Under the pieces are notes generated by a model. The model had not been told where the DNA came from and ran no database searches. It saw only the letters and a program-made list of their open reading frames with translations. A stretch of 64,000 bases of DNA from contig NZ_JAUOTP010000003.1 in NCBI RefSeq assembly GCF_030546695.1, forward strand, positions 496,001 through 560,000, read 5' to 3'. A program made the position numbers and the translations under genes. This document shows, in pieces, positions 1-64,000 of this stretch; within the stretch, counting starts at the first letter, position 1; each line of letters opens with the position of its first letter. The stretch is from Sphingomonas natans (GTDB lineage Bacteria > Pseudomonadota > Alphaproteobacteria > Sphingomonadales > Sphingomonadaceae).

Positions 1-66
1 CGCCGGCAGGTGCGCGACCGCCCCCCAGTTCGCGCTGACGATGCCGACTCTCAGTTTCTTGGTCAT
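1..66 (-). CDS. Gfo/Idh/MocA family oxidoreductase, N-terminal fragment
   Basis: Only the first 22 codons lie in the window; the gene runs off the left edge. The start reads MTKKLRVGIVSANWGAVAHL, the usual first beta strand and glycine turn of the NAD(P)-binding Rossmann fold in Gfo/Idh/MocA proteins. These enzymes oxidise or reduce sugars, cyclitols and other hydroxy compounds with NAD(P). It is read away from the neighbouring 3-hydroxyisobutyrate-dehydrogenase-like gene on the same strand, so both may share a transcript. Substrate cannot be inferred. Confidence 0.6.
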   Translation of the reverse strand, partial: MTKKLRVGIVSANWGAVAHLPA

Positions 67-181
67 CCCGTCCCCCTGCCCGTCCTTCGAAACAGCGGCC
101 CGCGACACGCGCACCGGTCCGCACCCGCACCAAGCAGGCTGACCGGCAGGATCGCGAGGCGAGGCTGCGTGCCGCCGCCGA

Positions 182-997
182 TCACTCTGCGACCTCGGGC
201 CGGGCGAAATATGCGGCCGTGGCTGCGAACGGCGCGACGTCGAGGCCGGCTCTGTCGGCATTGGACATAGCCAGCGCGACGTCTTTCTCGAGATAAGGTC
301 GAATGGCCTGCATCACTATCGCGGACGGCGCGGGGTGAGCGAGCAGCTTCAGCGCATAGCTTGCGCCGCTGCAGGTCTCCATCAGCTCCGCTATGAGGTG
401 CGGCGTGAAACCCTGCCGCTCGGCCAGAGCCACGGCCTGTGCCGCGTTCATGAGGTTCGTGGCGAACAGGAGATTGTTGATCAGCTTGAGCTTCTGGCCA
501 TCCCCTGTCGGGCCAACCCGGACGATCCGGCCGGCATAATGCCCGAGCAAAACCCTGACCCGATCGAGCGCGGCCTCTTCGCCCCCCACCATCAAGGTCA
601 AGGTCGCGGCCGCCACGTCGGCAGGGCCGCCGCTGAAACAGGCGTCGAGCACATCGACACCGGCGGGTGCCCGCTGCGCGATGTTCCGCATCACGTCGGG
701 CGAGCCGGTCGTATGGATAATCAGGGTCGATCCTGGCGCCAGTGCGGCCAGAGCGCCTTGGCGCAGCAGAATGTCGCACACCTGCTCGTCGTCATACACG
801 CACAGACCGAGTATATCGCTTTGCGACGCCAAGGCGGGATAGTCCGGGCATTGCCCCGCCCCTGCTGTGCGCACGTCGGTCAGTCCCACCCCGCGCGGAT
901 ACACCATGACCTCTTCGCCGGCCGCGATCAGCCGCTTGACCATCTGCGTCCCGATACTGCCGAGACCGATCCAACCGATCCGCCGCTTTCTGGGCAT
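182..997 (-). CDS. NAD(P)-dependent oxidoreductase, 3-hydroxyisobutyrate dehydrogenase family
   Basis: The 271-residue protein has an N-terminal Rossmann motif GLGSIG (residues 11-16), a substrate-side Gly pair (SGGP) near residue 120, and the family's catalytic-lysine segment GDGQKLKLINN near residue 170. Members reduce or oxidise beta-hydroxy acids with NAD(P). A GTG 15 bases upstream would add five residues, but the ATG at 997 is preceded by GAGGCGGGAAAG and is preferred. It is divergent from the SDR gene at 1277 across a 279-base promoter region containing a 16-base tandem repeat. The exact hydroxy acid is unknown; a beta-hydroxyacyl or aldehyde-derived intermediate of the pathway is possible. 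Confidence 0.8.
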   Translation of the reverse strand: MPRKRRIGWIGLGSIGTQMVKRLIAAGEEVMVYPRGVGLTDVRTAGAGQCPDYPALASQSDILGLCVYDDEQVCDILLRQGALAALAPGSTLIIHTTGSPDVMRNIAQRAPAGVDVLDACFSGGPADVAAATLTLMVGGEEAALDRVRVLLGHYAGRIVRVGPTGDGQKLKLINNLLFATNLMNAAQAVALAERQGFTPHLIAELMETCSGASYALKLLAHPAPSAIVMQAIRPYLEKDVALAMSNADRAGLDVAPFAATAAYFARPEVAE

Positions 998-1059
998 GCT
1001 TTCCCGCCTCACAGCCGCCCGAACTGGCCCATCCCGATAAGGCGTCTTGCCTCACGCTA

Positions 1060-1090
1060 GCCCGAAGCTTCCGCAGCCCGAAGCTTCCGC
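1060..1090. repeat. Two-copy tandem repeat in a divergent promoter
   Basis: The 15-base unit GCCCGAAGCTTCCGC occurs at 1060-1074 and again at 1076-1090, one base apart, giving a period of 16. Each copy contains the 8-base palindrome GAAGCTTC. It lies between the divergent genes starting at 997 and 1277. It may be a duplicated protein-binding site or a simple slippage duplication. Confidence 0.7.
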
Positions 1091-1183
1091 CCAAGGTTGT
1101 GCGATCGGTCGACGACAGGAGCGTGGAAGCACGCATGGTTATCGTCAACGCGGGCGGCCCGCTGATCGCCGGCACGATGGTTG

Positions 1184-1207
1184 TAATGCATCGCTCCACT
1201 GGTATTT
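1184..1207 (-). promoter_or_regulatory. Putative operator copy 1 (AAATAC-N12-GCATTA)
   Basis: Read on the minus strand this site is AAATAC, 12 bases, GCATTA, matching 11 of 12 positions of the shared consensus RAAYGC-N12-GCRTTM seen at six other places in this window. It sits 70 bases before the SDR start at 1277 and about 190 bases before the oxidoreductase start at 997. The regulator is unknown. Confidence 0.4.
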
Positions 1208-1276
1208 CATCGGACGCCTATACGGACCGCCCCGGTTGGAGCAGATCATGGCCGTGCGAAGACAAGCAGGGACGAT

Positions 1277-2044
1277 ATGGACATCTCGAACGGATCCGTA
1301 CTGATCAGTGGCGGCGCAGGTGGCTTCGGCGGGGCGACCGCGCGGCGGCTGGCTGCGCTCGGCGCGAAAGTGGTTCTGGCAGATCTCGCAGACGAGCGAG
1401 GTGCCGAGCTCGCGGCGGAAATCGGCGGCCTTTATGTGCAGACCGACATCATGGACGAGACGTCCATCCAGGCCGCCATTGATGCGGCGATTAGCCTTGC
1501 ACCGCTTCGAGCGGCGGTGATCGCCCATGGCGGACCACCGCCCCCCGACAAAGGCGGCCGCACGATCGGACGCGATGGGAGCCGTGTCAGCATCGCCCAT
1601 TTCGCTCACCTCGTCAGCGTCTACCTGGTCCAGGCCTATGCCGTCAGCAGCATGGCGGCACAGGCCATGGCGACCAATGAGCCGCTCGCGTCCGGGCAGC
1701 GCGGGGTGATCGTCAACACCGCGTCCATCGCCGGGTTCGAAGGTCAGCCCGGTCAGGTGCCGTATGGGGCGGCCAAAGGCGGGATCATCTCCATGGCGCT
1801 CAATCTGGCGCGAGACCTCGCGCCGCTTGGCGTGCGCTCCATGGCGATCGCGCCCGGGACGTTTCTGACCTACGCCTATGCGCAGATGGGCGCCAACAAG
1901 GCCCAGGAAACCTTCGGCCCCATGGTGCTCAATCCCAAGCGCATGGGTGAACCAGAAGAATATGCGATGCTGGCACAGCAGATCATCGAGAATGATTTCC
2001 TCAATGGCACGACTATTCGCCTGGACGGTGGACAACGCTTTTAG
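1277..2044 (+). CDS. SDR family oxidoreductase, type II 3-hydroxyacyl-CoA dehydrogenase-like
   Basis: This 255-residue classical SDR has the cofactor motif GGAGGFG near residue 12, a Ser (about 150) in NTASIAG and the catalytic Tyr163-x3-Lys167 in VPYGAAKGG. The long loop after residue 85 (GGPPPPDKGGR) and overall pattern resemble the HSD17B10-type 3-hydroxyacyl-CoA or hydroxysteroid dehydrogenases, which act on secondary alcohols with NAD. The start is supported by AGGGACGAT just upstream. A cupin gene follows after 68 bases on the same strand, so the two are probably co-transcribed. Substrate is inferred only at class level. Confidence 0.8.
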   Translation: MDISNGSVLISGGAGGFGGATARRLAALGAKVVLADLADERGAELAAEIGGLYVQTDIMDETSIQAAIDAAISLAPLRAAVIAHGGPPPPDKGGRTIGRDGSRVSIAHFAHLVSVYLVQAYAVSSMAAQAMATNEPLASGQRGVIVNTASIAGFEGQPGQVPYGAAKGGIISMALNLARDLAPLGVRSMAIAPGTFLTYAYAQMGANKAQETFGPMVLNPKRMGEPEEYAMLAQQIIENDFLNGTTIRLDGGQRF

Positions 2045-2112
2045 CGGCCCCTCCCCTCACGCAAGCGATACTCTCAGGATGGCGAACCATCCGATTTCCA
2101 AGGAGCGGAAGC

Positions 2113-2631
2113 ATGGCTGAAGAGGCAGAGAAAAAGAGCTTCACCATCTATCGGGCAAAAGATGCGCCGACCTTGATGGAGTCGGGACATATGGCGATCG
2201 CGCCGATCAGCGCCGAGCACCGCGCCGGTGTGATGAAGGCCGTCGAGGCTGGGTACACGAAGGGCGATGTCGTTCGCGTCCTCGTCGATCTGCCGGGCTT
2301 CAGCCTGACGCACGCATGGCTCAAGAAGCACTATCCGCTCGCGCTGCACACGCACGATTCCGACTGTCTGTACTATATCGTGGCGGGGTCGCTGAGGATG
2401 GGAACGGAAGACCTTGGCGCCCAGGACAGCTTTTTCGTGCCCGCCGGTGTCCCGTACACCTACCGGCCGGGCCCGGACGGCGTCGAAGTCCTGGAATTCC
2501 GCCACGCGACCCAATTCGACTTCGTCAATCTGTCCAAGACCGCCACGTTCTGGGAAAAGGCGACGCAAATCGTGAAGGACAATGTCGCCGATTGGGAGGT
2601 CGCCACGCCGCCCTCGCAAATGGCGCGCTGA
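2113..2631 (+). CDS. Cupin-domain protein
   Basis: The 172-residue protein contains one cupin beta-barrel. The first metal-binding motif is visible as HTHDSDCLYYIVAGSL (His79, His81), followed by a second motif region with FVPAGVPYTYRPG around residue 115-128. Cupins bind a divalent metal and may be dioxygenases, isomerases, lyases or binding proteins. There is no DNA-binding domain. The ribosome site AAGGAGCGG precedes the ATG. It lies downstream of an SDR gene and ends just before a GC hairpin, so it closes that short operon. Reaction unknown. Confidence 0.7.
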   Translation: MAEEAEKKSFTIYRAKDAPTLMESGHMAIAPISAEHRAGVMKAVEAGYTKGDVVRVLVDLPGFSLTHAWLKKHYPLALHTHDSDCLYYIVAGSLRMGTEDLGAQDSFFVPAGVPYTYRPGPDGVEVLEFRHATQFDFVNLSKTATFWEKATQIVKDNVADWEVATPPSQMAR

Positions 2632-2637
2632 GGCGAC

Positions 2638-2656
2638 GCCGCCGGGCGCCGGCGGC
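2638..2656. terminator. GC hairpin between convergent genes
   Basis: Perfect 8-base arms GCCGCCGG (2638-2645) and CCGGCGGC (2649-2656) enclose a 3-base loop. It lies just after the cupin stop and just beyond the stop of the convergent gene at 2680. There is no T-tract, so a terminator is plausible but not proven. Confidence 0.4.
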
Positions 2657-2679
2657 CCTCACGCATCGGCGACCGGCAA

Positions 2680-3060
2680 TCAGGCCTTGATGGGGGTCGA
2701 CTGGAACGTAAGCATGCGCCAGGCGCCGGCGGTCTCGCCCCATATCGCCGTAACCCTGTTGTCCAGCTGCTTCTCGGTGCCGTCGACGCGCAAATGTGTG
2801 GCCATACGCCCGGCCAGCAAGGCATGGCCCGCCCCCAGGCCGATGACCTGCGCCTCGGGCCAATCGATCGCGATATAGTCGATGCGGCCGGCCGCCATCT
2901 TCGCCATATAGGCACACTTGTCGTCGACCATGCCGGTCGCGTGCGCGAAGATCAGGCGTTCATCCAGTAGACCATCAAGCTGAGACAGATCCTTCTGCAG
3001 CATCGCTGTACATCGCAGCCGCTCCGCATTTCGGATCGTAACGCTCAATTCCTGGCTCAT
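2680..3060 (-). CDS. SnoaL/NTF2-like protein (DUF4440 type)
   Basis: The 126-residue protein has the pattern of a small NTF2-fold cone: an N-terminal helix (SVTIRNAERLRCTAMLQKDLSQLDGLLDERL would span residues 5-35), then LIFAHATG and a C-terminal sheet ending in WRMLTFQSTP. The fold covers isomerases, dehydratases, hydrolases and non-enzymatic subunits, so function cannot be assigned. The reading frame extends upstream, but the ATG at 3060 begins the conserved first helix and is preceded by GGCGAGCG. The gene is divergent from the flavoprotein gene at 3273. Its role next to it is unknown. Confidence 0.7.
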   Translation of the reverse strand: MSQELSVTIRNAERLRCTAMLQKDLSQLDGLLDERLIFAHATGMVDDKCAYMAKMAAGRIDYIAIDWPEAQVIGLGAGHALLAGRMATHLRVDGTEKQLDNRVTAIWGETAGAWRMLTFQSTPIKA

Positions 3061-3272
3061 CTTACGCTCGCCATTCCGATGTCTTGGACCGCGCCGGGTG
3101 ACCGGATTCAGACCCGGAGTGCGGCTTGGGACGGCGCTGCAGGCCGTGTCAATCAAGCGGCGGCCCGGACGCCTTGGACAGGCTCACTTACCGCCCGCAC
3201 GATGGCGAAGGCCCTGTATCTTGCGCTGCCAGCCCCAAAGGCGGCAGACGCCTCGGCGCGAAGGGCGAGGAT

Positions 3273-4676
3273 ATGATGAGCGACGAACTGGCTCGGCAAC
3301 TGGCCGCAATCGTGGGAGAGCGCCACGTCCAGGCCGGGGGGGACATCGCCGAACGCTATCGCATCGATATTTCGAGAAAATACAGCTCCACTCCTGCCTT
3401 TGCCGTCAGGCCCGGCAGCACGCAGGAGGTGGTCGCCATCATGAAGCTGGCCCACGCGGCGGGTGTACCGGTGACGGCGATCGGGGGGCAAAGCGGGACA
3501 TGCGCCTCGGCGGTGCCGGCCAATGGCGGGATCGCCTTGTCTCTCGAGCGCATGAATCAGGTGCTGGAGATCGACCGACTTTCGATGACGATGACGGTCG
3601 AGGCCGGCTGTATTCTTCAGATCGCCCAGGAGATGGCGGAGGCGCAGGGCGCGCTGCTTCCTCTCGACCTTGGCGCACGCGGCTCAGCGATGATCGGCGG
3701 CGTGATCGGCACCAACGCCGGCGGCAACCGCGTGCTGCGCTGGGGCATGATGCGCGACATGGTGCTGGGCCTGGAGGCAGTTCTGGCAGACGGCACCGTG
3801 CTGTCATCGCTCACGAAGATGCTCAAGGACAATGCCGGCTATCACTGGAAACATCTCCTGATCGGCAGCGAGGGCACGCTCGGCATCGTCACCAAGGCTG
3901 TCATTCGCCTGCGCCCGCTGCCGACGTCTCGGCAGACCGCGCTGATCGCTTGCCCGAGCTTCGAGGATGCGATCGGCGTGTTGCGGGGACTCGAAGTCAC
4001 CCTGTCCGGCCGATTGTCGTCGTTTGAGCTTATGTGGGGTGATTTCTATGAGGCGATGACCGAGGCGCAGCTTGAGCAGCGGCCACGCCCGATGCCCCTC
4101 GGCCACGCCTTCTATGTCGTTGTCGAAGCGATGGGAGGCGACGAGGAAAGCGACAGCGCGCAGTTCGAGCGGTCGCTGATGACACTGGTCGAGGATGGAA
4201 AAGTCGTCGATGCCGTGATCGCCCAGTCCGATGCCCAGCGCGAGGCGATCTGGGCGGTGCGCGAAGACATGACCCCTGGTCTGGCGCCGCGGCGCCCCTT
4301 CTCCTCGTATGACGTATCCATGGGCGTCGGCGACATGCCCGCGTTCGTCGCCGCTGCGCGCGCCAACGTTCTTGCGGCCTTTCCCGAGGCCGCCATGCTG
4401 TTCTACGGCCATGCGGGCGACGGCAACCTTCACGCGATCCTGAGCGTGGGCGAGACGAGCAAGGACATTCAGCGCAGCTTCGACACCGCCATCTATGACG
4501 CAGTGCGGCAGGTGGGCGGATCGATCGCCGCCGAACATGGGATCGGGACCACGCGAAGCGCCTATCTGTCCTGGGCCCGCTCCGAGGCGGAAATCAGCCT
4601 GATGCGCACCATCAAGGCCGCGATCGACCCGACCAACATTCTCAATCCGGGCAAGGTTCTGGCGCCGCTCGCCTGA
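3273..4676 (+). CDS. FAD-binding oxidoreductase, GlcD / D-2-hydroxyacid dehydrogenase type
   Basis: This 467-residue flavoprotein has an N-terminal PCMH-type FAD domain (about residues 35-215; GGQSGTC and GGVIGTNAGGNR flavin-binding loops) and a C-terminal FAD-oxidase domain (about 220-465) with the motif HAGDGNLH near residue 380 and NPGKVL at the end. The family oxidises D-2-hydroxy acids such as D-lactate or glycolate to 2-oxo acids and passes electrons to a cytochrome or quinone. Two adjacent ATGs at 3273 and 3276 follow AGGGCGAGG; the frame remains open farther upstream without support. It stands alone on its strand. A 2-hydroxy acid from the pathway is a reasonable substrate. Confidence 0.85.
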   Translation: MMSDELARQLAAIVGERHVQAGGDIAERYRIDISRKYSSTPAFAVRPGSTQEVVAIMKLAHAAGVPVTAIGGQSGTCASAVPANGGIALSLERMNQVLEIDRLSMTMTVEAGCILQIAQEMAEAQGALLPLDLGARGSAMIGGVIGTNAGGNRVLRWGMMRDMVLGLEAVLADGTVLSSLTKMLKDNAGYHWKHLLIGSEGTLGIVTKAVIRLRPLPTSRQTALIACPSFEDAIGVLRGLEVTLSGRLSSFELMWGDFYEAMTEAQLEQRPRPMPLGHAFYVVVEAMGGDEESDSAQFERSLMTLVEDGKVVDAVIAQSDAQREAIWAVREDMTPGLAPRRPFSSYDVSMGVGDMPAFVAAARANVLAAFPEAAMLFYGHAGDGNLHAILSVGETSKDIQRSFDTAIYDAVRQVGGSIAAEHGIGTTRSAYLSWARSEAEISLMRTIKAAIDPTNILNPGKVLAPLA

Positions 4677-5031
4677 GCCCTCCCGTCCGCCGCGCCGGCA
4701 GTGTGCTTGAATGTTCCCAAAAAGCTTACATTGCCGAGATTATCGCCGACACGGCGAAAAAACGAGATAGTCTCATTTCTTGTTTGCGTTGCAGTGAGGC
4801 TAAGGCAGGGTGGCCCTGCCTTTCAGGCAGCCTCTCCTAATCTGGGCCGGCCGAAAGGCTCGCCCGTTTTTTCGGCCGCCACCCAAAACGTCCCGCGACG
4901 GCGACGGGCGGGACTGCGCGCCGGCGGGAGAGCCAGGCTCCCTGAATCCGGAAGAAGACAAGCGCCCACCAGTGGCGGGATCCTCGAAACCCGGTCGGTC
5001 CTAGCCTGGCCCAGCTTGCGGTCCGCACCCA
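4677..5031. other. Non-coding stretch with hairpins
   Basis: No convincing gene is present in these 355 bases between convergent genes. It holds an imperfect AT-rich palindrome (AATGT at 4710-4714, ACATT at 4728-4732), the 9-base hairpin at 4802-4822, and a second stem GGCCGAAA (4849-4856) with TTTCGGCC (4870-4877). The hairpins fit transcription ends of the two flanking genes. Confidence 0.5.
4802..4822. terminator. Hairpin downstream of the GlcD-type gene
   Basis: Perfect 9-base arms AAGGCAGGG and CCCTGCCTT around the loop TGG. It lies 126 bases after the flavoprotein stop. No long T-tract follows. Confidence 0.4.
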
Positions 5032-5907
5032 CTACGAGACGGGGTTCAGCCCGAAGGCGCGAGCCACCAGACGGGCCGTCGCCTCGGTTCCTTTCAAGGT
5101 CGGATGAAACGGCGCACCCTGGCGGGGAGCCGCGCCATTGACCCAGGGCTCGGATGAACAGGCGTCGTGCCCCTTGCCGATCACGGCCATGTCGACCACC
5201 TGTGCCCCTCCTTCCCGCGCGGCCGCTCTCGTCACGCCGGCCAGGGTTTCGGCCACCGGACGCATGAGGGCGACCTGATCTGCGGTCAGGCCCAGGGCCG
5301 CGCACGTGCCGTGCTCCGGCAGCGCCGGCGGATAGCTCACGACGACGATCCGTGCTGCCGGTGCGCGATTTCGTGCGGCTGCAATCGCGCCCCGGATGTC
5401 GGCCTCGACCTTTTTGAAATCGCGCTCGGACGATGCGTGGGGGGCGTGCATCAGCTTGCCCATGAGCCCGAGCAATCCGCCCCGGTTGCGATAGGCCATG
5501 CCGACGAGATCACCGATATAGGAGACGTCGTTGCCACCGGCCGTCAGGGTCACGTAACGGGTGGCCGGCGCAACGGCCGCGACCTGAGGCCCCTGAAAGA
5601 ATTGGCCGCCTTCCTTCACCTGCGCGGCCGTCGATCCCGAACAGCTCATGTCGACAAGCGGCAGGCCGGCCGCGCGCGCAAGGCGCTGTGGATAACCGTT
5701 TAGGCTTCGCTGGCAGGCCAGCGGACTCCCGGGAGCGCGCCCCTCAAGTCCCAGCCCCGCCGCAAAGGAGCTGCCGAGCGCGACATAGACCGGATTTCCC
5801 GAAGGACGTTGCCGCCCCTGATAATAGACTGTGCCGATCAGGGCCGCGACACCGGCGACAATCAGCACCACTAGGCCGAGCGCGACGCGCTTGACGATTT
5901 TCACCAT
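5032..5907 (-). CDS. Membrane-anchored SGNH/GDSL-family hydrolase
   Basis: The 291-residue protein starts with a single transmembrane segment or uncleaved signal (residues 8-29, VALGLVVLIVAGVAALIGTV) and then an SGNH esterase domain. Block I is LGSSFAAG, with the nucleophile probably Ser47. Block III is TLTAGGNDVSYIG. The catalytic His lies in PFHPTLKGT (His268). The usual Asp three residues before this His is not present (Ala), as in some Ser-His dyad lipases. It probably faces the periplasm and hydrolyses esters. It follows the thiolase gene on the same strand after 78 bases containing a GAACGC-type inverted repeat. Substrate unknown. Confidence 0.8.
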   Translation of the reverse strand: MVKIVKRVALGLVVLIVAGVAALIGTVYYQGRQRPSGNPVYVALGSSFAAGLGLEGRAPGSPLACQRSLNGYPQRLARAAGLPLVDMSCSGSTAAQVKEGGQFFQGPQVAAVAPATRYVTLTAGGNDVSYIGDLVGMAYRNRGGLLGLMGKLMHAPHASSERDFKKVEADIRGAIAAARNRAPAARIVVVSYPPALPEHGTCAALGLTADQVALMRPVAETLAGVTRAAAREGGAQVVDMAVIGKGHDACSSEPWVNGAAPRQGAPFHPTLKGTEATARLVARAFGLNPVS

Positions 5908-5985
5908 TCACACTCCGTCATCACAATCCGGCTGCCGTTGCGCCGGCCTCAGATCGCGGCGTTCGGACAGGGAACGCCAGCCCCG

Positions 5986-7125
5986 TCAAAGCTCGTTCGT
6001 GAAGACGAAGGTTCCGGCCGCGCTGAACATGTTGCCGACCCCGTGACACACCGAGATCTTCGCATCGGCGACCTGCGCAGCCGCGGTTCCGCGCATCTGG
6101 CGCACGCTCTCCTGGAGCGCATACATGCCGTACATCCCCGAATGCATATAGGACAGGCCACCGCCATTGGTGTTCATCGGCAGTTCGCCGCCGGGCGCTG
6201 AGCGACGCTCGCGGAGGAAATCCTTGGCCTCGCCTCGCTTGCAGAAGCCGAGATCCTCAAGGCCATAGAGCGGGACGTGGGCGAAGGCGTCGTAAATCAT
6301 CAGATGATCGACGTCGGCATGACGAATACCGGCGGACTCGAACGCCGCCTTTCCAGAAACCCGGAAAGAGGCCGAGCTCGTGAAGTCGGCCATCATGCTG
6401 ATGGTCGGGTTCTCGACAGCCTCGCCGCTGCCCATGATATAGACCGGCTTGGTCGGGAAGTCCTTCCCCCGGTCGGCGCGGGTGAGGATCAGAGCCCCGC
6501 CCCCGTCCGTGACCAGGCAGCACATCAGTTTCCGGAACGGATACGCGATCATCGGCGAGTTCATCACGTCGTCGATCGTGATCGGCGCCTTGAGCGTGGC
6601 GCGCGGGTTCATCGCGGCCCATTCACGCTGCACGACGGCGACGCGCGCCAGATCTTCCTGCGTCGTGCCGGTGTCCTTGAGGAACCGCAGGACCGGGACG
6701 GTGAACTGAGTCACGGGCGCTGCAATGCCGTAGGGCATCTCGAACTGACCGAGGAAGTTGGCGGGGTTGGCGCCGTAGCGCGGCGGGGCAACCTGCGATC
6801 GCCCGGATTCGCCATGCGTGACAAGCACGGTGTCGCAATAGCCCGCCGCGATCGCCGCCGCGGCATGGCGCACGTGAAGAAAATAGGAGCAGCCCCCGAC
6901 ACTCGTGCCATCAACCCATTTCGGCGTGATGCCGAGCGAGGCGGCGACGTTCCACGGATGCTCGCCGGCGGTCGCGATGCCGTCGATGTCCTTCGGCTTG
7001 AGACCCGCATCCTCGAGCGCGTTCATGGCGCAGTCGACATTGAGACCCAGCGTCGAGAGTTCCGGGATGACGCCGAGCCGGGTCGTCTCGGCCGCGCCGA
7101 CGATCGCAATGGTGTTTGGTTTCAT
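5986..7125 (-). CDS. SCP-x-type thiolase / acyl-CoA aldolase partner
   Basis: This 379-residue thiolase-fold protein belongs to the lipid-transfer (SCP-x) group. It keeps a Cys at the nucleophile position (VGGCS, Cys79), a His in YMHSG (about 328) and a late Cys-His pair in VCHGVGN (about 360). Members either cleave 3-ketoacyl-CoA with CoA or, as Ltp2 does in steroid side-chain degradation, catalyse a retro-aldol cut together with a DUF35 protein. Here a DUF35 gene ends 4 bases before the ATG, so the two are translationally close and probably form a complex. The ATG at 7125 starts the conserved core; an upstream in-frame start would overlap the DUF35 gene. The retained Cys/His residues leave a true thiolase reaction open. 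Confidence 0.85.
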   Translation of the reverse strand: MKPNTIAIVGAAETTRLGVIPELSTLGLNVDCAMNALEDAGLKPKDIDGIATAGEHPWNVAASLGITPKWVDGTSVGGCSYFLHVRHAAAAIAAGYCDTVLVTHGESGRSQVAPPRYGANPANFLGQFEMPYGIAAPVTQFTVPVLRFLKDTGTTQEDLARVAVVQREWAAMNPRATLKAPITIDDVMNSPMIAYPFRKLMCCLVTDGGGALILTRADRGKDFPTKPVYIMGSGEAVENPTISMMADFTSSASFRVSGKAAFESAGIRHADVDHLMIYDAFAHVPLYGLEDLGFCKRGEAKDFLRERRSAPGGELPMNTNGGGLSYMHSGMYGMYALQESVRQMRGTAAAQVADAKISVCHGVGNMFSAAGTFVFTNEL

Positions 7126-7129
7126 CGGA

Positions 7130-7543
7130 TCAGCCTTGTGCCGGTCGGAAGAAAGGCAGGGTGATCGCGTCATTCTGCCGGATAAAAACGACCTCGACGG
7201 GCATGTCGAGGATCAGCGCCTCGGGGGTCTGCGGACAGTCGATGATGTTGGTCATCATCTTCGGTCCTTCTTCCAGCAACACGACGGCGATCGAATGCGG
7301 GTCCTTGCCCATGTCGGGCCGGGGGCGCTGGTTGATGATGTAGGAGTGCAGCGTCGCGCGCCCGCTCGCGGCGAAAATCTCGATGTCCCGCGCCGCGCAT
7401 GACGGGCAGACGGGGCGTGGCGGAAAATAGGCCTGCGCGCAGGCGCGACAGCGCTGGAGCCGGAGTTCGCTTTGCGCACAGCCATCCCAGTAATGCTGGG
7501 TTTCCGGCGTCGGCTGGGGCAAGACCGTGCGAAGGATGGTCAT
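7130..7543 (-). CDS. DUF35 / OB-fold zinc-ribbon protein, thiolase partner
   Basis: The 137-residue protein has a rubredoxin-like zinc ribbon (CRACAQAYFPPRPVCPSC, about residues 32-49) followed by an OB-fold (SGRATLHSYIIN onward), the standard DUF35_N plus DUF35 arrangement. Such proteins are obligate partners of SCP-x thiolase-fold enzymes: the ribbon and OB-fold supply CoA-binding and activity in Ltp2-type aldolases. The gene directly precedes the thiolase-fold gene with a 4-base gap, which supports a complex. It lies downstream of the double-length acyl-CoA dehydrogenase on the same strand, suggesting successive steps on one acyl-CoA. Confidence 0.85.
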   Translation of the reverse strand: MTILRTVLPQPTPETQHYWDGCAQSELRLQRCRACAQAYFPPRPVCPSCAARDIEIFAASGRATLHSYIINQRPRPDMGKDPHSIAVVLLEEGPKMMTNIIDCPQTPEALILDMPVEVVFIRQNDAITLPFFRPAQG

Positions 7544-7636
7544 GACGTTCCTCGAGCGAAGGGCGGCCGACCCGCGCTAGTGCCGGACGCGAGTGTGCGG
7601 CAAGTTCGGTGCGGGAAAACCGCGGCCGCGATGTCT

Positions 7637-9844
7637 TCAGGCGCGGCTGCGCGGCAGCCCTAGGCGCTTTTCGGCCACCATGCTGCGAAGCACTTCGCTC
7701 GTTCCGCCGTAGATCGACGTTGCGGTGGAGTGTCGGTAGCCCTTCTCGACGAGCCCGAGGCCGCTATTGCCCCGAACGAGCGAGGCCGGCGCGGCGAGGT
7801 CGAGCAGATCGGCCGAGTCTTCGATAAAGGCCTGGGTGGTGAAGACCTTTGAAGCCGGTCCCTGCGCCTGATCCGGCTTCTGGGCGAGACGCGACCAGAG
7901 CGCCCGCGCGCTCATGCCTTCGCTGATACTGGCATGAGCGTAGACGCGGGCAAGGCGCGCCAGGGTCGCCGGATGTTCGATCAGGGGAACGCCATCGCGG
8001 ATTTCATCGCGTGCCCACGTCGCAACCGCGTCGATCATATCGCGCAGCTGATAGTGGTAGAAGCTCCCCCCCTGCTCCATCGACAGCGCCGCCGCCATCA
8101 TCCGGACGCCGCCATTGACGTCGCCGAGCCGGTAGCGATCGGGAATGCGCACATCTTCGTAGAAGGTCGCGTTCGTGCGTTCGTCCATGAAGGTATGGAC
8201 CGGCTGGATCTCGATGCCCGGATGATCCAGCGGCACCAGAAACAATGTCAGGCCCTTGTGCTTGGGCGCCTCCGGGTCGGTCCGCGCCAGCAGCAGGACG
8301 TAACTGGAAAGCTCGGCACCGGACGTGAACATCTTCTGTCCGTTGACGATCCACTCCTCGCCGTCGCGTACGGCGCGCGTCTTCGCCGCGAACACGTCCG
8401 AACCACCCGAGGGTTCGGTGAATCCCAGACACGACGTCACCTCGCCGCGGGCGAAGGGCAGCAGGACCTCCTCCTGAAGCTCGGGCGTACCGGCCTTCTG
8501 CACCAGGACACCGGCCATTCCGGTCACGCCGCGGGCAAGGCCGGCGTAGCCCACTTCCTGCCAGACGGCGGAGCAGGCCCGGGTGGTATCGGCATTCGCG
8601 CCCCGTCCGCCCCAGTGCTCCGGCCAGTCCGGGAAAAGCAGGCCCGCCTGGCCCATCGTCCGGTGCACGGTCCAATCGTGGGCTTCGAAATTCTGCTCGC
8701 CGAAGTTTTCGCGGGCGGGATCGAGCAACGGCTCCATGATCGTGCGCATTTCCGCTGCGAGCGCATCATCCTGGTCGGGCGCCTCGAAGTCGACCTCGAC
8801 CGTCCCGACATCAGGCAGGCAGGTGTCCTGGCCCAGAAAGAGCCGCCTGCCGCCTAGCGTCAGCTCGGCTTCCGGATCACCGAGCGCCAGCCCCCAGGAC
8901 TTTGCGCGACGATGATAGAGCTGAATGTCATATTCGTTGCTCAACCCATAGCCGCCGAACGTGTGGATGGCGTGGGCCACCGCGTTCGTGGCCGTCCGGC
9001 TCGCCCACCAGAACAGCATCGAGATGGACGCTCCGGCATCGGACTTGCGATCATGGATGCCGCGCAGGATCCACCACAGGAACATTTCCGCGCCGTCCGC
9101 ATCGATGACGTCGACAGCGAGCGGATGTCCGATCCCCTGATAGGATCCGATCGGCTGGCCGAACGCGACGCGCTCGCAGGCATATTCAGAGGCCAGCCTG
9201 AGCGCCTCGCGGGACAGCCCGATCAGCGCGGCCGAGGTCAGCAGCTTCCACTCCTCAATGCCGGCCTGCCAGATCGTCGCCGCATCGGCATTGCCCGACA
9301 GAATATGCCGCTGGCCCGCTCCTGGAGTGAAGATGCCCACAGCGCTGCCGCCAAGCGTGTTCGGCGCTTCGGGCTTAGCCGCCGGAACTTCGATGGCAAG
9401 CTCTGTGCCGTCGAACGTCAGCACGGCCGTCGCGACCGCAGCGCCCGGCACGAACTGCGGCTTGCCGGGCTCGACCGGGCGGAGCGCGAGCGTCAGCAGC
9501 GTCTCGCCGTCGCGGACCTTGGCGATCCACTCCCGCGCGAGGTCGCCGCCAACCTCACCCAATATCCGCAAGGCCGTGATCGTCTCGGCGAGCGGTGCCG
9601 GGGCAATCCGCCTCCCCGCTTCGGCCATCAGCAGGCATGCGTCGAACAATCCCAGGCCACCGCCACCGAGATCCGCCGACAGTCGCAGAAAAGGCGCTTC
9701 AAGCTGGACAAGGTCCTTCCAGAGCACGGGATCGAAACCGACCGGTTCGGCGGCGCGGACGCGCGCCATCGTCGCCTCGTCCGTAAAGAAGCGTTCGAAC
9801 ATGTCCTGCAGTGGTTTGCTGTCGTCGGGCAGGTTGAGATTCAT
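7637..9844 (-). CDS. Double-length (fused alpha/beta) acyl-CoA dehydrogenase
   Basis: At 735 residues this is about twice the usual acyl-CoA dehydrogenase. The N-terminal half (about 1-355) carries a poorly conserved FAD-binding part and a C-terminal helical part with ERVAFGQPIGSYQGIGHPLA. The second half (about 370-735) has the complete signature: LGFTEPSGGSD, VNGQKMFTSGA and IYGGTSEVLR near the end. Fusion of an inactive-type and an active-type half is known from FadE34 of Mycobacterium tuberculosis, which corresponds to the alpha2-beta2 enzymes acting on bulky steroid-CoA side chains. It would desaturate an acyl-CoA and pass electrons to ETF (EtfBA at 28150-29822). The promoter region upstream contains an operator candidate. 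Confidence 0.88.
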   Translation of the reverse strand: MNLNLPDDSKPLQDMFERFFTDEATMARVRAAEPVGFDPVLWKDLVQLEAPFLRLSADLGGGGLGLFDACLLMAEAGRRIAPAPLAETITALRILGEVGGDLAREWIAKVRDGETLLTLALRPVEPGKPQFVPGAAVATAVLTFDGTELAIEVPAAKPEAPNTLGGSAVGIFTPGAGQRHILSGNADAATIWQAGIEEWKLLTSAALIGLSREALRLASEYACERVAFGQPIGSYQGIGHPLAVDVIDADGAEMFLWWILRGIHDRKSDAGASISMLFWWASRTATNAVAHAIHTFGGYGLSNEYDIQLYHRRAKSWGLALGDPEAELTLGGRRLFLGQDTCLPDVGTVEVDFEAPDQDDALAAEMRTIMEPLLDPARENFGEQNFEAHDWTVHRTMGQAGLLFPDWPEHWGGRGANADTTRACSAVWQEVGYAGLARGVTGMAGVLVQKAGTPELQEEVLLPFARGEVTSCLGFTEPSGGSDVFAAKTRAVRDGEEWIVNGQKMFTSGAELSSYVLLLARTDPEAPKHKGLTLFLVPLDHPGIEIQPVHTFMDERTNATFYEDVRIPDRYRLGDVNGGVRMMAAALSMEQGGSFYHYQLRDMIDAVATWARDEIRDGVPLIEHPATLARLARVYAHASISEGMSARALWSRLAQKPDQAQGPASKVFTTQAFIEDSADLLDLAAPASLVRGNSGLGLVEKGYRHSTATSIYGGTSEVLRSMVAEKRLGLPRSRA

Positions 9845-10147
9845 CGAACGGCCTCAAGCTATGGAGAAAGGTTCCGCTCGAAACGGGCGGTCGACCGCAG
9901 CCGTCGTAATCGGGTGCGTGCGCGCGACCAAGCGTGTCGGCCCTTCCGGCCGTGCAAAACCCGCACTCTTCGTCCCGACGATGCTTGGCGCGTTTCCAAC
10001 GAAATGGCAATTGCCAAGCGCATTGTCCTTCGTCACTAGTTCGGGAGGGCAAACGGTGCGGCTGTCGAACGCTGCGGCTTCCGTTCAGGACCAGACCGCA
10101 GGTGAAGCGCCGCCGCGCAGATGACGGCCGACATGAATGGAGATGAT
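9845..10147. promoter_or_regulatory. Divergent promoter region
   Basis: These 303 bases separate the fused acyl-CoA dehydrogenase (minus) from the fused E1 gene (plus). No gene is supported. It holds operator candidate 2 (10002-10025), an overlapping perfect palindrome TGGCAATTGCCA (10005-10016) and a GAACG / CGTTC inverted repeat (10067-10071 and 10082-10086). Confidence 0.5.
10002..10025 (+). promoter_or_regulatory. Putative operator copy 2 (AAATGG-N12-GCATTG)
   Basis: Ten of 12 half-site positions match RAAYGC-N12-GCRTTM. It overlaps the 12-base palindrome TGGCAATTGCCA. It lies 123 bases before the E1 start at 10148 and 158 bases before the acyl-CoA dehydrogenase start at 9844. Confidence 0.4.
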
Positions 10148-12196
10148 ATGCTCGACGAGCTGGAGCGCACGAACCTCGGGATCGATCCCGCGGTGCTTCT
10201 GGACATCTACCGCCAGATGTCGCGCATCCACGAAGTCGACAAGGCCATCCGGTCCGGCTTGTCGGCGGGCCGCTTCCAGTTCACCTATTGGCCGATGACG
10301 GGCCAGGAAGCGATCCCCGCGACCCTGGCCACGCTGACCGATGCCAGCGACTATATGGTCACGATCTATCGCGGCATCCACGACCAGGTCGCCAAGGGCG
10401 TCCCCTTGAAGGGGCTGTTCGCCGAGGCGATGTCGCGCAAGGACGGTCTCAACAAGGGCAAGGGCGGATCGCCGCACATCTCCGATCCGACGAGCGGATC
10501 GATGCTGACGACGGCCATCGTCGGTGCCGGCGCGCCCATCGCCAACGGACTGGCGCTGGCGGCGAAGATGCGGGGCGAAGGCCGTGTGACGATCGTCAAT
10601 TTCGGTGACGGGGCGACCAGCATCGGGGCGGTACACGAGGCCATGAATCTGGCCGGCGCCTGGAAGCTGCCGATCATCTTCATGTGCCAGAACAACCAGA
10701 TCGGCGAATATACCAAGATCCCGGACTATACGGCGAGCCCCGACTTTGCCGGCCGTGCGGCAGGCTATGGCTTCCGGGGCGTCAAGGTCGATGCCAACGA
10801 TCCGATCGCGTTTCACGCCGCCATGAAGGAGATCGTCGAGGACGTGCGGGCCGGAAAGGGTCCGGTGTTCGTCGAGGCGGTCACGCTGCGGCTTGGCACG
10901 CATGCGGGCTTCGCTCCGAACGAGCTCCTGACCAAGGACGAGCTGGCGGCGGGTCGCGCAAACTGGCCGGTTCCGAAGACTCGCGCCTTCCTGCTGGAAA
11001 CCAAGATCGCGACCGAGGAGGAACTGGCCGCGATCGACGGTGCTGCCGCAGCGGAAGTGGCCGAGGCCGTCGCCTTTGCGACCGCGAGCGAACCGATCAC
11101 CGAAGAGGATATGTTCAACGACGTCTATGACGATCCGTCGGTCATCCCGATGCGCGGCGTCTACTCCTTCCGAGAGGAGGAGGCGCCGGTCACCGGCGAG
11201 ACGAAGCTGATGGCGATGTACGAGGCGATCATCAGCGCACAGGACCTCGCGCTGGAGGCCGATCCCGGCGTTTTTCTCCTGGGCGAGGACATTGGCGATC
11301 CGCCCGGCGGCGTCTTCAAGACCACGGCCGGCCTCCAGACGAAATGGGGCAAGGAGCGGGTCAGGCCGACCCCGATTGCGGAGCAGGCGATCATCGGTGC
11401 GGCGACGGGTGCCGCTTTGGTCGGAATGCGTCCCGTGGCCGAACTGATGTTCGCGGATTTCATCGGCGTGACGATGGACCAGATCGCGAACCACGCCGCC
11501 AAGCAGCGTTACATGTCGGGTAGCGCTACCAACGTGCCGATGACGATGCGGATCCTGGTCGCGGGCGGACTGGGCGGCTTCGGTGCGCAGCACAGCCAGT
11601 CTCTCGAGGCGTGGCTGCTCCACGTTCCAGGTCTCAAGATCGCTTATCCATCCACCACGCTCGATGCGCGCGGTCTGCTGGCCAGCTGCATTTTCGACGA
11701 GGATCCCTGCGTCCACTTCGAATCGATGGCGATGGTCTTCGGCGCGCCGAAGCAGGAAGTCCCGATCGGGGACTATCGCATTCCTCTGGGCGTCGCCAAG
11801 GTGCGCCGCGAAGGCACCGACATCACTATCATTTCGTTCGGTTGGCAGGTGAACCAGTGCCTGGCGGCGGCGGAAGAGCTGGCCAAGGACGGTGTCAGCG
11901 CCGAGGTGATCGATCTTCGCTCGCTGATGCCGCTCGACTATCACCGCGTGCTGGACTCCGTGAGGAAGACGCGCCGGGCTCTGGTCGTCCATGCCGCGAC
12001 CGAATTCTGCGGTCTGGGTTCGGAGATCGCCGCGACGATTAACGAGGAACTTTTCCCGATCCTGAAGGCGCCAGCGTCGCGATTTGGTGCTTATTATACG
12101 CCAATCAGCTTCTCGGCCGCGATCGAGGCGAAGCAGATGCCGAATACCGGATCGATCGTCGCGCGTGTGCGCGAGGTCTTGAAGGACCGCGGCTGA
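10148..12196 (+). CDS. Fused 2-oxoacid dehydrogenase E1 (alpha-beta) component
   Basis: The 682-residue protein joins an E1 alpha domain (about 1-340; thiamine-diphosphate motif NFGDGATSIGAVHEAMN with CQNN) to an E1 beta transketolase domain (about 350-680; LLGEDIG, IAEQAIIGAATGAALVG, IDLRSLMPLD). E1 decarboxylates a 2-oxo acid and transfers the acyl group to a lipoyl domain. No E2 or E3 gene is adjacent; the only lipoyl carriers in the window are the free proteins at 17524 and 50270. Of three in-frame ATGs (10121, 10133, 10148) the last has GGAG five bases upstream and is chosen. A split E1 pair occurs at 17763-19773, so there are two systems. Substrate is unknown. Confidence 0.85.
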   Translation: MLDELERTNLGIDPAVLLDIYRQMSRIHEVDKAIRSGLSAGRFQFTYWPMTGQEAIPATLATLTDASDYMVTIYRGIHDQVAKGVPLKGLFAEAMSRKDGLNKGKGGSPHISDPTSGSMLTTAIVGAGAPIANGLALAAKMRGEGRVTIVNFGDGATSIGAVHEAMNLAGAWKLPIIFMCQNNQIGEYTKIPDYTASPDFAGRAAGYGFRGVKVDANDPIAFHAAMKEIVEDVRAGKGPVFVEAVTLRLGTHAGFAPNELLTKDELAAGRANWPVPKTRAFLLETKIATEEELAAIDGAAAAEVAEAVAFATASEPITEEDMFNDVYDDPSVIPMRGVYSFREEEAPVTGETKLMAMYEAIISAQDLALEADPGVFLLGEDIGDPPGGVFKTTAGLQTKWGKERVRPTPIAEQAIIGAATGAALVGMRPVAELMFADFIGVTMDQIANHAAKQRYMSGSATNVPMTMRILVAGGLGGFGAQHSQSLEAWLLHVPGLKIAYPSTTLDARGLLASCIFDEDPCVHFESMAMVFGAPKQEVPIGDYRIPLGVAKVRREGTDITIISFGWQVNQCLAAAEELAKDGVSAEVIDLRSLMPLDYHRVLDSVRKTRRALVVHAATEFCGLGSEIAATINEELFPILKAPASRFGAYYTPISFSAAIEAKQMPNTGSIVARVREVLKDRG

Positions 12197-12211
12197 GCGG
12201 GCAAATCGGCC

Positions 12212-12232
12212 CCCTCGCCTCATAGCCGAGGG
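12212..12232. terminator. Hairpin downstream of fused E1 gene
   Basis: Arms CCCTCG (12212-12217) and CGAGGG (12227-12232) with a 9-base loop, 16 bases after the E1 stop. No T-tract follows, so support is modest. Confidence 0.35.
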
Positions 12233-12276
12233 CTAGTCTCGCCCGTCGGCCGGATCGGAAGACGCTGGAACCATCG

Positions 12277-12802
12277 ATGCGATGCGATGCCGCTGCTCGT
12301 CGAGAGGTCCTCATCGACGCCGGCGCGCACTGCTTCGCCGAGGGCGGATATCTCGTCCCGCTCGGCGAGATCGCGGCGCGGGCCGGCGTCGAGCGGGGAA
12401 CGCTGTATCGGAATTTCCGGGATCGCTTGAGTTGGCGGCCATCCTCAAGCGCAATGTCGAAGCACTCGCCGCGCGGGCCGATGCCTGCCGTTTGAGGACA
12501 TGCTGATCACGCTGGCCGAAGGTGCAGGCCCACTTGCACTCTTCGGCGATCCTGGCGATGGGGATAGCGCCGAGGCCACACGTCGCGGCACCAGCGTGAC
12601 CGGTCTCGTTACCGCGCTGGGTCCGATCGTGGACAAGGCGCATCGGCGCGGAGAATTGCGCGGGGACGCCAACGGCTGGACCGTGCTTGTCGAGCTGCAT
12701 ATGATCTGGCAGCGACCTCTCGGTGGCTGGACGCCCGGCGCAAGGCGCCAGACTATTGCAGAGGCGCTCGATCTGGTGATGCGGGGCCTGACGCCTCGCT
12801 GA
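12277..12802 (+). pseudogene. TetR-family regulator with two frameshifts
   Basis: Three frames are needed to read one TetR protein of about 175 residues. Frame 1 gives the helix-turn-helix (PLGEIAARAGVERGTLYRNF, from 12277). After about 12425 the sense continues one base back as LELAAILKRNVEALAARADA. After about 12490 it shifts again to FEDMLITLAEGAGPLALF and on to a normal C-terminal domain ending at 12802. Each break equals the loss of one base within an Arg codon (CG before CTT, and CG before TTT). Either the gene is inactive or both are sequencing errors at C runs. It lies downstream of the fused E1 gene and could once have regulated it. Confidence 0.75.
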
Positions 12803-12952
12803 GCTGCAGACGTCGAGGGCGTGCCGGCATGGTCCCGTGAGGCGCGGGCCCGCAAGGCGCGGCGTCCAAGGGCCTGCCGCGCCCGACCCCGGCACTCACG
12901 TGACGAGACGATTATCCCGGGCGATTGTCCCGGCCGATCGCCGGACGGCGCG

Positions 12953-13702
12953 TCAGGCGGTGGGCAGGTGACGCGACCATTCGAACGGCACGATCGCGTA
13001 GAAGGGGGCGGCCAGAAGGCCTTCGACGCCCTCCGTTTCCCACCGGGCGCGCAGCGCCTCGCCCAGCGCCGCGGCCGCTTCGACCGGATCGGAATCGAGA
13101 TAGCAGTAGGTGACCTGAAGGCCGCGGGCATCGCCTTCATAGGGCTCCGGAGCGATCGCTCCGTGGTACCAACAGACACCGGCAACCCCGGGAAGGTCGG
13201 CGAGCGCCTCTGGCGACGTCTGCCCTTGCTCGATGATGATGTAGACGCCTAGGGCGGGCCGCCACGGAATGACATCGGCGCCCGCCACCGCGCGCGGTGC
13301 AGCCACCTTCCCGCTCAGGTCCGCCGTCATGTAGCGGATGCTCGGAAGCCGGATTGGCATCCGGCCGCCCTCCCCCAGCGCCTGCCCGAGGATGTTGAAC
13401 CCGGGAATGCCACCGGCATCGGTGAACATGTAGGTCATGACATGATCGACCAGATCATATTCGCCGACGCTTGCGGCGCGCGCAGCCCGGCAGGCAGCCG
13501 TCGAGACCAGCCGCAGCGAATGCCGGATTTCGGGAAGCCGATACTGTTCGGGGCGGTGGTCCAGGGAATGCCAAGCGATATACTCGGCATCTCGACCTTC
13601 CGGATGTTTGCCGGACATCGAGATGAACACATATTTGGCCGCCGTCGCGCCGGTGCCGAGCACGACCGGGAGTTGCTCGGAGGGTGTTCCTTCAAGATGC
13701 AT
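12953..13702 (-). CDS. Two-domain dimeric alpha/beta-barrel (EthD/Dabb-like) protein
   Basis: The 249-residue protein appears to hold two ferredoxin-like alpha/beta halves: about 15-140 (KYVFISMSGK, then AEYIAWHSLDHRPEQYRLP) and about 148-240 (ALGVYIIIEQGQ, then VTYCYLDSDPVEAAAAL). The H-x-x-D-H segment resembles the heme- or substrate-binding helix of EthD- and Dabb-type proteins. An ATG six bases farther upstream (13708) sits directly on the ribosome site GAGGA, so the second ATG is chosen. A related two-domain protein is encoded at 44678. It is last in the Rieske oxygenase operon. Function is unknown; a small monooxygenase or lyase role is possible. Confidence 0.6.
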   Translation of the reverse strand: MHLEGTPSEQLPVVLGTGATAAKYVFISMSGKHPEGRDAEYIAWHSLDHRPEQYRLPEIRHSLRLVSTAACRAARAASVGEYDLVDHVMTYMFTDAGGIPGFNILGQALGEGGRMPIRLPSIRYMTADLSGKVAAPRAVAGADVIPWRPALGVYIIIEQGQTSPEALADLPGVAGVCWYHGAIAPEPYEGDARGLQVTYCYLDSDPVEAAAALGEALRARWETEGVEGLLAAPFYAIVPFEWSRHLPTA

Positions 13703-13770
13703 GGTCATTCCTCACAAATTGCGGGTGGGTCGGGCCCCGATGGGTTTGCCGTCCGGGATGAAGAGCCGCG

Positions 13771-14268
13771 TCATGCATGCGTCGGACCGGTCTTGAGCTC
13801 ACCGAGCAGCGCCGAGGCGGCCGGATCGCCGTTCAGCAGATAATTCTGCCGGTGGACGATCTTCCAGCCACCGTCCTGCTGGCGCGCGAGACTGAGCCGG
13901 GACGCGCTCAGCCGGCCGATGACAAAGCCGTCGTCGCGGTGCAGGGCCACCATCGTGTGACAGGTTGCGACGGCTTGATCGCCATCGATCACCACATGCG
14001 GAACGGTGGACATGTGCGCACAGCCGCCAGCGACGAGAGCACGATGCCCGGCATCCCGAGTGATGGCCTCGATCGCGTCGCGACCATCGATGTTTCCGAT
14101 ATCCCCGACCGCGTACACGCCGTTTTCGACGTAACAGGCGCCAACCGCCTCGGCATTGAGGCCATCGACCGCATAGCCGTAGCCGTTGATCACCTGATAG
14201 ATGGCCAACTGATCCTCCAGAAGGGTCAGTCGGGCTTCAAGTCGCTGGATATCGCTCGCCATGGTCAT
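13771..14268 (-). CDS. SnoaL-like NTF2-fold protein
   Basis: The 165-residue protein has an N-terminal helix (IQRLEARLTLLEDQLAIYQV), then YGYAVDGLNAEAVGACYVEN, the usual core of the SnoaL_4 group, and a central sheet with HMSTVPHVVIDGDQAVATCH. The size and fold match the beta subunits of Rieske dioxygenases as well as isomerases and dehydratases, but no diagnostic residue separates these. AGGAAGG precedes the ATG at 14268. It starts 13 bases after the SDR gene stop and follows the Rieske oxygenase in the same operon, so it could be a processing enzyme or an accessory subunit. Confidence 0.75.
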   Translation of the reverse strand: MTMASDIQRLEARLTLLEDQLAIYQVINGYGYAVDGLNAEAVGACYVENGVYAVGDIGNIDGRDAIEAITRDAGHRALVAGGCAHMSTVPHVVIDGDQAVATCHTMVALHRDDGFVIGRLSASRLSLARQQDGGWKIVHRQNYLLNGDPAASALLGELKTGPTHA

Positions 14269-14280
14269 GCCTTCCTCAAG

Positions 14281-15069
14281 TCAGCCGACCATGATCGAGC
14301 CGGCGTCGCAATTGATCGACTGACCCGTGATCGTGCGGCTCTCGTCGCTGGCGAGGAAGAGGGCGAGATTGCCGATATCCTCGGGCTGGGAGATCGTCCG
14401 GAGCGGCACATCGCTCAGCGCCTTGTCCTTCCACTCCTCAAAGCTGATGCCTTGCTCACCGGCCATGCGGATGCCCCAGTTCTTCCACAGGTCGGTCTCG
14501 ATACCTCCAGGCACCAGACAGTTGCAGCGGATGCCATAAGGACCGGCTTCGGTTGCGATGACCTTGGTCAGTGCGCGTTGCGCAGCCTTCGCCGTCACGT
14601 AATGGGACTTGCGCGGCATGCCCATGTAGCCGGCCGTCGACGAGACGTTGATGATGGAGCCCGATTTGCGCGACATCATACTCTGCCGCAGCACTTCGCG
14701 CGCAGCGAGCATGGGCGCCGTGATGCAGATCTCGAATACCGCGTTCCAGTTTTCGAGGGTCTGTTCCCAAACATATTTATCCTGTCCTGGAATCACCGCG
14801 TTGCTGACCAGGATGTCGACCTGCCCGAACTCCTCGATGGCCCGCGTCACCATCGCGATGACCTGATCTTCCCGCGTGACATCGACCGCCAGGCCGAGGG
14901 CGCCCGCACCAATCTCGGCCGCGACCTGCTTCACGGCCTCCTCGCTGCGGGCAACCAGCATCACTCGCGCCCCTGCCTCCGCGAACTGCTTGCCCATCAC
15001 GGCCCCCGTGCCCTTGCTGGCACCCGTGATGATCGCGACCTTGCCTGCCAGCCTGCCCGCCTGTGTCAT
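14281..15069 (-). CDS. SDR family NAD(P)-dependent oxidoreductase
   Basis: The 262-residue classical SDR has TGASKGTG near residue 15, the NAG-equivalent segment SNAVIPG, the catalytic Ser in NVSSTAGYMG and Tyr-x3-Lys in SHYVTAKAA. The C-terminal ITGQSINCDAGSIMVG is typical of the FabG-like group. It oxidises or reduces a secondary alcohol or ketone with NAD(P). The gene lies between the Rieske oxygenase gene and a SnoaL-like gene on the same strand, so it may oxidise a dihydrodiol or hydroxyl introduced by the oxygenase. AAGGGACGG precedes the start. Confidence 0.82.
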   Translation of the reverse strand: MTQAGRLAGKVAIITGASKGTGAVMGKQFAEAGARVMLVARSEEAVKQVAAEIGAGALGLAVDVTREDQVIAMVTRAIEEFGQVDILVSNAVIPGQDKYVWEQTLENWNAVFEICITAPMLAAREVLRQSMMSRKSGSIINVSSTAGYMGMPRKSHYVTAKAAQRALTKVIATEAGPYGIRCNCLVPGGIETDLWKNWGIRMAGEQGISFEEWKDKALSDVPLRTISQPEDIGNLALFLASDESRTITGQSINCDAGSIMVG

Positions 15070-15130
15070 CGCCCGTCCCTTTGTCCTGGTCTCGCTCGAG
15101 ATCGATCATCGCTCCAGCAGCGCGCGACGA

Positions 15131-15149
15131 CCTTTCGCGAAGCGAAAGG
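15131..15149. terminator. Hairpin between Rieske oxygenase and SDR genes
   Basis: Perfect 8-base arms CCTTTCGC and GCGAAAGG close a 3-base loop (TTC on the transcribed minus sense). It may act as an attenuator or RNA-stability element between the two genes, since no T-tract follows. Confidence 0.35.
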
Positions 15150-15229
15150 CTGGACCGACAGGCGGTCCCGGCTCATGGCGTGACGCCCAGGGCGCCACCA
15201 CGAACCGTCGCGTGCGCAGCCCGATCGGA

Positions 15230-16666
15230 CTATTCGGCCGCCGCCGCGATTTCGGACACGGGTTCGGGCGGCATCGTAGGCCCGAAACCGATATCGACGA
15301 TCGGGCCTTCGAAGCCGGAATTGACGATTGCCGACGCCTTGGCCAGCCGCTCGGGCTCAATACCCGCCAGATAGCCGTCGATGAGGCGCTGATAATTGCT
15401 GATCATGCCCTCGACCTTGTGGGAAAGGCGCATGAACTCGAAGCCGCCGGCATGGAGGCCCAGTTGCTGCAGCGGCAGATTGTCATAGTCCTGCCGCGGG
15501 ATCGGCGGGAACTCCTTGCTGTCATGTGGCAGAAAGACCGGACGTACCGGCTCGCGCTCCTCATCCTCCGGCAGGAAGGCGAGCGACCAGATCTCGAAGA
15601 GGCAGGTTTCCTCGGTGAGCGGCCGGATCCGGTAGGACGACATGGCGCCGAACATCGGCAACAGGAAATAATGGGGAAAGAGGAAATCGACCGCGGTGAA
15701 GAAGTGGTTGGCCGCCACCTCATTCAGATCGAACATCGGGAGCCCGCGAGCGCGCCCCTGATCCGTGATCTCCTGGCGCAGACGCGTATAGAAGACGCCA
15801 GCCGCGCTCGGCACATCCTCCGGCAGGTCCATGTCGCGCAGCTGCCGCGCGATGTCCACTTCGCTAGGATGGACCATACCGGCCATGCCTTCGCTGAGAC
15901 GCTCCATGAATTGGATCATCTGCTCGCGAAACTTGTCGACGGTCATCACGGACGGCGGAACCGGATTATTGCTCTCCGGCCCGTACAGGCTGGTTTCCGG
16001 CGACGACAGAAGATTGAGCTGTGGATGGGTCCGCATCGTATGATAGCCTTCCATGAAGGCCTCCATCGCGAGCTTCCAGTTCGTCGGCAGCTCTGTCGCG
16101 TACCACCATTCCATCTTGAGCTGGTCAACGTTGCGCGCCGAGAGCCGCTCGGCCACCGGCCCTAATGAGTCCAGCAAGGACGGCGCGCTATCGTCAAAGT
16201 TGATGAAGGCGCTGCCGCCCCACAGCTCGACGCGACACGGCTTCAGGTCGATCTCGGCCTTCGACAAGGTGTCCGGCGAGAACACCTTCTTGCCGTATAC
16301 GAAGGTGTTGACGCCCTCCATGTTCCATCGCCAGCCGTGGAACGGGCAGATGAAACCCGAATTCTTGCAATTGCCATGGCCGTTTGCCAGCTGGACGCCC
16401 CGGTGGCGACAGGCATTGTGAAAAGCCTTGATGCCGCCCTTGGTGTGGACGATGATGACGGACTTGTCGAGATTGCGATACTCGACATAGTCGCCGACCT
16501 CGGGAATTTCCTCAAGGCGCGCCGCCATCTGCCAGACGTGCGGCCACAGCTTCTCGCGCTCCAGCTCGAAGAACGCCTTATCGTAATAGCGCTTGGCCGG
16601 GATCTGCTCGGGATCGGTCACCTGCAGCGGGACAGCCTGCAGCAACGCCGTGTCTTGTGCCGTCAT
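15230..16666 (-). CDS. Rieske non-heme iron oxygenase, alpha subunit
   Basis: The 478-residue protein carries a Rieske [2Fe-2S] site Cys86-x-His88 and Cys107-x2-His110 (CRHRG, CPFHGW) and a mononuclear iron site in EGYHTMRTH (His209, His214). It would insert oxygen into a ring or C-H bond using electrons from a ferredoxin and reductase, which are not encoded in this window. No classical beta subunit is seen, although SnoaL-like proteins of the same fold are encoded at 13771 and 17019. TTG and ATG codons at 16678 and 16669 are less well placed than the ATG at 16666, which has GGAGG five bases upstream. It heads a minus-strand operon with SDR and SnoaL-like genes. Confidence 0.88.
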   Translation of the reverse strand: MTAQDTALLQAVPLQVTDPEQIPAKRYYDKAFFELEREKLWPHVWQMAARLEEIPEVGDYVEYRNLDKSVIIVHTKGGIKAFHNACRHRGVQLANGHGNCKNSGFICPFHGWRWNMEGVNTFVYGKKVFSPDTLSKAEIDLKPCRVELWGGSAFINFDDSAPSLLDSLGPVAERLSARNVDQLKMEWWYATELPTNWKLAMEAFMEGYHTMRTHPQLNLLSSPETSLYGPESNNPVPPSVMTVDKFREQMIQFMERLSEGMAGMVHPSEVDIARQLRDMDLPEDVPSAAGVFYTRLRQEITDQGRARGLPMFDLNEVAANHFFTAVDFLFPHYFLLPMFGAMSSYRIRPLTEETCLFEIWSLAFLPEDEEREPVRPVFLPHDSKEFPPIPRQDYDNLPLQQLGLHAGGFEFMRLSHKVEGMISNYQRLIDGYLAGIEPERLAKASAIVNSGFEGPIVDIGFGPTMPPEPVSEIAAAAE

Positions 16667-17018
16667 CATATCCTCCAAACCAGAAGCCTTGGCGCTGCTA
16701 CGCTCTTTCTCGGCCTACGCTTGCTCGTCCGACCGCCGGTGTTGAGCTCGGCATGCCGTCGGCAGCCACGATGCCGGCCTAGTTTGACGGTCAGAGCCCG
16801 ACAAGCGACGGCCGCAAAGATCACAGGCACGGTATTTTCGGACGCCGCCTCCAGCGACAGCGCACTGGAAAGACAACACCCATATGCATTAGCATATAAA
16901 ATAGTAGCGGCTCGGCAGCAAGAGCGGGGAAGCCGGGGCGATGCCCCGTCCTGCCCGCCGGGGCCCGCCTGCTGTTGGCAAACCCGCCATCGGCATCGTA
17001 ACGGAGGGGAGGCCTGCG
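16667..17018. promoter_or_regulatory. Divergent promoter region with AT-rich core
   Basis: No gene is supported in these 352 bases between the Rieske oxygenase (minus) and a SnoaL-like gene (plus). An AT-rich island at 16880-16905 contains the palindrome ATATGC-ATTA-GCATAT (16882-16897), overlapped by operator candidate 3 and followed by TATAAA (16895-16900), a possible -10 element. Confidence 0.5.
16868..16891 (+). promoter_or_regulatory. Putative operator copy 3 (GAAAGA-N12-GCATTA)
   Basis: The right half-site is exact and the left matches 4 of 6 positions of RAAYGC-N12-GCRTTM. It overlaps the palindrome ATATGC-N4-GCATAT. It lies 128 bases before the gene at 17019 and about 200 bases before the Rieske oxygenase start. 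Confidence 0.35.
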
Positions 17019-17489
17019 ATGGAAGCATTGACCGGTCTGGACAGGCTGTCGGCGCTCGAGGAGATCGCTCTCCTGAAGGCGCGCCGGGACAGGGCGGCAG
17101 ACACCAAGGACTGGACCCTTTACGAGGCACTGCACGCACCCGACCATCAGAGCTACAATGACGATTACGGCCATTGGACCAGCGCGGCCGAGATGATCCG
17201 GAATGTCCGCAGATCCATGGCCGGCCTGACCACGGCCCATCATTCGCACACCCCGGAGATCACGTTCGAGACGCAGACCACGGCGTCAGGCATCTGGGCT
17301 ATGAAAGGGCTGTCGGTCTGGCGGCAAGGCGAGGAAAGCCACTGGTTCCTCGCCTTCGGCCATTATTACGAGACCTATGAGCGACGGGACGGCACCTGGC
17401 TCTTCACCAGCCGCCGTCTGCGCTATCTCCATACCGTCCGATCGCCCGGAGCGATCTTTCCCCCGACCATCGCGCCGAATCCGGCGTGA
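17019..17489 (+). CDS. SnoaL-like NTF2-fold protein, paralogue of the 23444 gene
   Basis: The 156-residue protein starts with MEALTGLDRLSALEEIALLK and contains KARRDRAADTKDW, LHAPDHQS and the block HHSHTPEITF around residue 85, shared nearly unchanged with the protein at 23444. Such NTF2-fold proteins include ketosteroid-isomerase-like and dehydratase-like enzymes, and the beta subunits of Rieske dioxygenases. The frame is open to 16941, but the ATG at 17019 has GGAGGGGAGG upstream and aligns with the paralogue's start. It is divergent from the Rieske oxygenase and convergent with the lipoyl protein gene. Activity is not known. Confidence 0.78.
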   Translation: MEALTGLDRLSALEEIALLKARRDRAADTKDWTLYEALHAPDHQSYNDDYGHWTSAAEMIRNVRRSMAGLTTAHHSHTPEITFETQTTASGIWAMKGLSVWRQGEESHWFLAFGHYYETYERRDGTWLFTSRRLRYLHTVRSPGAIFPPTIAPNPA

Positions 17490-17523
17490 CAGCCGTAGGC
17501 GCCCTTCGACAAGGCCTTCGACG

Positions 17524-17763
17524 TCAGGTTTCCAGCGTCGCGATATGGGTCCTGACGTCCACGGTCTCCCCCTCCTCCACGAGGATCTCGGTCAAGGTCC
17601 CGCTGCCCGGCGACGGCACCTCGACCGCGCTCTTGGCGGCCTCCACTTCCAGCAAGGTTTCGCCCGCCTCGACGCGGTCGCCGACAACCTTGAGCCACCG
17701 CACGATTTCACCGTCCTGCATGCCCATGCCGAACTGCGGCAGGAGTACCTTGATCTTGGCCAT
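17524..17763 (-). CDS. Stand-alone lipoyl-domain protein
   Basis: This 79-residue protein is a single biotinyl/lipoyl hairpin domain and nothing else. The modified lysine is predicted at Lys44 in EVEAAKSAVEVP, with the usual glycines in VGDRVEAGE and PGSGTLTEI. In 2-oxoacid dehydrogenases such a domain is normally the N-terminus of E2; here no E2 catalytic domain follows. Its ATG overlaps the stop of the E1 beta gene by one base (TAATG), so it is translationally coupled and surely the carrier for that E1 pair. The acyl acceptor must be an E2 core encoded elsewhere or an unusual acyltransferase. Confidence 0.88.
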   Translation of the reverse strand: MAKIKVLLPQFGMGMQDGEIVRWLKVVGDRVEAGETLLEVEAAKSAVEVPSPGSGTLTEILVEEGETVDVRTHIATLET

Positions 17764-18767
17764 TACACAGTCTCCTGAGCTGGAATTCTGTGATCCGCGC
17801 CGACCAGTTTGTAGGCTGCAGCGACGATACGATCGACAGAGGGGTAGAGCGCTTTCTCGATGGCCGGGCTGAACGGCAGATGGGTGTCCGGAGTGGTGAC
17901 GCGCAGGATGGGTCCGCGCAGGGACTCGAAGGCCTCTTCGACGATCGTCGCCGAGACCTCGCTCGCGACGCTGCACGAAAGGTGAGCCGGGTCGACCATG
18001 ATCGCGCGGCCCGTCTTGCGAACGGATTTGACGATCAGCCCCCGATCGAGCGGGACCAGTGAGCGCGGATCGATCACCTCAAGCGAGATACCTTCCTTGG
18101 CGAGCCGCTGGGCCGCCTTGAGCGCAATGGGAACTCCGCCGGCAACGGCCACCACCGTGATGTCTGTCCCCTCGCGCTTCACCTCGCCCTGCCCCAGCGG
18201 AATGAGGAAATCCGGATCCTCGGGGAGCTCCATCTTGCTCGACCAGCAATTGCCGTCTTCGAAGCAGAGGACCGGATCGTCGTCCCGGATCGCCGCCTTC
18301 AACAGCCCCTTCATGTCGCGCGCATCGGATGGCACGATGATCTTCAGACCAGGCACGTTCATGAACATCGCATAGGGCCGGTCACTATGCTGGGCAGCGT
18401 TCGAGTTTCCGTAGAACAGGCAGCTGCGGATCACGAGAGGCAGCTTGGCCTGGCCGCCGTAGATGTAGCGCGACTTGGCAATCATGCTCATGATCTGGTC
18501 CATCGCCGGGTAGAGGAAGGATGAGATCGTGACGTCCACGATCGGTCGCATCCCCACCATCGCGGCTCCGGCGGAGGCACCGATAAACCCGTTCTCGGAG
18601 ATGGGTGTGTCGCGCACCCGCTCCTTGCCGAACATGTCGACAAAGCCGGTCGTGGTGCCGAACACGTTGCAGACGATGTCCTCGCCCATGATGAAGACGC
18701 GCTCGTCCCGCTGCATCTCCTCCATCTGCGCTTGACGGATCGCTTCGATAAAGCTGGCTCTGGCCAT
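17763..18767 (-). CDS. 2-oxoacid dehydrogenase E1 component, beta subunit
   Basis: The 334-residue transketolase-type beta subunit has FIMGEDIV (thiamine-diphosphate-contacting Glu), ISENGFIGASAGAAMVG, the C-terminal domain start TDITVVAVAGG and IDPRSLVPLD. With the alpha subunit 10 bases upstream it forms an alpha2-beta2 E1 that decarboxylates a 2-oxo acid such as pyruvate, a branched 2-oxo acid or acetoin. Closest in style to acetoin/pyruvate-type E1. It overlaps the free lipoyl-protein gene by one base. All belong to the minus operon that begins with the aldolase gene at 20655. Confidence 0.85.
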   Translation of the reverse strand: MARASFIEAIRQAQMEEMQRDERVFIMGEDIVCNVFGTTTGFVDMFGKERVRDTPISENGFIGASAGAAMVGMRPIVDVTISSFLYPAMDQIMSMIAKSRYIYGGQAKLPLVIRSCLFYGNSNAAQHSDRPYAMFMNVPGLKIIVPSDARDMKGLLKAAIRDDDPVLCFEDGNCWSSKMELPEDPDFLIPLGQGEVKREGTDITVVAVAGGVPIALKAAQRLAKEGISLEVIDPRSLVPLDRGLIVKSVRKTGRAIMVDPAHLSCSVASEVSATIVEEAFESLRGPILRVTTPDTHLPFSPAIEKALYPSVDRIVAAAYKLVGADHRIPAQETV

Positions 18768-18777
18768 GTCCGGTCTC

Positions 18778-19773
18778 TCAGTTCGTCAGATAAGCGGGGA
18801 TCGGCAGGCGCTCGACGAACACGTCGTCGAAAGCGTCGAGCTGATCGGGATAGGCACTCTCGCGCGCGAACCGCAGGGCCTCCTGCACCGCTTCCTTTGC
18901 GTCGCGCGCGATGGCGTCGAGCGCTTCGCTCTCGACGCCCTGCGCGATCAGCTTGGCGCGGTAGAGCTCGATGGGATCGCGCGCACGCCAGGTGTCGACC
19001 TCGGCGCCGCGATCGCGCAGCACGCGCCCCATATTCACCGCATGCTCGGCGTAGCGATAGGTTTTGGCCTCGATCAGCGTCGGACCACCGCCGGTGCGCG
19101 CGCGCTCGACGGCCTCGGTCACCACCGCCTCGACGGCGTCGATGTCCTGCCCATCGACGACCGCCGACGGCATGCCATAGGCTGCGGCGCGATCAGCGAT
19201 ATCGGCGACCGCCACCGCCTGCGAAACCGGCGTTGACACAGCGTAGCCGTTATTCTCGCATAGGAAGATCGCGGGCAGCTTCCAGACCGATGCGAGGTTC
19301 AGGCCCTCGTGAAATGCGCCTTCATTGCTGGCGCCGTCACCGAAGAAGCATAGGGAAACCCGATCTGTCCCCTGCAGCTTGGCGCCCAGTGCGGCTCCGG
19401 CCGCGACCGGAATGCCCGATCCGACGATGCTGGTTTCACCAAGGCTGCCGACGGAGAAATCGGACAGGTGCATCGAGCCGCCCTTGCCCTTGCAGACGCC
19501 GGTCACCTTGCCGAGCAGCTCCGCCATGAGGGGACCAAGCGCCGCGCCTTTCGCGATCGGATGACCATGGCTGCGGTGATTGCCGACCATGTAATCATCC
19601 TGGCGCAGCGCGATGCAGGCGCCGACGCCCGTTGCCTCCTGTCCGGTGTAGGTATGAAGCGACCCCGGGACCTCGCCGCCCGCATGGATTGCCTCGGCGA
19701 CCGCTTCGAACTCACGGATCCGAAGCATCCGACGATATTTCTCGAGACTGAGATCGTTTGCCTGATGGGTCAT
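18778..19773 (-). CDS. 2-oxoacid dehydrogenase E1 component, alpha subunit
   Basis: The 331-residue protein has the E1 alpha thiamine-diphosphate motif GDGASNEGAFHEGLN followed by CENNGYAVST, and the KGKGGSMHLSD segment typical of acetoin- and pyruvate-type E1 alpha. It pairs with the beta subunit encoded 10 bases downstream. AGGAATGAC precedes the ATG. The aldolase gene upstream could release pyruvate or another 2-oxo acid as substrate. Why the organism carries both this split E1 and the fused one at 10148 is not apparent; their substrates probably differ. Confidence 0.86.
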   Translation of the reverse strand: MTHQANDLSLEKYRRMLRIREFEAVAEAIHAGGEVPGSLHTYTGQEATGVGACIALRQDDYMVGNHRSHGHPIAKGAALGPLMAELLGKVTGVCKGKGGSMHLSDFSVGSLGETSIVGSGIPVAAGAALGAKLQGTDRVSLCFFGDGASNEGAFHEGLNLASVWKLPAIFLCENNGYAVSTPVSQAVAVADIADRAAAYGMPSAVVDGQDIDAVEAVVTEAVERARTGGGPTLIEAKTYRYAEHAVNMGRVLRDRGAEVDTWRARDPIELYRAKLIAQGVESEALDAIARDAKEAVQEALRFARESAYPDQLDAFDDVFVERLPIPAYLTN

Positions 19774-19860
19774 GTCATTCCTATCGAAAAGCGATGTCGA
19801 TCGAGGAGGTGCCCGCTAGCAGTGTCGCCGGCGTCGGACGAAGTCTCCAGCACCCTCCGC

Positions 19861-20655
19861 TCAGACCGCGATGGCCGCTGGGACTGGCGTTTCCGCGAAT
19901 TCCCCAACCGCGGAGCGGCAGTCCTGAAGGGCGCGCTTCGCAGCGCTCGTCAGGAACAAGGTGGCGGCGCCGACGGGAATGAAGCGGATCCCGCGCGCGA
20001 GAAGCGCTTCGATCTCGCTGGCGTCCATGGCGGCATTTCCCGCGATCTTGCCATGCCGCTGACAGGCGTCGGCCAGCTTTGTCATGGCCTCGAGAACGGC
20101 CGGCGGCGGTGTCGTCGCATAGATCTGTTCCGGCGGTAGCCCCATGCTGACCGCCAGATCGGCGCCGCCCAGCAGCACGCAGTCAACCCCCGGCGTGGCG
20201 ACAATCGCATCCAGGTTGCGCATGCCCTCCTCGGTTTCGATCATGACGACACAGAATGGGTCCTGGCTAAGCGGATCGCCGCCCAGCGTATTGCGAGCGG
20301 CTCCGATCGATCGAGTACCATGCGGCGGGTAGCGCGTGGCGTCGGCCACCAGCTTGGCCTGCTCGGGCGTCGAGACCATAGGAACGACGACGCCCACCGC
20401 GCCGATATCGAGCGCGCGCCCGATTTCGGCGGGATCATGGCCGCCGACTCTGACGAGGGAATAAGTGCCTCCGAGCTGCAGGGATTGGAGCAGGGAAAGC
20501 AGTCCGTCCCAGCTCGCCGTGCCGTGTTGCAGATCGACGATGACCCAGTCGAACCCGATGGCGCCGAACCGTTCCGCTATCAGGTTGCATCGGATGCCAT
20601 ACCAGCTTCCAAGCGTCGCCGCTTCTCCCTGCAACGCCTTCCTGATCGGATTCAT
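19861..20655 (-). CDS. HpcH/HpaI-family class II aldolase
   Basis: The 264-residue TIM-barrel protein has DLQHGTASW (active-site His, about residue 44), the metal ligands Glu in MIETEEGM and Asp in LLGGADLAVSMG, and the loop GTRSIGAARN. The family catalyses reversible aldol cleavage of 4-hydroxy-2-oxo acids to pyruvate plus an aldehyde, with Mg or Mn. It is the first gene of the minus operon with E1 alpha, E1 beta and the free lipoyl protein, so the pyruvate-like product may feed that E1. The start is supported by GAGG at a slightly long spacing. Operator copy 4 lies 107 bases upstream. Confidence 0.83.
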   Translation of the reverse strand: MNPIRKALQGEAATLGSWYGIRCNLIAERFGAIGFDWVIVDLQHGTASWDGLLSLLQSLQLGGTYSLVRVGGHDPAEIGRALDIGAVGVVVPMVSTPEQAKLVADATRYPPHGTRSIGAARNTLGGDPLSQDPFCVVMIETEEGMRNLDAIVATPGVDCVLLGGADLAVSMGLPPEQIYATTPPPAVLEAMTKLADACQRHGKIAGNAAMDASEIEALLARGIRFIPVGAATLFLTSAAKRALQDCRSAVGEFAETPVPAAIAV

Positions 20656-20761
20656 GCGGGAAACCTCGCTTCATTCACCGGTTTCGGGCATCGCATCGAT
20701 CGACACACTGCCCCTCAACGCCTCTCCACGCAGGGCTCGGCCTGCCCAGCCAGTGGCGGAA

Positions 20762-20785
20762 TAATGCTCCTGAGATCAAGCATTT
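20762..20785 (-). promoter_or_regulatory. Putative operator copy 4 (AAATGC-N12-GCATTA)
   Basis: On the minus strand both half-sites match RAAYGC-N12-GCRTTM completely. It is 107 bases upstream of the aldolase start codon at 20655, the same distance as copy 7 from its gene. Confidence 0.55.
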
Positions 20786-20976
20786 TCTGTCGGAGACGGC
20801 TTCCGCCTGCCGTCCGGATCGAGCGCGCCCGACCGATCGACGGGAGGCCATCCAGGGGCGTTCCACCCTACGCATCATGACGCTAGAAAGCTGAAAATCC
20901 GCCGACTTATCCAGGGCGGCCAGCTGCCTGCGCGCGCTGGACCGCAGCACGCAGCCACGCGTCCGCCCGCCGATAG

Positions 20977-21000
20977 GAACGCACATGCCCTATTGCATTA
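20977..21000 (+). promoter_or_regulatory. Putative operator copy 5 (GAACGC-N12-GCATTA)
   Basis: A full match to the shared consensus, ending 63 bases before the TonB receptor start. The G before it gives GGAAC, which also resembles the -35 element of EcfG-type stress promoters, an alternative reading. Confidence 0.55.
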
Positions 21001-21063
21001 TCGCAGCGACGATGCCTAGATGCCCGGGAGAGCCGCAAGAGTTCGACTTAGGGGAGAGATCGC

Positions 21064-23322
21064 ATGTCCAGAGCATCCGCTCGATCGATGTTGTTCGTGC
21101 TGCTGTCGAGCGGCGCCGTAGCGGCAACCGCGCAAACGCCCCCATCCAGCAGCCCGTCCCCCGCCGCCGCCCCGAGCCCGACCTCGGCACAGGACATCGG
21201 AGACATTGTGGTCACCGCGCAGCGCCGTTCTGAGCGGCTGCGTGACGTGCCCATCTCGATCACGGCCCTGACCCAGGACCGGCTGATCCAATCGGGCATA
21301 AACAATATGGTCGACATCCAGCGCGTGACACCTGGCGTCCAGCTGCCCTTCTACGGCGGCTTCCTTCAGCCTGCCATCCGCGGCATTTCATCGGCCGGTG
21401 CGGGCCTTGGCGACAGCAGCAATGTCGCGGTTTACGTGGACGGCATCTACCAGCCGTCGCAGTCGGGACAGTTGCTGGATCTGCCCGACGTTCAGTCGGT
21501 CGAGATTCTCAAGGGACCGCAAGGAACGCTGTACGGTCAGAATGCGGCCGGCGGCGCCATCACCATCAACACAGTGACGCCGCGCTTCGACCTCGCGGGA
21601 CGAATGAGCGCAAGCTACGGAAATTACGACGACATTGCCTTGAGGGGCTATATCACCGGGCCGATCGTCGACGAGAAGATCGCGGTGTCGATCGCCGGTG
21701 CCTACGAGAATCGGGACGGCTACAATCACGATATTCTGCGCGGCGGCAGGGACCGGGGGCTGACCTCGCATCTCATTCGTGGACGCATTCTGTTCAAGCC
21801 GACCGAGACCCTTTCGCTGATCGTCGGCGCCTATTCCAGCAAGCGCTCGGATGGCGGCATTTATGCGGGCCAGCCGGTCGGTCCCGGCACCGCGCTCGGC
21901 TACGCCCTGGCCGACGCCTATGGCATCCCCATCGCGCTAACGATGAGGCCGCATCAGTTCGCCCTCAACGTGCTGCCGATCACCGAGATCAAGACAAGCG
22001 GGGTCAATCTGATCGGCAAGCTCGAGCTCGACCTGGGTACGATCAACTCGACGACCGCGCTCAGCCGTGTCCACGTTCACGATGTTGCCGATGTCGACTA
22101 CACCGCGGCCAACCTCGGCATCGTCAACGACCTGACCCTGAAGAACCGAAATTTCATTCAGGAACTCAATTTCACATCGCGCAAGCTGGGCCGAATGACG
22201 GTGTCAGCGGGACTTTTTTATCTGGCCCTGACCGAACGGGGCGTCCCCGGCGACTTCACCGGATATTTCGCAGGCGGCCCCCTCTTCGTGTATCCGAACT
22301 TCGGCACGCCGACCCTCTACATCCACCAATTTTCGCGAAATCGTAAGCGCAGCTATGCCGCTTATGCCGAGGTCGGATACGATATCACGGACAGCCTAAG
22401 CTTGACGGTCGGCGGCCGGTACAGCTATGAGACGCAAAAGACCGCCGACAACCACTCTGTCCTCTTCGGCCCGGACGTGGGCAACGTATTGCTGCCGGAT
22501 CCGCGCGGCAAGATCGCCTTCAAACGGTTCACGCCGCGTGCGACACTCCGCTATGCGCTGAACCCGTCGAGCAATGTCTACGCAAGCTATTCCCAAGGCT
22601 TCAAAAGCGGTTACGTCAATTCGGGCGATGCCCCTTTCCCACCCTATGTGAAGCCGGTTCAGCCCGAGAAGGTCTATGCCTACGAGGTCGGCTACAAAGG
22701 ACGACTGGCGACCGGACTTAACCTGAACATCGCGGCATTTTACTACGATTACAAAGATCTGCAGGTCTACACTTATTCCCCGCCGGTCGAATTCTATCGC
22801 AACGCCGCGTCCGCTCGTATCAAGGGCATTGATGGTGATCTCACCTGGGAAGCTGTCCAGGGTCTCACATTCACCGTCGGCGCAGCCTATCTCGACGCTC
22901 ATTACACCAAGTTCCTCAACGCGGTGGCGTATCTGCCCAACGCTGGGGGCTTCGGGTTCGACGTCACGGCGATCGACGCCAGCGGCAATAGACTGCCGCG
23001 CGCGCCGAAGCTGTCGGGCAACGCATCGGTTCGCTTCCAGAAAAGTACGGAAATCGGACAGTTCGGCGCCTATGTCGGCGGCAATTACAATTCCGGGATC
23101 AGCTACGACGCCGCCAACACCGTGCGGCAGGGGCGCTATGCGCTCCTCGACGCCGAGCTCTCTTTTTCGCCGAGTGCGATCAAGGGGCTGCGCCTCGTGG
23201 CGTGGGGCAAGAACCTGACCAACCGGAACTATCTATCGAGCGTATTGGAGAGCCAGTTCGTGCTTGGCGGCTCCTACGGCGATCCGCGCACCTACGGTGT
23301 CCGGGCGGAATTCGCCTTCTAG
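21064..23322 (+). CDS. TonB-dependent outer-membrane receptor
   Basis: The 752-residue protein begins with a signal peptide (MSRASARSMLFVLLSSGAVA, cleavage near AAATAQ), a Pro/Ser-rich linker and a TonB-box-like DIGDIVVTAQ around residue 44. The plug domain (about 45-170) contains the usual RLRDVPISITAL and LKGPQGTLYGQNAAGGAI. The rest is a 22-strand barrel ending in the aromatic terminus VRAEFAF. It would bind and import a poorly diffusible substrate using TonB-ExbBD energy. GGGGAGAG precedes the ATG. It leads an operon with SnoaL-like, KstD-like, lactonase and P450 genes, so it probably imports their substrate rather than iron. Confidence 0.92.
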   Translation: MSRASARSMLFVLLSSGAVAATAQTPPSSSPSPAAAPSPTSAQDIGDIVVTAQRRSERLRDVPISITALTQDRLIQSGINNMVDIQRVTPGVQLPFYGGFLQPAIRGISSAGAGLGDSSNVAVYVDGIYQPSQSGQLLDLPDVQSVEILKGPQGTLYGQNAAGGAITINTVTPRFDLAGRMSASYGNYDDIALRGYITGPIVDEKIAVSIAGAYENRDGYNHDILRGGRDRGLTSHLIRGRILFKPTETLSLIVGAYSSKRSDGGIYAGQPVGPGTALGYALADAYGIPIALTMRPHQFALNVLPITEIKTSGVNLIGKLELDLGTINSTTALSRVHVHDVADVDYTAANLGIVNDLTLKNRNFIQELNFTSRKLGRMTVSAGLFYLALTERGVPGDFTGYFAGGPLFVYPNFGTPTLYIHQFSRNRKRSYAAYAEVGYDITDSLSLTVGGRYSYETQKTADNHSVLFGPDVGNVLLPDPRGKIAFKRFTPRATLRYALNPSSNVYASYSQGFKSGYVNSGDAPFPPYVKPVQPEKVYAYEVGYKGRLATGLNLNIAAFYYDYKDLQVYTYSPPVEFYRNAASARIKGIDGDLTWEAVQGLTFTVGAAYLDAHYTKFLNAVAYLPNAGGFGFDVTAIDASGNRLPRAPKLSGNASVRFQKSTEIGQFGAYVGGNYNSGISYDAANTVRQGRYALLDAELSFSPSAIKGLRLVAWGKNLTNRNYLSSVLESQFVLGGSYGDPRTYGVRAEFAF

Positions 23323-23443
23323 GACGGCAAGTGCACCGGATGGATCACAGTGAAGGGGCGAGCCTGCTCAATCCCGATATCGCCGGGACGGCGAATTGGG
23401 CGGCAGGCTTCATCGCAAGACCCAGTTCGAGGATAAGGTCGGG

Positions 23444-23911
23444 GTGAACGCAACGTCTTCTCTCGACACGCTGCTCGCGCTTGAGGACATCAAGCTTCTC
23501 AAGGCGCGTCGGGATCGTGCCGTCGATACGAAGGATTGGGACCTCTATCGTTCGCTGCACGCGCCCGACCATGAATCCCATCATGAAGGTCTGGAGCCCT
23601 GGATCGGTGCTGACGAGATGATGCGGAACGTGCGCGAGAGGCTTGGTCCCCAGGTCGTCTCCGTCCACCATTCCCACACGCCGGAAATCACCTTCACCGC
23701 GCCTGACAAGGCAACGGGGATCTGGGCGATGGAAGACAATATCTTCTGGGAAGAAGATGGCGCCAACTGTTGGATGCAGGGCTTTGGATTCTATCATGAA
23801 GATTACGAAAGACGGGACGGCGCCTGGCTGTTCGTAAAGCGCGAGCTGAAGCGGACCCATGTCAAGACTTCGAAGCAGGCGATCGAGAGCGCAGCGTCGG
23901 CCGAGACTTGA
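23444..23911 (+). CDS. SnoaL-like NTF2-fold protein, paralogue of the 17019 gene
   Basis: The 155-residue protein shares KARRDRA-x-DTKDW, LHAPDH, HHSHTPEITF and the ending YERRDG-x-WLF with the protein at 17019; by eye about half of the residues agree. The frame is open to an ATG at 23396, but a GTG at 23444 preceded by GATAAGG aligns exactly with the paralogue's start and is chosen. Family members are isomerases, dehydratases or subunits. The gene lies between the TonB receptor and the KstD-like gene, 43 bases before the latter, suggesting a joint role such as isomerising or hydrating an enone. Confidence 0.75.
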   Translation: MNATSSLDTLLALEDIKLLKARRDRAVDTKDWDLYRSLHAPDHESHHEGLEPWIGADEMMRNVRERLGPQVVSVHHSHTPEITFTAPDKATGIWAMEDNIFWEEDGANCWMQGFGFYHEDYERRDGAWLFVKRELKRTHVKTSKQAIESAASAET

Positions 23912-23954
23912 ACAGGTCAGATGCCGGCGAGATTGCGCCAGGGAGAATGGACGG

Positions 23955-25622
23955 ATGAGCGGTTTCGACGAGACATATGATTTCGTTGTCGTCGGTAGCG
24001 GCGGCGGATCGATGTGCTCGGCCCTCGCCATGCGCGCTGCCGGGAAGAGCGTACTGATCATCGAGAAAACCAACCTGATCGGCGGAACGACCGCGCGGTC
24101 CGGCGGCGTGATGTGGATACCCAACAATCCGTTCATGAAGCGCGATGGCGTTGAGGACAGCCTCGAGAAAGCGACCGCCTATCTCGACAGCGTCGTGGGC
24201 GACCATAATGACACACCGGGCGCGACGCGGGCACGCCGGCAGGCCTACCTGATCGAAGGACCGAAGATGATCGAGTTCCTGCTCGGCCAGGGTCTAAAAT
24301 TCACCCGCGTTTCCTACTGGCCCGACTATAATGACGAGCGACCCGGAAGTTCGGAGCCGGGTCGTACCGTCGTTGCGGAACTGTTCGACGTCAATGAACT
24401 CGGTCCTTGGAAGGCGCGGCTGCGGCCCAATTTCCTCACGCTGTTCGCGACTCTCGAGGAGGCATTACAGCTGCCGGACTTCAAGCGGTCGTGGGCGAGC
24501 AAGAAGATCATGCTCAAGGTCGGCCTGCGGACGATCTTCGCCAAGGTGCGCGGCAAACATTATGTGACCGCCGGCGGCGCGCTCCAGGGTCGGATGCTCC
24601 AGGCGGCTGTGAAAGCCGGGGTGGAGTTCCGGACCGACGCGCCGGTTCGAGAATTGATCGAGCAGGATGGCGCGATCACGGGCGTCGTCAGCGAGATGGA
24701 CGGCAAGACGGTGCGGATCGGCGCGCGCCTGGGCGTCCTCGTCAACGCCGGCGGCTTCGCGCACAATCAGGCCATGCGGGACCAGTATCAGCCCGGCACC
24801 TCGGCGCAGTGGACCAACACCGCCGAGGGCGACACCGGCGAGATGATCCTCGAGATGATGCGCCACGGTGCGGCGATCGCGCAGATGGAAGAGATGGTCG
24901 GCAACCAGATGTCGATCCCGCCCGGACAGGAGAAGGATCCGGTGAAGCCGGTCGTCCAGGGCATGGCGGCGCCGCATGCGATCGTGGTCGATCAGTCTGG
25001 GGTCCGCTACATGAACGAGGCGGGCTCCTACATGGCATTCTGCAAGAATATGCTGGAGCGCAACCGCGAGGTACCGGCGATCCCGAGCTGGGAAATCTTC
25101 GATGCCGACTACATCTCGAAATATATGCTGGCCGGAACCATGCCCGGATCGAAAAAGCCTGATCGCTGGTTTCAAGAAGGTTTCCTGAAAAAGGCTGACA
25201 CGCTGGAAGCGCTGGCGCCGCTGATCAACATACCGCCCGACAGGCTTCGCACGACGGTGGACCGTTTCAACGGCTTCGTTGCCAAGAATCACGACGACGA
25301 TTTCCAACGAGGTGACCGCGCGTACGACCAGTGGCTGGGCGACAGCTTCCACAAGCCCAATGCGTCGCTGGGTGCGATCGCCAAGGGACCTTTCTATGCG
25401 ATGCCGGTTGTCCCGGGCGATGTCGGCACCTATGGCGGCGTCGTCACCGATCCCAATGCACGGGTTTTGCGCGAGGACGGCAGCCCGATCCCAGGGCTCT
25501 ACGCAACCGGCGTCTCCACAGCCTCCGTCATGGGCAGATCCTATCCCGGCGCGGGTGCCAGCGTCGGGCCATCCTTTGTATGGGGCTATATCGCTGCAAA
25601 GCATGCCCTCACGACCGCCTGA
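23955..25622 (+). CDS. KstD-like FAD-dependent dehydrogenase 1
   Basis: The 555-residue flavoprotein has the FAD motif GSGGGSMCSAL near residue 13-23 and SGGVMWIPNNPFMKRDG, a hallmark of 3-ketosteroid Delta1-dehydrogenases and close relatives. It keeps Tyr in the WPDY region, Tyr in MNEAGSY, and Tyr530 with Gly534 in the C-terminal YPGAG motif, the equivalents of Tyr119, Tyr318, Tyr487 and Gly491 of Rhodococcus KstD1. It would therefore introduce a C-C double bond next to a ring ketone using FAD. Length equals the Mycobacterium KstD. The start at 23955 begins the conserved core. Electron acceptor unknown; a 3-ketosteroid substrate is plausible, not proven. Confidence 0.82.
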   Translation: MSGFDETYDFVVVGSGGGSMCSALAMRAAGKSVLIIEKTNLIGGTTARSGGVMWIPNNPFMKRDGVEDSLEKATAYLDSVVGDHNDTPGATRARRQAYLIEGPKMIEFLLGQGLKFTRVSYWPDYNDERPGSSEPGRTVVAELFDVNELGPWKARLRPNFLTLFATLEEALQLPDFKRSWASKKIMLKVGLRTIFAKVRGKHYVTAGGALQGRMLQAAVKAGVEFRTDAPVRELIEQDGAITGVVSEMDGKTVRIGARLGVLVNAGGFAHNQAMRDQYQPGTSAQWTNTAEGDTGEMILEMMRHGAAIAQMEEMVGNQMSIPPGQEKDPVKPVVQGMAAPHAIVVDQSGVRYMNEAGSYMAFCKNMLERNREVPAIPSWEIFDADYISKYMLAGTMPGSKKPDRWFQEGFLKKADTLEALAPLINIPPDRLRTTVDRFNGFVAKNHDDDFQRGDRAYDQWLGDSFHKPNASLGAIAKGPFYAMPVVPGDVGTYGGVVTDPNARVLREDGSPIPGLYATGVSTASVMGRSYPGAGASVGPSFVWGYIAAKHALTTA

Positions 25623-25834
25623 GCGCCCGATCGGGCGGAGGGAGGCGGCCGACAGCCCGCACTGCGGCTGCCTACACATCAAGGCATCACCGGAGTGATA
25701 TCTGCGAGCAGTCGGTCCTGTCCTGCGCGCCGCTCTGCTACAGCCGTTTCCTCATGCGCTGACGGACGAGCCGTCAAGCCGATCGTCCGGTCGGAGCCTT
25801 TAAGTCCACCCCAAATGGCGGAAATGGAGCAACG

Positions 25835-26740
25835 ATGTCTGACGTGACTCTGGTCTTGGATGTCGATCAATATCTCGGCGAAACACCGATCTGGTCGCCG
25901 GCAGAGCAAGCCTTGTGGTGGGTGAATTGCGAGCAGCCTCCCGAAATCCATCGCTGGACACCTGCTACCGGGGCGCACGACGTGTGGCCGATGCCGAACC
26001 GCGTCGGCGGCTTCGTACATAAGGCAGACGGCACCCTTCTCGTCGGACTGGCTGATGGGCTTTACGATTTCGACCCGCCGACGAATGCTCTGTCCCTGCG
26101 TGTCGCATCGCCTCTTCCCGAGCATGTGAAGCTGCACGAATGTCATTGCGATCGACAGGGGCGCTTCTGGATCGGCACCCTCGATCATCATTTCCCGGCC
26201 GACCGCTCTGCCGCGGGCGGCTGCTACTTTCGCCTCGACGGTGACGTCCTGACCCGGGTGATCGACAACATCACCGTCAGCAATGGCCTCGCCTTCAGTC
26301 CGGACGGACGAACCATGTATGCCGCGAACACGCCGCGACGCACGGTTCAAGCCTATGATCTCGACCCGGAAACGGGCGAGCTTTCCGGCGCGCGCACATT
26401 CATCTCGCTGGCGGCGGAAGATCGCGGGCATATCGATGGCGCCACCGTGGACGCAGATGGGGGCTATTGGCTGACGCTCGTCGGCCAGGCCGAACTGCGC
26501 CGCTATCTTCCCGACGGGACGCTCGACCGGACCATCACGCTTCCATTCTCGAACCCGACGAAGCCGGCGTTCGGTGGGCCCGATCTGGCGACGCTCTACG
26601 TCACCTCGACCAAGATGAAGGTCAATGTGGACGCGCCGGGTTTCGACAGAAACGGCGGCGTTTTCGCACTTCATCCCGGCGAGCGTGGTGTCTTGGAAAC
26701 GCCGTTCAGAGGGGACTTGAGCGCCCATGCCCCCGTGTGA
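25835..26740 (+). CDS. SMP-30/gluconolactonase/LRE-type lactonase
   Basis: The 301-residue six-bladed beta-propeller has the metal ligands of the family: Glu16 in GETPIWS, the Asn/Asp region in LHECHCDRQGRFWIGT, the Asn of VSNGLAFSPDG, and Asp in DGATVDADGGYW. Such calcium- or zinc-dependent enzymes hydrolyse lactones. The gene lies between the KstD-like and P450 genes on the plus strand. It could open a lactone formed by ring oxidation such as the BVMO products made from the 50-60 kb operon. A second member is encoded at 35835. Confidence 0.82.
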   Translation: MSDVTLVLDVDQYLGETPIWSPAEQALWWVNCEQPPEIHRWTPATGAHDVWPMPNRVGGFVHKADGTLLVGLADGLYDFDPPTNALSLRVASPLPEHVKLHECHCDRQGRFWIGTLDHHFPADRSAAGGCYFRLDGDVLTRVIDNITVSNGLAFSPDGRTMYAANTPRRTVQAYDLDPETGELSGARTFISLAAEDRGHIDGATVDADGGYWLTLVGQAELRRYLPDGTLDRTITLPFSNPTKPAFGGPDLATLYVTSTKMKVNVDAPGFDRNGGVFALHPGERGVLETPFRGDLSAHAPV

Positions 26741-26776
26741 CCGTCCGGGCTTGCGGCCTGAATTGGAGAAGCTGCC

Positions 26777-28054
26777 ATGATCGAGAACGATCTCCCTGCC
26801 GAGGCCATCACCGACGCCCGCACTTTCACCGATGACGCTGCGTTGCACGGCCTTCTGGCCCGGCTGCGTCGCACGGACCCGCTTCCGCGCGTGGAGTCCG
26901 GGACGACGATCCCGTTCTGGCTGGTGACACGCCACGCCGATCTGACGGCGATCGAACTCGACGCATCGCGATTCATCAACGCACCGCGACAGGCGGTTCT
27001 TCCCCTCGCCTACGAGGCTCATACCCGCCGTGAAGGTCAGGGTTATCAATCCTTCATGCGCAATCTTGTGGCGATGGACGGCAGCGAACATCGCGTGTTC
27101 CGCGCGATCAGCCAGTCCCGGTTCCTGCCGAAAGCGCTCAACACGATCCGTCTCGATATCGAGAGGCTCGCCGCCGAATTCGTCGATCGCATGGCCGGCA
27201 AGGGCGGGAGCTGCGATTTCGCCGGCGAGATCGCAATGTGGTACCCGCTGCGCGTGATCATGACGATCCTGGGCGTGCCGCCACAGGATGAAGCGTTGAT
27301 GTTGCGGCTCACCCAGCAGCAATTGTCGAGTCAGGACCCGGAATTTGCCGGTGCAGCGGATGATGCCGGCGCGACGACCGGCATGGCCGCCATGAAGCGG
27401 ATGTTCGACTATTTTCAGCCGATCATCGCGGATCGCAGGATCAATCCGCGCGACGACATTGCGACGGTGATCGCCACCGCGACTATCGACGACGCCTATC
27501 TCGAAGAGCGCGACGTCTTCGGCTATTTCGTGATCCTCGCAACCGCAGGACACGATACGACGAGCTACAGCCTGGCGGGCGGAATGCTTGCCCTGCTGCA
27601 GAACCCCGATCAGCTGGAAAAATTGCGCGCCGATCCCGCGCTCATTCCGAGCGCCGTCGACGAAATCATCCGCTGGTCGACCCCGGTTCGTCATTTCTGC
27701 CGCACCGCGGTCGAGGACTGCCAGATTGCTGGCAAGGCAATCAAAAAGGATGACGTGCTCCTCCTATCCTACCCCTCCGCCAATCGCGACGAGACGGTGT
27801 TCGAGGACCCATTCGCCTTTCGCATCGATCGCAAGCCCAACCGCCATCTGGCTTTCGGGACCGGACCGCATCTCTGTCTCGGCCAGCATCTGGCGAAAAT
27901 GGAGCTTGGATCTTTCCTGCGCGAGTTCCTGGCTCGCATCGACCATATCGAACTCGTCGGGACCCCTCGTTTCACCGAGGCGACCTTCGTGAGCGGGGTG
28001 AAGGAGCTTCCGGTCCGCTACCGTTTCAAGCAACCGACAGATCAGGCGGCATAG
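26777..28054 (+). CDS. Cytochrome P450 (bacterial class I, CYP125/CYP142-like group)
   Basis: The 425-residue P450 has the I-helix ATAGHDTTSY (about 257-262), the K-helix ExxR in DEIIR and the heme-binding loop FGTGPHLCLGQ with Cys367 as iron ligand. The C-terminal FVSGVKELPVRYRF resembles bacterial P450s acting on steroid or terpenoid side chains. It is soluble, with no membrane segment. It would hydroxylate an unactivated carbon with electrons from a ferredoxin and reductase that are not encoded here. The gene starts 36 bases after the lactonase gene and is followed by etf genes. Confidence 0.9.
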   Translation: MIENDLPAEAITDARTFTDDAALHGLLARLRRTDPLPRVESGTTIPFWLVTRHADLTAIELDASRFINAPRQAVLPLAYEAHTRREGQGYQSFMRNLVAMDGSEHRVFRAISQSRFLPKALNTIRLDIERLAAEFVDRMAGKGGSCDFAGEIAMWYPLRVIMTILGVPPQDEALMLRLTQQQLSSQDPEFAGAADDAGATTGMAAMKRMFDYFQPIIADRRINPRDDIATVIATATIDDAYLEERDVFGYFVILATAGHDTTSYSLAGGMLALLQNPDQLEKLRADPALIPSAVDEIIRWSTPVRHFCRTAVEDCQIAGKAIKKDDVLLLSYPSANRDETVFEDPFAFRIDRKPNRHLAFGTGPHLCLGQHLAKMELGSFLREFLARIDHIELVGTPRFTEATFVSGVKELPVRYRFKQPTDQAA

Positions 28055-28062
28055 TTGTCAGA

Positions 28063-28076
28063 TGAGCGGACGCTCA
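28063..28076. repeat. Inverted repeat upstream of etfB
   Basis: TGAGCG-GA-CGCTCA, a perfect 6-base palindrome with 2-base centre, 9 bases after the P450 stop and 74 bases before etfB. It may be a terminator stem or an operator. Confidence 0.35.
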
Positions 28077-28149
28077 ACTGCTGTCGCGCCTGCCTGTCTC
28101 TTTCCACAATTCGGACCAAATGGTTCATCGTTTTGATTGGGAGTAGACG

Positions 28150-28899
28150 ATGAAGATACTAGTCCCCGTGAAGCGGGTGATCGACTATAACGTGAAGCCG
28201 CGCGTGAAGATGGACGGGTCGGGCGTCGATCTGGCGAACGTGAAGATGTCGATGAATCCGTTCGACGAGATTGCCGTCGAGGAAGCGATCCGCCTGAAGG
28301 AGAAAGGCACAGCCACCGAGGTGGTGGTCGTGTCGGTCGGCCCGCAGAAGGCGCAGGAGACGCTGCGGACCGCACTCGCTATGGGAGCGGACCGCGCGAT
28401 CCTCGTGCAGACAGACGACGAAGTCGAGCCTTTGGGCGTGGCCAAGATCCTGAAGGCGATCGCAGCCGAGGAGGCTCCGCGCCTCGTGATCCTGGGCAAG
28501 CAGGCGATCGACGACGACAGCAACCAGACCGGCCAGATGCTGGCGGCGTTGCTGGGCTGGGGCCAGGGCACGTTCGCGAGCAAGGTCGAGGTGTCGGGCG
28601 AGAGCGTGAGTGTCACGCGTGAGGTAGACGGCGGCCTCGAGACGGTGAGCCTGAAGCTGCCTGCGATCGTAACGACGGATCTGCGCCTGAACGAGCCGCG
28701 CTATGCGTCGCTGCCGAACATCATGAAGGCCAAGTCCAAGCCGCTGACCACGAAGGCCCCGGCCGATCTGGGCGTGGACATCGCAGCCCGCCTGAAGACG
28801 CTGAAGGTGGCCGAGCCGCCGAAGCGGTCGGCGGGCGTCAAGATCGCCGATGTCGATGAACTGGTGGCCAAGCTGAAGGCGATGGGAGTGGCGGCATGA
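28150..28899 (+). CDS. etfB: Electron transfer flavoprotein, beta subunit
   Basis: The 249-residue protein begins [20 protein letters not shown] and has the AMP-binding and docking loop regions of the ETF beta family, including [27 protein letters not shown] and the recognition-loop segment [18 protein letters not shown]. It accepts electrons from acyl-CoA dehydrogenases together with EtfA, then passes them to ETF-ubiquinone oxidoreductase (not in the window). Its stop overlaps the etfA start by 4 bases. Its placement inside the catabolic cluster suggests a dedicated electron carrier for the acyl-CoA dehydrogenases at 7637, 55588 and 56749. Confidence 0.93.
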
Positions 28900-29822
28900 G
28901 CGTATTGGTCTGGGTCGAGCATGAGGCAGGCGCGGTCAAGGACGCGACGCTCTCGGCGATCACCGCCGCTGCCAAACTGGGCGACGTCCATGCGCTCGTC
29001 GCAGGTGCCCGCATCGGTGGCGTGGCTGATGCGGCATCGAAGATCAACGGTGTCGCCAAGGTGGTGACGCTGGACGATGCGGCATTCGAACATGCGCTGC
29101 CCGAAAATGTCGCACCGGCCGTCGTGAGCCTGATGGCGGGTTATGACGCGTTCGTCGCGCCCGCCACGTCGAATGGCAAGAATATCGCCCCGTGCGTCGC
29201 GGCCCTGCTGGACGTGATGCAGATCAGCGACATCCTGTCGGTGGAAGCTGCGGACACGTTCACGCGTCCGATCTATGCCGGCAACGCGGTCGCGACGGTC
29301 CAGTCGAGCGACGCCAAGAAGGTCATTACGGTCCGCGGCACGGCTTTCGAAAAGGCGGGCCGCGAAGGCGGCAGCGCCTCCATCGAAGCGGCCTCGGGCA
29401 GCGACTCCGGCCTGTCGCGCTTCGTGAGTGCGGAAATCGCCAAGTCCGAACGTCCTGAGCTGACATCCGCCAAGATCATCGTCTCGGGCGGTCGCGCTTT
29501 GGGCTCTTCGGAAAAATTCCACGAGATCGTCGATCCGCTGGCCGACAAGCTCGGCGCGGGCGTGGGCGCGAGCCGGGCGGCGGTGGATGCGGGCTATGCG
29601 CCGAACGACTATCAGGTCGGGCAGACGGGCAAGATCGTGGCGCCGGAAGTGTATGTTGCGGTCGGCATTTCGGGCGCGATCCAGCACCTGGCCGGCATGA
29701 AGGACAGCAAGACGATCATCGCGATCAACAAGGACGAGGACGCCCCGATCTTCCAGGTCGCCGACATCGGCCTGGTGGGGGACCTGTTCAAGATCGTCCC
29801 CGAACTCACCGGAAAACTATGA
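28896..29822 (+). CDS. etfA: Electron transfer flavoprotein, alpha subunit
   Basis: The 308-residue protein starts [20 protein letters not shown] and ends with the FAD-binding domain of Etf[43 protein letters not shown] and [22 protein letters not shown]. It holds the FAD of the EtfAB heterodimer. The ATGA overlap with etfB shows translational coupling. The order etfB-etfA is the usual one. A short hydrolase gene follows after 16 bases. Confidence 0.93.
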
Positions 29823-29838
29823 CAGGCTAGGATGCTCG

Positions 29839-30810
29839 ATGGCTGACGATGTCCGCGGAGCGGAGGCGCTTCTGGTTCCTGCCCGCTTCATTCCGCTTCC
29901 CAGCCATGTGAGCGATGCGGCGCGCGCCTATCTTGGCCCCTTCCCGGAATTGCAGGCGTATCCGGGCATTGACGACCTGGACGCGTGGCGCGCGTATGTA
30001 AACAGCTCGGAGCAGGCGATCCTCCCGCTCCTGCGCCACATCAACGGTCGGGCGGCGGTCACGTCCGAGGTCGAGACGCGCGCCGTCGGCGAAGCAGGCG
30101 TGTTCCTGATCACGCCTCGAGACCTGCCGGCCGAAGATCGTGGCGTGATCCTCGAGTTTCACGGCGGGGGCCTGATCACCTGCGCCGGCGAGCTGTGCGA
30201 GCTGATGGGGACGGGCCTCGCGGCGCGCCTCAACCGCCGCGTGTGGGCGGTCGATTATCGCATGCCGCCGGACCATCCCTATCCGGCCGCGCTCGATGAT
30301 GGTGTCACCGTCTATCGGGCGCTTCTACAGGAACGCGCCCCGCAGGAGATCGTCGTGAGCGGGGGATCGGCCGGCGGGAACTTGGCGGCCGCAGTCATGC
30401 TGCGCGCGAGGGATGAGGGATTGCCTTTGCCCGCTGGCGTCATCCTCAACACCCCGGAGCTTGATCTGACCGAATCCGGAGACAGCTTCCACACCAACCT
30501 CGGCATCGATCCCGGGCTGCGCAGCCTCATGCCGGTCAATCTTCTGTACGCCGGCGGGCATGACCTCAGCCATCCCTACCTGTCGCCTCTGTTCGGCGAT
30601 CTCGCCGATTTCCCGCCGACATTGCTCACGAGCGGCACACGCGATCTCTACCTCTCGAACACCGTGCGCATGCACCGGGCGCTGCGCAAAGCGGGCGTCC
30701 CGGCGCAATTGCACCTTCTCGAGGCCGGGGCGCACACCGGTTTTCCCGGTTCCCCGGAGGGAGACGAGATCAATCGAGAAATCAGCCGGTTTCTCGAGGC
30801 GGTCTGGTAG
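29839..30810 (+). CDS. Alpha/beta hydrolase, hormone-sensitive-lipase family
   Basis: The 323-residue hydrolase has the oxyanion motif FHGGGL, the nucleophile Ser177 in GGSAGG, the acid Asp in [12 protein letters not shown] and His in AGAHTGF. The HSL family hydrolyses small to medium acyl esters and carboxylic esters in the cytoplasm. It closes the plus operon with P450 and etfBA and ends at a hairpin shared with the convergent LLM gene. It may hydrolyse an ester or lactone intermediate. A second HSL-type enzyme is encoded at 46597. Confidence 0.83.
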
Positions 30811-30828
30811 CGCGCTCGCAGGCGCGCT
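30809..30828. terminator. Bidirectional hairpin between convergent genes
   Basis: Perfect 7-base arms AGCGCGC (30809-30815) and GCGCGCT (30822-30828), loop of 6. It starts within the stop codon of the hydrolase gene and ends 3 bases before the stop of the LLM gene. Confidence 0.45.
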
Positions 30829-30831
30829 CCG

Positions 30832-31725
30832 TCACACGTCGAGTGAGCCGACGCCTTCCAGCTGTTCGAGATAGTGGCTGGTCGAGTCAGCGGTGAAGCT
30901 CAGGGTCAGCTTGGTCGCGCCGGCATCGAACAGGCCGCGAATGATCTCCGCCGCCTTTTCTGGCGCGCCGACCGGATCGACACGCACCTGCGGCGGCAGC
31001 ACGAAATCCAGCGGCCGCTCACGGGCCTCGTAGGCGGGACTGGCCTTCGCCGTTGCGATCATGACCTTCATCTCTTCCGTGCTGAGGCCGAAGGGCATCC
31101 AGCCGTCGCCAAGTTCGACCGCGCGCTGGATGGAAAGCTTGGTGCGCCCCCCGATCCAGAGAGGAACGTGGCTCTGCACAGCGCAAGGATCGATCGTAAG
31201 CCCAGCAAAGTCGTAATAGGGCCCGTGATATTCGGGCTCGGGCTGGCCGAGCGAGGCGCGCAGCGCGCGAAGGGCATCATCACCACGCGCGCCGCGTTCG
31301 GTGAACTCGGCCCCGCCGATGCCGAGAAGGTCGAATTCCTCCTTGAGTGTTCCCACGCCCAGGCCGAGGACGAGGCGTCCTCCACTCACCGTGTCGAGCG
31401 TGCCGTAGCGCTTCGCGATCTCCAGGGGATGGTGATATCCAAGAACCAGGACGGCGGTTGTAAAACGAATGTTCGTGGTGATCGCTGCAAAATAGCCGAA
31501 CGTGGCGAGCGGATCATAATATCGCACGCCTCGACGCTGCGCTTCCGTGCTCGGCACGCCGATATGTTCGGCGCAGGAAACATGGTCGTATCCGAGACGA
31601 TCCGCGGCAGCGACGATATCGGCCACTTCCTTGAACGGGAGGGCGTAGGCCCATTCCTTCTCCGCAGAAGGCGTGATCGAAAGACTTGGGGCGTTAAATC
31701 CAAATCGGGAGAAGTCGGCTGTCAT
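30832..31725 (-). CDS. LLM-class (luciferase-like) flavin- or F420-dependent oxidoreductase
   Basis: The 297-residue TIM-barrel protein has RLGYDHVSCAEHIGVP, TTNIRFTTAVLVLGYHHPLEIAKRYGTLD as one conserved strand-helix block, GGRLVLGLGVGTLKEEFD and PLWIGGRT, typical of the LLM superfamily (TIGR03619-like). Members use FMNH2 or F420 for monooxygenation or hydride transfer. No flavin reductase is nearby. It is the last gene of the amidohydrolase-TetR-SDR operon, 54 bases after the SDR gene. Substrate unknown. Confidence 0.8.
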   Translation of the reverse strand: MTADFSRFGFNAPSLSITPSAEKEWAYALPFKEVADIVAAADRLGYDHVSCAEHIGVPSTEAQRRGVRYYDPLATFGYFAAITTNIRFTTAVLVLGYHHPLEIAKRYGTLDTVSGGRLVLGLGVGTLKEEFDLLGIGGAEFTERGARGDDALRALRASLGQPEPEYHGPYYDFAGLTIDPCAVQSHVPLWIGGRTKLSIQRAVELGDGWMPFGLSTEEMKVMIATAKASPAYEARERPLDFVLPPQVRVDPVGAPEKAAEIIRGLFDAGATKLTLSFTADSTSHYLEQLEGVGSLDV

Positions 31726-31779
31726 GTCGTGGTCCTGAAATGGTGATGGTTCGAAGCTGAGGATAGTCGTCGGATCGCC

Positions 31780-32574
31780 TCAGGCGCTGGCCGCGCGATC
31801 GATGACGATACAGGCTCCGGAAATGAAGCTCGCATGATCGGAGACAAGATAGAGGATAAGATCGGCAACTTCCTCCGGTCTTCCAGCACGACCTGTCGTG
31901 ATCATTTTCACGAACGCGTCGCGGGGGCCGACCTTGTCAAATATGGCATGGAAGTCATCGGCCATCGCGGTTTCGATGAGGCCCGGGAGCACCGCATTGA
32001 TGCGGATGTCGTGGCCTGCTCGCATCGTCTCCTTGGCGGCACTGCGCGTGAAATGCGAGATTGCGGCCTTGCTCGCGCCATAGGAGGCCATGATCGGATT
32101 GCCCTGCAGCGAGGCGGTCGAGGACAGGTTGACGATGGCCCCCTTCCCCGCCGCCCGCATGAACTCGAGCGCGGCGGCCATGCCGAGCAGCGAGCCTTCG
32201 ACGTTGATCGCGAAGGTTCGCTGGTAGACATCGAGTTCCGTGTCGCCGGCACGATCCGACAGGGCCACGCCGGCGCTGTTGACGAGGATGTCGATGGTGC
32301 CCCGCGTCTCACGGACCCAGCGCGTCGTTTCGTCCCACTGTGCCTGGCTCGTCACGTCGAGGGCGCGCGCGTCGGCCTGGCCTCCCTCCCGGCGGATCGC
32401 TTTCGCGACATCCTGCGCGCCGTCCGCATCGCGATCCAACGCGAGCACGATCGCTCCCGCACCGGCCAAGGACAGGGCCGCGGCCTGACCGATTCCGGAA
32501 GCAGCGCCTGTTACCAGCGCCACTTTTCCGCTCAGGTTGATCCAGCGCTCTGGCAACGATGCCGCATCATCCAT
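31780..32574 (-). CDS. SDR family oxidoreductase
   Basis: The 264-residue classical SDR has TGAASGIG near residue 18, NSAG, a Ser in NLSSTASLQG and Tyr-x3-Lys in ASYGASKAA. The frame is open upstream within the TetR gene, but the ATG at 32574 begins the SDR fold, follows GAGGTCATCGG and is 23 bases after the TetR stop. It oxidises an alcohol or reduces a ketone with NAD(P). Its place after an amidohydrolase and a TetR regulator in one operon gives no specific substrate. Confidence 0.82.
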   Translation of the reverse strand: MDDAASLPERWINLSGKVALVTGAASGIGQAAALSLAGAGAIVLALDRDADGAQDVAKAIRREGGQADARALDVTSQAQWDETTRWVRETRGTIDILVNSAGVALSDRAGDTELDVYQRTFAINVEGSLLGMAAALEFMRAAGKGAIVNLSSTASLQGNPIMASYGASKAAISHFTRSAAKETMRAGHDIRINAVLPGLIETAMADDFHAIFDKVGPRDAFVKMITTGRAGRPEEVADLILYLVSDHASFISGACIVIDRAASA

Positions 32575-32597
32575 TCCGATGACCTCATCACGTGTCT

Positions 32598-33362
32598 CTA
32601 AGAATGCTGTCGCGTACCGTGGATGCCCGTCGCCCCACAATCGACCGGCGCGGATATCGCCTCGGCGGTGCCTGCAGTGGCCGACCGACCCGTCGACTGG
32701 CGCACGAATTCCACGAAGCGGGTCGCGATAATGTCGATCATCAACGGCTCGTTGGCGTCGAGACGATCCCATGCCGCACGATTGCTCTGGTCGAGCAGTT
32801 CATAGATCAGCAGCCACGCCTCGAGCCATCGCCGCTTTTGGCTCTCACGGGTGCGGTCTATGGCAAATGCCGGGATTGAGCGGCCCAGCCCTGCCACGAT
32901 GTCGGCGATGAAGGTCTGCGCGTGCCCGGTGAATTCCTGATGCTCCGCATTGGCCTGCGTGAACACCCGGAGCAATTGCCGGTTCGCCCTGTCGGTCGCA
33001 AAAATCTCGACAATCCATGCCCGGACCGCCGAATAGGAGCGGAAGTCGCCGTCCGCGATCCGCAGATAGACCGGGGTCGTCGACGCCGCGGCGCGCACGA
33101 ACAGTTCGCCCGCAATGGCAGCCTTGCCCGTGAAATGCCGGTAGACCGTCATGCGACTGGTGTCCGCAGCGGCCGCAATCTCTTCGATGGAAACCGGGAA
33201 ATATCCTTTTCCCCGAAACAGCTCGAGCGAGGCGGCAAGGATTTTCTCGCGATAGCCCTTGCGTCCACGCGGCTCTGGTGCGCCACAAGCAGACTGGTTG
33301 GAAGGAAACGGCGTTTCCGCCGCCTCCTCGCGCGCGTCCCAACTCGTGGCGGGCGCCCTCAT
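32598..33362 (-). CDS. TetR/AcrR-family transcriptional regulator
   Basis: The 254-residue protein has a 35-residue disordered N-terminus, then the TetR DNA-binding domain with helix-turn-helix SIEEIAAAADTSRMTVYRHF (about residues 58-77). A C-terminal ligand-binding domain runs from about 90 to 220. Its start overlaps the amidohydrolase stop by 4 bases, so it is expressed with that operon. The perfect palindrome GTTACA-CAC-TGTAAC at 35147, in the promoter of this operon, is a likely autoregulatory site. It might instead be the regulator for the RAAYGC-N12-GCRTTM sites, one of which is in the same promoter. Confidence 0.85.
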   Translation of the reverse strand: MRAPATSWDAREEAAETPFPSNQSACGAPEPRGRKGYREKILAASLELFRGKGYFPVSIEEIAAAADTSRMTVYRHFTGKAAIAGELFVRAAASTTPVYLRIADGDFRSYSAVRAWIVEIFATDRANRQLLRVFTQANAEHQEFTGHAQTFIADIVAGLGRSIPAFAIDRTRESQKRRWLEAWLLIYELLDQSNRAAWDRLDANEPLMIDIIATRFVEFVRQSTGRSATAGTAEAISAPVDCGATGIHGTRQHS

Positions 33363-35107
33363 TCGGCCGCCATCGCCAGAACCATGCTCTGCTCGGGCCC
33401 GATGAAGTCGCCCGGGAAGCGCCCCGTAAAGGCACCGTTGTCAAAGATCGGGACACCGTTGACGAGGGTCAGCCGCATCGGCGCGGGGGCCCGCGTGTAG
33501 CGGTAGGTTCGCCCGCCCTTGCCATCCAGCACATCCCAGATCTTCTCTTCCGGACGCCGCTCGATCTCGGCGAGGTTGAAGACCGCGATGTCGGCAACCT
33601 TGCCCTGCTCGATCAAGCCGCGATCGTTCAGACCAAAGAAATAGGCGAGCTTCCCGGTCATGACGTGCACCGCCTCCTCGATCGACAGAATGGCGCGATC
33701 GCGAACATATTCGGTCAGCAGCAGCACGTTGTCACCATTGCCGCAGAACATCTTGCCGTGCGCGCCGCCGTCGGAAACGTTGCCGACCGAGCGGCTGTCG
33801 CGAAACATCGCCAGCATCGCATCATCATCGTTCGGCAGGGATTGCTTGTGGACGACGGACTCGGCTCCGTTCTTGAAAACCCAATCTGCCAAGGCATCCG
33901 ACGGATGGGCGATACCCGACTGCTCGATATAATCCGCAAGGGTGATGCCGACCGGCCCCCACCCGGACTCGCTCTCCTTGAAGGTCAGCTTCGTGGAGTC
34001 GCGCAGGTAGGAGTGCGAGTAGGTATCCTGATCCCAGGCGACGCGCGCCCGCGCCAGCCAGTCGGGATCGGTCAGGAGCGCACTTTTCTCGTCCCACGTC
34101 TTGGCGTTGACGACCTCCTGCCAGACCGGATTTCCGTTCTGCGCAAACACCAGCGACCGCCCAAAATTGATGACGGAGGTCGGCGAGACATGATGATAGG
34201 CAGTCCAGATCTCGGCGCCACCTTCCGCCTTGAACTGCTCGTGCAGCAGGGCGGACGGCTTTCCGCCCTCAAGGGCGTATTTGAGGGTCGGCAGACCCAG
34301 CCAGTGCATCCGCGCGCCGGTTTCCTTCGCCATCCGTCCCAGCCGCTCGACCTGCTTGGGCCCGGTCATGTGGAAGAAATGATCGACGACAACCTGGAAG
34401 GTCGCGCCGTCATAGCGCGCGACCACCTCCAGCAGGGCGCGATATTCGGCATCGTCTGCCAGTTGCGAGGGGAGCGGTCGCTCAAACTTGTCATGGTCAA
34501 GCTGGTTGGAGGACAGGCCCAGGGCACCCGCGGCAAGCGCATCGTCGAGCAAGGCGCACATCTTCTGGATCTCGTCAGACGTTGCCGCGCGAGTCCACGC
34601 CTCCTGCCCCATCACATAGAGCCGCATGGGGATATGCCCGCAGAATGCGGCGAAGTTCACTGGAACCGTCACATTGCGCAGCATCGACGCCTTATACTCG
34701 CTCCAGGTTTCCCAGTCCCATGGCACATTCTTTTCCATCGGTTCTTCGGGGATGTCCTCGAAGAAATTGAAGATCTCGATGATGCTCTGTCGATCTTCGG
34801 GGTTCTTGGGCGCCGGCGCCATCGAGAATCCGCAATTGCCGTTGATGGAGGTCGTGATCCCGTAAGCCGGCAAAGGCTCCATGTTCGGTGCCCACCAGAC
34901 ACCCCCATCCCAGTGGTTGTGCGATTCGATGAATCCGGGTGTCACGTAGCAGCCGGTCGCATCGATCACGCGCTCGCCGACCGTGCTCGAAAGCGCCTGA
35001 CCGATTTCGGTGATCCGACCGCCACTGACTCGGACATCCGACGGATAGGCCGCCGCACCCGAACCATCGACGACGGTTCCACCTTTGATAAGCAAGCGAA
35101 AATTCAT
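33359..35107 (-). CDS. Amidohydrolase, N-acyl-D-amino-acid deacylase family (COG3653)
   Basis: The 582-residue protein has the family entry LLIKGGTVVDGSG, the metal-binding HxH in ESHNHWDGG (about residue 66-68), and the Cys-containing NGNCGFSMAPAP loop. The end GKVADIAVF is the typical beta-sandwich closure. Named members deacylate N-acyl-D-amino acids with zinc, but many are mis-annotated cyclic amidases or lactonases. The ATG at 35107 has GGGAGAG upstream; the frame stays open across the promoter without reason. It heads the operon amidohydrolase-TetR-SDR-LLM. A distant paralogue is encoded at 37986. Real substrate unknown. Confidence 0.83.
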   Translation of the reverse strand: MNFRLLIKGGTVVDGSGAAAYPSDVRVSGGRITEIGQALSSTVGERVIDATGCYVTPGFIESHNHWDGGVWWAPNMEPLPAYGITTSINGNCGFSMAPAPKNPEDRQSIIEIFNFFEDIPEEPMEKNVPWDWETWSEYKASMLRNVTVPVNFAAFCGHIPMRLYVMGQEAWTRAATSDEIQKMCALLDDALAAGALGLSSNQLDHDKFERPLPSQLADDAEYRALLEVVARYDGATFQVVVDHFFHMTGPKQVERLGRMAKETGARMHWLGLPTLKYALEGGKPSALLHEQFKAEGGAEIWTAYHHVSPTSVINFGRSLVFAQNGNPVWQEVVNAKTWDEKSALLTDPDWLARARVAWDQDTYSHSYLRDSTKLTFKESESGWGPVGITLADYIEQSGIAHPSDALADWVFKNGAESVVHKQSLPNDDDAMLAMFRDSRSVGNVSDGGAHGKMFCGNGDNVLLLTEYVRDRAILSIEEAVHVMTGKLAYFFGLNDRGLIEQGKVADIAVFNLAEIERRPEEKIWDVLDGKGGRTYRYTRAPAPMRLTLVNGVPIFDNGAFTGRFPGDFIGPEQSMVLAMAAE

Positions 35108-35146
35108 GGCAACTCTCCCATCGCCGTTTGGCTTCGAGCCTAAATT

Positions 35147-35161
35147 GTTACACACTGTAAC
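35147..35161. promoter_or_regulatory. TetR-type palindromic operator candidate
   Basis: Perfect inverted repeat GTTACA-CAC-TGTAAC, 40 bases upstream of the amidohydrolase start. Arms and 3-base spacing are typical of TetR-family sites, and a TetR gene is second in the operon. Confidence 0.55.
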
Positions 35162-35207
35162 GATACACGATCGCTCGGTAAAGCCATCCCACGGACTTGC
35201 GAAGATA

Positions 35208-35231
35208 GAACGCATATGGTGCATTGCGTTC
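35208..35231. promoter_or_regulatory. Putative operator copy 6 (GAACGC-N12-GCGTTC)
   Basis: The only perfectly symmetric copy of the shared split palindrome; with the flanking bases the arms extend to AGAACGCA and TGCGTTCT. It lies 101 bases upstream of the amidohydrolase start and 156 bases upstream of the VOC gene start, so it could serve both. Confidence 0.6.
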
Positions 35232-35386
35232 TTGCAGCAATAAACCGACCGCGGACAGGCTGACGATGAACCGGCGGCGCGCTAAGAGGATGGCATGGAC
35301 AAGCAAGCAGCAGGACGGATCGACACGGGTCGATCTCCACGAGCGGGCGTATCCGCCCCGACCTCTTCGTGCCGGACGCTTGGAGC

Positions 35387-35788
35387 ATGATAAACGATTT
35401 CGCCGGCGCCAGGTTTGCTTTCGCAAAGCTCATCGTCAACAACCTCGACAGGTCCGCTGCCTTCTACCGGACGGTGTGCGAATATGGCGAGGGTCAATGG
35501 GTTGAGGCGGATCTCGCCGGTCGCCCCATTGCCGAGGTCATCTTCCGCAAACCGGAGGGCGGCATGGAATTGGCCATCCTTGCTTATCTCGATGGTACGA
35601 CCTCGGCCGCCGGCGATGTCACCATCGCCTTCGATACCGCTGATCTTGACGCGTTCGAGCATCGATTGGTGGCAGCCGGCGGGACGATTGTCGCACCGAT
35701 CAAGGCTCTCGAATTCGGCGGCAACTCTCTGCGGATCGCTTTCTACCGCGACATTGACGGATACCTGCTGGAGGTCATGGAACGATGA
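35387..35788 (+). CDS. VOC-family (glyoxalase/bleomycin-resistance/dioxygenase fold) protein
   Basis: The 133-residue protein shows the VOC pattern of two beta-alpha-beta-beta-beta units: FAFAKLIVNNLDRSAAFYRTV at the first and VTIAFDTADLDAFEHRLVAAG in the second, ending in YRDIDGYLLEVME, whose Glu is the usual C-terminal metal ligand. Single-module VOC proteins are isomerases, lyases or ligand binders. The ATG at 35387 follows GGAG; a GTG 18 bases upstream is less likely. It is the first gene of a plus operon with an SMP-30 lactonase, an epoxide-hydrolase-like protein and an SDR. Confidence 0.78.
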   Translation: MINDFAGARFAFAKLIVNNLDRSAAFYRTVCEYGEGQWVEADLAGRPIAEVIFRKPEGGMELAILAYLDGTTSAAGDVTIAFDTADLDAFEHRLVAAGGTIVAPIKALEFGGNSLRIAFYRDIDGYLLEVMER

Positions 35789-35834
35789 CCATCAGGATCG
35801 TCGGTGCCGCCCCAAACCGGACCGGGCGCGAACA

Positions 35835-36680
35835 ATGACAACGATCAAAATCCTGCTCGACCGGCTGGTCTTTCCTGAATGCCCGAGATGGCGCGGGGGC
35901 TCGCTCTGGTTTGCAGATTGCCATGACGGCAAGGTCATTCAAATGAGCCCCGACGGTGATGTCGTCAGCGCGTTCGAGGTGCCAGGCGGCCCCGCCGGAA
36001 TGGGCTGGTTGCCGAATGGCGATCTGATTGTCGTGTCGATGGCGGAGTTGTGCGTCTATCGCAGGGGCGTCGACGGGCAGCTTGTGCGTCATGCCGACCT
36101 GTCGGGCCACTTCCGCCATCATGCCAACGATATGGTCGTCGATCAGGCCGGATATTCCTATGTCGGCGAGGTCGGCTTTCGCCCGGACGAGGAAGCGCGG
36201 TCCACGTCAGTCCTGCTGATCCGGCCCGATGGTGCGGTCGCGGTGGCGGCCGAGGACATGATGACCCCGAACGGGTCCGTCATCGACGACGATCACAGCT
36301 ATCTCGTTGTCGCGGAATCGCGTGAGCGGCGATTGATCCGGTTCAAGATCGGCACCGGCGGCGCTCTGTCGGATCGTCGCATTTTCGCGCAGCTCGGACC
36401 CGATGAGGTCCCTGACGGCATTTGCCTCGATGCGGAGGGTTGCATCTGGGTCGCCTCGCCCCGCGCCCATGCCGTGATCCGCGTGCATCCGTCAGGTCAT
36501 GTGCTGGAACGGATCGAGACCGGTCGGCTGAAGCCCTACGCCTGCATGCTGGGCGGAGCGGATCGGCGCGATCTCTTTGTCTGCCTCGCCCGGGATCATG
36601 ACCCGTCCGCGACCAGGCGCGAACGTCGTGGCGCCATTGGCACGGTGCGGGTCGAAACGCCCGGCAGCGGTCGTCCCTGA
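35835..36680 (+). CDS. SMP-30/gluconolactonase-like lactonase
   Basis: The 281-residue propeller protein has PECPRWRGGSLWFAD (family Glu near residue 15), HHANDMVVDQAGYSYVG with the Asn and Asp of the metal site, MTPNGSVI, and PDGICLDAEGCIWVA with the late Asp. It would hydrolyse a lactone with a divalent metal. The start at 35835 begins the conserved first blade; upstream in-frame sequence overlaps the VOC gene. It differs clearly from the lactonase at 25835, so the two probably act on different lactones. Confidence 0.8.
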   Translation: MTTIKILLDRLVFPECPRWRGGSLWFADCHDGKVIQMSPDGDVVSAFEVPGGPAGMGWLPNGDLIVVSMAELCVYRRGVDGQLVRHADLSGHFRHHANDMVVDQAGYSYVGEVGFRPDEEARSTSVLLIRPDGAVAVAAEDMMTPNGSVIDDDHSYLVVAESRERRLIRFKIGTGGALSDRRIFAQLGPDEVPDGICLDAEGCIWVASPRAHAVIRVHPSGHVLERIETGRLKPYACMLGGADRRDLFVCLARDHDPSATRRERRGAIGTVRVETPGSGRP

Positions 36681-36715
36681 ACGACTTGGCCTGTCCCCCG
36701 GCTGGAGAAGCACCC

Positions 36716-37099
36716 ATGAATGATCCGAAAGAGGCATCCGCTGTCGTGCTGGGCCTGTTCGAGGCCTGGCATCGGCTCGATCTGGAGTCGGTGATGCTGG
36801 GTATCGCGCGGGACGCGATATTTCTTCCCGATCCTGGTGCGGAGCCCGTGCGCGGCTACGAGGCAATCCGCACTTTGTGGGCGCGTTACATGAGCCTGTT
36901 CCAATCCTACAGGTGCGAGGTCCGGACAATTCTTTCGTCCGACAGACTGGTTCTGATGGAGCGCGTCGAACACATTTTGCGGGTCGACGGACAAGTGATC
37001 ACAATTCCGGTCGCAGCGGCCTTCGAGCTTGATGCGGATGGCAAGATCACAAGCTGGCGCGATTATTGGGATCCTGCGGTGGCGAAGCCCGCACCGTGA
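36716..37099 (+). CDS. SnoaL-like protein resembling limonene-1,2-epoxide hydrolase
   Basis: The 127-residue NTF2-fold protein starts at an ATG with GGAGAAG upstream. The segments LMERVEHILRVDG and GKITSWRDYWD match in position the Arg99-x-Asp101 and Asp132 catalytic region of limonene epoxide hydrolase, with Glu in place of the first Asp. Such enzymes add water to an epoxide in one step. Alternatively it is an ordinary SnoaL-like protein of unknown function. It lies between a lactonase gene and an SDR gene, consistent with epoxide opening to a diol followed by oxidation. Confidence 0.65.
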   Translation: MNDPKEASAVVLGLFEAWHRLDLESVMLGIARDAIFLPDPGAEPVRGYEAIRTLWARYMSLFQSYRCEVRTILSSDRLVLMERVEHILRVDGQVITIPVAAAFELDADGKITSWRDYWDPAVAKPAP

Positions 37100-37144
37100 T
37101 CCGACCGCCAGATCGCCGCGACCTCGTCAGTGCGGGTCCCCAGC

Positions 37145-37948
37145 ATGCATGAGACCCTCATTCGCGACTTTGCCATGGACGGTCGCGTCGCCGTCGTGAC
37201 CGGCGCTGGCTCCGGAATCGGTCAGGAGGCTGCCTGCGTTCTGGCCGAAGCGGGCGCCGATCTAGTGCTCGCGGACATCAACGCCGACGGTCTTGCCGAA
37301 ACCGCTCGGCTTGTGAGGGAGCGCGGTCGAACAGCGGCGCCACTTCCGGTCGACATTGCAGACCGCAGCGCGGTGGACGACCTGGCCGACGCCGCCGTGC
37401 AGGCGCTCGGAAAGGTCGATGCCTGGGTCAACGGTGCCGGGATACTTCACCCGTTCGCGATCCTAGAGGCAGAGGAAGCGACGCTCGACCGCTTGCTCAA
37501 CATCAACCTGAAAGGCACCTATTGGGGCTGTGCTGCGGCAGGCCGCGTGATGAAGCCCCGTGGTGGCGGCGCCATCGTGAATATCTCGTCGGCCGCCGCG
37601 GACAATCCCGTCGCCGCGCTGTCCGGCTACGCAATGACCAAGGCTTCGATCAACATGTTGACGCGCACGGCGGCGGTCGAGTTCGGATCGTTCAATTGCC
37701 GGGTCAACGCGATTGCACCCGGCTTCGTTGAAACCGCCTTGGTCGCCGGTGCCTATTGTGATGAGCAGGGACGGATCGATCCCGAGCGACGAGAGGCCTT
37801 CCTGCGAGACCGTGCCGCAGCCACCCCGCTCGGCACGACCGGACGGCCGCGAGACATTGCTCTGGCGATCCTTTATCTCGTGTCGGATGCAAGCCGCTTC
37901 GTGACGGGCCAGGTCCTTCGCCCCAATGGCGGTGTCGTGATGCCGTGA
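37145..37948 (+). CDS. SDR family oxidoreductase
   Basis: The 267-residue classical SDR has TGAGSGIG near residue 18, NGAG, Ser in NISSAAADNP and Tyr-x3-Lys in SGYAMTKAS. A GTG 15 bases upstream is possible, but ATG at 37145 is preferred; no strong ribosome site is visible for either. It closes the VOC-lactonase-epoxide hydrolase-like operon and ends before a strong hairpin. It may oxidise the alcohol released by the preceding steps. Cofactor preference cannot be fixed, although Asp (VLADINAD) after the second strand suggests NAD. Confidence 0.82.
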   Translation: MHETLIRDFAMDGRVAVVTGAGSGIGQEAACVLAEAGADLVLADINADGLAETARLVRERGRTAAPLPVDIADRSAVDDLADAAVQALGKVDAWVNGAGILHPFAILEAEEATLDRLLNINLKGTYWGCAAAGRVMKPRGGGAIVNISSAAADNPVAALSGYAMTKASINMLTRTAAVEFGSFNCRVNAIAPGFVETALVAGAYCDEQGRIDPERREAFLRDRAAATPLGTTGRPRDIALAILYLVSDASRFVTGQVLRPNGGVVMP

Positions 37949-37963
37949 AGCCGTGAAGCCCTG

Positions 37964-37986
37964 CCCCGTCCGTTCGGCCGGGGTTT
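37964..37986. terminator. Bidirectional terminator between convergent genes
   Basis: Stem CCCCG-T-CCG / CGG-C-CGGGG (37964-37983) with a TT loop, one internal mismatch and TTT directly after, between the SDR stop and the amidohydrolase stop. Confidence 0.55.
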
Positions 37987-39701
37987 CACTGTACGGGCAT
38001 CGGCCGGCTGCCCCGGACGAGCCGGCCCGGCAGTTGATCGGTCGGCTGGTCATCGCGTCGGATGAGCGTCCCGTTCACGAAGGTTGCCGCATAGCCCCGG
38101 ACAGGCTGGTTGATACGCTTGCCCCCAGCAGGCAGATCGTAGACGACTTCAGGCACGGCCATGCTCAACCGGTCATGGTCGATGATGTTGAGATCGGCCT
38201 TGTACCCTGGTGCGAGCCGACCACGGTCCCGAAGCCGCATGGCGTCCGCCGGTTGCGAAGTCAGCATTCGGACGACTTCTCCAACCCCGAGGCGCTCTCG
38301 CGTCCGGTCCCGCGTCCAGTAGCTCAGCAGAAAGGTCGGGTAGGTACCGTCGCAGATCATTCCGTAATGCGCGCCGGCATCGGCTAGGCCCAGAACCGTG
38401 TCGGCGTTTCGCAGCAGCTCCGGCATGAAGTCGAGGCTTCTGTCTGCGTAATCGGTGTATTGCAGAAAGAACATGGCCCTGCCGTCGTCAGCGAGCATCA
38501 AGTCATAGGCAAGCGCTAGCGGGTCGATCCCGCGAGCTCGTGCCATGGCTGCCACACTTTGATCGGCACGAGGTTCGTACTCCGGTGTCTCACCGCAGGG
38601 ATACATCAAATGAAAATTGCGACCGATCGTGTGGAACGGCAGGCCGATGTCGATGGGCTCCTCCGACAACAGTCTTGATCGGAAGCCAGGATCGCGAAGC
38701 CTGGTCAGTTTGTCCGTCATCGGCAGGTGGGCGATGGCGCGGAAACTGGGGCACAGGCAGAATGGATGGATCGTGAGATCGAAGTTGACGTAAAGGCCGA
38801 ACCGACGGGGGTAGACCTGCGCCCTGATCTCGCTGCCCCTGGCGTTCATGCGCGCCACCTGCTGCAGCATATCGCGCCACTGCGACTGGCCGAGCGAAAA
38901 CGAGCCGCTCGCCGCTCCGCTCGCCACGACACGGTGGAACATCTCGAGATCGTCGCTCGCGTGGACACTGTTCATATCGGCGATGGCGGATGCTTGCCAG
39001 ACGCCGCCGCCCGCCTCCTTCATCGCCTCGGCAATGACATGCAGTTCCTGCTCGGCGACACCGAATGTCGGCACCGGATCCCCATCTCGCGTGCGATGCG
39101 TGAAGAGCTGAGAGGTGCTGACACCCATCGCCCCAGCCCGGATGGCTTCCCTGGTCAGATCGGCCATCCGCCGCAGATCATCCTGCGTCGCCGCCTCACG
39201 ATCTGCACCGCGCTGTCCCATGGCATATACCCGCAGCGGCATGTGCGGCAGCATGGAGGCGATATCGATGTCATGGGCGCGCCGCTCCAGGGCATCCAGA
39301 TATTGGGGATAGGTCTCCCAATCCCAGCTCAGCCCCTCCGCCATCACGGCATCGGGAATATCTTCAACCCCTTCGGTGACCGCCAGGAGCAGGTCCCTGT
39401 CCTCAAGGCGGCAGGGTGCAAAGCCGACGCCACAACTTCCCATGACAGCGGTCGTCACGCCGTTTGCCGAGGAAGGCGACAGGCGCGCCGACCAGATCGC
39501 CTGACCATCGTAATGCGTGTGAAGATCGACGAAGCCCGGCGTCACGATCTTATCCTTTGCATCGAACTCTACGATGCCGGATTCCGGAACCTCGCCGACC
39601 TTCACGATGACGCCGCCGCTGATGGCGACATCGACATTCCTGGGCTCTGTCGACGTTCCGTCGAAGACGGTCCCGTTGCGAATGACGATATCGATCTGCA
39701 T
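37986..39701 (-). CDS. Amidohydrolase, N-acyl-D-amino-acid deacylase family, second copy
   Basis: The 571-residue protein has IVIRNGTVFDGTS, the metal HxH in DLHTHYDGQ (about residue 65-67) and MGSCGVGFAPC with the family Cys, and closes with LAPGYKADLNIID. It is similar in design to the protein at 33359 but only distantly alike in sequence. The ATG at 39701 follows GAGGATGATGGGG. It is the last gene of the minus run that includes GMC oxidoreductase, TetR and aldehyde dehydrogenase, separated from the GMC gene by 158 bases. Substrate unknown; cleavage of a C-N or lactone bond is likely. Confidence 0.83.
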   Translation of the reverse strand: MQIDIVIRNGTVFDGTSTEPRNVDVAISGGVIVKVGEVPESGIVEFDAKDKIVTPGFVDLHTHYDGQAIWSARLSPSSANGVTTAVMGSCGVGFAPCRLEDRDLLLAVTEGVEDIPDAVMAEGLSWDWETYPQYLDALERRAHDIDIASMLPHMPLRVYAMGQRGADREAATQDDLRRMADLTREAIRAGAMGVSTSQLFTHRTRDGDPVPTFGVAEQELHVIAEAMKEAGGGVWQASAIADMNSVHASDDLEMFHRVVASGAASGSFSLGQSQWRDMLQQVARMNARGSEIRAQVYPRRFGLYVNFDLTIHPFCLCPSFRAIAHLPMTDKLTRLRDPGFRSRLLSEEPIDIGLPFHTIGRNFHLMYPCGETPEYEPRADQSVAAMARARGIDPLALAYDLMLADDGRAMFFLQYTDYADRSLDFMPELLRNADTVLGLADAGAHYGMICDGTYPTFLLSYWTRDRTRERLGVGEVVRMLTSQPADAMRLRDRGRLAPGYKADLNIIDHDRLSMAVPEVVYDLPAGGKRINQPVRGYAATFVNGTLIRRDDQPTDQLPGRLVRGSRPMPVQ

Positions 39702-39859
39702 CCCCATCATCCTCGACAGTGAGGACCGCGCTGGGCCCCCTTGTTTATAATCCGCTCGACGAAGGCAGTGGGCCTGCCTGTTCGAGACCGTCTGTCCGCC
39801 TGCCATCCCAAGGGCTGCGAAGCGGCATGAGCAGACAGACGTTCGAGCCTGCGGCCTGT

Positions 39860-41479
39860 TCAGGCACTGTGCGCGTGATCGCTCAGGATGAAATCCGCGG
39901 CCATGAGCCCGGCCATCATGGCAGGCCCATTCGTGTTGCCTGACACCAGTGTCGGGAAGAAGGACGTGTCGCAGACCCGCAGTCCTTCGACACCGCGCAC
40001 GCGCAGGCGGCAGTCGACCACGGCCTTGTCATCGGTTCCCATCCGCGCCGTGCCTGCTGAATGGAAGCACGTTCCTCCAAACGACATGGCGTTCGCCAGG
40101 ATATCTTCGTCGGTCTGGATCGCAGGCCCGGGCAGCAATTCCTCCTCGACCCATTTGGTCAAGGCGGGCTGCGCCGCGAGGCGTCGGTTCCACCGTGTCG
40201 CGGCGACGAACTTCTTGCGGTCGATCTCCGCGGAGAGGAAATTGACGTTTACATAGAGTGGCGCATCCGGATCGGAGGACTGGATACGAACCTCGCCCTG
40301 GCTTTCGGGACGGGTAAAATAGGTCACGAACGTGATGCCGGGAAAGGGATCCAGCCCGATCTTGCCGGCCTTGTCGACGCTGCTCGAGAGAGACATCAGT
40401 CCGAACTGGAGATCGGCATGATCCAGATCGTCGCTCGACTTGGCAAAGCCGCCGACCTCATGCGCAGCGTGGCTCATCGGGCCGCTCTTGAACAGGAAGT
40501 AACGCAGGGCCGTCACGATGGCACGCTTGCCGCTGAGCGATGCGTTCTGACTGTTGCCCTTCACTCTGAGGCGCAGGTCCGTGTGGCGATGCTCGCGCAA
40601 ATTCTTGCCGACGTTCGGCGCATCGACCACGACGTCGATACCGAGCGACCGCAGCAGCGCAGCATCCCCGATACCGGACAGTTGAAGCAGTTTCGGCGTT
40701 TGAAATGCGCCGCCCGAGACGATGATTTCCTTGTCGGCGCGCACGGACTGGATCGCGCCATCCTTGCTGCGCAGCCTGATCGCTACCGCGCGCTTGCCCT
40801 CGAACTCGATCCGCAGGGCATCGGTCTCTGTCGCAATCTCGAAATTGCTGCGGGTCTTGGCATCGGTCAGGAATGCCTTGGCGGCGCTTTCCCTGCGTCC
40901 GCGGTGGCGCGTGGTCGGCTGGTAGCCGAGCCCCCCTTCGCGGGTCGTCTTCGGATTGTTCACGTCGGCGACGCGGGCAATGCCCATCTCCTCGCCCGCC
41001 GCGATGATATCGTCGAAGAGCGCATCCCCCTTGGGATGTGTCGTCAGCCTGAGCGGCCCATGCCCTCCTCGCGATTCGCCCGCACCGAGATCATGATTTT
41101 CGAGTTCGACGAACTTCTGCTCGACCGACTTCCAGTCCCAGCCTTCGCAACCCGCTGCGGCCCAGCCGTCATAGTCCATAGGCGCGCCTCGCATATAGAC
41201 CATGCCATTGACCGAGCTCGACCCGCCCAGCGTCTTGCCGCGGAACCAGCGCTCGCTCGGGCCATTGCCACCGGTCTGCACGTCATATTCCCAGATGACC
41301 TTGCTTCCCGGATTGGCGATGACGCCAATCCCGCGGGGCATATGGATAAACGGATTCTTGTCCGCCGGGCCGCTTTCGACGAGCAGCACGCTGTTCCCGC
41401 GATCGGCAGACAGGCGTTCCGCTAGCGCACATCCGGCGGATCCAGCGCCGACGATGATATAGTCGTAACGATCCTTCAA
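39860..41479 (-). CDS. GMC-family oxidoreductase (choline dehydrogenase-like)
   Basis: The 539-residue flavoprotein has DYIIVGAGSAGCALAERL at the N-terminus for FAD, the GMC signature GKTLGGSSSVNGMVYMRG (about 80-98), ISGIG-equivalent LQLSGIGDAALL, and the active-site His473 in CFHSAGTARMG with Asn in GNTN about 42 residues later. GMC enzymes oxidise primary or secondary alcohols to aldehydes or ketones with FAD. It is followed by the second amidohydrolase and preceded by TetR and aldehyde dehydrogenase genes, so an alcohol-aldehyde-acid sequence is plausible. Confidence 0.88.
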   Translation of the reverse strand: MKDRYDYIIVGAGSAGCALAERLSADRGNSVLLVESGPADKNPFIHMPRGIGVIANPGSKVIWEYDVQTGGNGPSERWFRGKTLGGSSSVNGMVYMRGAPMDYDGWAAAGCEGWDWKSVEQKFVELENHDLGAGESRGGHGPLRLTTHPKGDALFDDIIAAGEEMGIARVADVNNPKTTREGGLGYQPTTRHRGRRESAAKAFLTDAKTRSNFEIATETDALRIEFEGKRAVAIRLRSKDGAIQSVRADKEIIVSGGAFQTPKLLQLSGIGDAALLRSLGIDVVVDAPNVGKNLREHRHTDLRLRVKGNSQNASLSGKRAIVTALRYFLFKSGPMSHAAHEVGGFAKSSDDLDHADLQFGLMSLSSSVDKAGKIGLDPFPGITFVTYFTRPESQGEVRIQSSDPDAPLYVNVNFLSAEIDRKKFVAATRWNRRLAAQPALTKWVEEELLPGPAIQTDEDILANAMSFGGTCFHSAGTARMGTDDKAVVDCRLRVRGVEGLRVCDTSFFPTLVSGNTNGPAMMAGLMAADFILSDHAHSA

Positions 41480-41506
41480 CAGCTGTCTCCTGGCGAACCC
41501 GCGCGG

Positions 41507-42238
41507 CTAGCCGCGCATCTCGCGGATGGCGATTTCGACCAGTCGGGCTTCGGCTCGAGCCAGGCGAACGATATAGGTCAGACGTGCATCCTCACCCTCG
41601 AGGCGCGCATTGGCCGCGAAGTTCGGGTTGATTAGCACGGTCGCGACGCGCTCAAGACCCGTGAAGAGGACCGTGGCACAGTCGATACTCTCCGTGTCGC
41701 CCTCGCCCGGTGGCTCGGCCGCAGGCCACATCTGTTGGTGCAGCAAGGCGATCAGCGGGGCGCTCGTCTCCTGTCGATAGGCCGTGAGACGCTCGTCCCC
41801 GGCATCGGCGAAATTGTTGCGCATCTGCATCAACCGCGCATGGCGCTGCCAGAAGTCGAAATGCGCGCGGACGAAGGCGACGCTGCGCTCGCGCAGCTGA
41901 TCGTCCGGCCAACGCACCTGAAGACAGTCGACGAACGCATCCCCCTGCTGGTCGGCGGACCTGCGCAGCACCGCAAGCAGCAGATCGCCGATGTCGGGGA
42001 AGTAGAGATAGAGCGCCGACATCCCCATGCCCGCCTCGCGCGCGATGGCGCTCAGCGTGATCGGCACCGCGTCAGGGTCGTCGAGCAGCTTCTCCATCGT
42101 CTTGATGATGCGCTCTCGGGTTTCCTGCCCTTTTCGGCCAAGCCTCTGCCCCGACAGATTGTGGGTGGCGGGCTTGCTATCGACGCAGGACCGCTCCGGC
42201 GCAGGATCAGCCCTTGTTTGGTTTGCTTGCGTCTTCAT
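41507..42238 (-). CDS. TetR/AcrR-family transcriptional regulator
   Basis: The 243-residue protein has an N-terminal tail of about 35 residues, then a TetR DNA-binding domain with helix-turn-helix TLSAIAREAGMGMSALYLYF (about 61-80), and a C-terminal domain with WQRHARLMQMRNNFAD. It lies between the aldehyde dehydrogenase gene (85 bases upstream) and the GMC gene (27 bases downstream), all on the minus strand, and probably controls this alcohol/aldehyde oxidation unit. No clear palindrome is visible in the 85-base gap. Confidence 0.84.
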   Translation of the reverse strand: MKTQANQTRADPAPERSCVDSKPATHNLSGQRLGRKGQETRERIIKTMEKLLDDPDAVPITLSAIAREAGMGMSALYLYFPDIGDLLLAVLRRSADQQGDAFVDCLQVRWPDDQLRERSVAFVRAHFDFWQRHARLMQMRNNFADAGDERLTAYRQETSAPLIALLHQQMWPAAEPPGEGDTESIDCATVLFTGLERVATVLINPNFAANARLEGEDARLTYIVRLARAEARLVEIAIREMRG

Positions 42239-42323
42239 GAGAAGCCAGCTTTCATCCCTTTTTGTAGCGGGTGACCGACCGAGACCCGGTCCTGAGACGC
42301 CGGATCATGATCGGTCCGCTTCC

Positions 42324-43790
42324 TCAGGCACCGACCGAGATGACCTTGGTCTCGAGATATTCGTCAAACCCTTCGGCGCCCCATTCCTTGCCGATACCGC
42401 TCTGCTTGTATCCTCCAAAGGGAAGATCAACTGCGATCGACAGGCCGCCGTTCACGCCGACCGTGCCGGTTCGAATGCGCTTGGCGACGCGCATCGCGCG
42501 TTCGGGATCCGCCGAGCGCACCGCGCCCGACAGGCCATAATCGCTGTCGTTTGCGATGCGGATCGCATCTTCCTCGTCCTCGAACGGGATCACGACAAGC
42601 ACCGGTCCGAAAATCTCCTCGCGGGCGATCTTCATGTCGTTCGTGACATCGACGAAGCAGGTCGGCTCGACGAAAAATCCATTGCCCTTGTCGGACGCGA
42701 CGTTGCCGCCGGCGATGAGGCGAGCACCTTCGGCTTTCCCAGCCTCGATAAAGCCCATCACCCGGTCGCGCTGGCGGGCCGAGATGAGCGGGCCCATGAC
42801 GTTGTTCGGGTCCTCGAAATCGCCCCAGGCCTGCGAATATCCGGCATAGGCGGCTTCGAGCACGGCCACCGCCTCGTCATAGCGACTGCGCGGCACGAGC
42901 AGACGGGTGATCGTCGCGCAGCCCTGCCCGGCATGGAAGCATACGATCGACTGGGCCACCGCGGTGGCGAAATCGGGCGTGTCCTCCAACAGAATGGCGG
43001 CAGATTTGCCGCCGAGCTCGAGGAAGATGCGCTTCAGCGTATCGGCGCCCTTTTCCATGATGCGCTTGCCGACGCCGGTCGACCCCGTGAAAGAGATGAG
43101 GTCCACCCGCTTGTCGGTCGTCAGCATCTCACCGAGCAAGGCCGGATCCTTGCCCGTCACGACATTCAGCACGCCCGCGGGGAACCCCACCTTGGCGGCA
43201 AGTTCCCCGACGATGGCGCTGAGCAGGGGCGTGTCGGGAGCCGGCTTGATGATGACGGTGCAGCCAGCGAGGAGCGCCGGGATCACCTTCCCGACCGTGA
43301 TATAGAAAGGTACGTTCCAGGGTGTGATGACGCCCACCACGCCGGCCGCTTCCTTGACGAGCGTGCGCTTGCTGGCGATGCCCCAGCTCGAGCGATCGCC
43401 GAGCGGCTTTTCCCATTCGATCGTATCGAAAATCTCGAACAGGGTGTCGATGTCGTTGAGCGGGCCGTCGACATGCGCGATGCGAACGCCCAGCACGGCG
43501 GCTCCCACTTCGTGTCGTGCAATCTCGGACAGACGCTCCCGCTCGGCCTTCAGCGCTTCGCCAAGCTTTTTCACCAGCTTACGGCGCAGGGCGATATTGG
43601 TCGACCAGTCCGTCTCATCGAAGGCGTGGCGCGCCGCCGCGATGGCCTCTTCCATGTCGGCAGCCGAAGCATCGGCGGCATAGGCGACGATCTCGCCGGT
43701 CCACGGGCCGATATCTTCATATTTCGCACCGCCTTCGGCGTCCCGAAGTTTGCCGGCGATGTAGAGCTGGCCATCCGAAAACAGGGTCAT
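42324..43790 (-). CDS. NAD(P)-dependent aldehyde dehydrogenase
   Basis: The 488-residue protein has the ALDH motifs FTGSTGVGK, the general base Glu in LELGGKSA, and the nucleophile Cys at about residue 291 in FHAGQGCATI, followed by EEIFGPVLVV and the C-terminal PFGGYKQSGIGKEWG. It oxidises an aldehyde to the acid. The start at 43790 opens the conserved N-terminus (LYIAGKLRDAEGG). Upstream is an SDR gene and downstream TetR and a GMC alcohol oxidase, consistent with stepwise oxidation of a primary alcohol to a carboxylate before CoA activation. Confidence 0.9.
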   Translation of the reverse strand: MTLFSDGQLYIAGKLRDAEGGAKYEDIGPWTGEIVAYAADASAADMEEAIAAARHAFDETDWSTNIALRRKLVKKLGEALKAERERLSEIARHEVGAAVLGVRIAHVDGPLNDIDTLFEIFDTIEWEKPLGDRSSWGIASKRTLVKEAAGVVGVITPWNVPFYITVGKVIPALLAGCTVIIKPAPDTPLLSAIVGELAAKVGFPAGVLNVVTGKDPALLGEMLTTDKRVDLISFTGSTGVGKRIMEKGADTLKRIFLELGGKSAAILLEDTPDFATAVAQSIVCFHAGQGCATITRLLVPRSRYDEAVAVLEAAYAGYSQAWGDFEDPNNVMGPLISARQRDRVMGFIEAGKAEGARLIAGGNVASDKGNGFFVEPTCFVDVTNDMKIAREEIFGPVLVVIPFEDEEDAIRIANDSDYGLSGAVRSADPERAMRVAKRIRTGTVGVNGGLSIAVDLPFGGYKQSGIGKEWGAEGFDEYLETKVISVGA

Positions 43791-43832
43791 GACGTTGGTC
43801 CTTTCTGGGTCGGTCTGGAGCGCGTTGCGCCC

Positions 43833-44573
43833 TCAGCCGGCCGGCCGGCTCTGGAAGCTGACGACACCGATATGCACGTCGGCCGGCGCGTCGATGACGG
43901 TGCGGAAGATATGAACCGTGGAGGCATATTGCGAAATTCCGCGCTCCATGACGTGATGGCCACGCTTGGTTGCGGCTTCGAAAAACCGCCCGGCAGCAAC
44001 CGCATCATGTTCGGCCGACGAACCGGGGCCGGTCATCTGGCCCGCCCGGACGGTGGTCACGCGGATGCCCTTGCCCATGAGCTCCAGGTTGAGATCCCGG
44101 CTGAACTGCTCGAGACCCGCTTTGGTCGCCTGATACGGAATGAGGTGCGGGAGTGTGACCTCGACCGACTCCGACGACACATTGATGATGTGTCCGCCAG
44201 CGCCGAGCAGCGGGATTGCAGAACGGGCGCACAGCATCGGCCCGGCCAGGTTCGCCATCACCGCATCGATGATCTGCTTGTCGCTCGCTTCCTCCAGCAC
44301 CAGCATCTGAAATACCGCTGCATTGTTGATCAGCGCGTCGATGCGCGGGTAACGCTCGGCGATCTGCGCGAAGGCAGCCCGGACCGAATCCGGAGACGAG
44401 ACCTCGCACTCGATCGCCACGGCATTTTCGCCGATCTCATCGGCTACCGCCTGCACCTTGGAGAGGGTGCGGCCGAGCATGATCACCGTGTCGCCGTCGG
44501 CGGCGAAGCGCTGCGAGATGGCGCGACCGAGACCGCCGTTCGCGCCTGTAATGACAATGACCTTGCCAGGCAT
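43833..44573 (-). CDS. SDR family oxidoreductase
   Basis: The 246-residue SDR has ITGANGGLG near residue 8-16, NNAA, a Ser in NVSSESVEV and Tyr-x3-Lys in IPYQATKAG. The region after residue 185 is less like FabG-type enzymes and lacks the usual ITGQ-x3-DGG ending, so this is a divergent member. It lies 42 bases upstream of the aldehyde dehydrogenase. It may reduce or oxidise an alcohol of the pathway. Confidence 0.78.
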   Translation of the reverse strand: MPGKVIVITGANGGLGRAISQRFAADGDTVIMLGRTLSKVQAVADEIGENAVAIECEVSSPDSVRAAFAQIAERYPRIDALINNAAVFQMLVLEEASDKQIIDAVMANLAGPMLCARSAIPLLGAGGHIINVSSESVEVTLPHLIPYQATKAGLEQFSRDLNLELMGKGIRVTTVRAGQMTGPGSSAEHDAVAAGRFFEAATKRGHHVMERGISQYASTVHIFRTVIDAPADVHIGVVSFQSRPAG

Positions 44574-44677
44574 AATAATCGCGCCTCTTCCTGTGATTGA
44601 TGCCGACGGAGCGGCGGGCTTTCATGACGTCGTGGCGGCCGGGCGGCAACCGGACGAGCATCGCTAGGGCGATACCC

Positions 44678-45457
44678 TCATCTCGCGGACGGCCCGCGCC
44701 CCGGATATGGCGACCAGTCCCCACCATAAGCCACGCCGCCCGGCCAGAATTCCGTTCCGCTGATCTTGCTGAAATAGTGCACGGTCCTCGCCAGGGAGCC
44801 GGCGCTCGACCGTGGCAGCATCGCGATCCCGCTCGGGCTGTGCCCGAGCGCGCGGGCGGCAAAGTCCTCGACGGTGAAGGCCAGATCGTCGGTCTGCTGC
44901 GCGGTCATCACCAGCTGGTCTCCCGGGCAATAGCGTTTGGGTTCGACCTGGATCGGCGACAGCTCCCCGCGGATCATGGCGACATGCCCGGGCACGTTGG
45001 CGACCTCGACGCTGTGCACGTTTTCGTACCAGTCCTGATATTCGCGATACCGGCCGATCGTGTAATTGCCGAGAATGATGCTGATCCCCGAAAACGGCTT
45101 GTCCTTCTGCCAGTTGGGGCTGCCCTTCCAGTCGCCGAACAGCCGATAGGTATACAGGCGCTCGGTATCGTCGTCGGCGACCAGGCCGGCGTCCCGGGCA
45201 TCCGCCACCAGCGGCCCGAGGGCTGGAACATCGATCGCGGGGTCGGGCAGATCGAACTCATAGACGCTCATATAGCGCCAGGGCTGCGGCGCATCGGGAC
45301 CGCTGATCTGGTCTTTGGTGACCTCGAACCGATCCGCCATTCGCAGACCGCGCAGGCCGCCGAGAGCCAGGCGGTGCGGACCGTCGAACCAGGCCGCATA
45401 CTCCTCGGTCCGCTCCACAGGCACGTTGTGCAGATGGATTGTGGTATAGAGCGCCAC
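44678..45457 (-). CDS. Two-domain dimeric alpha/beta-barrel (EthD/Dabb-like) protein
   Basis: The 259-residue protein shows two repeats of the ferredoxin-like pattern: TTIHLHNVPVERTEEYAAWF with GPHRLALGG in the first half and ISIILGNYTIGRYREYQDWY with ENVHSVEVANVPG in the second. The paired W-x-x-x-H helices resemble EthD- and Dabb-type proteins. The start is GTG, with AGGGGA upstream. It is divergent from the hydrolase at 45670 and heads the minus run with SDR and ALDH genes. A relative with the same two-domain plan is encoded at 12953. Function unknown. Confidence 0.62.
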   Translation of the reverse strand: MALYTTIHLHNVPVERTEEYAAWFDGPHRLALGGLRGLRMADRFEVTKDQISGPDAPQPWRYMSVYEFDLPDPAIDVPALGPLVADARDAGLVADDDTERLYTYRLFGDWKGSPNWQKDKPFSGISIILGNYTIGRYREYQDWYENVHSVEVANVPGHVAMIRGELSPIQVEPKRYCPGDQLVMTAQQTDDLAFTVEDFAARALGHSPSGIAMLPRSSAGSLARTVHYFSKISGTEFWPGGVAYGGDWSPYPGRGPSAR

Positions 45458-45669
45458 TCATCGTCCCCTGGAATTCTTCACGATTTCGCGCAGCATGTCC
45501 GCGCCATCGGAGAGCCGCAATCAAGGAGGCCGGATCGGCACGACATATCGCCCGCATGGTATCGCAGACCCTCAAGGCATCGCCTGGACGAAGAAGTGGC
45601 CAGGTGGCGTGACAGGGCATGCGAACGCTGCAACATCGGCCGAAATCCGACAGTTCGACGAGACCAGAC

Positions 45670-46518
45670 ATGCAGCCGACGCTGGAAGCGAGACGATTTC
45701 TGGGTGACGGCGTCTCCCTCGCGGCCGATGTTTCCGGACCGCTGAAGGGACAGCCGATCCTGTTCCTGCATGGCGGCGGGCAGACCCGGCACAGCTGGGG
45801 CAATGCGGTCATCGAGGCCGCGCGCCGCGGCTTTCACGCCGTCACTCTCGACCTGCGCGGGCACGGCGAGAGCGACTGGGCGCCCGACGGCGTCTATGCC
45901 ATGGAGACCTTCTGCGCGGACGTGCGCCTGGTGATGGCCTCGCTCGAACGGGCTCCGGTCATCGTCGGTGCGTCGATGGGCGGCCTGGTGGGTCTGGTCG
46001 TCGCGGCCGCCCCGCCTCCACCCGTCGCGGCCCTCATCCTGGTCGATGTCTCCATCCGGCTGGAGCCGGAAGGCACGCGGGAAATCGGAGCGTTCATGAC
46101 GAGCGCACCGGACGGCTTCGCCTCGCTCGACGAGGCGGCCGATGCCGTCTCCGCTTACCTGCCGCACCGGCCACGGCCCAAGGATACATCAGGGCTGCTG
46201 CGCAATCTGCGCCTGCACGAGGATGGTCGCTACAGATGGCATTGGGACCCCGCATTCATCCGACCGGCGTCCGGCAACAAGGCGCCGGATCCGGCTCTTC
46301 TCGAGAGCGCGGCCGCCAACCTCTCCGCACCGACCCTGCTTGTCCGCGGCGGCAAGAGCCGGGTGGTGAGCCGCCAGGGCGTGGACGAATTCCTCGCGCT
46401 CGCACCGCATGCGCAATATGTCGATGTGGCCGGCGCAGACCATATGGTCGCCGGCGATGCCAATGACAGCTTCAACGCTGCCATCTTCGACTTCATCGAG
46501 CAGCTCGACCTTGTCTGA
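45670..46518 (+). CDS. Alpha/beta hydrolase
   Basis: The 282-residue hydrolase has the oxyanion motif LHGGGQTRHSW, LRGHGESD, the nucleophile Ser102 in GASMGG, an acid near LLVRGGKSRVVS and His in GADHMV. This is the classic epoxide hydrolase / C-C hydrolase / esterase fold. The start could be 45619 or 45670; the second begins the conserved strand and is preceded by GACGAGAC. It begins the long plus run with an HSL-type hydrolase and SDR. Substrate type unknown: an ester, lactone, or C-C bond in a ring-cleavage product. Confidence 0.8.
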   Translation: MQPTLEARRFLGDGVSLAADVSGPLKGQPILFLHGGGQTRHSWGNAVIEAARRGFHAVTLDLRGHGESDWAPDGVYAMETFCADVRLVMASLERAPVIVGASMGGLVGLVVAAAPPPPVAALILVDVSIRLEPEGTREIGAFMTSAPDGFASLDEAADAVSAYLPHRPRPKDTSGLLRNLRLHEDGRYRWHWDPAFIRPASGNKAPDPALLESAAANLSAPTLLVRGGKSRVVSRQGVDEFLALAPHAQYVDVAGADHMVAGDANDSFNAAIFDFIEQLDLV

Positions 46519-46596
46519 GAAGCGGATCCGCTGCGGGGAAGCCAGGCTGGCGGCATCGTCATTTGCCGGAGACGGTCGCCTGAGGCGCATGGCGCA

Positions 46597-47580
46597 ATGA
46601 CGGACGCGGATACCGCCGCCGCGCTGCACCCGTTCTATCGGGCGATCATCGACGCCTATGCCCAGGCCGGCCGGCCGTTCTTCCATCAGCTGTCACCAGG
46701 CGACGCCCGTGCGATGCTCGATGCCAGTCTCGCCGCGGCGCCGTCTCCGGTGAACCTCCCGCAGCTGGCCGAGATCATCGACGCGGTGATCCCTGGACCG
46801 CATGGTCCGATCCCGATCCGACGGTATCGGCCCCAAGGTGGGGTTCTGGGTCAGTGCCTTTATTTTCACTCGGGCGGTTGGGTCCTGGGCGGCCTCGATC
46901 AGGCCGACACGACCTGCCGGCGGCTCGCGGCAGCCGCCGGATGCGAAGTGATCAGCGTTGCCTATCGGCTCGCGCCTGAACATCCCTTCCCGCAACCTCT
47001 GGACGACGCCTACGCCGCCTTGACCTGGGCGGCCGACCGCGGGCCGCCGCTGGTCATCGCCGGCGAGAGTGCCGGCGGTAATCTGGTGGCCGCATGCGCG
47101 ATCCGCGCGCGCGATGAGGGCATGGCCGCAATCGCAGGCATGTTCCTCGGCTATCCGGTGACCGACGCCGCGCTCGACACGGCCTCCTACAAGGAGATCG
47201 GCGACAGGAACTGGCTTTTGTCCACCAAGGACATGGCGTGGTTCTGGGATCAATATTGCCCGGACGGGATCGACCGCAGCCATCCCTGGCTGTCGCCGCT
47301 GCGGGTTGCAGACGCCGCCCATCTTCCGCCCACCATGATCTGCCTGGCGGAACTGGATCCGCTTCGCGAAGAGGGACTGGCATTTGCCGACCGGCTGAGT
47401 GCGAGTGGTGTCCCGGTAGTGCTGCGCCGGGACGCGGCCGTCACCCATGGCTATCTCGCTGCCGCCGGTATTCTCGACGTCTCGACCGCGGCGCTGGCCC
47501 AGGCGGGCGAATGGATCCGTACCACGCTGCACGCAGCGTCCACGCGCGAGACACAAACAGGAGGGCGCGATGGCGCTTAA
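46597..47580 (+). CDS. Alpha/beta hydrolase, hormone-sensitive-lipase family
   Basis: The 327-residue protein has FHSGGWVLGG in the HGGG position (Ser replaces one Gly), YRLAPEHPFP, the nucleophile Ser158 in GESAGG, Asp in LAELDPLREEG and His in VTHGY. It hydrolyses esters of short to medium acids in the cytoplasm. Its stop lies 11 bases inside the following SDR gene, so the two are coupled. Placed before the BVMO operon, it could hydrolyse esters made by Baeyer-Villiger oxidation. Confidence 0.84.
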   Translation: MTDADTAAALHPFYRAIIDAYAQAGRPFFHQLSPGDARAMLDASLAAAPSPVNLPQLAEIIDAVIPGPHGPIPIRRYRPQGGVLGQCLYFHSGGWVLGGLDQADTTCRRLAAAAGCEVISVAYRLAPEHPFPQPLDDAYAALTWAADRGPPLVIAGESAGGNLVAACAIRARDEGMAAIAGMFLGYPVTDAALDTASYKEIGDRNWLLSTKDMAWFWDQYCPDGIDRSHPWLSPLRVADAAHLPPTMICLAELDPLREEGLAFADRLSASGVPVVLRRDAAVTHGYLAAAGILDVSTAALAQAGEWIRTTLHAASTRETQTGGRDGA

Positions 47581-48238
47581 GGTGATCGTTACTGGAGGTC
47601 TTGGCGCTTGGGGTCGGGCCGTCTGCCAGACACTCGGAGCAAAAGGCTTCGACGTGGCCGTGGTGGATTTGGCGCCTGCGCCCGAAGGTGGAGACGCGCC
47701 CATCTTCGGTGGCGTCGATCTGGCGGAGGAGACTGCGGTAGCGGACGCTTTCAGGCAAGCCGTCGCGCGACTTGGTGGCCTGGACGGCGTCGTCAATATC
47801 GCGGGCGGTTTTGTGTGGGAGACGGTCGCCGAGGGATCGATCGAAACCTGGGATCGCATGTTTCGCATGAACCTGCGGACCGCGGCTGTGTCCTCGCGTG
47901 CAGCCCTCGCTTATCTCTCGACCGGCGGCGCGATCGTCAATGTCGGTGCGGCTGCCGCCGCAAACGTAGCGACGGGGATGGCCCCTTATGCCGCCTCAAA
48001 AGCGGGCGTGATGGCGCTGACCGAGGGCCTGGCCGATGAAGTGCGCGCCAAGGGCATCCGGGTGAATGCGGTCCTTCCGACCATCATCGACACGCCGACC
48101 AACCGTCAGGACATGCCCGATGCCGACACGAGCGGCTGGGTGAAGCCCGCTTCGGCCGCCAACGTCATCGCCTTCCTGCTGTCCGACGAGAGCGCCTCGA
48201 TCACGGGCGCCGGCCTTCGGCTTTCGCTCGGCGGCTGA
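47570..48238 (+). CDS. SDR family oxidoreductase
   Basis: The 222-residue short SDR has TGGLGAWG near residue 8-15, NIAGG, and Tyr-x3-Lys in APYAASKAG. The ATG at 47570 follows GGAGGGCG and overlaps the hydrolase gene by 11 bases. It is shorter than most classical SDRs because of loss of part of the substrate loop (GAAAAANVATGMAP). It would oxidise or reduce an alcohol/ketone pair. The KstD-like gene follows after 197 bases without a clear operator. Confidence 0.8.
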   Translation: MALKVIVTGGLGAWGRAVCQTLGAKGFDVAVVDLAPAPEGGDAPIFGGVDLAEETAVADAFRQAVARLGGLDGVVNIAGGFVWETVAEGSIETWDRMFRMNLRTAAVSSRAALAYLSTGGAIVNVGAAAAANVATGMAPYAASKAGVMALTEGLADEVRAKGIRVNAVLPTIIDTPTNRQDMPDADTSGWVKPASAANVIAFLLSDESASITGAGLRLSLGG

Positions 48239-48435
48239 CGCCCCGCTCACACTGCCGCGTGGCGCCTGCCGCGCCCTGATCAGGCCTGCGATTTCCGGCG
48301 TCTGCGACCGCCAATCATCGCCCCAACGATCCTCTGACCGTCGCTTCGCACGGCCGAGACTTGTACGCTCGAAACACCGATGACGGTGGGCGCACGAATG
48401 GCTCGCCTCCTCTCGCGCAGACCACAGAGGTATTG

Positions 48436-50109
48436 ATGAGCAGTTTCGACGAGACCCAGGATTTCGTGGTGGTGGGCAGCGGCGGCGGCTCGATGTGCGC
48501 GGCCCTGGTGATGCGCTCGGCCGGCAAGTCGGTCCTGATCCTGGAGAAAACCGACCTCATCGGCGGCACGACCGCGCGCTCCGGTGGGGTGATGTGGATA
48601 CCCAACAATCCTTTCATGAAGGCAGCGGGCGTCCCGGACAGTCTTGAGCAAGCCTCCACCTATCTCGATCATGTCGTCGGCGACCATAACGACACGCCAG
48701 GGGCCTCGCGCGCGCGACGTCGAGCCTATCTCATCCAGGGTCCGCGCATGTTGGACTTCCTGATCGGCAAAGGCCTCAAATTCTCGCGGATCGCGCAGTG
48801 GCCGGACTATTATGACGAGGCGCCCGGAAGCTCCGTGCCCGGACGTACCGTCGTCGCCGATCTGTTCGACGTCAATCGGCTCGGCGATGCCAAGTCCCTC
48901 CTGCGTCCGAACTTCCTGAATCTGCCGGCACCGCTCGAAGACGTGATGAAGCTGCCGCACGTGAAAAAGAGCTGGGCCGCCAAGAAGGCGCTGGCGCGGA
49001 TGGGCGTGCGCGCGCTCGTCGCCAAGGTGACCGGCAAGAAATATGTCACCGCCGGCGCGGCCTTGCAAGGTCAGATGTTTCTCGCGGCGCGGACCGCTGG
49101 CGTCGATCTTCGCGTCAATTCCGCGGTCAGCCAATTGATCGTGGAAGACGACGCGGTGACGGGCGTCGTGACCGAGAAGGACGGCAAGCCTTGGCGGATC
49201 GGCGCGCGGCTGGGCGTGCTCGTGAACGCGGGCGGCTTCGCGCTGAACCAGCAGATGCGCGACCAATATATTCCGGGCAGCTCGACCAAGCATACGAGCG
49301 TGATCGAGTCCGATACGGGCGAGATGATCCTCGAAATGACGCGCGCAGGTGCCGCCCTCGCGCAGATGGATGCGACGATCGGCAGTCCGCTCTCATTGCC
49401 GCCGGGCGGCGAGGAGTGGCCCATCAAGCCGGGCGCGCAGAATGTCGCGGCCGCGCCCCACGCCATTCTGGTCGACCAGTCGGGCGTCCGCTATCTCAAC
49501 GAAGGCGGTTCCTACACCGAATTCTGCCAGCGCATGGTGGAACGCGACAAGGAAGTGCCGGCGCTGCCGAGCTACGTCGTCTTCGACAGCGATGCGATGG
49601 CGAGCACCATGATCGCCGGTACGCTGCCGGGCGCCAGGAAACCCGACCCATGGTATGAGCAGGGATATCTGAAGAAAGCCGACACGATCGATGCTTTGGC
49701 GGGTCTGCTCGCCATCGACCCGGCGGTGCTGCGCAAGACGGTCGATCGCTTCAACGGCTTCGTCGCAGCGAACAAGGACGACGACTTCAAGCGTGGCGCG
49801 CGCGCTTATGACCGTTGGCTCGGCGACCCTTTCCACAAGCCGAGCGAGACATTGGGGACAATCGGCAAGGCCCCCTTCTATGCCATTCCCGTCATTCCCG
49901 GCGACGTCGGAACGATGGGCGGGGTGGTGACGGACGAGCAGGCGCGCGTGCTTCGCGAAGATGGCAGCCCCATCGCGCGTCTCTATGCGACCGGGGTCTC
50001 GACCGCGTCGGTGATGGGCCGCACCAGCCCCGGGTCGGGCGTCAATATCGGCCCGTCCTTCGTCTGGGGCTTCGTTGCCGCCAATCACGCCCTCACGGTC
50101 GCAGGCTGA
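48436..50109 (+). CDS. KstD-like FAD-dependent dehydrogenase 2
   Basis: The 557-residue paralogue of the 23955 protein keeps GSGGGSMCAAL, SGGVMWIPNNPFMKAAG, WPDYYDE and the LNEGGSY Tyr, so the FAD domain and two of the expected catalytic Tyr positions are intact. In the C-terminal motif the Tyr is missing: it reads TSPGSG (Ser531) where the other copy has SYPGAG. This Tyr assists enolisation of the 3-ketone in Rhodococcus KstD1. The enzyme may thus act on another substrate or reaction. TTGATGAGC start at 48436 follows AGAGG. The next gene is a free lipoyl protein. Confidence 0.82.
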   Translation: MSSFDETQDFVVVGSGGGSMCAALVMRSAGKSVLILEKTDLIGGTTARSGGVMWIPNNPFMKAAGVPDSLEQASTYLDHVVGDHNDTPGASRARRRAYLIQGPRMLDFLIGKGLKFSRIAQWPDYYDEAPGSSVPGRTVVADLFDVNRLGDAKSLLRPNFLNLPAPLEDVMKLPHVKKSWAAKKALARMGVRALVAKVTGKKYVTAGAALQGQMFLAARTAGVDLRVNSAVSQLIVEDDAVTGVVTEKDGKPWRIGARLGVLVNAGGFALNQQMRDQYIPGSSTKHTSVIESDTGEMILEMTRAGAALAQMDATIGSPLSLPPGGEEWPIKPGAQNVAAAPHAILVDQSGVRYLNEGGSYTEFCQRMVERDKEVPALPSYVVFDSDAMASTMIAGTLPGARKPDPWYEQGYLKKADTIDALAGLLAIDPAVLRKTVDRFNGFVAANKDDDFKRGARAYDRWLGDPFHKPSETLGTIGKAPFYAIPVIPGDVGTMGGVVTDEQARVLREDGSPIARLYATGVSTASVMGRTSPGSGVNIGPSFVWGFVAANHALTVAG

Positions 50110-50269
50110 GCCGCAGGCCGGTTTCTATCTCTCGGCACCGGCCGCGCATCGCCCCGGCGGATTCGCGGCGGTGCGCTTGCCCTGCCCATCCGGGCGGTGC
50201 CAAAATCCATCACGAGCTTCAGGACGCGCCCGATCGAAGGCCGTCCCCCACACGGAAGGCGATACGTCC

Positions 50270-50500
50270 ATGGCAACCGAGATCCTGCTCCCCAAGATCG
50301 GCTTTTCGATGACGGAAGGCATCCTGGCGGAATGGCTCGTCGAGGAGGGCGCCGCGGTCACCGAGGGGCAGCCCCTGTTCACGATCGAGAGCGACAAATC
50401 CACCAACGAGGTCGAGGCGCCGGCGTCCGGTATCCTGCGGATCAGCGGCAAGGCCGGCGAGACCTTCGACGTTGGCGCCGTCATCGGACTCATCGAGTAA
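50270..50500 (+). CDS. Stand-alone lipoyl-domain protein, second copy
   Basis: This 76-residue protein is one lipoyl hairpin domain, with the predicted lipoylated Lys43 in IESDKSTNEVEA and glycines at VEEGAAVTEGQ and EAPASGILR. No E2 catalytic domain, peripheral-subunit-binding domain or E3 gene is adjacent. No E1 is nearby either; both E1 systems are 30-40 kb away, though the fused E1 at 10148 lacks a partner. GGAAGGCGA precedes the start. It lies between the KstD-like gene and the BVMO operon. A carrier for the fused E1 is a reasonable guess. Confidence 0.85.
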   Translation: MATEILLPKIGFSMTEGILAEWLVEEGAAVTEGQPLFTIESDKSTNEVEAPASGILRISGKAGETFDVGAVIGLIE

Positions 50501-50519
50501 GCCGCTTCGCCCCGCCGAT

Positions 50520-50543
50520 GAATGCCTAGGTGGCATTGCATTA
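50520..50543 (+). promoter_or_regulatory. Putative operator copy 7 (GAATGC-N12-GCATTA)
   Basis: A full match to RAAYGC-N12-GCRTTM, ending 107 bases before the first BVMO start and 20 bases after the lipoyl protein stop. An AATGCC / GGCATT palindrome (50521-50526, 50532-50537) overlaps its left half. Confidence 0.55.
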
Positions 50544-50649
50544 TCTGCGGCACGAGTTATCCCGCCCGTCGACAAATAAACGGATCCGGTGGCGTCCCGG
50601 TGACTGCCTCCGTCCGTGCCGTTTACAATGAGATCGGACTAATAAGGTC

Positions 50650-52605
50650 ATGTCGAAGGTCGATGACACCCAGGCGGTAAGGGCTCTCGCCGCGACGGAC
50701 CCTGAATTTCTCGACGCCCATCTCGCGCAGCTCGACCCGGTACCCCTCCTGCTGGTGTACACGCATCTTTCGGGCGATGAATCGCTGCTCGAAGCGTTCC
50801 AGCCGCACATCAAAGGTGCCTGGAGCTTCGAGGTCGACGTCCCCGACGCCCTGTTCGCCGAATTGCGGGCGCGCACGATCGCCGTCTTCAAGGATTATGC
50901 CCGGGACGAGCGGCCCCTGCCCCCCGCCCCGGACATGGATCGCCTGCAGCGCATGTGCGATGTCGCGGTCGGCCAGAACGTCCCGTCCGAATATCTTCCG
51001 ATGGTGCTGGAGGAACTCAACTTCGACCAGACCGACGCAAAGTCCGTGCGCTGGCGCAAGCCGGTGCCAGCCGAGAGGCTTGCACAGTTCCACGTGCTGG
51101 TTGTCGGGCTTGGATATTCCGGTCTTGCCATGGCCATCAAGCTCAAGGAAGCGGGGATACCGTTCACTGTCATCGAGAAGAATGATGACGTCGGCGGGAC
51201 CTGGTACGAGAATACGTACCCGGGCGTTGCCGTCGACACACCCAATCACTTCTATTCCTACTCCTTCCGAGCCTCTTCGGAGTGGGATCATTATTTCGCG
51301 CTGGGCCCCGAGGTCATCAATTACATCCGCACGGTCTATGCCGAGTCCGGTATCGCCGAGCATGTTCGCTTCGAGCAGGAGGTCACGCGCGCGACCTGGA
51401 ACGAAAGCGAGGCCAAGTGGGAAGTGTCGATCCGGCGCGCGGATGGCAGCGAATACAGCCTCAGTGCGAACGCCTTCGTCAGCGGCACGGGCCTTCTCAA
51501 TCGCCCGTCAATCCCGGCGATCGCCGGTCTCGATACGTTCGAAGGTCCCAAATTCCATTCCGCGCAATGGGATCATGATGTCGACCTCACGGCCAAGAAT
51601 GTCGTCCAGATCGGCACGGGCGCCAGCGGCATGCAGATCGCGCCCCAGATTGCCCCCAAGGTCGGCCACCTGACCATCTTTCAGCGGTCGCCGCATTGGG
51701 CCCGCAAGAATCCGCTTCTGTTCGCCCAGGTCAGCGACGGGGTGAAATGGGGCCTGGAGCATGTCCCCTTCTACACGAAGTGGTGGCGCTTCCAGTTGCT
51801 CTACGCGACTTCGGACGGTATGCTTCCTACCCTGCGCAAGGACCCGGACTGGCCCGAGCCCGAGACCTCGCTCAATGCAGCGAACAAGCTGATCCGCGAG
51901 CAGCTGATCGAGCATATGCGATCCGAGCTGAAGGGCGACGAGGCCCTCCTTGCCAAGGTGACCCCCGCCTTCCCGCCTTACGGCAAGCGGATGCTACGCG
52001 ACGGAAACTGGTTTCAGACGCTCACGCGCGACAATGTGGAGCTCGTGACGAGCGGGATCGATCGCGTGACGCCTTCCGGCGTGATCGACCGGGACGGCGT
52101 CGAGCATCCCGCCGACGTCATCATCCTCGCGACCGGCTTCAAGGCGCAGGCCCCTCTCTACCCGATGGAGATCATTGGACGGGCCGGGTCGATCCGCGAC
52201 CATTGGGGCGACGACAATCCCCGCGCGCACCTGGGCATCACCGTGCCCGACTTTCCGAACCTGTTCATTCTCTATGGCCCCGGCACCAATGGCGGGCATG
52301 GCGGGAGTGCTGTGTTCAACAGCGAGTGCCAGGTCCGCTACACGATGATGGCGTTACGCGAGTTGATCGAACGTGATGCCGCGAGCCTCGACGTGCGCCG
52401 CGCGCCCTTCGACGACTATCAGCAGGTGTTCGACGCCGAACATGCCCAGCTCGTCTGGACGCATCCCGGCGTCAACAACTGGTATCGCAACAAGGACGGC
52501 CGGGTGGTGACCAACTCGCCGTGGCGCCTCAGCCATTACCGGAATCTGACGGCCGACTTCAAAGCCGAAGACTATGACATCAAGGCCGCAAAGGTGAGCG
52601 CATGA
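50650..52605 (+). CDS. Baeyer-Villiger monooxygenase, HAPMO-type, copy 1
   Basis: The 651-residue class B flavoprotein has an N-terminal domain of about 145 residues as in 4-hydroxyacetophenone monooxygenase, then a first Rossmann motif GLGYSG (FAD), the BVMO fingerprint FEGPKFHSAQWD and a second Rossmann motif GTGASG (NADPH). It inserts oxygen next to a ketone, forming an ester or lactone. Its stop overlaps the CoA synthetase start by 4 bases. Being first in the run with CoA ligase, crotonase and acyl-CoA dehydrogenases, it may open a ring ketone so that the acid product can be activated. An operator copy lies 107 bases upstream. Confidence 0.88.
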   Translation: MSKVDDTQAVRALAATDPEFLDAHLAQLDPVPLLLVYTHLSGDESLLEAFQPHIKGAWSFEVDVPDALFAELRARTIAVFKDYARDERPLPPAPDMDRLQRMCDVAVGQNVPSEYLPMVLEELNFDQTDAKSVRWRKPVPAERLAQFHVLVVGLGYSGLAMAIKLKEAGIPFTVIEKNDDVGGTWYENTYPGVAVDTPNHFYSYSFRASSEWDHYFALGPEVINYIRTVYAESGIAEHVRFEQEVTRATWNESEAKWEVSIRRADGSEYSLSANAFVSGTGLLNRPSIPAIAGLDTFEGPKFHSAQWDHDVDLTAKNVVQIGTGASGMQIAPQIAPKVGHLTIFQRSPHWARKNPLLFAQVSDGVKWGLEHVPFYTKWWRFQLLYATSDGMLPTLRKDPDWPEPETSLNAANKLIREQLIEHMRSELKGDEALLAKVTPAFPPYGKRMLRDGNWFQTLTRDNVELVTSGIDRVTPSGVIDRDGVEHPADVIILATGFKAQAPLYPMEIIGRAGSIRDHWGDDNPRAHLGITVPDFPNLFILYGPGTNGGHGGSAVFNSECQVRYTMMALRELIERDAASLDVRRAPFDDYQQVFDAEHAQLVWTHPGVNNWYRNKDGRVVTNSPWRLSHYRNLTADFKAEDYDIKAAKVSA

Positions 52606-54698
52606 CCCTTCTGCCCCTTCTGGCGCCGCGCTCGATCGCCGTCATCGGCGCCTCGGACAACAAGGCGCGCATCGGCGGCGTGCCTGTCGACCTGCTGATC
52701 CGGGCGAAGTTCGAAAGGCTCTACCCAGTTAATCCAAAAAGCCCGGCCGTGCAGGGGCTGAAGGCCTATCCTGCGATCGAGGACGTGCCGGAGACGGTTG
52801 ATCTTGTGGTCGTCGCCGTGTCGGCCGATGCGACGCTCGACCAGCTGGAGCGCGCGCACGCGCTCGGGATCCCCGCCGCGATCGTCTACGCGTCGGGTTA
52901 TGCCGAAACCAACGAGGCAGACGGCATCGCCCGGCAGGCCGAGCTGACCGCCTTCGCCGAGCGTACCGGGATGGTCGTGGCCGGCCCGAACTGCATGGGC
53001 AACGCCAACTTCACCGACGCCGTCTTCACGACCTTCGGCCAGTCGTTCCAGCCGGGCGAGACGGCCGGCAACACGGCGCTGCTGACCCAGTCGGGCAATA
53101 TGTGCGCCACCCTGTTCCGGATGGCCCGGCGTGCCGGCGTGACGTTCAGCCATGTCATCAACACCGGCAACGAGGCCAATGTCGATTTCAGCGACTATCT
53201 CGATTTCCTTGCCGCTGACGCCTCGACCCATTCGGCGCTCTGCTATGTCGAGGAGCTGCGCGACGGGGCGAAGTTCCTCGCCGCGGCAGCGCGATTCCGG
53301 GCCGCCGGCAAGCTCCTTGCCGTCTACAAAGTCGGCGCCTCAGAAAAGGGGGCAGCGGCCGCCCGTTCGCATACCGCCGCCCTCGCCGGCGACACGGCCG
53401 CCTATGACGCCGCGTTCCTCAAGGCCGGCGTCGCGCGCGCCAGCGAGCTCTCGACTCTGTCGGATCTCGGCTACCTCCATACACTTGGCGACAAGATCGG
53501 CGGCGGCAATTGCGCGATCCTGTCCATATCGGGTGCGGCCGGGGCCATCCTCTCCGATGCGCTGAGCCTCGCGGGCGGTGACGTGCCCACGCTCCCGGAC
53601 GCGGTGCAGCAGGGGCTGGCCGCGCAGATCCCCGGTCATTCGATGGTCTCCAATCCGGTCGACATGACCGGCAACATCGTCAACGCGAACGACTTCCTGT
53701 CGGAATGCATCCGGCTGGTGCTCGAGCCCGACGATATCGACGTCGTCCTGCTCTATCTCCCGGGCGTCTTCCTGAAGAACGCGCTCGATCAGGTGGAAAA
53801 GGCGGCCGCGACGGCAGGCAAGGCTCTGATCGTGATCGATACGTTCGCGCTCGCCGACCGCGATGCGCTGGCGAAAGCGGGCATCGGCTATTTCGACGAT
53901 TTCGACCGGGCGGCCAAGGCGATCGCTGCGTACGGCGCCTGGAAGACAGCGCGGGCGCAGGCGACGGCACCGGCCGTCACCACGGCCGCCTGGCCGCAGC
54001 TGCCGGACGATCGTTCGGCGCTGTCGGAAACGGAGGGCAAGGAGGCGCTCGCCTTGTTCGGCGTCCCCGTCGTGCGCGACGCGCTGGTCACCACCGCACA
54101 AGAGGCGCGTGTCCAGGCCGAAGCGGTCGGCTTCCCGCTCGTCGCCAAGCTCGTCAGTCCCGATGTCGCGCACAAGACCGAGCATGGCCTGATCCGCCTG
54201 TCCCTGCAGACGGCCGATGCCGCGGTCGACGCCTTCGAGCAGATGATGGCCAAGGCCAGGTCGATGAACGTCCATATCGAAGGCGTGACGTTCGAACCCA
54301 TGCTTCAGGGCGGGGTCGAGATCCTCGCCGGTGTCACGCGTGATCCCGTGTTTGGCTGGATGCTGACCGTAGGGCTGGGCGGCGTGTGGACCGAACTGAT
54401 GAAGGACGCGACGCATCGTCTCCTGCCGGTCGATGCCGCCGGCGCCGAAGCGATGCTGCGCAGCCTCAAGGGCTTCGGCCTGTTGGACGGCTATCGCGGC
54501 GCGCCGAAGGCCGACGTGGCGCAGGCGGCCAAGGCGATCGCGGCGCTGGGCGACGCGGTTCTCGCCGGCGGCAGCAGGCTGCGCGAGGTGGAGGTCAACC
54601 CGCTCCTCGTCATGCCGCAGGGCAAGGGCGCGGTCGCGGTCGACGCTCTGGTGCTGCTCACCGAACCGGAGCCGGTCAGAACGAGGGAAGTGGCATGA
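52602..54698 (+). CDS. ADP-forming (NDP-forming) acyl-CoA synthetase
   Basis: The 698-residue protein joins a CoA-binding domain (about 1-130, SIAVIGASDNKARIGG), two succinyl-CoA-ligase-like domains (about 140-450) with the phosphorylated His257 in SHTAALAGD, and an ATP-grasp domain (about 475-690, FPLVAKLVSPDVAHKTEHG). Unlike AMP-forming ligases this family uses ATP to ADP with a phospho-His. It would convert a carboxylate to its CoA thioester. Start and stop both overlap neighbours by 4 bases (ATGA), so it is translationally coupled to the BVMO and crotonase genes. Confidence 0.88.
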   Translation: MTLLPLLAPRSIAVIGASDNKARIGGVPVDLLIRAKFERLYPVNPKSPAVQGLKAYPAIEDVPETVDLVVVAVSADATLDQLERAHALGIPAAIVYASGYAETNEADGIARQAELTAFAERTGMVVAGPNCMGNANFTDAVFTTFGQSFQPGETAGNTALLTQSGNMCATLFRMARRAGVTFSHVINTGNEANVDFSDYLDFLAADASTHSALCYVEELRDGAKFLAAAARFRAAGKLLAVYKVGASEKGAAAARSHTAALAGDTAAYDAAFLKAGVARASELSTLSDLGYLHTLGDKIGGGNCAILSISGAAGAILSDALSLAGGDVPTLPDAVQQGLAAQIPGHSMVSNPVDMTGNIVNANDFLSECIRLVLEPDDIDVVLLYLPGVFLKNALDQVEKAAATAGKALIVIDTFALADRDALAKAGIGYFDDFDRAAKAIAAYGAWKTARAQATAPAVTTAAWPQLPDDRSALSETEGKEALALFGVPVVRDALVTTAQEARVQAEAVGFPLVAKLVSPDVAHKTEHGLIRLSLQTADAAVDAFEQMMAKARSMNVHIEGVTFEPMLQGGVEILAGVTRDPVFGWMLTVGLGGVWTELMKDATHRLLPVDAAGAEAMLRSLKGFGLLDGYRGAPKADVAQAAKAIAALGDAVLAGGSRLREVEVNPLLVMPQGKGAVAVDALVLLTEPEPVRTREVA

Positions 54699-55591
54699 GC
54701 GATCTCATTGAACGGTCGGACGCGGGCATCGTCTACGAGACCGAAGAGCCGGTCCGGTTCGAAACGATCGACGGCGTGGCCTGGATCACGATGAATAGGC
54801 CGACCTTCAACAATGCCCAGAACAGCCAGATGACCTATGCGCTCGACGCGGCGTTCCAGCGCGCGGTCAGCGACGACGCCGTCCATGCGATCGTCCTGGC
54901 GGGCGAAGGCAAGCATTTCTCCGCCGGTCACGACATCGGAACCCCAGGGCGCGACGTCAACAAGAGCTTCGACCGCGCCCTGCTGCTCGCCGATCATACC
55001 AACAAGCCTGCCGCCGAATTTCTCTATACGCGCGAGCAGGAAGTGTATCTCGGCATGTGTCGTCGCTGGCGCGATGCGCCCAAGGCCACCATTGCGATGG
55101 TCCAGGGTGCCTGTATCGCGGGCGGCCTCATGCTCGCCTGGGTCTGCGACCTCATCGTCGCCTCGGAGGATGCCTTCTTCCAGGATCCGGTGGTTCGCAT
55201 GGGCATACCGGGCGTCGAATATTTCGCGCATGCCTTCGAGCTTCCGCCGCGCGTGGCCAAGGAATTCCTCCTGCTCGGCGAGCGGATGACGGCCGCGCGT
55301 GCCGAGCAGTTCGGGATGGTCAACCGGGTCGTTCCCCGCGATCAGCTGCGCGAGGAGACCGCCAGGATCGCGGCCAAGCTCGCCGCCCAGCCGCGCCTCG
55401 GGGTCTGGTTGACGAAGCAGGCGGTCAATCATGTCGAGGAGCTGCGCGGCAAGCGCAGCGCGATGGATGCCGTCTATCACATGCATCACTTCGCCCACGC
55501 CCAGAACGATCTCACCGTCGGCAATTCGATCGGCGGTCTCGACGGCAAGGCGATGGCTGCCGAAAACAAGAAGCAGGCGGGCGAGGCGTGA
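54695..55591 (+). CDS. Enoyl-CoA hydratase/isomerase (crotonase) family protein
   Basis: The 298-residue crotonase-fold protein has the oxyanion loop HFSAGHDIG and the second oxyanion Gly in GACIAGGLMLAWVCDLIVAS. In the position of the hydratase catalytic Glu it reads VVRMGIPGVEYFA, so the residues of a canonical hydratase are not all present; an isomerase or hydrolase reaction is possible. C-terminal helices include RGKRSAMDAVYHMHHF. It overlaps the synthetase by 4 bases and the acyl-CoA dehydrogenase start by 4 bases (GTGA). Confidence 0.84.
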   Translation: MSDLIERSDAGIVYETEEPVRFETIDGVAWITMNRPTFNNAQNSQMTYALDAAFQRAVSDDAVHAIVLAGEGKHFSAGHDIGTPGRDVNKSFDRALLLADHTNKPAAEFLYTREQEVYLGMCRRWRDAPKATIAMVQGACIAGGLMLAWVCDLIVASEDAFFQDPVVRMGIPGVEYFAHAFELPPRVAKEFLLLGERMTAARAEQFGMVNRVVPRDQLREETARIAAKLAAQPRLGVWLTKQAVNHVEELRGKRSAMDAVYHMHHFAHAQNDLTVGNSIGGLDGKAMAAENKKQAGEA

Positions 55592-56745
55592 AGCTCGAAT
55601 ATACCGACGATCAGCGGGCCTTCCGGGCGGAGGTTCGCGCGTGGATGGACGCGAATGTCCCCGATGGCCCCCTGCCCTCCTTCGACCTGACGCGCGAAGG
55701 CTTCGAGGCGCATCGCGCCTGGGAGCGCAAGCTCAATGAAGGTCGCTGGGGCATGGTGACCTGGCCCGAGGAGCTTGGCGGGCGGGGTCTCGATCTCATC
55801 CGCTGGCTGATCTTCGAGGAAGAATATTACCGCGCCAACGCGCCGACCCGCGTCAATCAGAACGGCATCTTCCTGCTCGGTCCCACGATGATGGAGTTCG
55901 GCACCGAGGAGCAGAAGCGGCGCTTCCTGCCGTCGATGGCTGCAGGCGACATTGTATGGGCCCAGGCCTGGTCCGAGCCGGGCGCCGGCAGCGACCTTGC
56001 GGGCATCCGCTCGACGGCGACCCGCGACGGCGACGACTATGTGCTGAACGGCCAGAAGATCTGGTCCAGCCGCGCGACCTTTGCCGACTGGGCCTTCGGT
56101 CTGTTCCGGGCGCCCGGAAGCGAGCGCCACAAGGGGATGAGCCTGATCCTGTTTCCGTTGGACGCGCCCGGCGTGACCGTGCGCCCCATCGAGCGCATGG
56201 ACGGCGAGAAGGTGTTCGCCGAGATCTTCCTCGACAATGTCCGGGTGCCTGCCGCCGATCGCCTCGGCGAGGAGGGCCAGGGCTGGCACGTGTGCATGGC
56301 AACCGCAGGCTTCGAACGCGGGCTGCTGCTGCGATCGCCGGCGCGCTACCAGGAAGCGGTCCGCAAGCTGATCGCGCTCTACCAGGCGCACCGGGACATA
56401 CTGCCGGCCTCGATCGGAGAGCGGGTGGCGAAGGTCTGGATGAACTCTGAGGCCTATGCCCTGACCATCTATGCGATGGCGTCCCGGCTCGCGGCGGGGG
56501 GCACGATCGGCCCGGAGGCGTCGACGAACAAGATTTTCTGGTCGGAGCTCGACATCGATCTTGCCCGTACGGCGCTCGATATTCTGGGCGACAGGGCCGA
56601 ACTGAGTCCGCAGGCGCGCGACAGCGGCGATGTCGGCGACTGGCTCGGCTATCATATCTTCGCGCTCGGCGGGCCGATCTATGCCGGCTCCAACGAGATC
56701 CAGCGCAACATCATCGCCGAGCGAATGCTCGGGCTGCCGAGGTAG
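55588..56745 (+). CDS. Acyl-CoA dehydrogenase, subunit 1 of a probable heteromeric pair
   Basis: The 385-residue protein starts with GTG within the preceding stop (GTGA overlap). It has the full ACAD pattern: WAQAWSEPGAGSD (FAD-binding), LNGQKIWSSRA, and IYAGSNEIQRNIIAERMLG at the end. It is directly followed (3 bases) by a shorter ACAD gene, the arrangement of alpha2-beta2 acyl-CoA dehydrogenases such as FadE28-FadE29 and FadE26-FadE27 that act on bulky CoA esters in steroid catabolism. It would introduce a double bond and reduce EtfBA. Confidence 0.88.
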   Translation: MKLEYTDDQRAFRAEVRAWMDANVPDGPLPSFDLTREGFEAHRAWERKLNEGRWGMVTWPEELGGRGLDLIRWLIFEEEYYRANAPTRVNQNGIFLLGPTMMEFGTEEQKRRFLPSMAAGDIVWAQAWSEPGAGSDLAGIRSTATRDGDDYVLNGQKIWSSRATFADWAFGLFRAPGSERHKGMSLILFPLDAPGVTVRPIERMDGEKVFAEIFLDNVRVPAADRLGEEGQGWHVCMATAGFERGLLLRSPARYQEAVRKLIALYQAHRDILPASIGERVAKVWMNSEAYALTIYAMASRLAAGGTIGPEASTNKIFWSELDIDLARTALDILGDRAELSPQARDSGDVGDWLGYHIFALGGPIYAGSNEIQRNIIAERMLGLPR

Positions 56746-56748
56746 GTC

Positions 56749-57783
56749 ATGCAGTTCGCCTTCACCGAGGACCAGCTCGCGATCACCCAGGCCGCGCGCG
56801 AGATGCTCGTCGAGACCTGCCAGCCGGCGGATCTGCGTCGGATGCTCGCCGCGCAGGCCGCGCGCGATGCCGCGCGCTGGCAGACGATCGTTGACATGGG
56901 CCTGCTCGGCCTCCTGGCGCCCGACGAGGCCGCCGGGATGGGCCTGGCACCGGTCGACCTGGTCGGCATCGCCGAGGCGGCCGGTTATGTCGGTCTGCCG
57001 GAGCCGCTGGTCGAGACGGCCGGCATCGGGGTGCCCCTGCTGGCCGCCCTCGGCGACGCATCGCGCCTCGCCGCTGCCATCGCCGGGGAGAGCGTGGCGA
57101 TCGGCTATCCGGGTCGACGCTTCGTCGCCGACGCCGATACGGCGGGCACGTTGCTGCTGGCCGATGGCGACGCCTTGCATCTGGTCGACGCCAAGGATGT
57201 GGGGCTGACGCGGCAGGAGAGCATCGACCCGTTCCGTCGCCTGTTCCGGGTCGACTGGACGCCGACGGAGGCGACGCGGCAGACGATCGGCTGGGGCGAC
57301 ACGGCCGACCGGGGCGCGGTAATGACGGCGGCCCAGCTTATCGGCATCGGCCAGCGCGCGATCGATCTGGCGGTGGCCTATGCCAAGGAACGCAACCAGT
57401 TCGGAAAACCGATCGGCAGCTACCAGGCGATCAAGCATCTGATCGCCACGGCGCAGGTGGCGGTCGAATTCGCACGGCCCGTGGTCTATGCCGCTGCCGC
57501 CGAGCTGCCGCTCGACAGCGTCGCGTCGAGAGCGCGGATCAGCCATGCAAAGATCGTCGCCGGCGAGGCTGCCGACCTGGCCACCCGCACCGCCGTACAG
57601 GTGCATGGCGCGATGGGCATCACCTGGGAAATCGACGTGCACTTCTTCCTGAAGCGTGCGCTCGCTTTGCGGGCCGACTGGGGCACCACCGCGTTCCACA
57701 CCGCGCGCGTGCTCGAGCGGATCATGACCCTGCCGACCGGCCCCGATCTGACGTTTTCAAGCGATGTCGCCCGTGCGGCCTGA
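56749..57783 (+). CDS. Acyl-CoA dehydrogenase, subunit 2 of a probable heteromeric pair
   Basis: The 344-residue protein has the ACAD N-terminal helices (FTEDQLAITQAAREMLVETC) and the C-terminal ERNQFGKPIGSYQAIKH and VQVHGAMGITWEIDVHFFLKR segments. The central FAD-binding strand motifs are degenerate, as expected for the partner subunit that forms half of a shared site in alpha2-beta2 ACADs. It begins 3 bases after subunit 1 and overlaps the next BVMO gene by 20 bases. It probably has no activity alone. Confidence 0.86.
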   Translation: MQFAFTEDQLAITQAAREMLVETCQPADLRRMLAAQAARDAARWQTIVDMGLLGLLAPDEAAGMGLAPVDLVGIAEAAGYVGLPEPLVETAGIGVPLLAALGDASRLAAAIAGESVAIGYPGRRFVADADTAGTLLLADGDALHLVDAKDVGLTRQESIDPFRRLFRVDWTPTEATRQTIGWGDTADRGAVMTAAQLIGIGQRAIDLAVAYAKERNQFGKPIGSYQAIKHLIATAQVAVEFARPVVYAAAAELPLDSVASRARISHAKIVAGEAADLATRTAVQVHGAMGITWEIDVHFFLKRALALRADWGTTAFHTARVLERIMTLPTGPDLTFSSDVARAA

Positions 57784-59788
57784 CGCCGGCACGGTCGCTG
57801 GCGAGGCACCTCTGCACAGCAGCACCGCTGACGCACCCTTCAACCAAGTGCTCGCGGGCCTGACGCCCCGGCTGGACAGTGCAGGCGAGAGCGATGCTGC
57901 GATCGACGCAGCGGTGCAGTCGGCCGGGCTCATGCCCTTGCTGATGGCGGTCGTGCATATGACCGGGAGCCTCGCGATCCTGGACGAAGCCGGCCCGACG
58001 GCGCGCCCGCTCCACAGCACCGACATGAATGGCGGCATCGCGCCGGAGACGGCGGCGGCGCTGCGCGAGCATGCCGCGCGCGCCATTCGCGCATGGCGCG
58101 ACGCCGGCTGTCCGCCTGCCTATCAGCCCACGGCCGACGAGCTGGCGCGCATGTTCGATACGCTGGCCGGCGCGACGCTCGATCCGCGCTACCGTCCCTT
58201 GCTGACCGAAGAGCTCGGCTTCACCGGGGACGAGCGTCGGGACGACTGGGACCGCAGCGTCGGCGACGCCGAAAAGGCGGCGACCCCCGTGCTCGTGATC
58301 GGCGCGGGCCTGTCGGGCCTGCTGATGGGCTATCGCCTCAGCCAGGCGGGTCTCCCGTTCACGATCATCGAGAAGAATGACGGTCCCGGCGGGACGTGGT
58401 TCGAGAATCGGTATCCAGGCGCCCGGGTCGACGTTCCGAGCCACTGTTACTCCTACAGCTTCACCCGCGATTTCGCGTGGCCGGAACTCTTCTCCCCCTG
58501 GCCGATCCTGCGCGCCTATTTCGCGCAGGCCAGCGAGCGCTTCGGTCTGACCCCGCATATCCGCTATCGCGCCGCCGTGACCCGCGCGGTCTATGACGAG
58601 GCGAGCGGCGAGTGGGATGTCACGCTGCGCACCGACACCAGCGAAGAGCGTCTGCGCGTCCGCGCCATCGTCAGCGCCGTCGGCCAGCTCAATCGTCCGC
58701 TCATTCCCGAGATCGCAAATGCCGACGCCTTCCGCGGCCAGCATTTTCACACCTCGCGCTGGCCGGAGGGCCTCGACGTAGAGCGCAAGAAGATCCTCGT
58801 CGTCGGCACGGCGGCAACCGCGCTCCAGCTCATCCCCGAGCTTGCCGAACGCGGCGCCGACGTTAGTGTCTTCCAGCGCTCGCCGACATGGGTCTTCGTC
58901 CACCCCGAATATCGCAACGCAATCGGTGCCGGCCAGCAATGGGCGATCGACCATCTTCCGGGCTATGCCCGCTGGTATCGGCTGATCCTCTACAATTGGG
59001 CCGGCGACGGGGCGCCGGCGCATATGCTGATCGACCCGGACTGGACGGAGGAAGGCTCGATCAGCGCCGCCAACGCGGCTGCGCGCGACCGGCTGACGCG
59101 GGGCATGCAGGCCATGATCGGCGAGGACCCGGCGCTGCTCGACCAGCTCATTCCCAAATATCCGCCTTATGTGAAGCGACCCAATCTTGGCGACGGGGGG
59201 TTCTTCCGTGCCTTCTCGCGCCCGAATGTGCGCCTGGTCACGCAAGGCGCGCAGCGCTTCACCGAAACCGGCCTGATCGATGCCGAAGGCGTCGAGCATC
59301 CGGCCGACATCGTCGTCTATGCCACCGGCTTTCGTGCGCTCGAATATCTGGCGCCGATGGAGATTGTCGGCCGTGGCGGCAAGCGGATCGATCAATATTG
59401 GGGAGACGAGGCCCGGGCCTATCTCGGCATCACGGTTCCCGATTTTCCCAATCTCTTCCTGATGTACGGGCCGGGCACCAATCTCGGCTATAACGGCAAT
59501 CTGTTCTTCAACGGCGAATGCCAGGCGCGCTACATCATGGGCTGCCTGCGCTGGATGGTGGAGGACGGTCTCAAATCCGTCGATCTGCGCCAGCCCGTCT
59601 ATGACGATTATGCCGCGCGCATGGACAAAGCGCTCGCCGGGTTCAGCTGGTCGCATACGGGCGCCACCAACTGGTATCGGAACAAGTCGGGCAAGGTCAT
59701 CTCCAATTCGCCCTGGCCGCTCGTCCAATATTGGGAGTGGACCCGCAGGCCCGACCGGTCGGACTACAGGGTCGAATATTCAGCCTGA
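57764..59788 (+). CDS. Baeyer-Villiger monooxygenase, HAPMO-type, copy 2
   Basis: The 674-residue protein has an N-terminal domain of about 160 residues, the FAD motif GAGLSG, the exact fingerprint FRGQHFHTSRWP and the HAPMO-like C-terminus with YGPGTNLGYNG. The second Rossmann motif reads GTAATA, where GxGxxG or GxGxxA is expected for NADPH (copy 1 has GTGASG), so cofactor binding may be weakened or altered. The start at 57764 lies within the preceding gene by 20 bases. It would oxidise a second ketone. An MFS transporter gene follows after 60 bases. Confidence 0.86.
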   Translation: MSPVRPDAGTVAGEAPLHSSTADAPFNQVLAGLTPRLDSAGESDAAIDAAVQSAGLMPLLMAVVHMTGSLAILDEAGPTARPLHSTDMNGGIAPETAAALREHAARAIRAWRDAGCPPAYQPTADELARMFDTLAGATLDPRYRPLLTEELGFTGDERRDDWDRSVGDAEKAATPVLVIGAGLSGLLMGYRLSQAGLPFTIIEKNDGPGGTWFENRYPGARVDVPSHCYSYSFTRDFAWPELFSPWPILRAYFAQASERFGLTPHIRYRAAVTRAVYDEASGEWDVTLRTDTSEERLRVRAIVSAVGQLNRPLIPEIANADAFRGQHFHTSRWPEGLDVERKKILVVGTAATALQLIPELAERGADVSVFQRSPTWVFVHPEYRNAIGAGQQWAIDHLPGYARWYRLILYNWAGDGAPAHMLIDPDWTEEGSISAANAAARDRLTRGMQAMIGEDPALLDQLIPKYPPYVKRPNLGDGGFFRAFSRPNVRLVTQGAQRFTETGLIDAEGVEHPADIVVYATGFRALEYLAPMEIVGRGGKRIDQYWGDEARAYLGITVPDFPNLFLMYGPGTNLGYNGNLFFNGECQARYIMGCLRWMVEDGLKSVDLRQPVYDDYAARMDKALAGFSWSHTGATNWYRNKSGKVISNSPWPLVQYWEWTRRPDRSDYRVEYSA

Positions 59789-59848
59789 CGGGCAAGCAGG
59801 CCGCAAGCGGACCGTCCGAACCGAAACAGAATATATCAGGAGGGTCGA

Positions 59849-61165
59849 GTGTCGGTTCGGTTGGAGGGAAACAGCCGCGCGGAATGGCGCCAGCACTGGC
59901 CCACCGTGATCGCCGCCATGGCGGGTGTCGCAATGTCGACGATCAACAGCTACTCGGTGGGCGTCTTCATCGAGCCCCTCCAGCAGGCGTTCGGCTGGAG
60001 CCGGGCCGCCATCTCGCTCGGGCCCGCTTTGACCGCGCCGGTGGTGATCGTGCTGGCGCCGTTTCTGGGTCTGGCGATCGACCGGATCGGTCCCCGCAGG
60101 ATCGGAATCATCGGTGTGACCGCCTTGTTTCTCTGCAACGTCCTCCTGGGCGCGGTCGGTCCGTCGATCTGGAGCTGGTGGGCGGTCTGGGGGCTCATCG
60201 CGGTCGGCAATCTGTTCATCCAGCCTTCGGTCTGGACCGCGGCCATTTCGGGCATGTTCTCCGCCGGACGCGGTCTCGCGCTCGCGATCGCGTTGTGCGG
60301 CAGCGGCATCGGATCGATGATCACGCCCTATCTGAGCTACACGTTGATCTCGCATTTCGGCTGGCGCCTGGGTTTTGTCGGGCTCAGCAGTTTCTGGGGC
60401 TTTATCGCGATCCCGCTCGTCTATTTCCTGTTCACCAGCATAAAGGACATAGCGCGTAAGATCCCGGGGAGGGCAGCGGCGGCGGTCCTGACGGCCGCAC
60501 CGGCGGCGGCCACCGGCCGTCGTCAGTTGCTGTCGTGGAAGTTCATGCGGCTGGCGGCCGCTGGCGGCATCATCGCCTCGGTCGTCCTGTCGCTCGTCAT
60601 GAACCTGGTGCCGGTCCTGACCTGGAACGGGCTCACCCGTGCCGAGGCTGCTGGTCTTGCCCCTCTGCTCGGCATCACGTCCATCGCCGGACGGCTGCTC
60701 ATCGGCTTCCTTCTTGATCGGGTTCCGGGCACCTTGCTCGCCGGCGCCAGCGTCTGCCTGCCGATCGCCGCCAGCCTGCTGCTCCTGACCCAGCCCGCTT
60801 CGGTGCCCGCGGCGGCGGTGGCGATCCTCATTCTCGGGTTCACCCTCGGCGCCGAGCTTGATCTCGTCTCCTATCTGACGTCGCGTTATTTCGGCTTGCA
60901 GAATTTCGGCCTGCTGTTCGGGACGATCGGCGGCCTGATCACGCTGCTGACCTCGCTCGCGCCGCTGGCGATGAACTCGGTCTATGACGCCACCGGCTCC
61001 TACGCCCATCCCTTATGGGCCTATTTGCCGCTGTGCCTGCTGTCGGCCATCCTGTTCCTATCGCTCGGTCGCTATCCGACGGCCGGCGACACGGAGGGAT
61101 CGGAGCCGGCGGCCGTCAGCCTGGCTCAATATCGCATGTCGCCGTCAGCGCCCCCTCCGGCGTGA
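59849..61165 (+). CDS. MFS transporter
   Basis: The 438-residue protein is predicted to have 12 membrane helices (visible hydrophobic runs begin near residues 15, 55, 82, 105, 150, 175 and in the C-half from 235 on). The loop DRIGPRRIG is the MFS motif A region between helices 2 and 3. It belongs to the oxalate/formate- or monocarboxylate-like MFS group by eye. GTG start with AGGAGGG upstream. It closes the BVMO operon and could import the substrate or move an acid intermediate. Its last 50 bases overlap the convergent SnoaL-like gene. Confidence 0.86.
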   Translation: MSVRLEGNSRAEWRQHWPTVIAAMAGVAMSTINSYSVGVFIEPLQQAFGWSRAAISLGPALTAPVVIVLAPFLGLAIDRIGPRRIGIIGVTALFLCNVLLGAVGPSIWSWWAVWGLIAVGNLFIQPSVWTAAISGMFSAGRGLALAIALCGSGIGSMITPYLSYTLISHFGWRLGFVGLSSFWGFIAIPLVYFLFTSIKDIARKIPGRAAAAVLTAAPAAATGRRQLLSWKFMRLAAAGGIIASVVLSLVMNLVPVLTWNGLTRAEAAGLAPLLGITSIAGRLLIGFLLDRVPGTLLAGASVCLPIAASLLLLTQPASVPAAAVAILILGFTLGAELDLVSYLTSRYFGLQNFGLLFGTIGGLITLLTSLAPLAMNSVYDATGSYAHPLWAYLPLCLLSAILFLSLGRYPTAGDTEGSEPAAVSLAQYRMSPSAPPPA

Positions 61166-61529
61166 AGCTGGCGCCGCGCTCGACATATTCGTCGAGCCGC
61201 GCGATCAGTCCGTCTTCGAGCCGGACGACGATGCAGACGGGCCAGGCCCGCCGGTCGCCGGTCGCCGTGCGCACCGCCAGGACGAACTGCTGGACGCAGC
61301 CGCCGGGGGTCGGCTGCCGGTCGACGGCGGCGACGACGCGCTCGGGAAAGGCCGCGACGAAGGCCGCGTAGCCGGCTGCGGCCGCGGCCCGGTTCTGGAG
61401 GATGCGATCGAAGCCGTGCCAGACCCGCACGTCGGCGGTGCAGCAGGCCATGACGGCGACGACGTCGCCCCGGCTCAGCGCACCATAGAAACGATCCAGG
61501 ATATGGTCTCCGGTGTCCGTCACGTGCAT
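61116..61529 (-). CDS. SnoaL-like NTF2-fold protein
   Basis: The 137-residue protein begins with DHILDRFYGALSRGDVVAVMACC, then DVRVWHGFDR and the C-terminal sheet VCIVVRLEDGLIARLDEYVE, a SnoaL/limonene-epoxide-hydrolase-type fold. ATG at 61529 has AAGGGG upstream. The 3-prime ends of this gene and the MFS gene overlap by 50 bases on opposite strands. The upstream CaiB-type gene on the same strand ends 102 bases away. Function unknown. Confidence 0.72.
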   Translation of the reverse strand: MHVTDTGDHILDRFYGALSRGDVVAVMACCTADVRVWHGFDRILQNRAAAAAGYAAFVAAFPERVVAAVDRQPTPGGCVQQFVLAVRTATGDRRAWPVCIVVRLEDGLIARLDEYVERGASFTPEGALTATCDIEPG

Positions 61530-61630
61530 CCCCTTTTGATGATCCGGCCGGACTGTGGAGGGGACGCGACCGCGGTCAAAGCCAAAGCGCTGCCGGCGCC
61601 GCTCCCGCCGGCGAGATATCGCCTCGGCAA

Positions 61631-62899
61631 TCATTTGGCCGGATGGGAGCGCAGCGCGTAGAGGTCCGCATCGTCGGCCTCGGCCATCACCTGCCAGTCA
61701 TGCGCCTCCGCGGCGGAGGCGGCGAACGTGCAGGCGAAGGCCACGACCTCGGCGAGCGCCAGCGAGATCAGCTGGCCCCCGCCCCCGTTCCAGGCGGCCC
61801 ATCCGGCGGCTGCGGCGAGGAGGCCGGTCAGCGGATCGGCGATGGCGTCGCCCACGAACATCGTCTCGCCGCAGTTGGCGCGCATCGCGCTGGTCAGCCC
61901 GCCGGCGACGGCGGCATCGTCGCCATAGCCGATCCAGTCGGCGGCCGGGTCATGTCGGCCATGGCCGGTGATCGAGAGCCAGACCGCGCCCCGGGCGGCC
62001 TCGCGTTCGGCATCGACGCCCAGCGCGCGCAGCGCGCGGGGGCGCGACCCTTCGATGACGATGTCCGCGGCCCCGATGAGGTCGCGCAGCCGGGCGAGGT
62101 CCGTCTCGTCGCGAAAATCGAAGATCGCCGACTGTTTATCGCCATTGAGCAGATCGAAGAAGCCGGGATGCCCCCCGCGCCCGCCATCCGGTCGCGTGGT
62201 GCTTTCGACCTTGGTCACCCGTGCCCCGGCCATCGCCAGCAGGCTTCCGGCGAGCGGTCCGGCCCATAAGGAGGTGAGATCGACGACCAGCGGCGCGCCG
62301 GTGCGCGGGCCCTGCGCCTGCGGGAAGGCCGTCGCATCGAACGGTGCCGCGAGGCGCGCGGCGGGTCGATCGGCGGCGAGGGCGAGGCCGAGCACGCGTC
62401 CCCGCTCGACCAGCGTCTCGCGCGGCCAGGTGCGCACGAAGGCCGCCAGCGCGTCCCAGTCGCCGACGTCGGTCTGGACCATCGCTCCCGCGAGCGACCA
62501 GTCGTCGTCGCGCGGCAGGTTGATCGCCAGCAGGCCATCCGTCGCCGCGAGCAGCCGGCAGCTGCGATTGGCCGAAATGTCTCCCGATCGCGCCAGACCC
62601 AGCAGGCGCGATCGTTCGCCGAGCAGCAGGGCACCGCTGGCGGGCAGGCGCGTGCTGGCCGACAGGATCCGCAGGACCTCGAGGCTCGCATCGGCGAGCG
62701 TGGTGAGCGGGACCGGCGGGACGCGGCCTGGTCCATCGGGGCGCCCGGTCACGTTCATGAGCCCGGCCCGGCGCCAGGCGAGCGCGGGATGATCGCCGGC
62801 ACTGGGCGTGGAAGCCAGCGCGACGCCGAACCGGTCGGTCAGCAGCCGCGCGAGCGCCTGCGGAAGCGCCGTCCAGGATGATCGCGAGAGGCCCTCCAT
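61631..62899 (-). CDS. CaiB/BaiF-type (family III) CoA-transferase
   Basis: The 422-residue protein has the CaiB pattern VVDLTSLWAGPLAGSLLAMAG, KVESTTRPDG, FFDLLNGDK, ADIVIEGSRPRALRALG and GDAIADPLTG, and shows an N-terminal region of about 180 residues with a weaker, partially repeated CaiB-like half. It would transfer CoA between carboxylates. The family's catalytic Asp is expected near residue 330-340 but its exact residue is not certain here. ATG at 62899 has AGGACGAT upstream. It is divergent from the crotonase at 62979, only 79 bases away. Confidence 0.8.
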   Translation of the reverse strand: MEGLSRSSWTALPQALARLLTDRFGVALASTPSAGDHPALAWRRAGLMNVTGRPDGPGRVPPVPLTTLADASLEVLRILSASTRLPASGALLLGERSRLLGLARSGDISANRSCRLLAATDGLLAINLPRDDDWSLAGAMVQTDVGDWDALAAFVRTWPRETLVERGRVLGLALAADRPAARLAAPFDATAFPQAQGPRTGAPLVVDLTSLWAGPLAGSLLAMAGARVTKVESTTRPDGGRGGHPGFFDLLNGDKQSAIFDFRDETDLARLRDLIGAADIVIEGSRPRALRALGVDAEREAARGAVWLSITGHGRHDPAADWIGYGDDAAVAGGLTSAMRANCGETMFVGDAIADPLTGLLAAAAGWAAWNGGGGQLISLALAEVVAFACTFAASAAEAHDWQVMAEADDADLYALRSHPAK

Positions 62900-62978
62900 A
62901 TCATCGTCCTGGCGAAGCCGGTGTCGCTTGTCGATTGCGCGCCTTGTCAGGGGCATCCGTCGCGGTCACCGTGGATCC

Positions 62979-63956
62979 ATGGAGGGCGAGCGCCTCGAGC
63001 CGTGGATGCTGCAGGCCGACTGGCGGGCCGAGATGCCGGCCTATCTGGTCGTCGATCTCGCGTCCTGGCCGGACGATCTCGACCTCGATCCCCTGCCCCC
63101 CGTTCCGCTCATCGGCCTCGGCGCGCGCGACCATCCCCAGGCGCATCGCGTCGACGCGCTGGCAGAACCCGAACTTCCGCCCGCCGCCCTCGCCCTCACC
63201 ATGACCCGCTGCCCCCGCGCCGCGGCCACCCTCGTCCAGCTCCTCCGCGCAACGGCGTCGCTTGCGGCCGACGATGCCCTGACCGCGGAATCCTTCGCTT
63301 ATGCGATGCTGCAAGGCGGGCGCGAGCATCATCTCTGGCGCGAAGCCCGCACGCCGGGCCCGATCGATCCTGGCGGTGCGGTCATCGTCTCGCGCGCGGG
63401 CAACCGGCTCGAGGTCCGCCTCGACCGCCCGGCGGCGCGCAATGCGATTGATCGGGCGATGCGCGACGCGTTGTTCGATGCGTTCAGCGTCGCCGCGATC
63501 GACAGGACGATCGAGGCCGTACGTCTGACAGGCGAAGGGCGCTGCTTCAGCATGGGCGCGGATCTGACCGAGTTCGGCACCACAACCGATCCCGCCGAGG
63601 CGCATGCCGTGCGCATGCGAACCCTGCCGGCAAGAGCGCTCGCGCGCCGGCCGGACATTTACGAGGTGCACGTCCAGGGTGGCTGCGTCGGATCGGGCCT
63701 CGAACTCGCCGCCTTCGCCCCCCGGCTCACGGCGTCGCCCGACGCCTGGTTCCAATTGCCCGAAATCGGCATGGGGATCCTGCCCGGTGCCGGAGGCTGC
63801 GTCTCGCTTCCGCGCCGCATCGGGCGGCAGCGCGCGGCCGCATTGATGCTGTCAGGCAAGCGCATCGGCGCCGCGACGGCGCTGCGCTGGGGGCTCGTCG
63901 ACGCGATCATGGACGAGGCGCCCGGCGATCAAGGTGGCGCGGACCCGGACGTCTGA
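62979..63956 (+). CDS. Enoyl-CoA hydratase/isomerase with N-terminal extension
   Basis: The 325-residue protein has a crotonase domain from about residue 135: RLEVRLDRPAARNAID, the oxyanion loop CFSMGADLTEFG, GGCVGSGLELAAFA and IGMGILPGAGG with RRIGRQRAA. Before it lie about 130 residues with LVVDLASWPDDLD and RAAATLVQLLRA, followed by SFAYAMLQGG, a crotonase-like truncated half or a distinct helical module. It pairs with the divergent CoA-transferase and could hydrate the enoyl-CoA it helps produce. The ATG at 62979 is chosen by its fold; no strong ribosome site is seen. Confidence 0.78.
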   Translation: MEGERLEPWMLQADWRAEMPAYLVVDLASWPDDLDLDPLPPVPLIGLGARDHPQAHRVDALAEPELPPAALALTMTRCPRAAATLVQLLRATASLAADDALTAESFAYAMLQGGREHHLWREARTPGPIDPGGAVIVSRAGNRLEVRLDRPAARNAIDRAMRDALFDAFSVAAIDRTIEAVRLTGEGRCFSMGADLTEFGTTTDPAEAHAVRMRTLPARALARRPDIYEVHVQGGCVGSGLELAAFAPRLTASPDAWFQLPEIGMGILPGAGGCVSLPRRIGRQRAAALMLSGKRIGAATALRWGLVDAIMDEAPGDQGGADPDV

Positions 63957-64000
63957 GAGGTCGGCCCGAGCCTCCTGCCAGGATGTTGCGAGCAGGCAGA
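63957..64000. other. Right edge, no gene supported
   Basis: The final 44 bases after the crotonase stop show only a short GC-rich stretch and GAGCAGGCAGA at the edge. Nothing can be assigned. Confidence 0.5.

What the first reader, a model, noticed from the sequence alone, without database searches (positions are those of the whole stretch)
1184..50543. A shared split palindrome marks six promoter regions: candidate single regulon
By eye I find RAAYGC-N12-GCRTTM at 1184-1207 (AAATAC/GCATTA, minus), 10002-10025 (AAATGG/GCATTG), 16868-16891 (GAAAGA/GCATTA), 20762-20785 (AAATGC/GCATTA, minus), 20977-21000 (GAACGC/GCATTA), 35208-35231 (GAACGC/GCGTTC, perfect) and 50520-50543 (GAATGC/GCATTA). All seven fall in intergenic promoter regions, with the same 12-base spacing. 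Two copies lie exactly 107 bases from their start codons (20655 and 50650). The AT-rich half-site is rare in such GC-rich DNA. The sites precede the SDR, fused E1/acyl-CoA dehydrogenase, Rieske, aldolase-E1, TonB receptor, amidohydrolase/VOC and BVMO units, so most of the window may respond to one signal. The regulator is not identified. I looked mainly at intergenic DNA and built the consensus from these same sites, so its significance needs a genome-wide scan.
Basis: partly seen in the sequence, partly recalled or inferred. Interest (0 to 1): 0.85.

Follow-up and report, generated by a model that had tools for sequence, protein, structure and literature searches.

The report
Shared operator of a catabolic regulon
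The repeated palindrome is a real, conserved DNA signal that marks promoters across a roughly 180-kilobase island of degradation genes, and its most likely reader is a TetR-type protein encoded just outside the window.

Summary
Genome G207 gave the same top dyad (15 against 0.15). A matrix trained only on G207 finds six of the seven reader sites at score 14 or more and nothing else in the window (0.5 expected from shuffles); 16868 scores 9.0 and cannot be told from chance. Genome-wide, 12 of 18 near-matches lie in C7:393-571 kb, so the window is part of a larger regulon. The motif precedes orthologues of the same genes in other alphaproteobacteria. The likely regulator is a TetR protein at C7:565433-566272, 5.4 kb past the window: its orthologues are rare in the family (5 of 397 genomes), often lie in the motif clusters and keep one recognition segment in 19 of 20 rows. 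Other regulators are not excluded. Coenzyme F420 genes seem to belong to the regulon. No binding has been measured.

The parts
1184..1207 (-). operator-like palindrome between divergent genes 182-1012(-) and SDR 1277-2044(+)
   Evidence: score 16.8 with the G207-only matrix
10002..10025 (+). operator-like palindrome between the fused acyl-CoA dehydrogenase 7637-9844(-) and E1 gene 10121-12196(+)
   Evidence: score 14.4; a weak site (13.5) precedes the dehydrogenase orthologue in L033
16868..16891 (+). weak, doubtful copy between Rieske gene 15230-16678(-) and SnoaL-like gene 16941-17489(+)
   Evidence: score 9.0, not separable from chance; Rieske orthologues in L086, L088, L093, L099, L101 carry sites near their starts
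20762..20785 (-). operator-like palindrome upstream of HpcH/HpaI aldolase 19861-20655(-)
   Evidence: score 18.5; two sites near the aldolase relative in L048
20977..21000 (+). operator-like palindrome upstream of TonB-dependent receptor 21064-23322(+); exact match to AAYGCA-N10-TGCRTT
   Evidence: score 22.6
35208..35231 (-). perfect palindrome about 100 bases before the likely start (near 35107) of amidohydrolase 33359-35224(-), head of a run of four minus-strand genes
   Evidence: score 18.9; sites at amidohydrolase orthologues in L024, L028, L031
50520..50543 (+). operator-like palindrome upstream of Baeyer-Villiger-type monooxygenase 50650-52605(+)
   Evidence: score 23.0; sites near BVMO orthologues in L093 and L100
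32598..33362 (-). TetR1, second gene behind the 35208 palindrome; rival regulator candidate
   Evidence: TetR_N; follows the amidohydrolase in 17 of 28 loci; recognition segment same in motif-free Nocardia
30832..31725 (-). F420-dependent LLM-class oxidoreductase, last gene of the run behind 35208
   Evidence: TIGR03619, 216.7 bits against cut-off 166.9

Best explanation
The palindrome (core AAYGCA-N10-TGCRTT, 22 bp) is the operator of one regulator of a catabolic island of about 180 kb (C7:393-571 kb), most likely a TetR-family repressor encoded at C7:565433-566272, 5.4 kb right of the window. Bound near gene starts, it would keep uptake (TonB receptors), oxygenases (Rieske, P450, BVMO) and CoA-dependent steps off until a pathway substrate or intermediate releases it. 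Half-site centres are 16 bp apart, about one and a half helical turns, so two dimers on opposite faces fit better than one dimer. Shown: the motif, its enrichment between genes, its confinement to the island, its conservation, and the co-occurrence of the TetR gene. Inferred: binding, repression, inducer and dimer-of-dimers mode. My odds: operator of a real regulon about 0.95; this TetR as its reader about 0.6 to 0.65.
For: Blind enumeration ranks the motif first in two genomes; cross-genome matrix recovers six of seven sites; 12 of 18 genome-wide near-matches in C7:393-571 kb against 5 for the reversed pattern genome-wide; 17 of 23 amidohydrolase-bearing genomes carry an exact motif, 2 of 23 the reversed one; sites at orthologous promoters. 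TetR: orthologues of 47% or more in 15 of 24 genomes, 8 of the 15 on a contig with an exact motif; 5 of 397 family genomes have it, and 3 of those 5 have three or more exact motifs against 4 of 392; G207, chosen by the TetR alone, has 20 of 36 near-matches within 143 kb around it; sites of 15.1 to 22.0 shortly before the TetR gene in 5 of 20 rows; GVATRTLY kept in 19 of 20 rows, and the exception (G401) has an altered palindrome beside the gene.
Against: No binding data. 15 of 20 TetR rows have no site of 13 or more just upstream, the own genome's included; there the nearest strong site precedes the SDR gene before it. G406 has three exact motifs without an orthologue. G160/G414 has the TetR but its exact motifs are on other contigs. 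G399 and G365 have the TetR but no exact motif. The altered G401 palindrome precedes an IclR gene as well as the TetR gene and was not found elsewhere in 104 kb. An IclR protein co-occurs in many of these genomes. Genomes were partly chosen by the amidohydrolase or the TetR, so the tests are not independent of ancestry.
Confidence: 0.65

Rival explanations
1. The reader of the motif is TetR1 (window 32598-33362), encoded behind the perfect palindrome and autoregulated.
For: It follows the amidohydrolase in 17 of 28 loci, the amidohydrolase promoter carries a site in the window and in L024, L028 and L031, and it is present in G207's cluster.
Against: The recognition segment SRMTFYRHF is the same in Nocardia loci L022 and L025, whose genomes have no exact motif, as in motif-bearing L032 and L131. 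No site lies directly before TetR1 in the 19 rows examined, though as a downstream operon gene that is expected.
Confidence: 0.1
2. The reader is the IclR protein at C7:481693-482733, alone or together with the TetR.
For: It lies in the island; a site of 20.2 is 87 bases before its orthologue in G365, and sites of 12.8 to 14.2 precede it in L111, L118, L037/L038; 16 of 21 genomes searched have a match.
Against: No match at E 1e-10 in G361, G405, G407, G409, G414, while G407 has many strong sites. Its helix segment is unchanged in G401 and Acidocella, where the regulon is not evident.
Confidence: 0.12
3. A regulator not examined here, encoded inside or outside the island, reads the motif.
For: Only TetR_N was searched in the own genome and only some island genes were scanned with Pfam. 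A LysR protein accompanies several other clusters.
Against: The LysR has no close orthologue here (best 38%); the TetR fits distribution, position and recognition segment better.
Confidence: 0.12
4. The sites are EcfG-type promoters or a chance collection.
For: The consensus was built from the sites themselves.
Against: De novo recovery in two genomes, cross-genome matrix, confinement to the island, AATGC-type symmetric sites in relatives.
Confidence: 0.01

Closest known systems
EdcR, TetR repressor of oestradiol degradation in Caenibius tardaugens (PMC8700777; passages)
   Same: TetR-type repressor of a sphingomonad catabolic cluster; proposed 24-bp palindromic operator at several promoters, released by substrate.
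   Different: Operator TnnCnnTACnAnTnGTAnnGnnA is unrelated; far fewer targets; orthology of the proteins was not tested here.
CprB and other dimer-of-dimers TetR proteins (PMC4150764; passages)
   Same: A 22-bp near-palindromic site bound by two dimers on opposite DNA faces, the geometry proposed here.
   Different: Streptomyces gamma-butyrolactone receptor class with another sequence; the geometry here is inferred from spacing only.
PheR, IclR repressor of phenanthrene uptake and catabolism in Sphingobium (PMC13273656; passages)
   Same: Sphingomonad repressor coupling uptake to catabolism.
   Different: IclR family; essential core GCAACG in a 44-bp protected region.
FadP, LiuQ and PsrA regulons of Proteobacteria (PMC5343134; passages)
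   Same: Regulons of CoA-linked catabolism inferred by the same comparative method; PsrA and FadP have many targets.
   Different: The passages give no motif to compare, and call FadP and LiuQ unique to Betaproteobacteria.

Membership tests
TetR-family regulator (protein at C7:565433-566272) | N-terminal TetR_N helix-turn-helix | tested here: met
   PF00440, 59.4 bits against cut-off 24; TetR-family PDB matches, best E 3e-15
TetR-family regulator (protein at C7:565433-566272) | binds a palindromic operator as dimers | not testable with these tools
   needs EMSA or footprinting
TetR-family regulator (protein at C7:565433-566272) | own promoter carries the operator (common, not universal) | tested here: inconclusive
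   5 of 20 rows have a site of 15 or more within 450 bases upstream; the own genome's is before the preceding SDR gene
single-regulator regulon | motif enriched in intergenic over coding DNA | tested here: met
   12 sites in 11.6 kb intergenic, 3 in the coding part
single-regulator regulon | motif conserved upstream of orthologous genes | tested here: met
   replicated de novo in G207
single-regulator regulon | target genes respond together to one signal | not testable with these tools
   needs RNA-seq
EdcR-type operator | TnnCnnTACnAnTnGTAnnGnnA | tested here: not met
   consensus AATGCA-N10-TGCATT lacks the central TAC/GTA (by comparison of the consensus)
EcfG promoter | GGAAC-N16/17-GTT | tested here: not met
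   none of the seven sites has both elements; 35208 has AGAAC-N16-GTT

The most novel reading that the evidence does not exclude
One substrate-sensing TetR repressor controls a catabolic island of about 180 kb in Sphingomonadales and Caulobacterales that carries its own coenzyme F420 supply, so that F420 is made on demand for this pathway. A review reports only trace F420 in two Alphaproteobacteria and suggests a niche-specific role (PMC8498797, passages); this would supply such a niche and its switch.
Probability: 0.35. Interest if true: 0.75.

Novelty: new member of a known kind. Interest (0 to 1): 0.6.

Why it matters
It offers a testable regulator-operator pair for a large catabolic gene set of unknown substrate that recurs in several alphaproteobacterial genera, so the regulator becomes a handle for finding the substrate. 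If the F420 link holds, it ties alphaproteobacterial F420 synthesis to a catabolic switch.

Tried and rejected
Spacing test of the half-sites: with up to 1 mismatch N12 was the commonest of 21 spacings in the island (17, next 15), with up to 2 mismatches there was no excess (121). A generic dyad count without a fixed word showed nothing at the relevant gap. The class-wide exact search (20 of 385 genomes) looks like background; in the family-wide one (92 of 397 genomes) the reversed pattern hit about 48 genomes by my reading of the rows. TetR1, IclR and LysR were each tested as regulators and disfavoured, not excluded. The altered G401 palindrome was sought in 104 kb of that genome and found only beside the TetR and IclR genes. 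Literature: five searches; I saw no description of this motif or regulator in the listings or in the passages read, which does not show that it is unpublished. Structure prediction was not used. The substrate was not identified; the enzyme types suggest a hydrophobic polycyclic or terpenoid compound, which is a guess.
Full report
WHAT IS THERE. The window is C7:496001-560000 of a 4.56-Mb genome in 13 contigs. It lies in a catabolic island with TonB receptors, a Rieske oxygenase, P450s, BVMO-like enzymes, 3-ketosteroid-dehydrogenase-like flavoproteins, amidohydrolases, SDRs, acyl-CoA dehydrogenases and TetR genes. The seven sites are present as described. Gene calls are my own, by ORF and third-position GC with the longest start, so starts are often too early.

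MORE THAN CHANCE. I fetched 200 kb of flanks and 200 kb of control DNA from contigs C5 and C6 and enumerated palindromic hexamer pairs at gaps 0-20 in intergenic DNA of C7:455-575 kb. AATGCA-N10-TGCATT ranked first: 12 sites with up to 2 mismatches against 0.14 expected, 3 in the coding part. C7:376-640 kb holds 20 such sites, the control 2. Genome-wide, AAYGCA-N10-TGCRTT with up to 1 mismatch occurs 18 times, the reversed pattern 5 times; 12 of the 18 lie in C7:393-571 kb (binomial 2e-13, for a stretch chosen after seeing the sites). The three exact matches are all in the island; six congeneric genomes have none. Two blunter tests gave little or nothing.

INDEPENDENT REPLICATION. G207 (one contig, 3.53 Mb, same family, another genus) was picked for carrying the TetR below. 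It has 36 near-matches (14 reversed); 20 of them, with all three exact ones, lie in C1:1115860-1258741. That stretch holds many relatives of the island's genes: the best 60 tblastn matches printed are 48-84% identical, several queries hitting one place. Blind enumeration there again ranks AATGCA-N10-TGCATT first, 15 against 0.15. Sixty shuffles average 0.5 (maximum 4); the 200-kb control has 3, the 264-kb island 22. Site 16868 scores 9.0, where about nine chance hits of 8 or more are expected.

CONSERVATION. A search with the amidohydrolase behind 35208 gave 28 loci, mostly sphingomonads and other alphaproteobacteria, some actinobacteria. I searched the genomes of 23 of these loci: 17 have an exact motif (31 forward matches), 2 have the reversed one. 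In the family, 92 of 397 genomes have a match. Sites of 13 or more precede, or overlap the predicted start of, orthologues of the Rieske oxygenase (L086, L088, L093, L099, L101; in L097 the site is inside a long predicted ORF), amidohydrolases (L024, L028, L031, L086), acyl-CoA dehydrogenases (L032, L048, L096), BVMO (L093, L100), an aldolase relative (L048), cyclase (L088, L092, L099) and TonB receptors. Nine of the 18 training sites came from such loci, so part of this list is circular; the exact-pattern counts are not.

THE REGULATOR. The favoured candidate is the TetR gene C7:565433-566272 (59.4 bits to TetR_N), behind an SDR gene with a site at 564565 near its start. Orthologues of 47% or more are in 15 of 24 genomes; in 8 of the 15 they share a contig with an exact motif (own genome). 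In the family 5 of 397 genomes have one (only up to seven candidates per genome were scored); 3 of the 5 have three or more exact motifs against 4 of 392 (Fisher 3e-5; 1e-3 without the own genome). One of the three, G160, has its motifs on other contigs, so the test is weaker than it looks. Sites of 15.1 to 22.0 lie shortly before the TetR gene in 5 of 20 rows (G403, G407, G409, G207, G361). G361's protein is only 38-39% identical yet keeps GVATRTLY, and its site scores 22.0; related genes are nearby too. GVATRTLY is kept in 19 of 20 rows; in G401 (35%) it reads RVSPRLVA, and palindromes of the form AATGAC-N10-GTCATT flank that gene, one of them also lying before an IclR gene. They were not found elsewhere in 104 kb of that genome.

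RIVAL REGULATORS. TetR1 in the window has the same recognition segment in Nocardia, whose genomes have no exact motif, as in motif-bearing genomes. The IclR protein has no match in G405, G407 and G409, which have the motif, but has sites upstream in G365 and weaker ones elsewhere, so it may be a target or partner. The LysR of other clusters has no close orthologue here (best 38%). Against the favoured TetR: G406 has three exact motifs without it, G399 and G365 have it without an exact motif, and 15 of 20 rows lack a strong site directly upstream.

MECHANISM. A TetR repressor bound near operon starts and released by a pathway compound is the simplest account; it is inferred. Half-site centres are 16 bp apart, so one dimer on one face fits poorly; CprB binds a 22-bp site as two dimers on opposite faces (PMC4150764, passages).

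F420. C7:439429-444591 encodes CofGH, NpdG, CofE and CofD, each above an NCBIfam equivalog cut-off; window gene 30832-31725, last in the run behind 35208, is an F420-dependent oxidoreductase above its cut-off. CofC was not looked for. G207, G407 and G408 have the four genes in their clusters; a site of 22.6 lies roughly 100-170 bases before the CofGH match in G407 and G207, whereas in G408 the nearest strong site is about 1 kb away. In the own genome the nearest upstream site, 446857 (17.0), precedes a CoA-ligase gene two genes before CofGH on the same strand; one operon is an inference. The window's oxidoreductase had no match in the other loci held.

KNOWN OR NEW. EdcR and PheR are functional parallels with other operators. 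Five searches of the paper library showed no description of this motif or regulator in what I saw. It is a new member of a known kind, a TetR-type catabolic regulon; its size and the F420 link are the unusual parts.

Noticed in passing
L004:3429-8591 (C7:439429-444591) and window 30832-31725: A coenzyme F420 biosynthesis set (CofGH, NpdG, CofE, CofD) in the island and an F420-dependent oxidoreductase in the window; the set recurs in G207, G407 and G408.
   Followed up: partly
window 12310-12423 (+): A TetR_N match (40 bits, 39 of 47 positions) in an open frame of only 89 codons: probably a gene remnant.
   Followed up: no
L054, L057, L059, L062 (and L055): In five Novosphingobium-type genomes an almost identical exact palindrome occurs; in four of them it precedes a 157-residue gene followed by a thiolase-like gene, outside any fetched cluster.
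   Followed up: no
L031:9949-9965: A perfect palindrome TGTTACAG-A-CTGTAACA 52 bases before the amidohydrolase match, unrelated to the motif; possibly an operator of TetR1.
   Followed up: no
window 20763 and 20978; L006:18265 and 18401: Sites in pairs 215 and 136 bases apart in two TonB-receptor intergenic regions.
   Followed up: no
L118:9943 and 10796: Altered palindromes AATGAC-N10-GTCATT flank the divergent TetR relative of G401 and lie before it and an IclR gene.
   Followed up: partly
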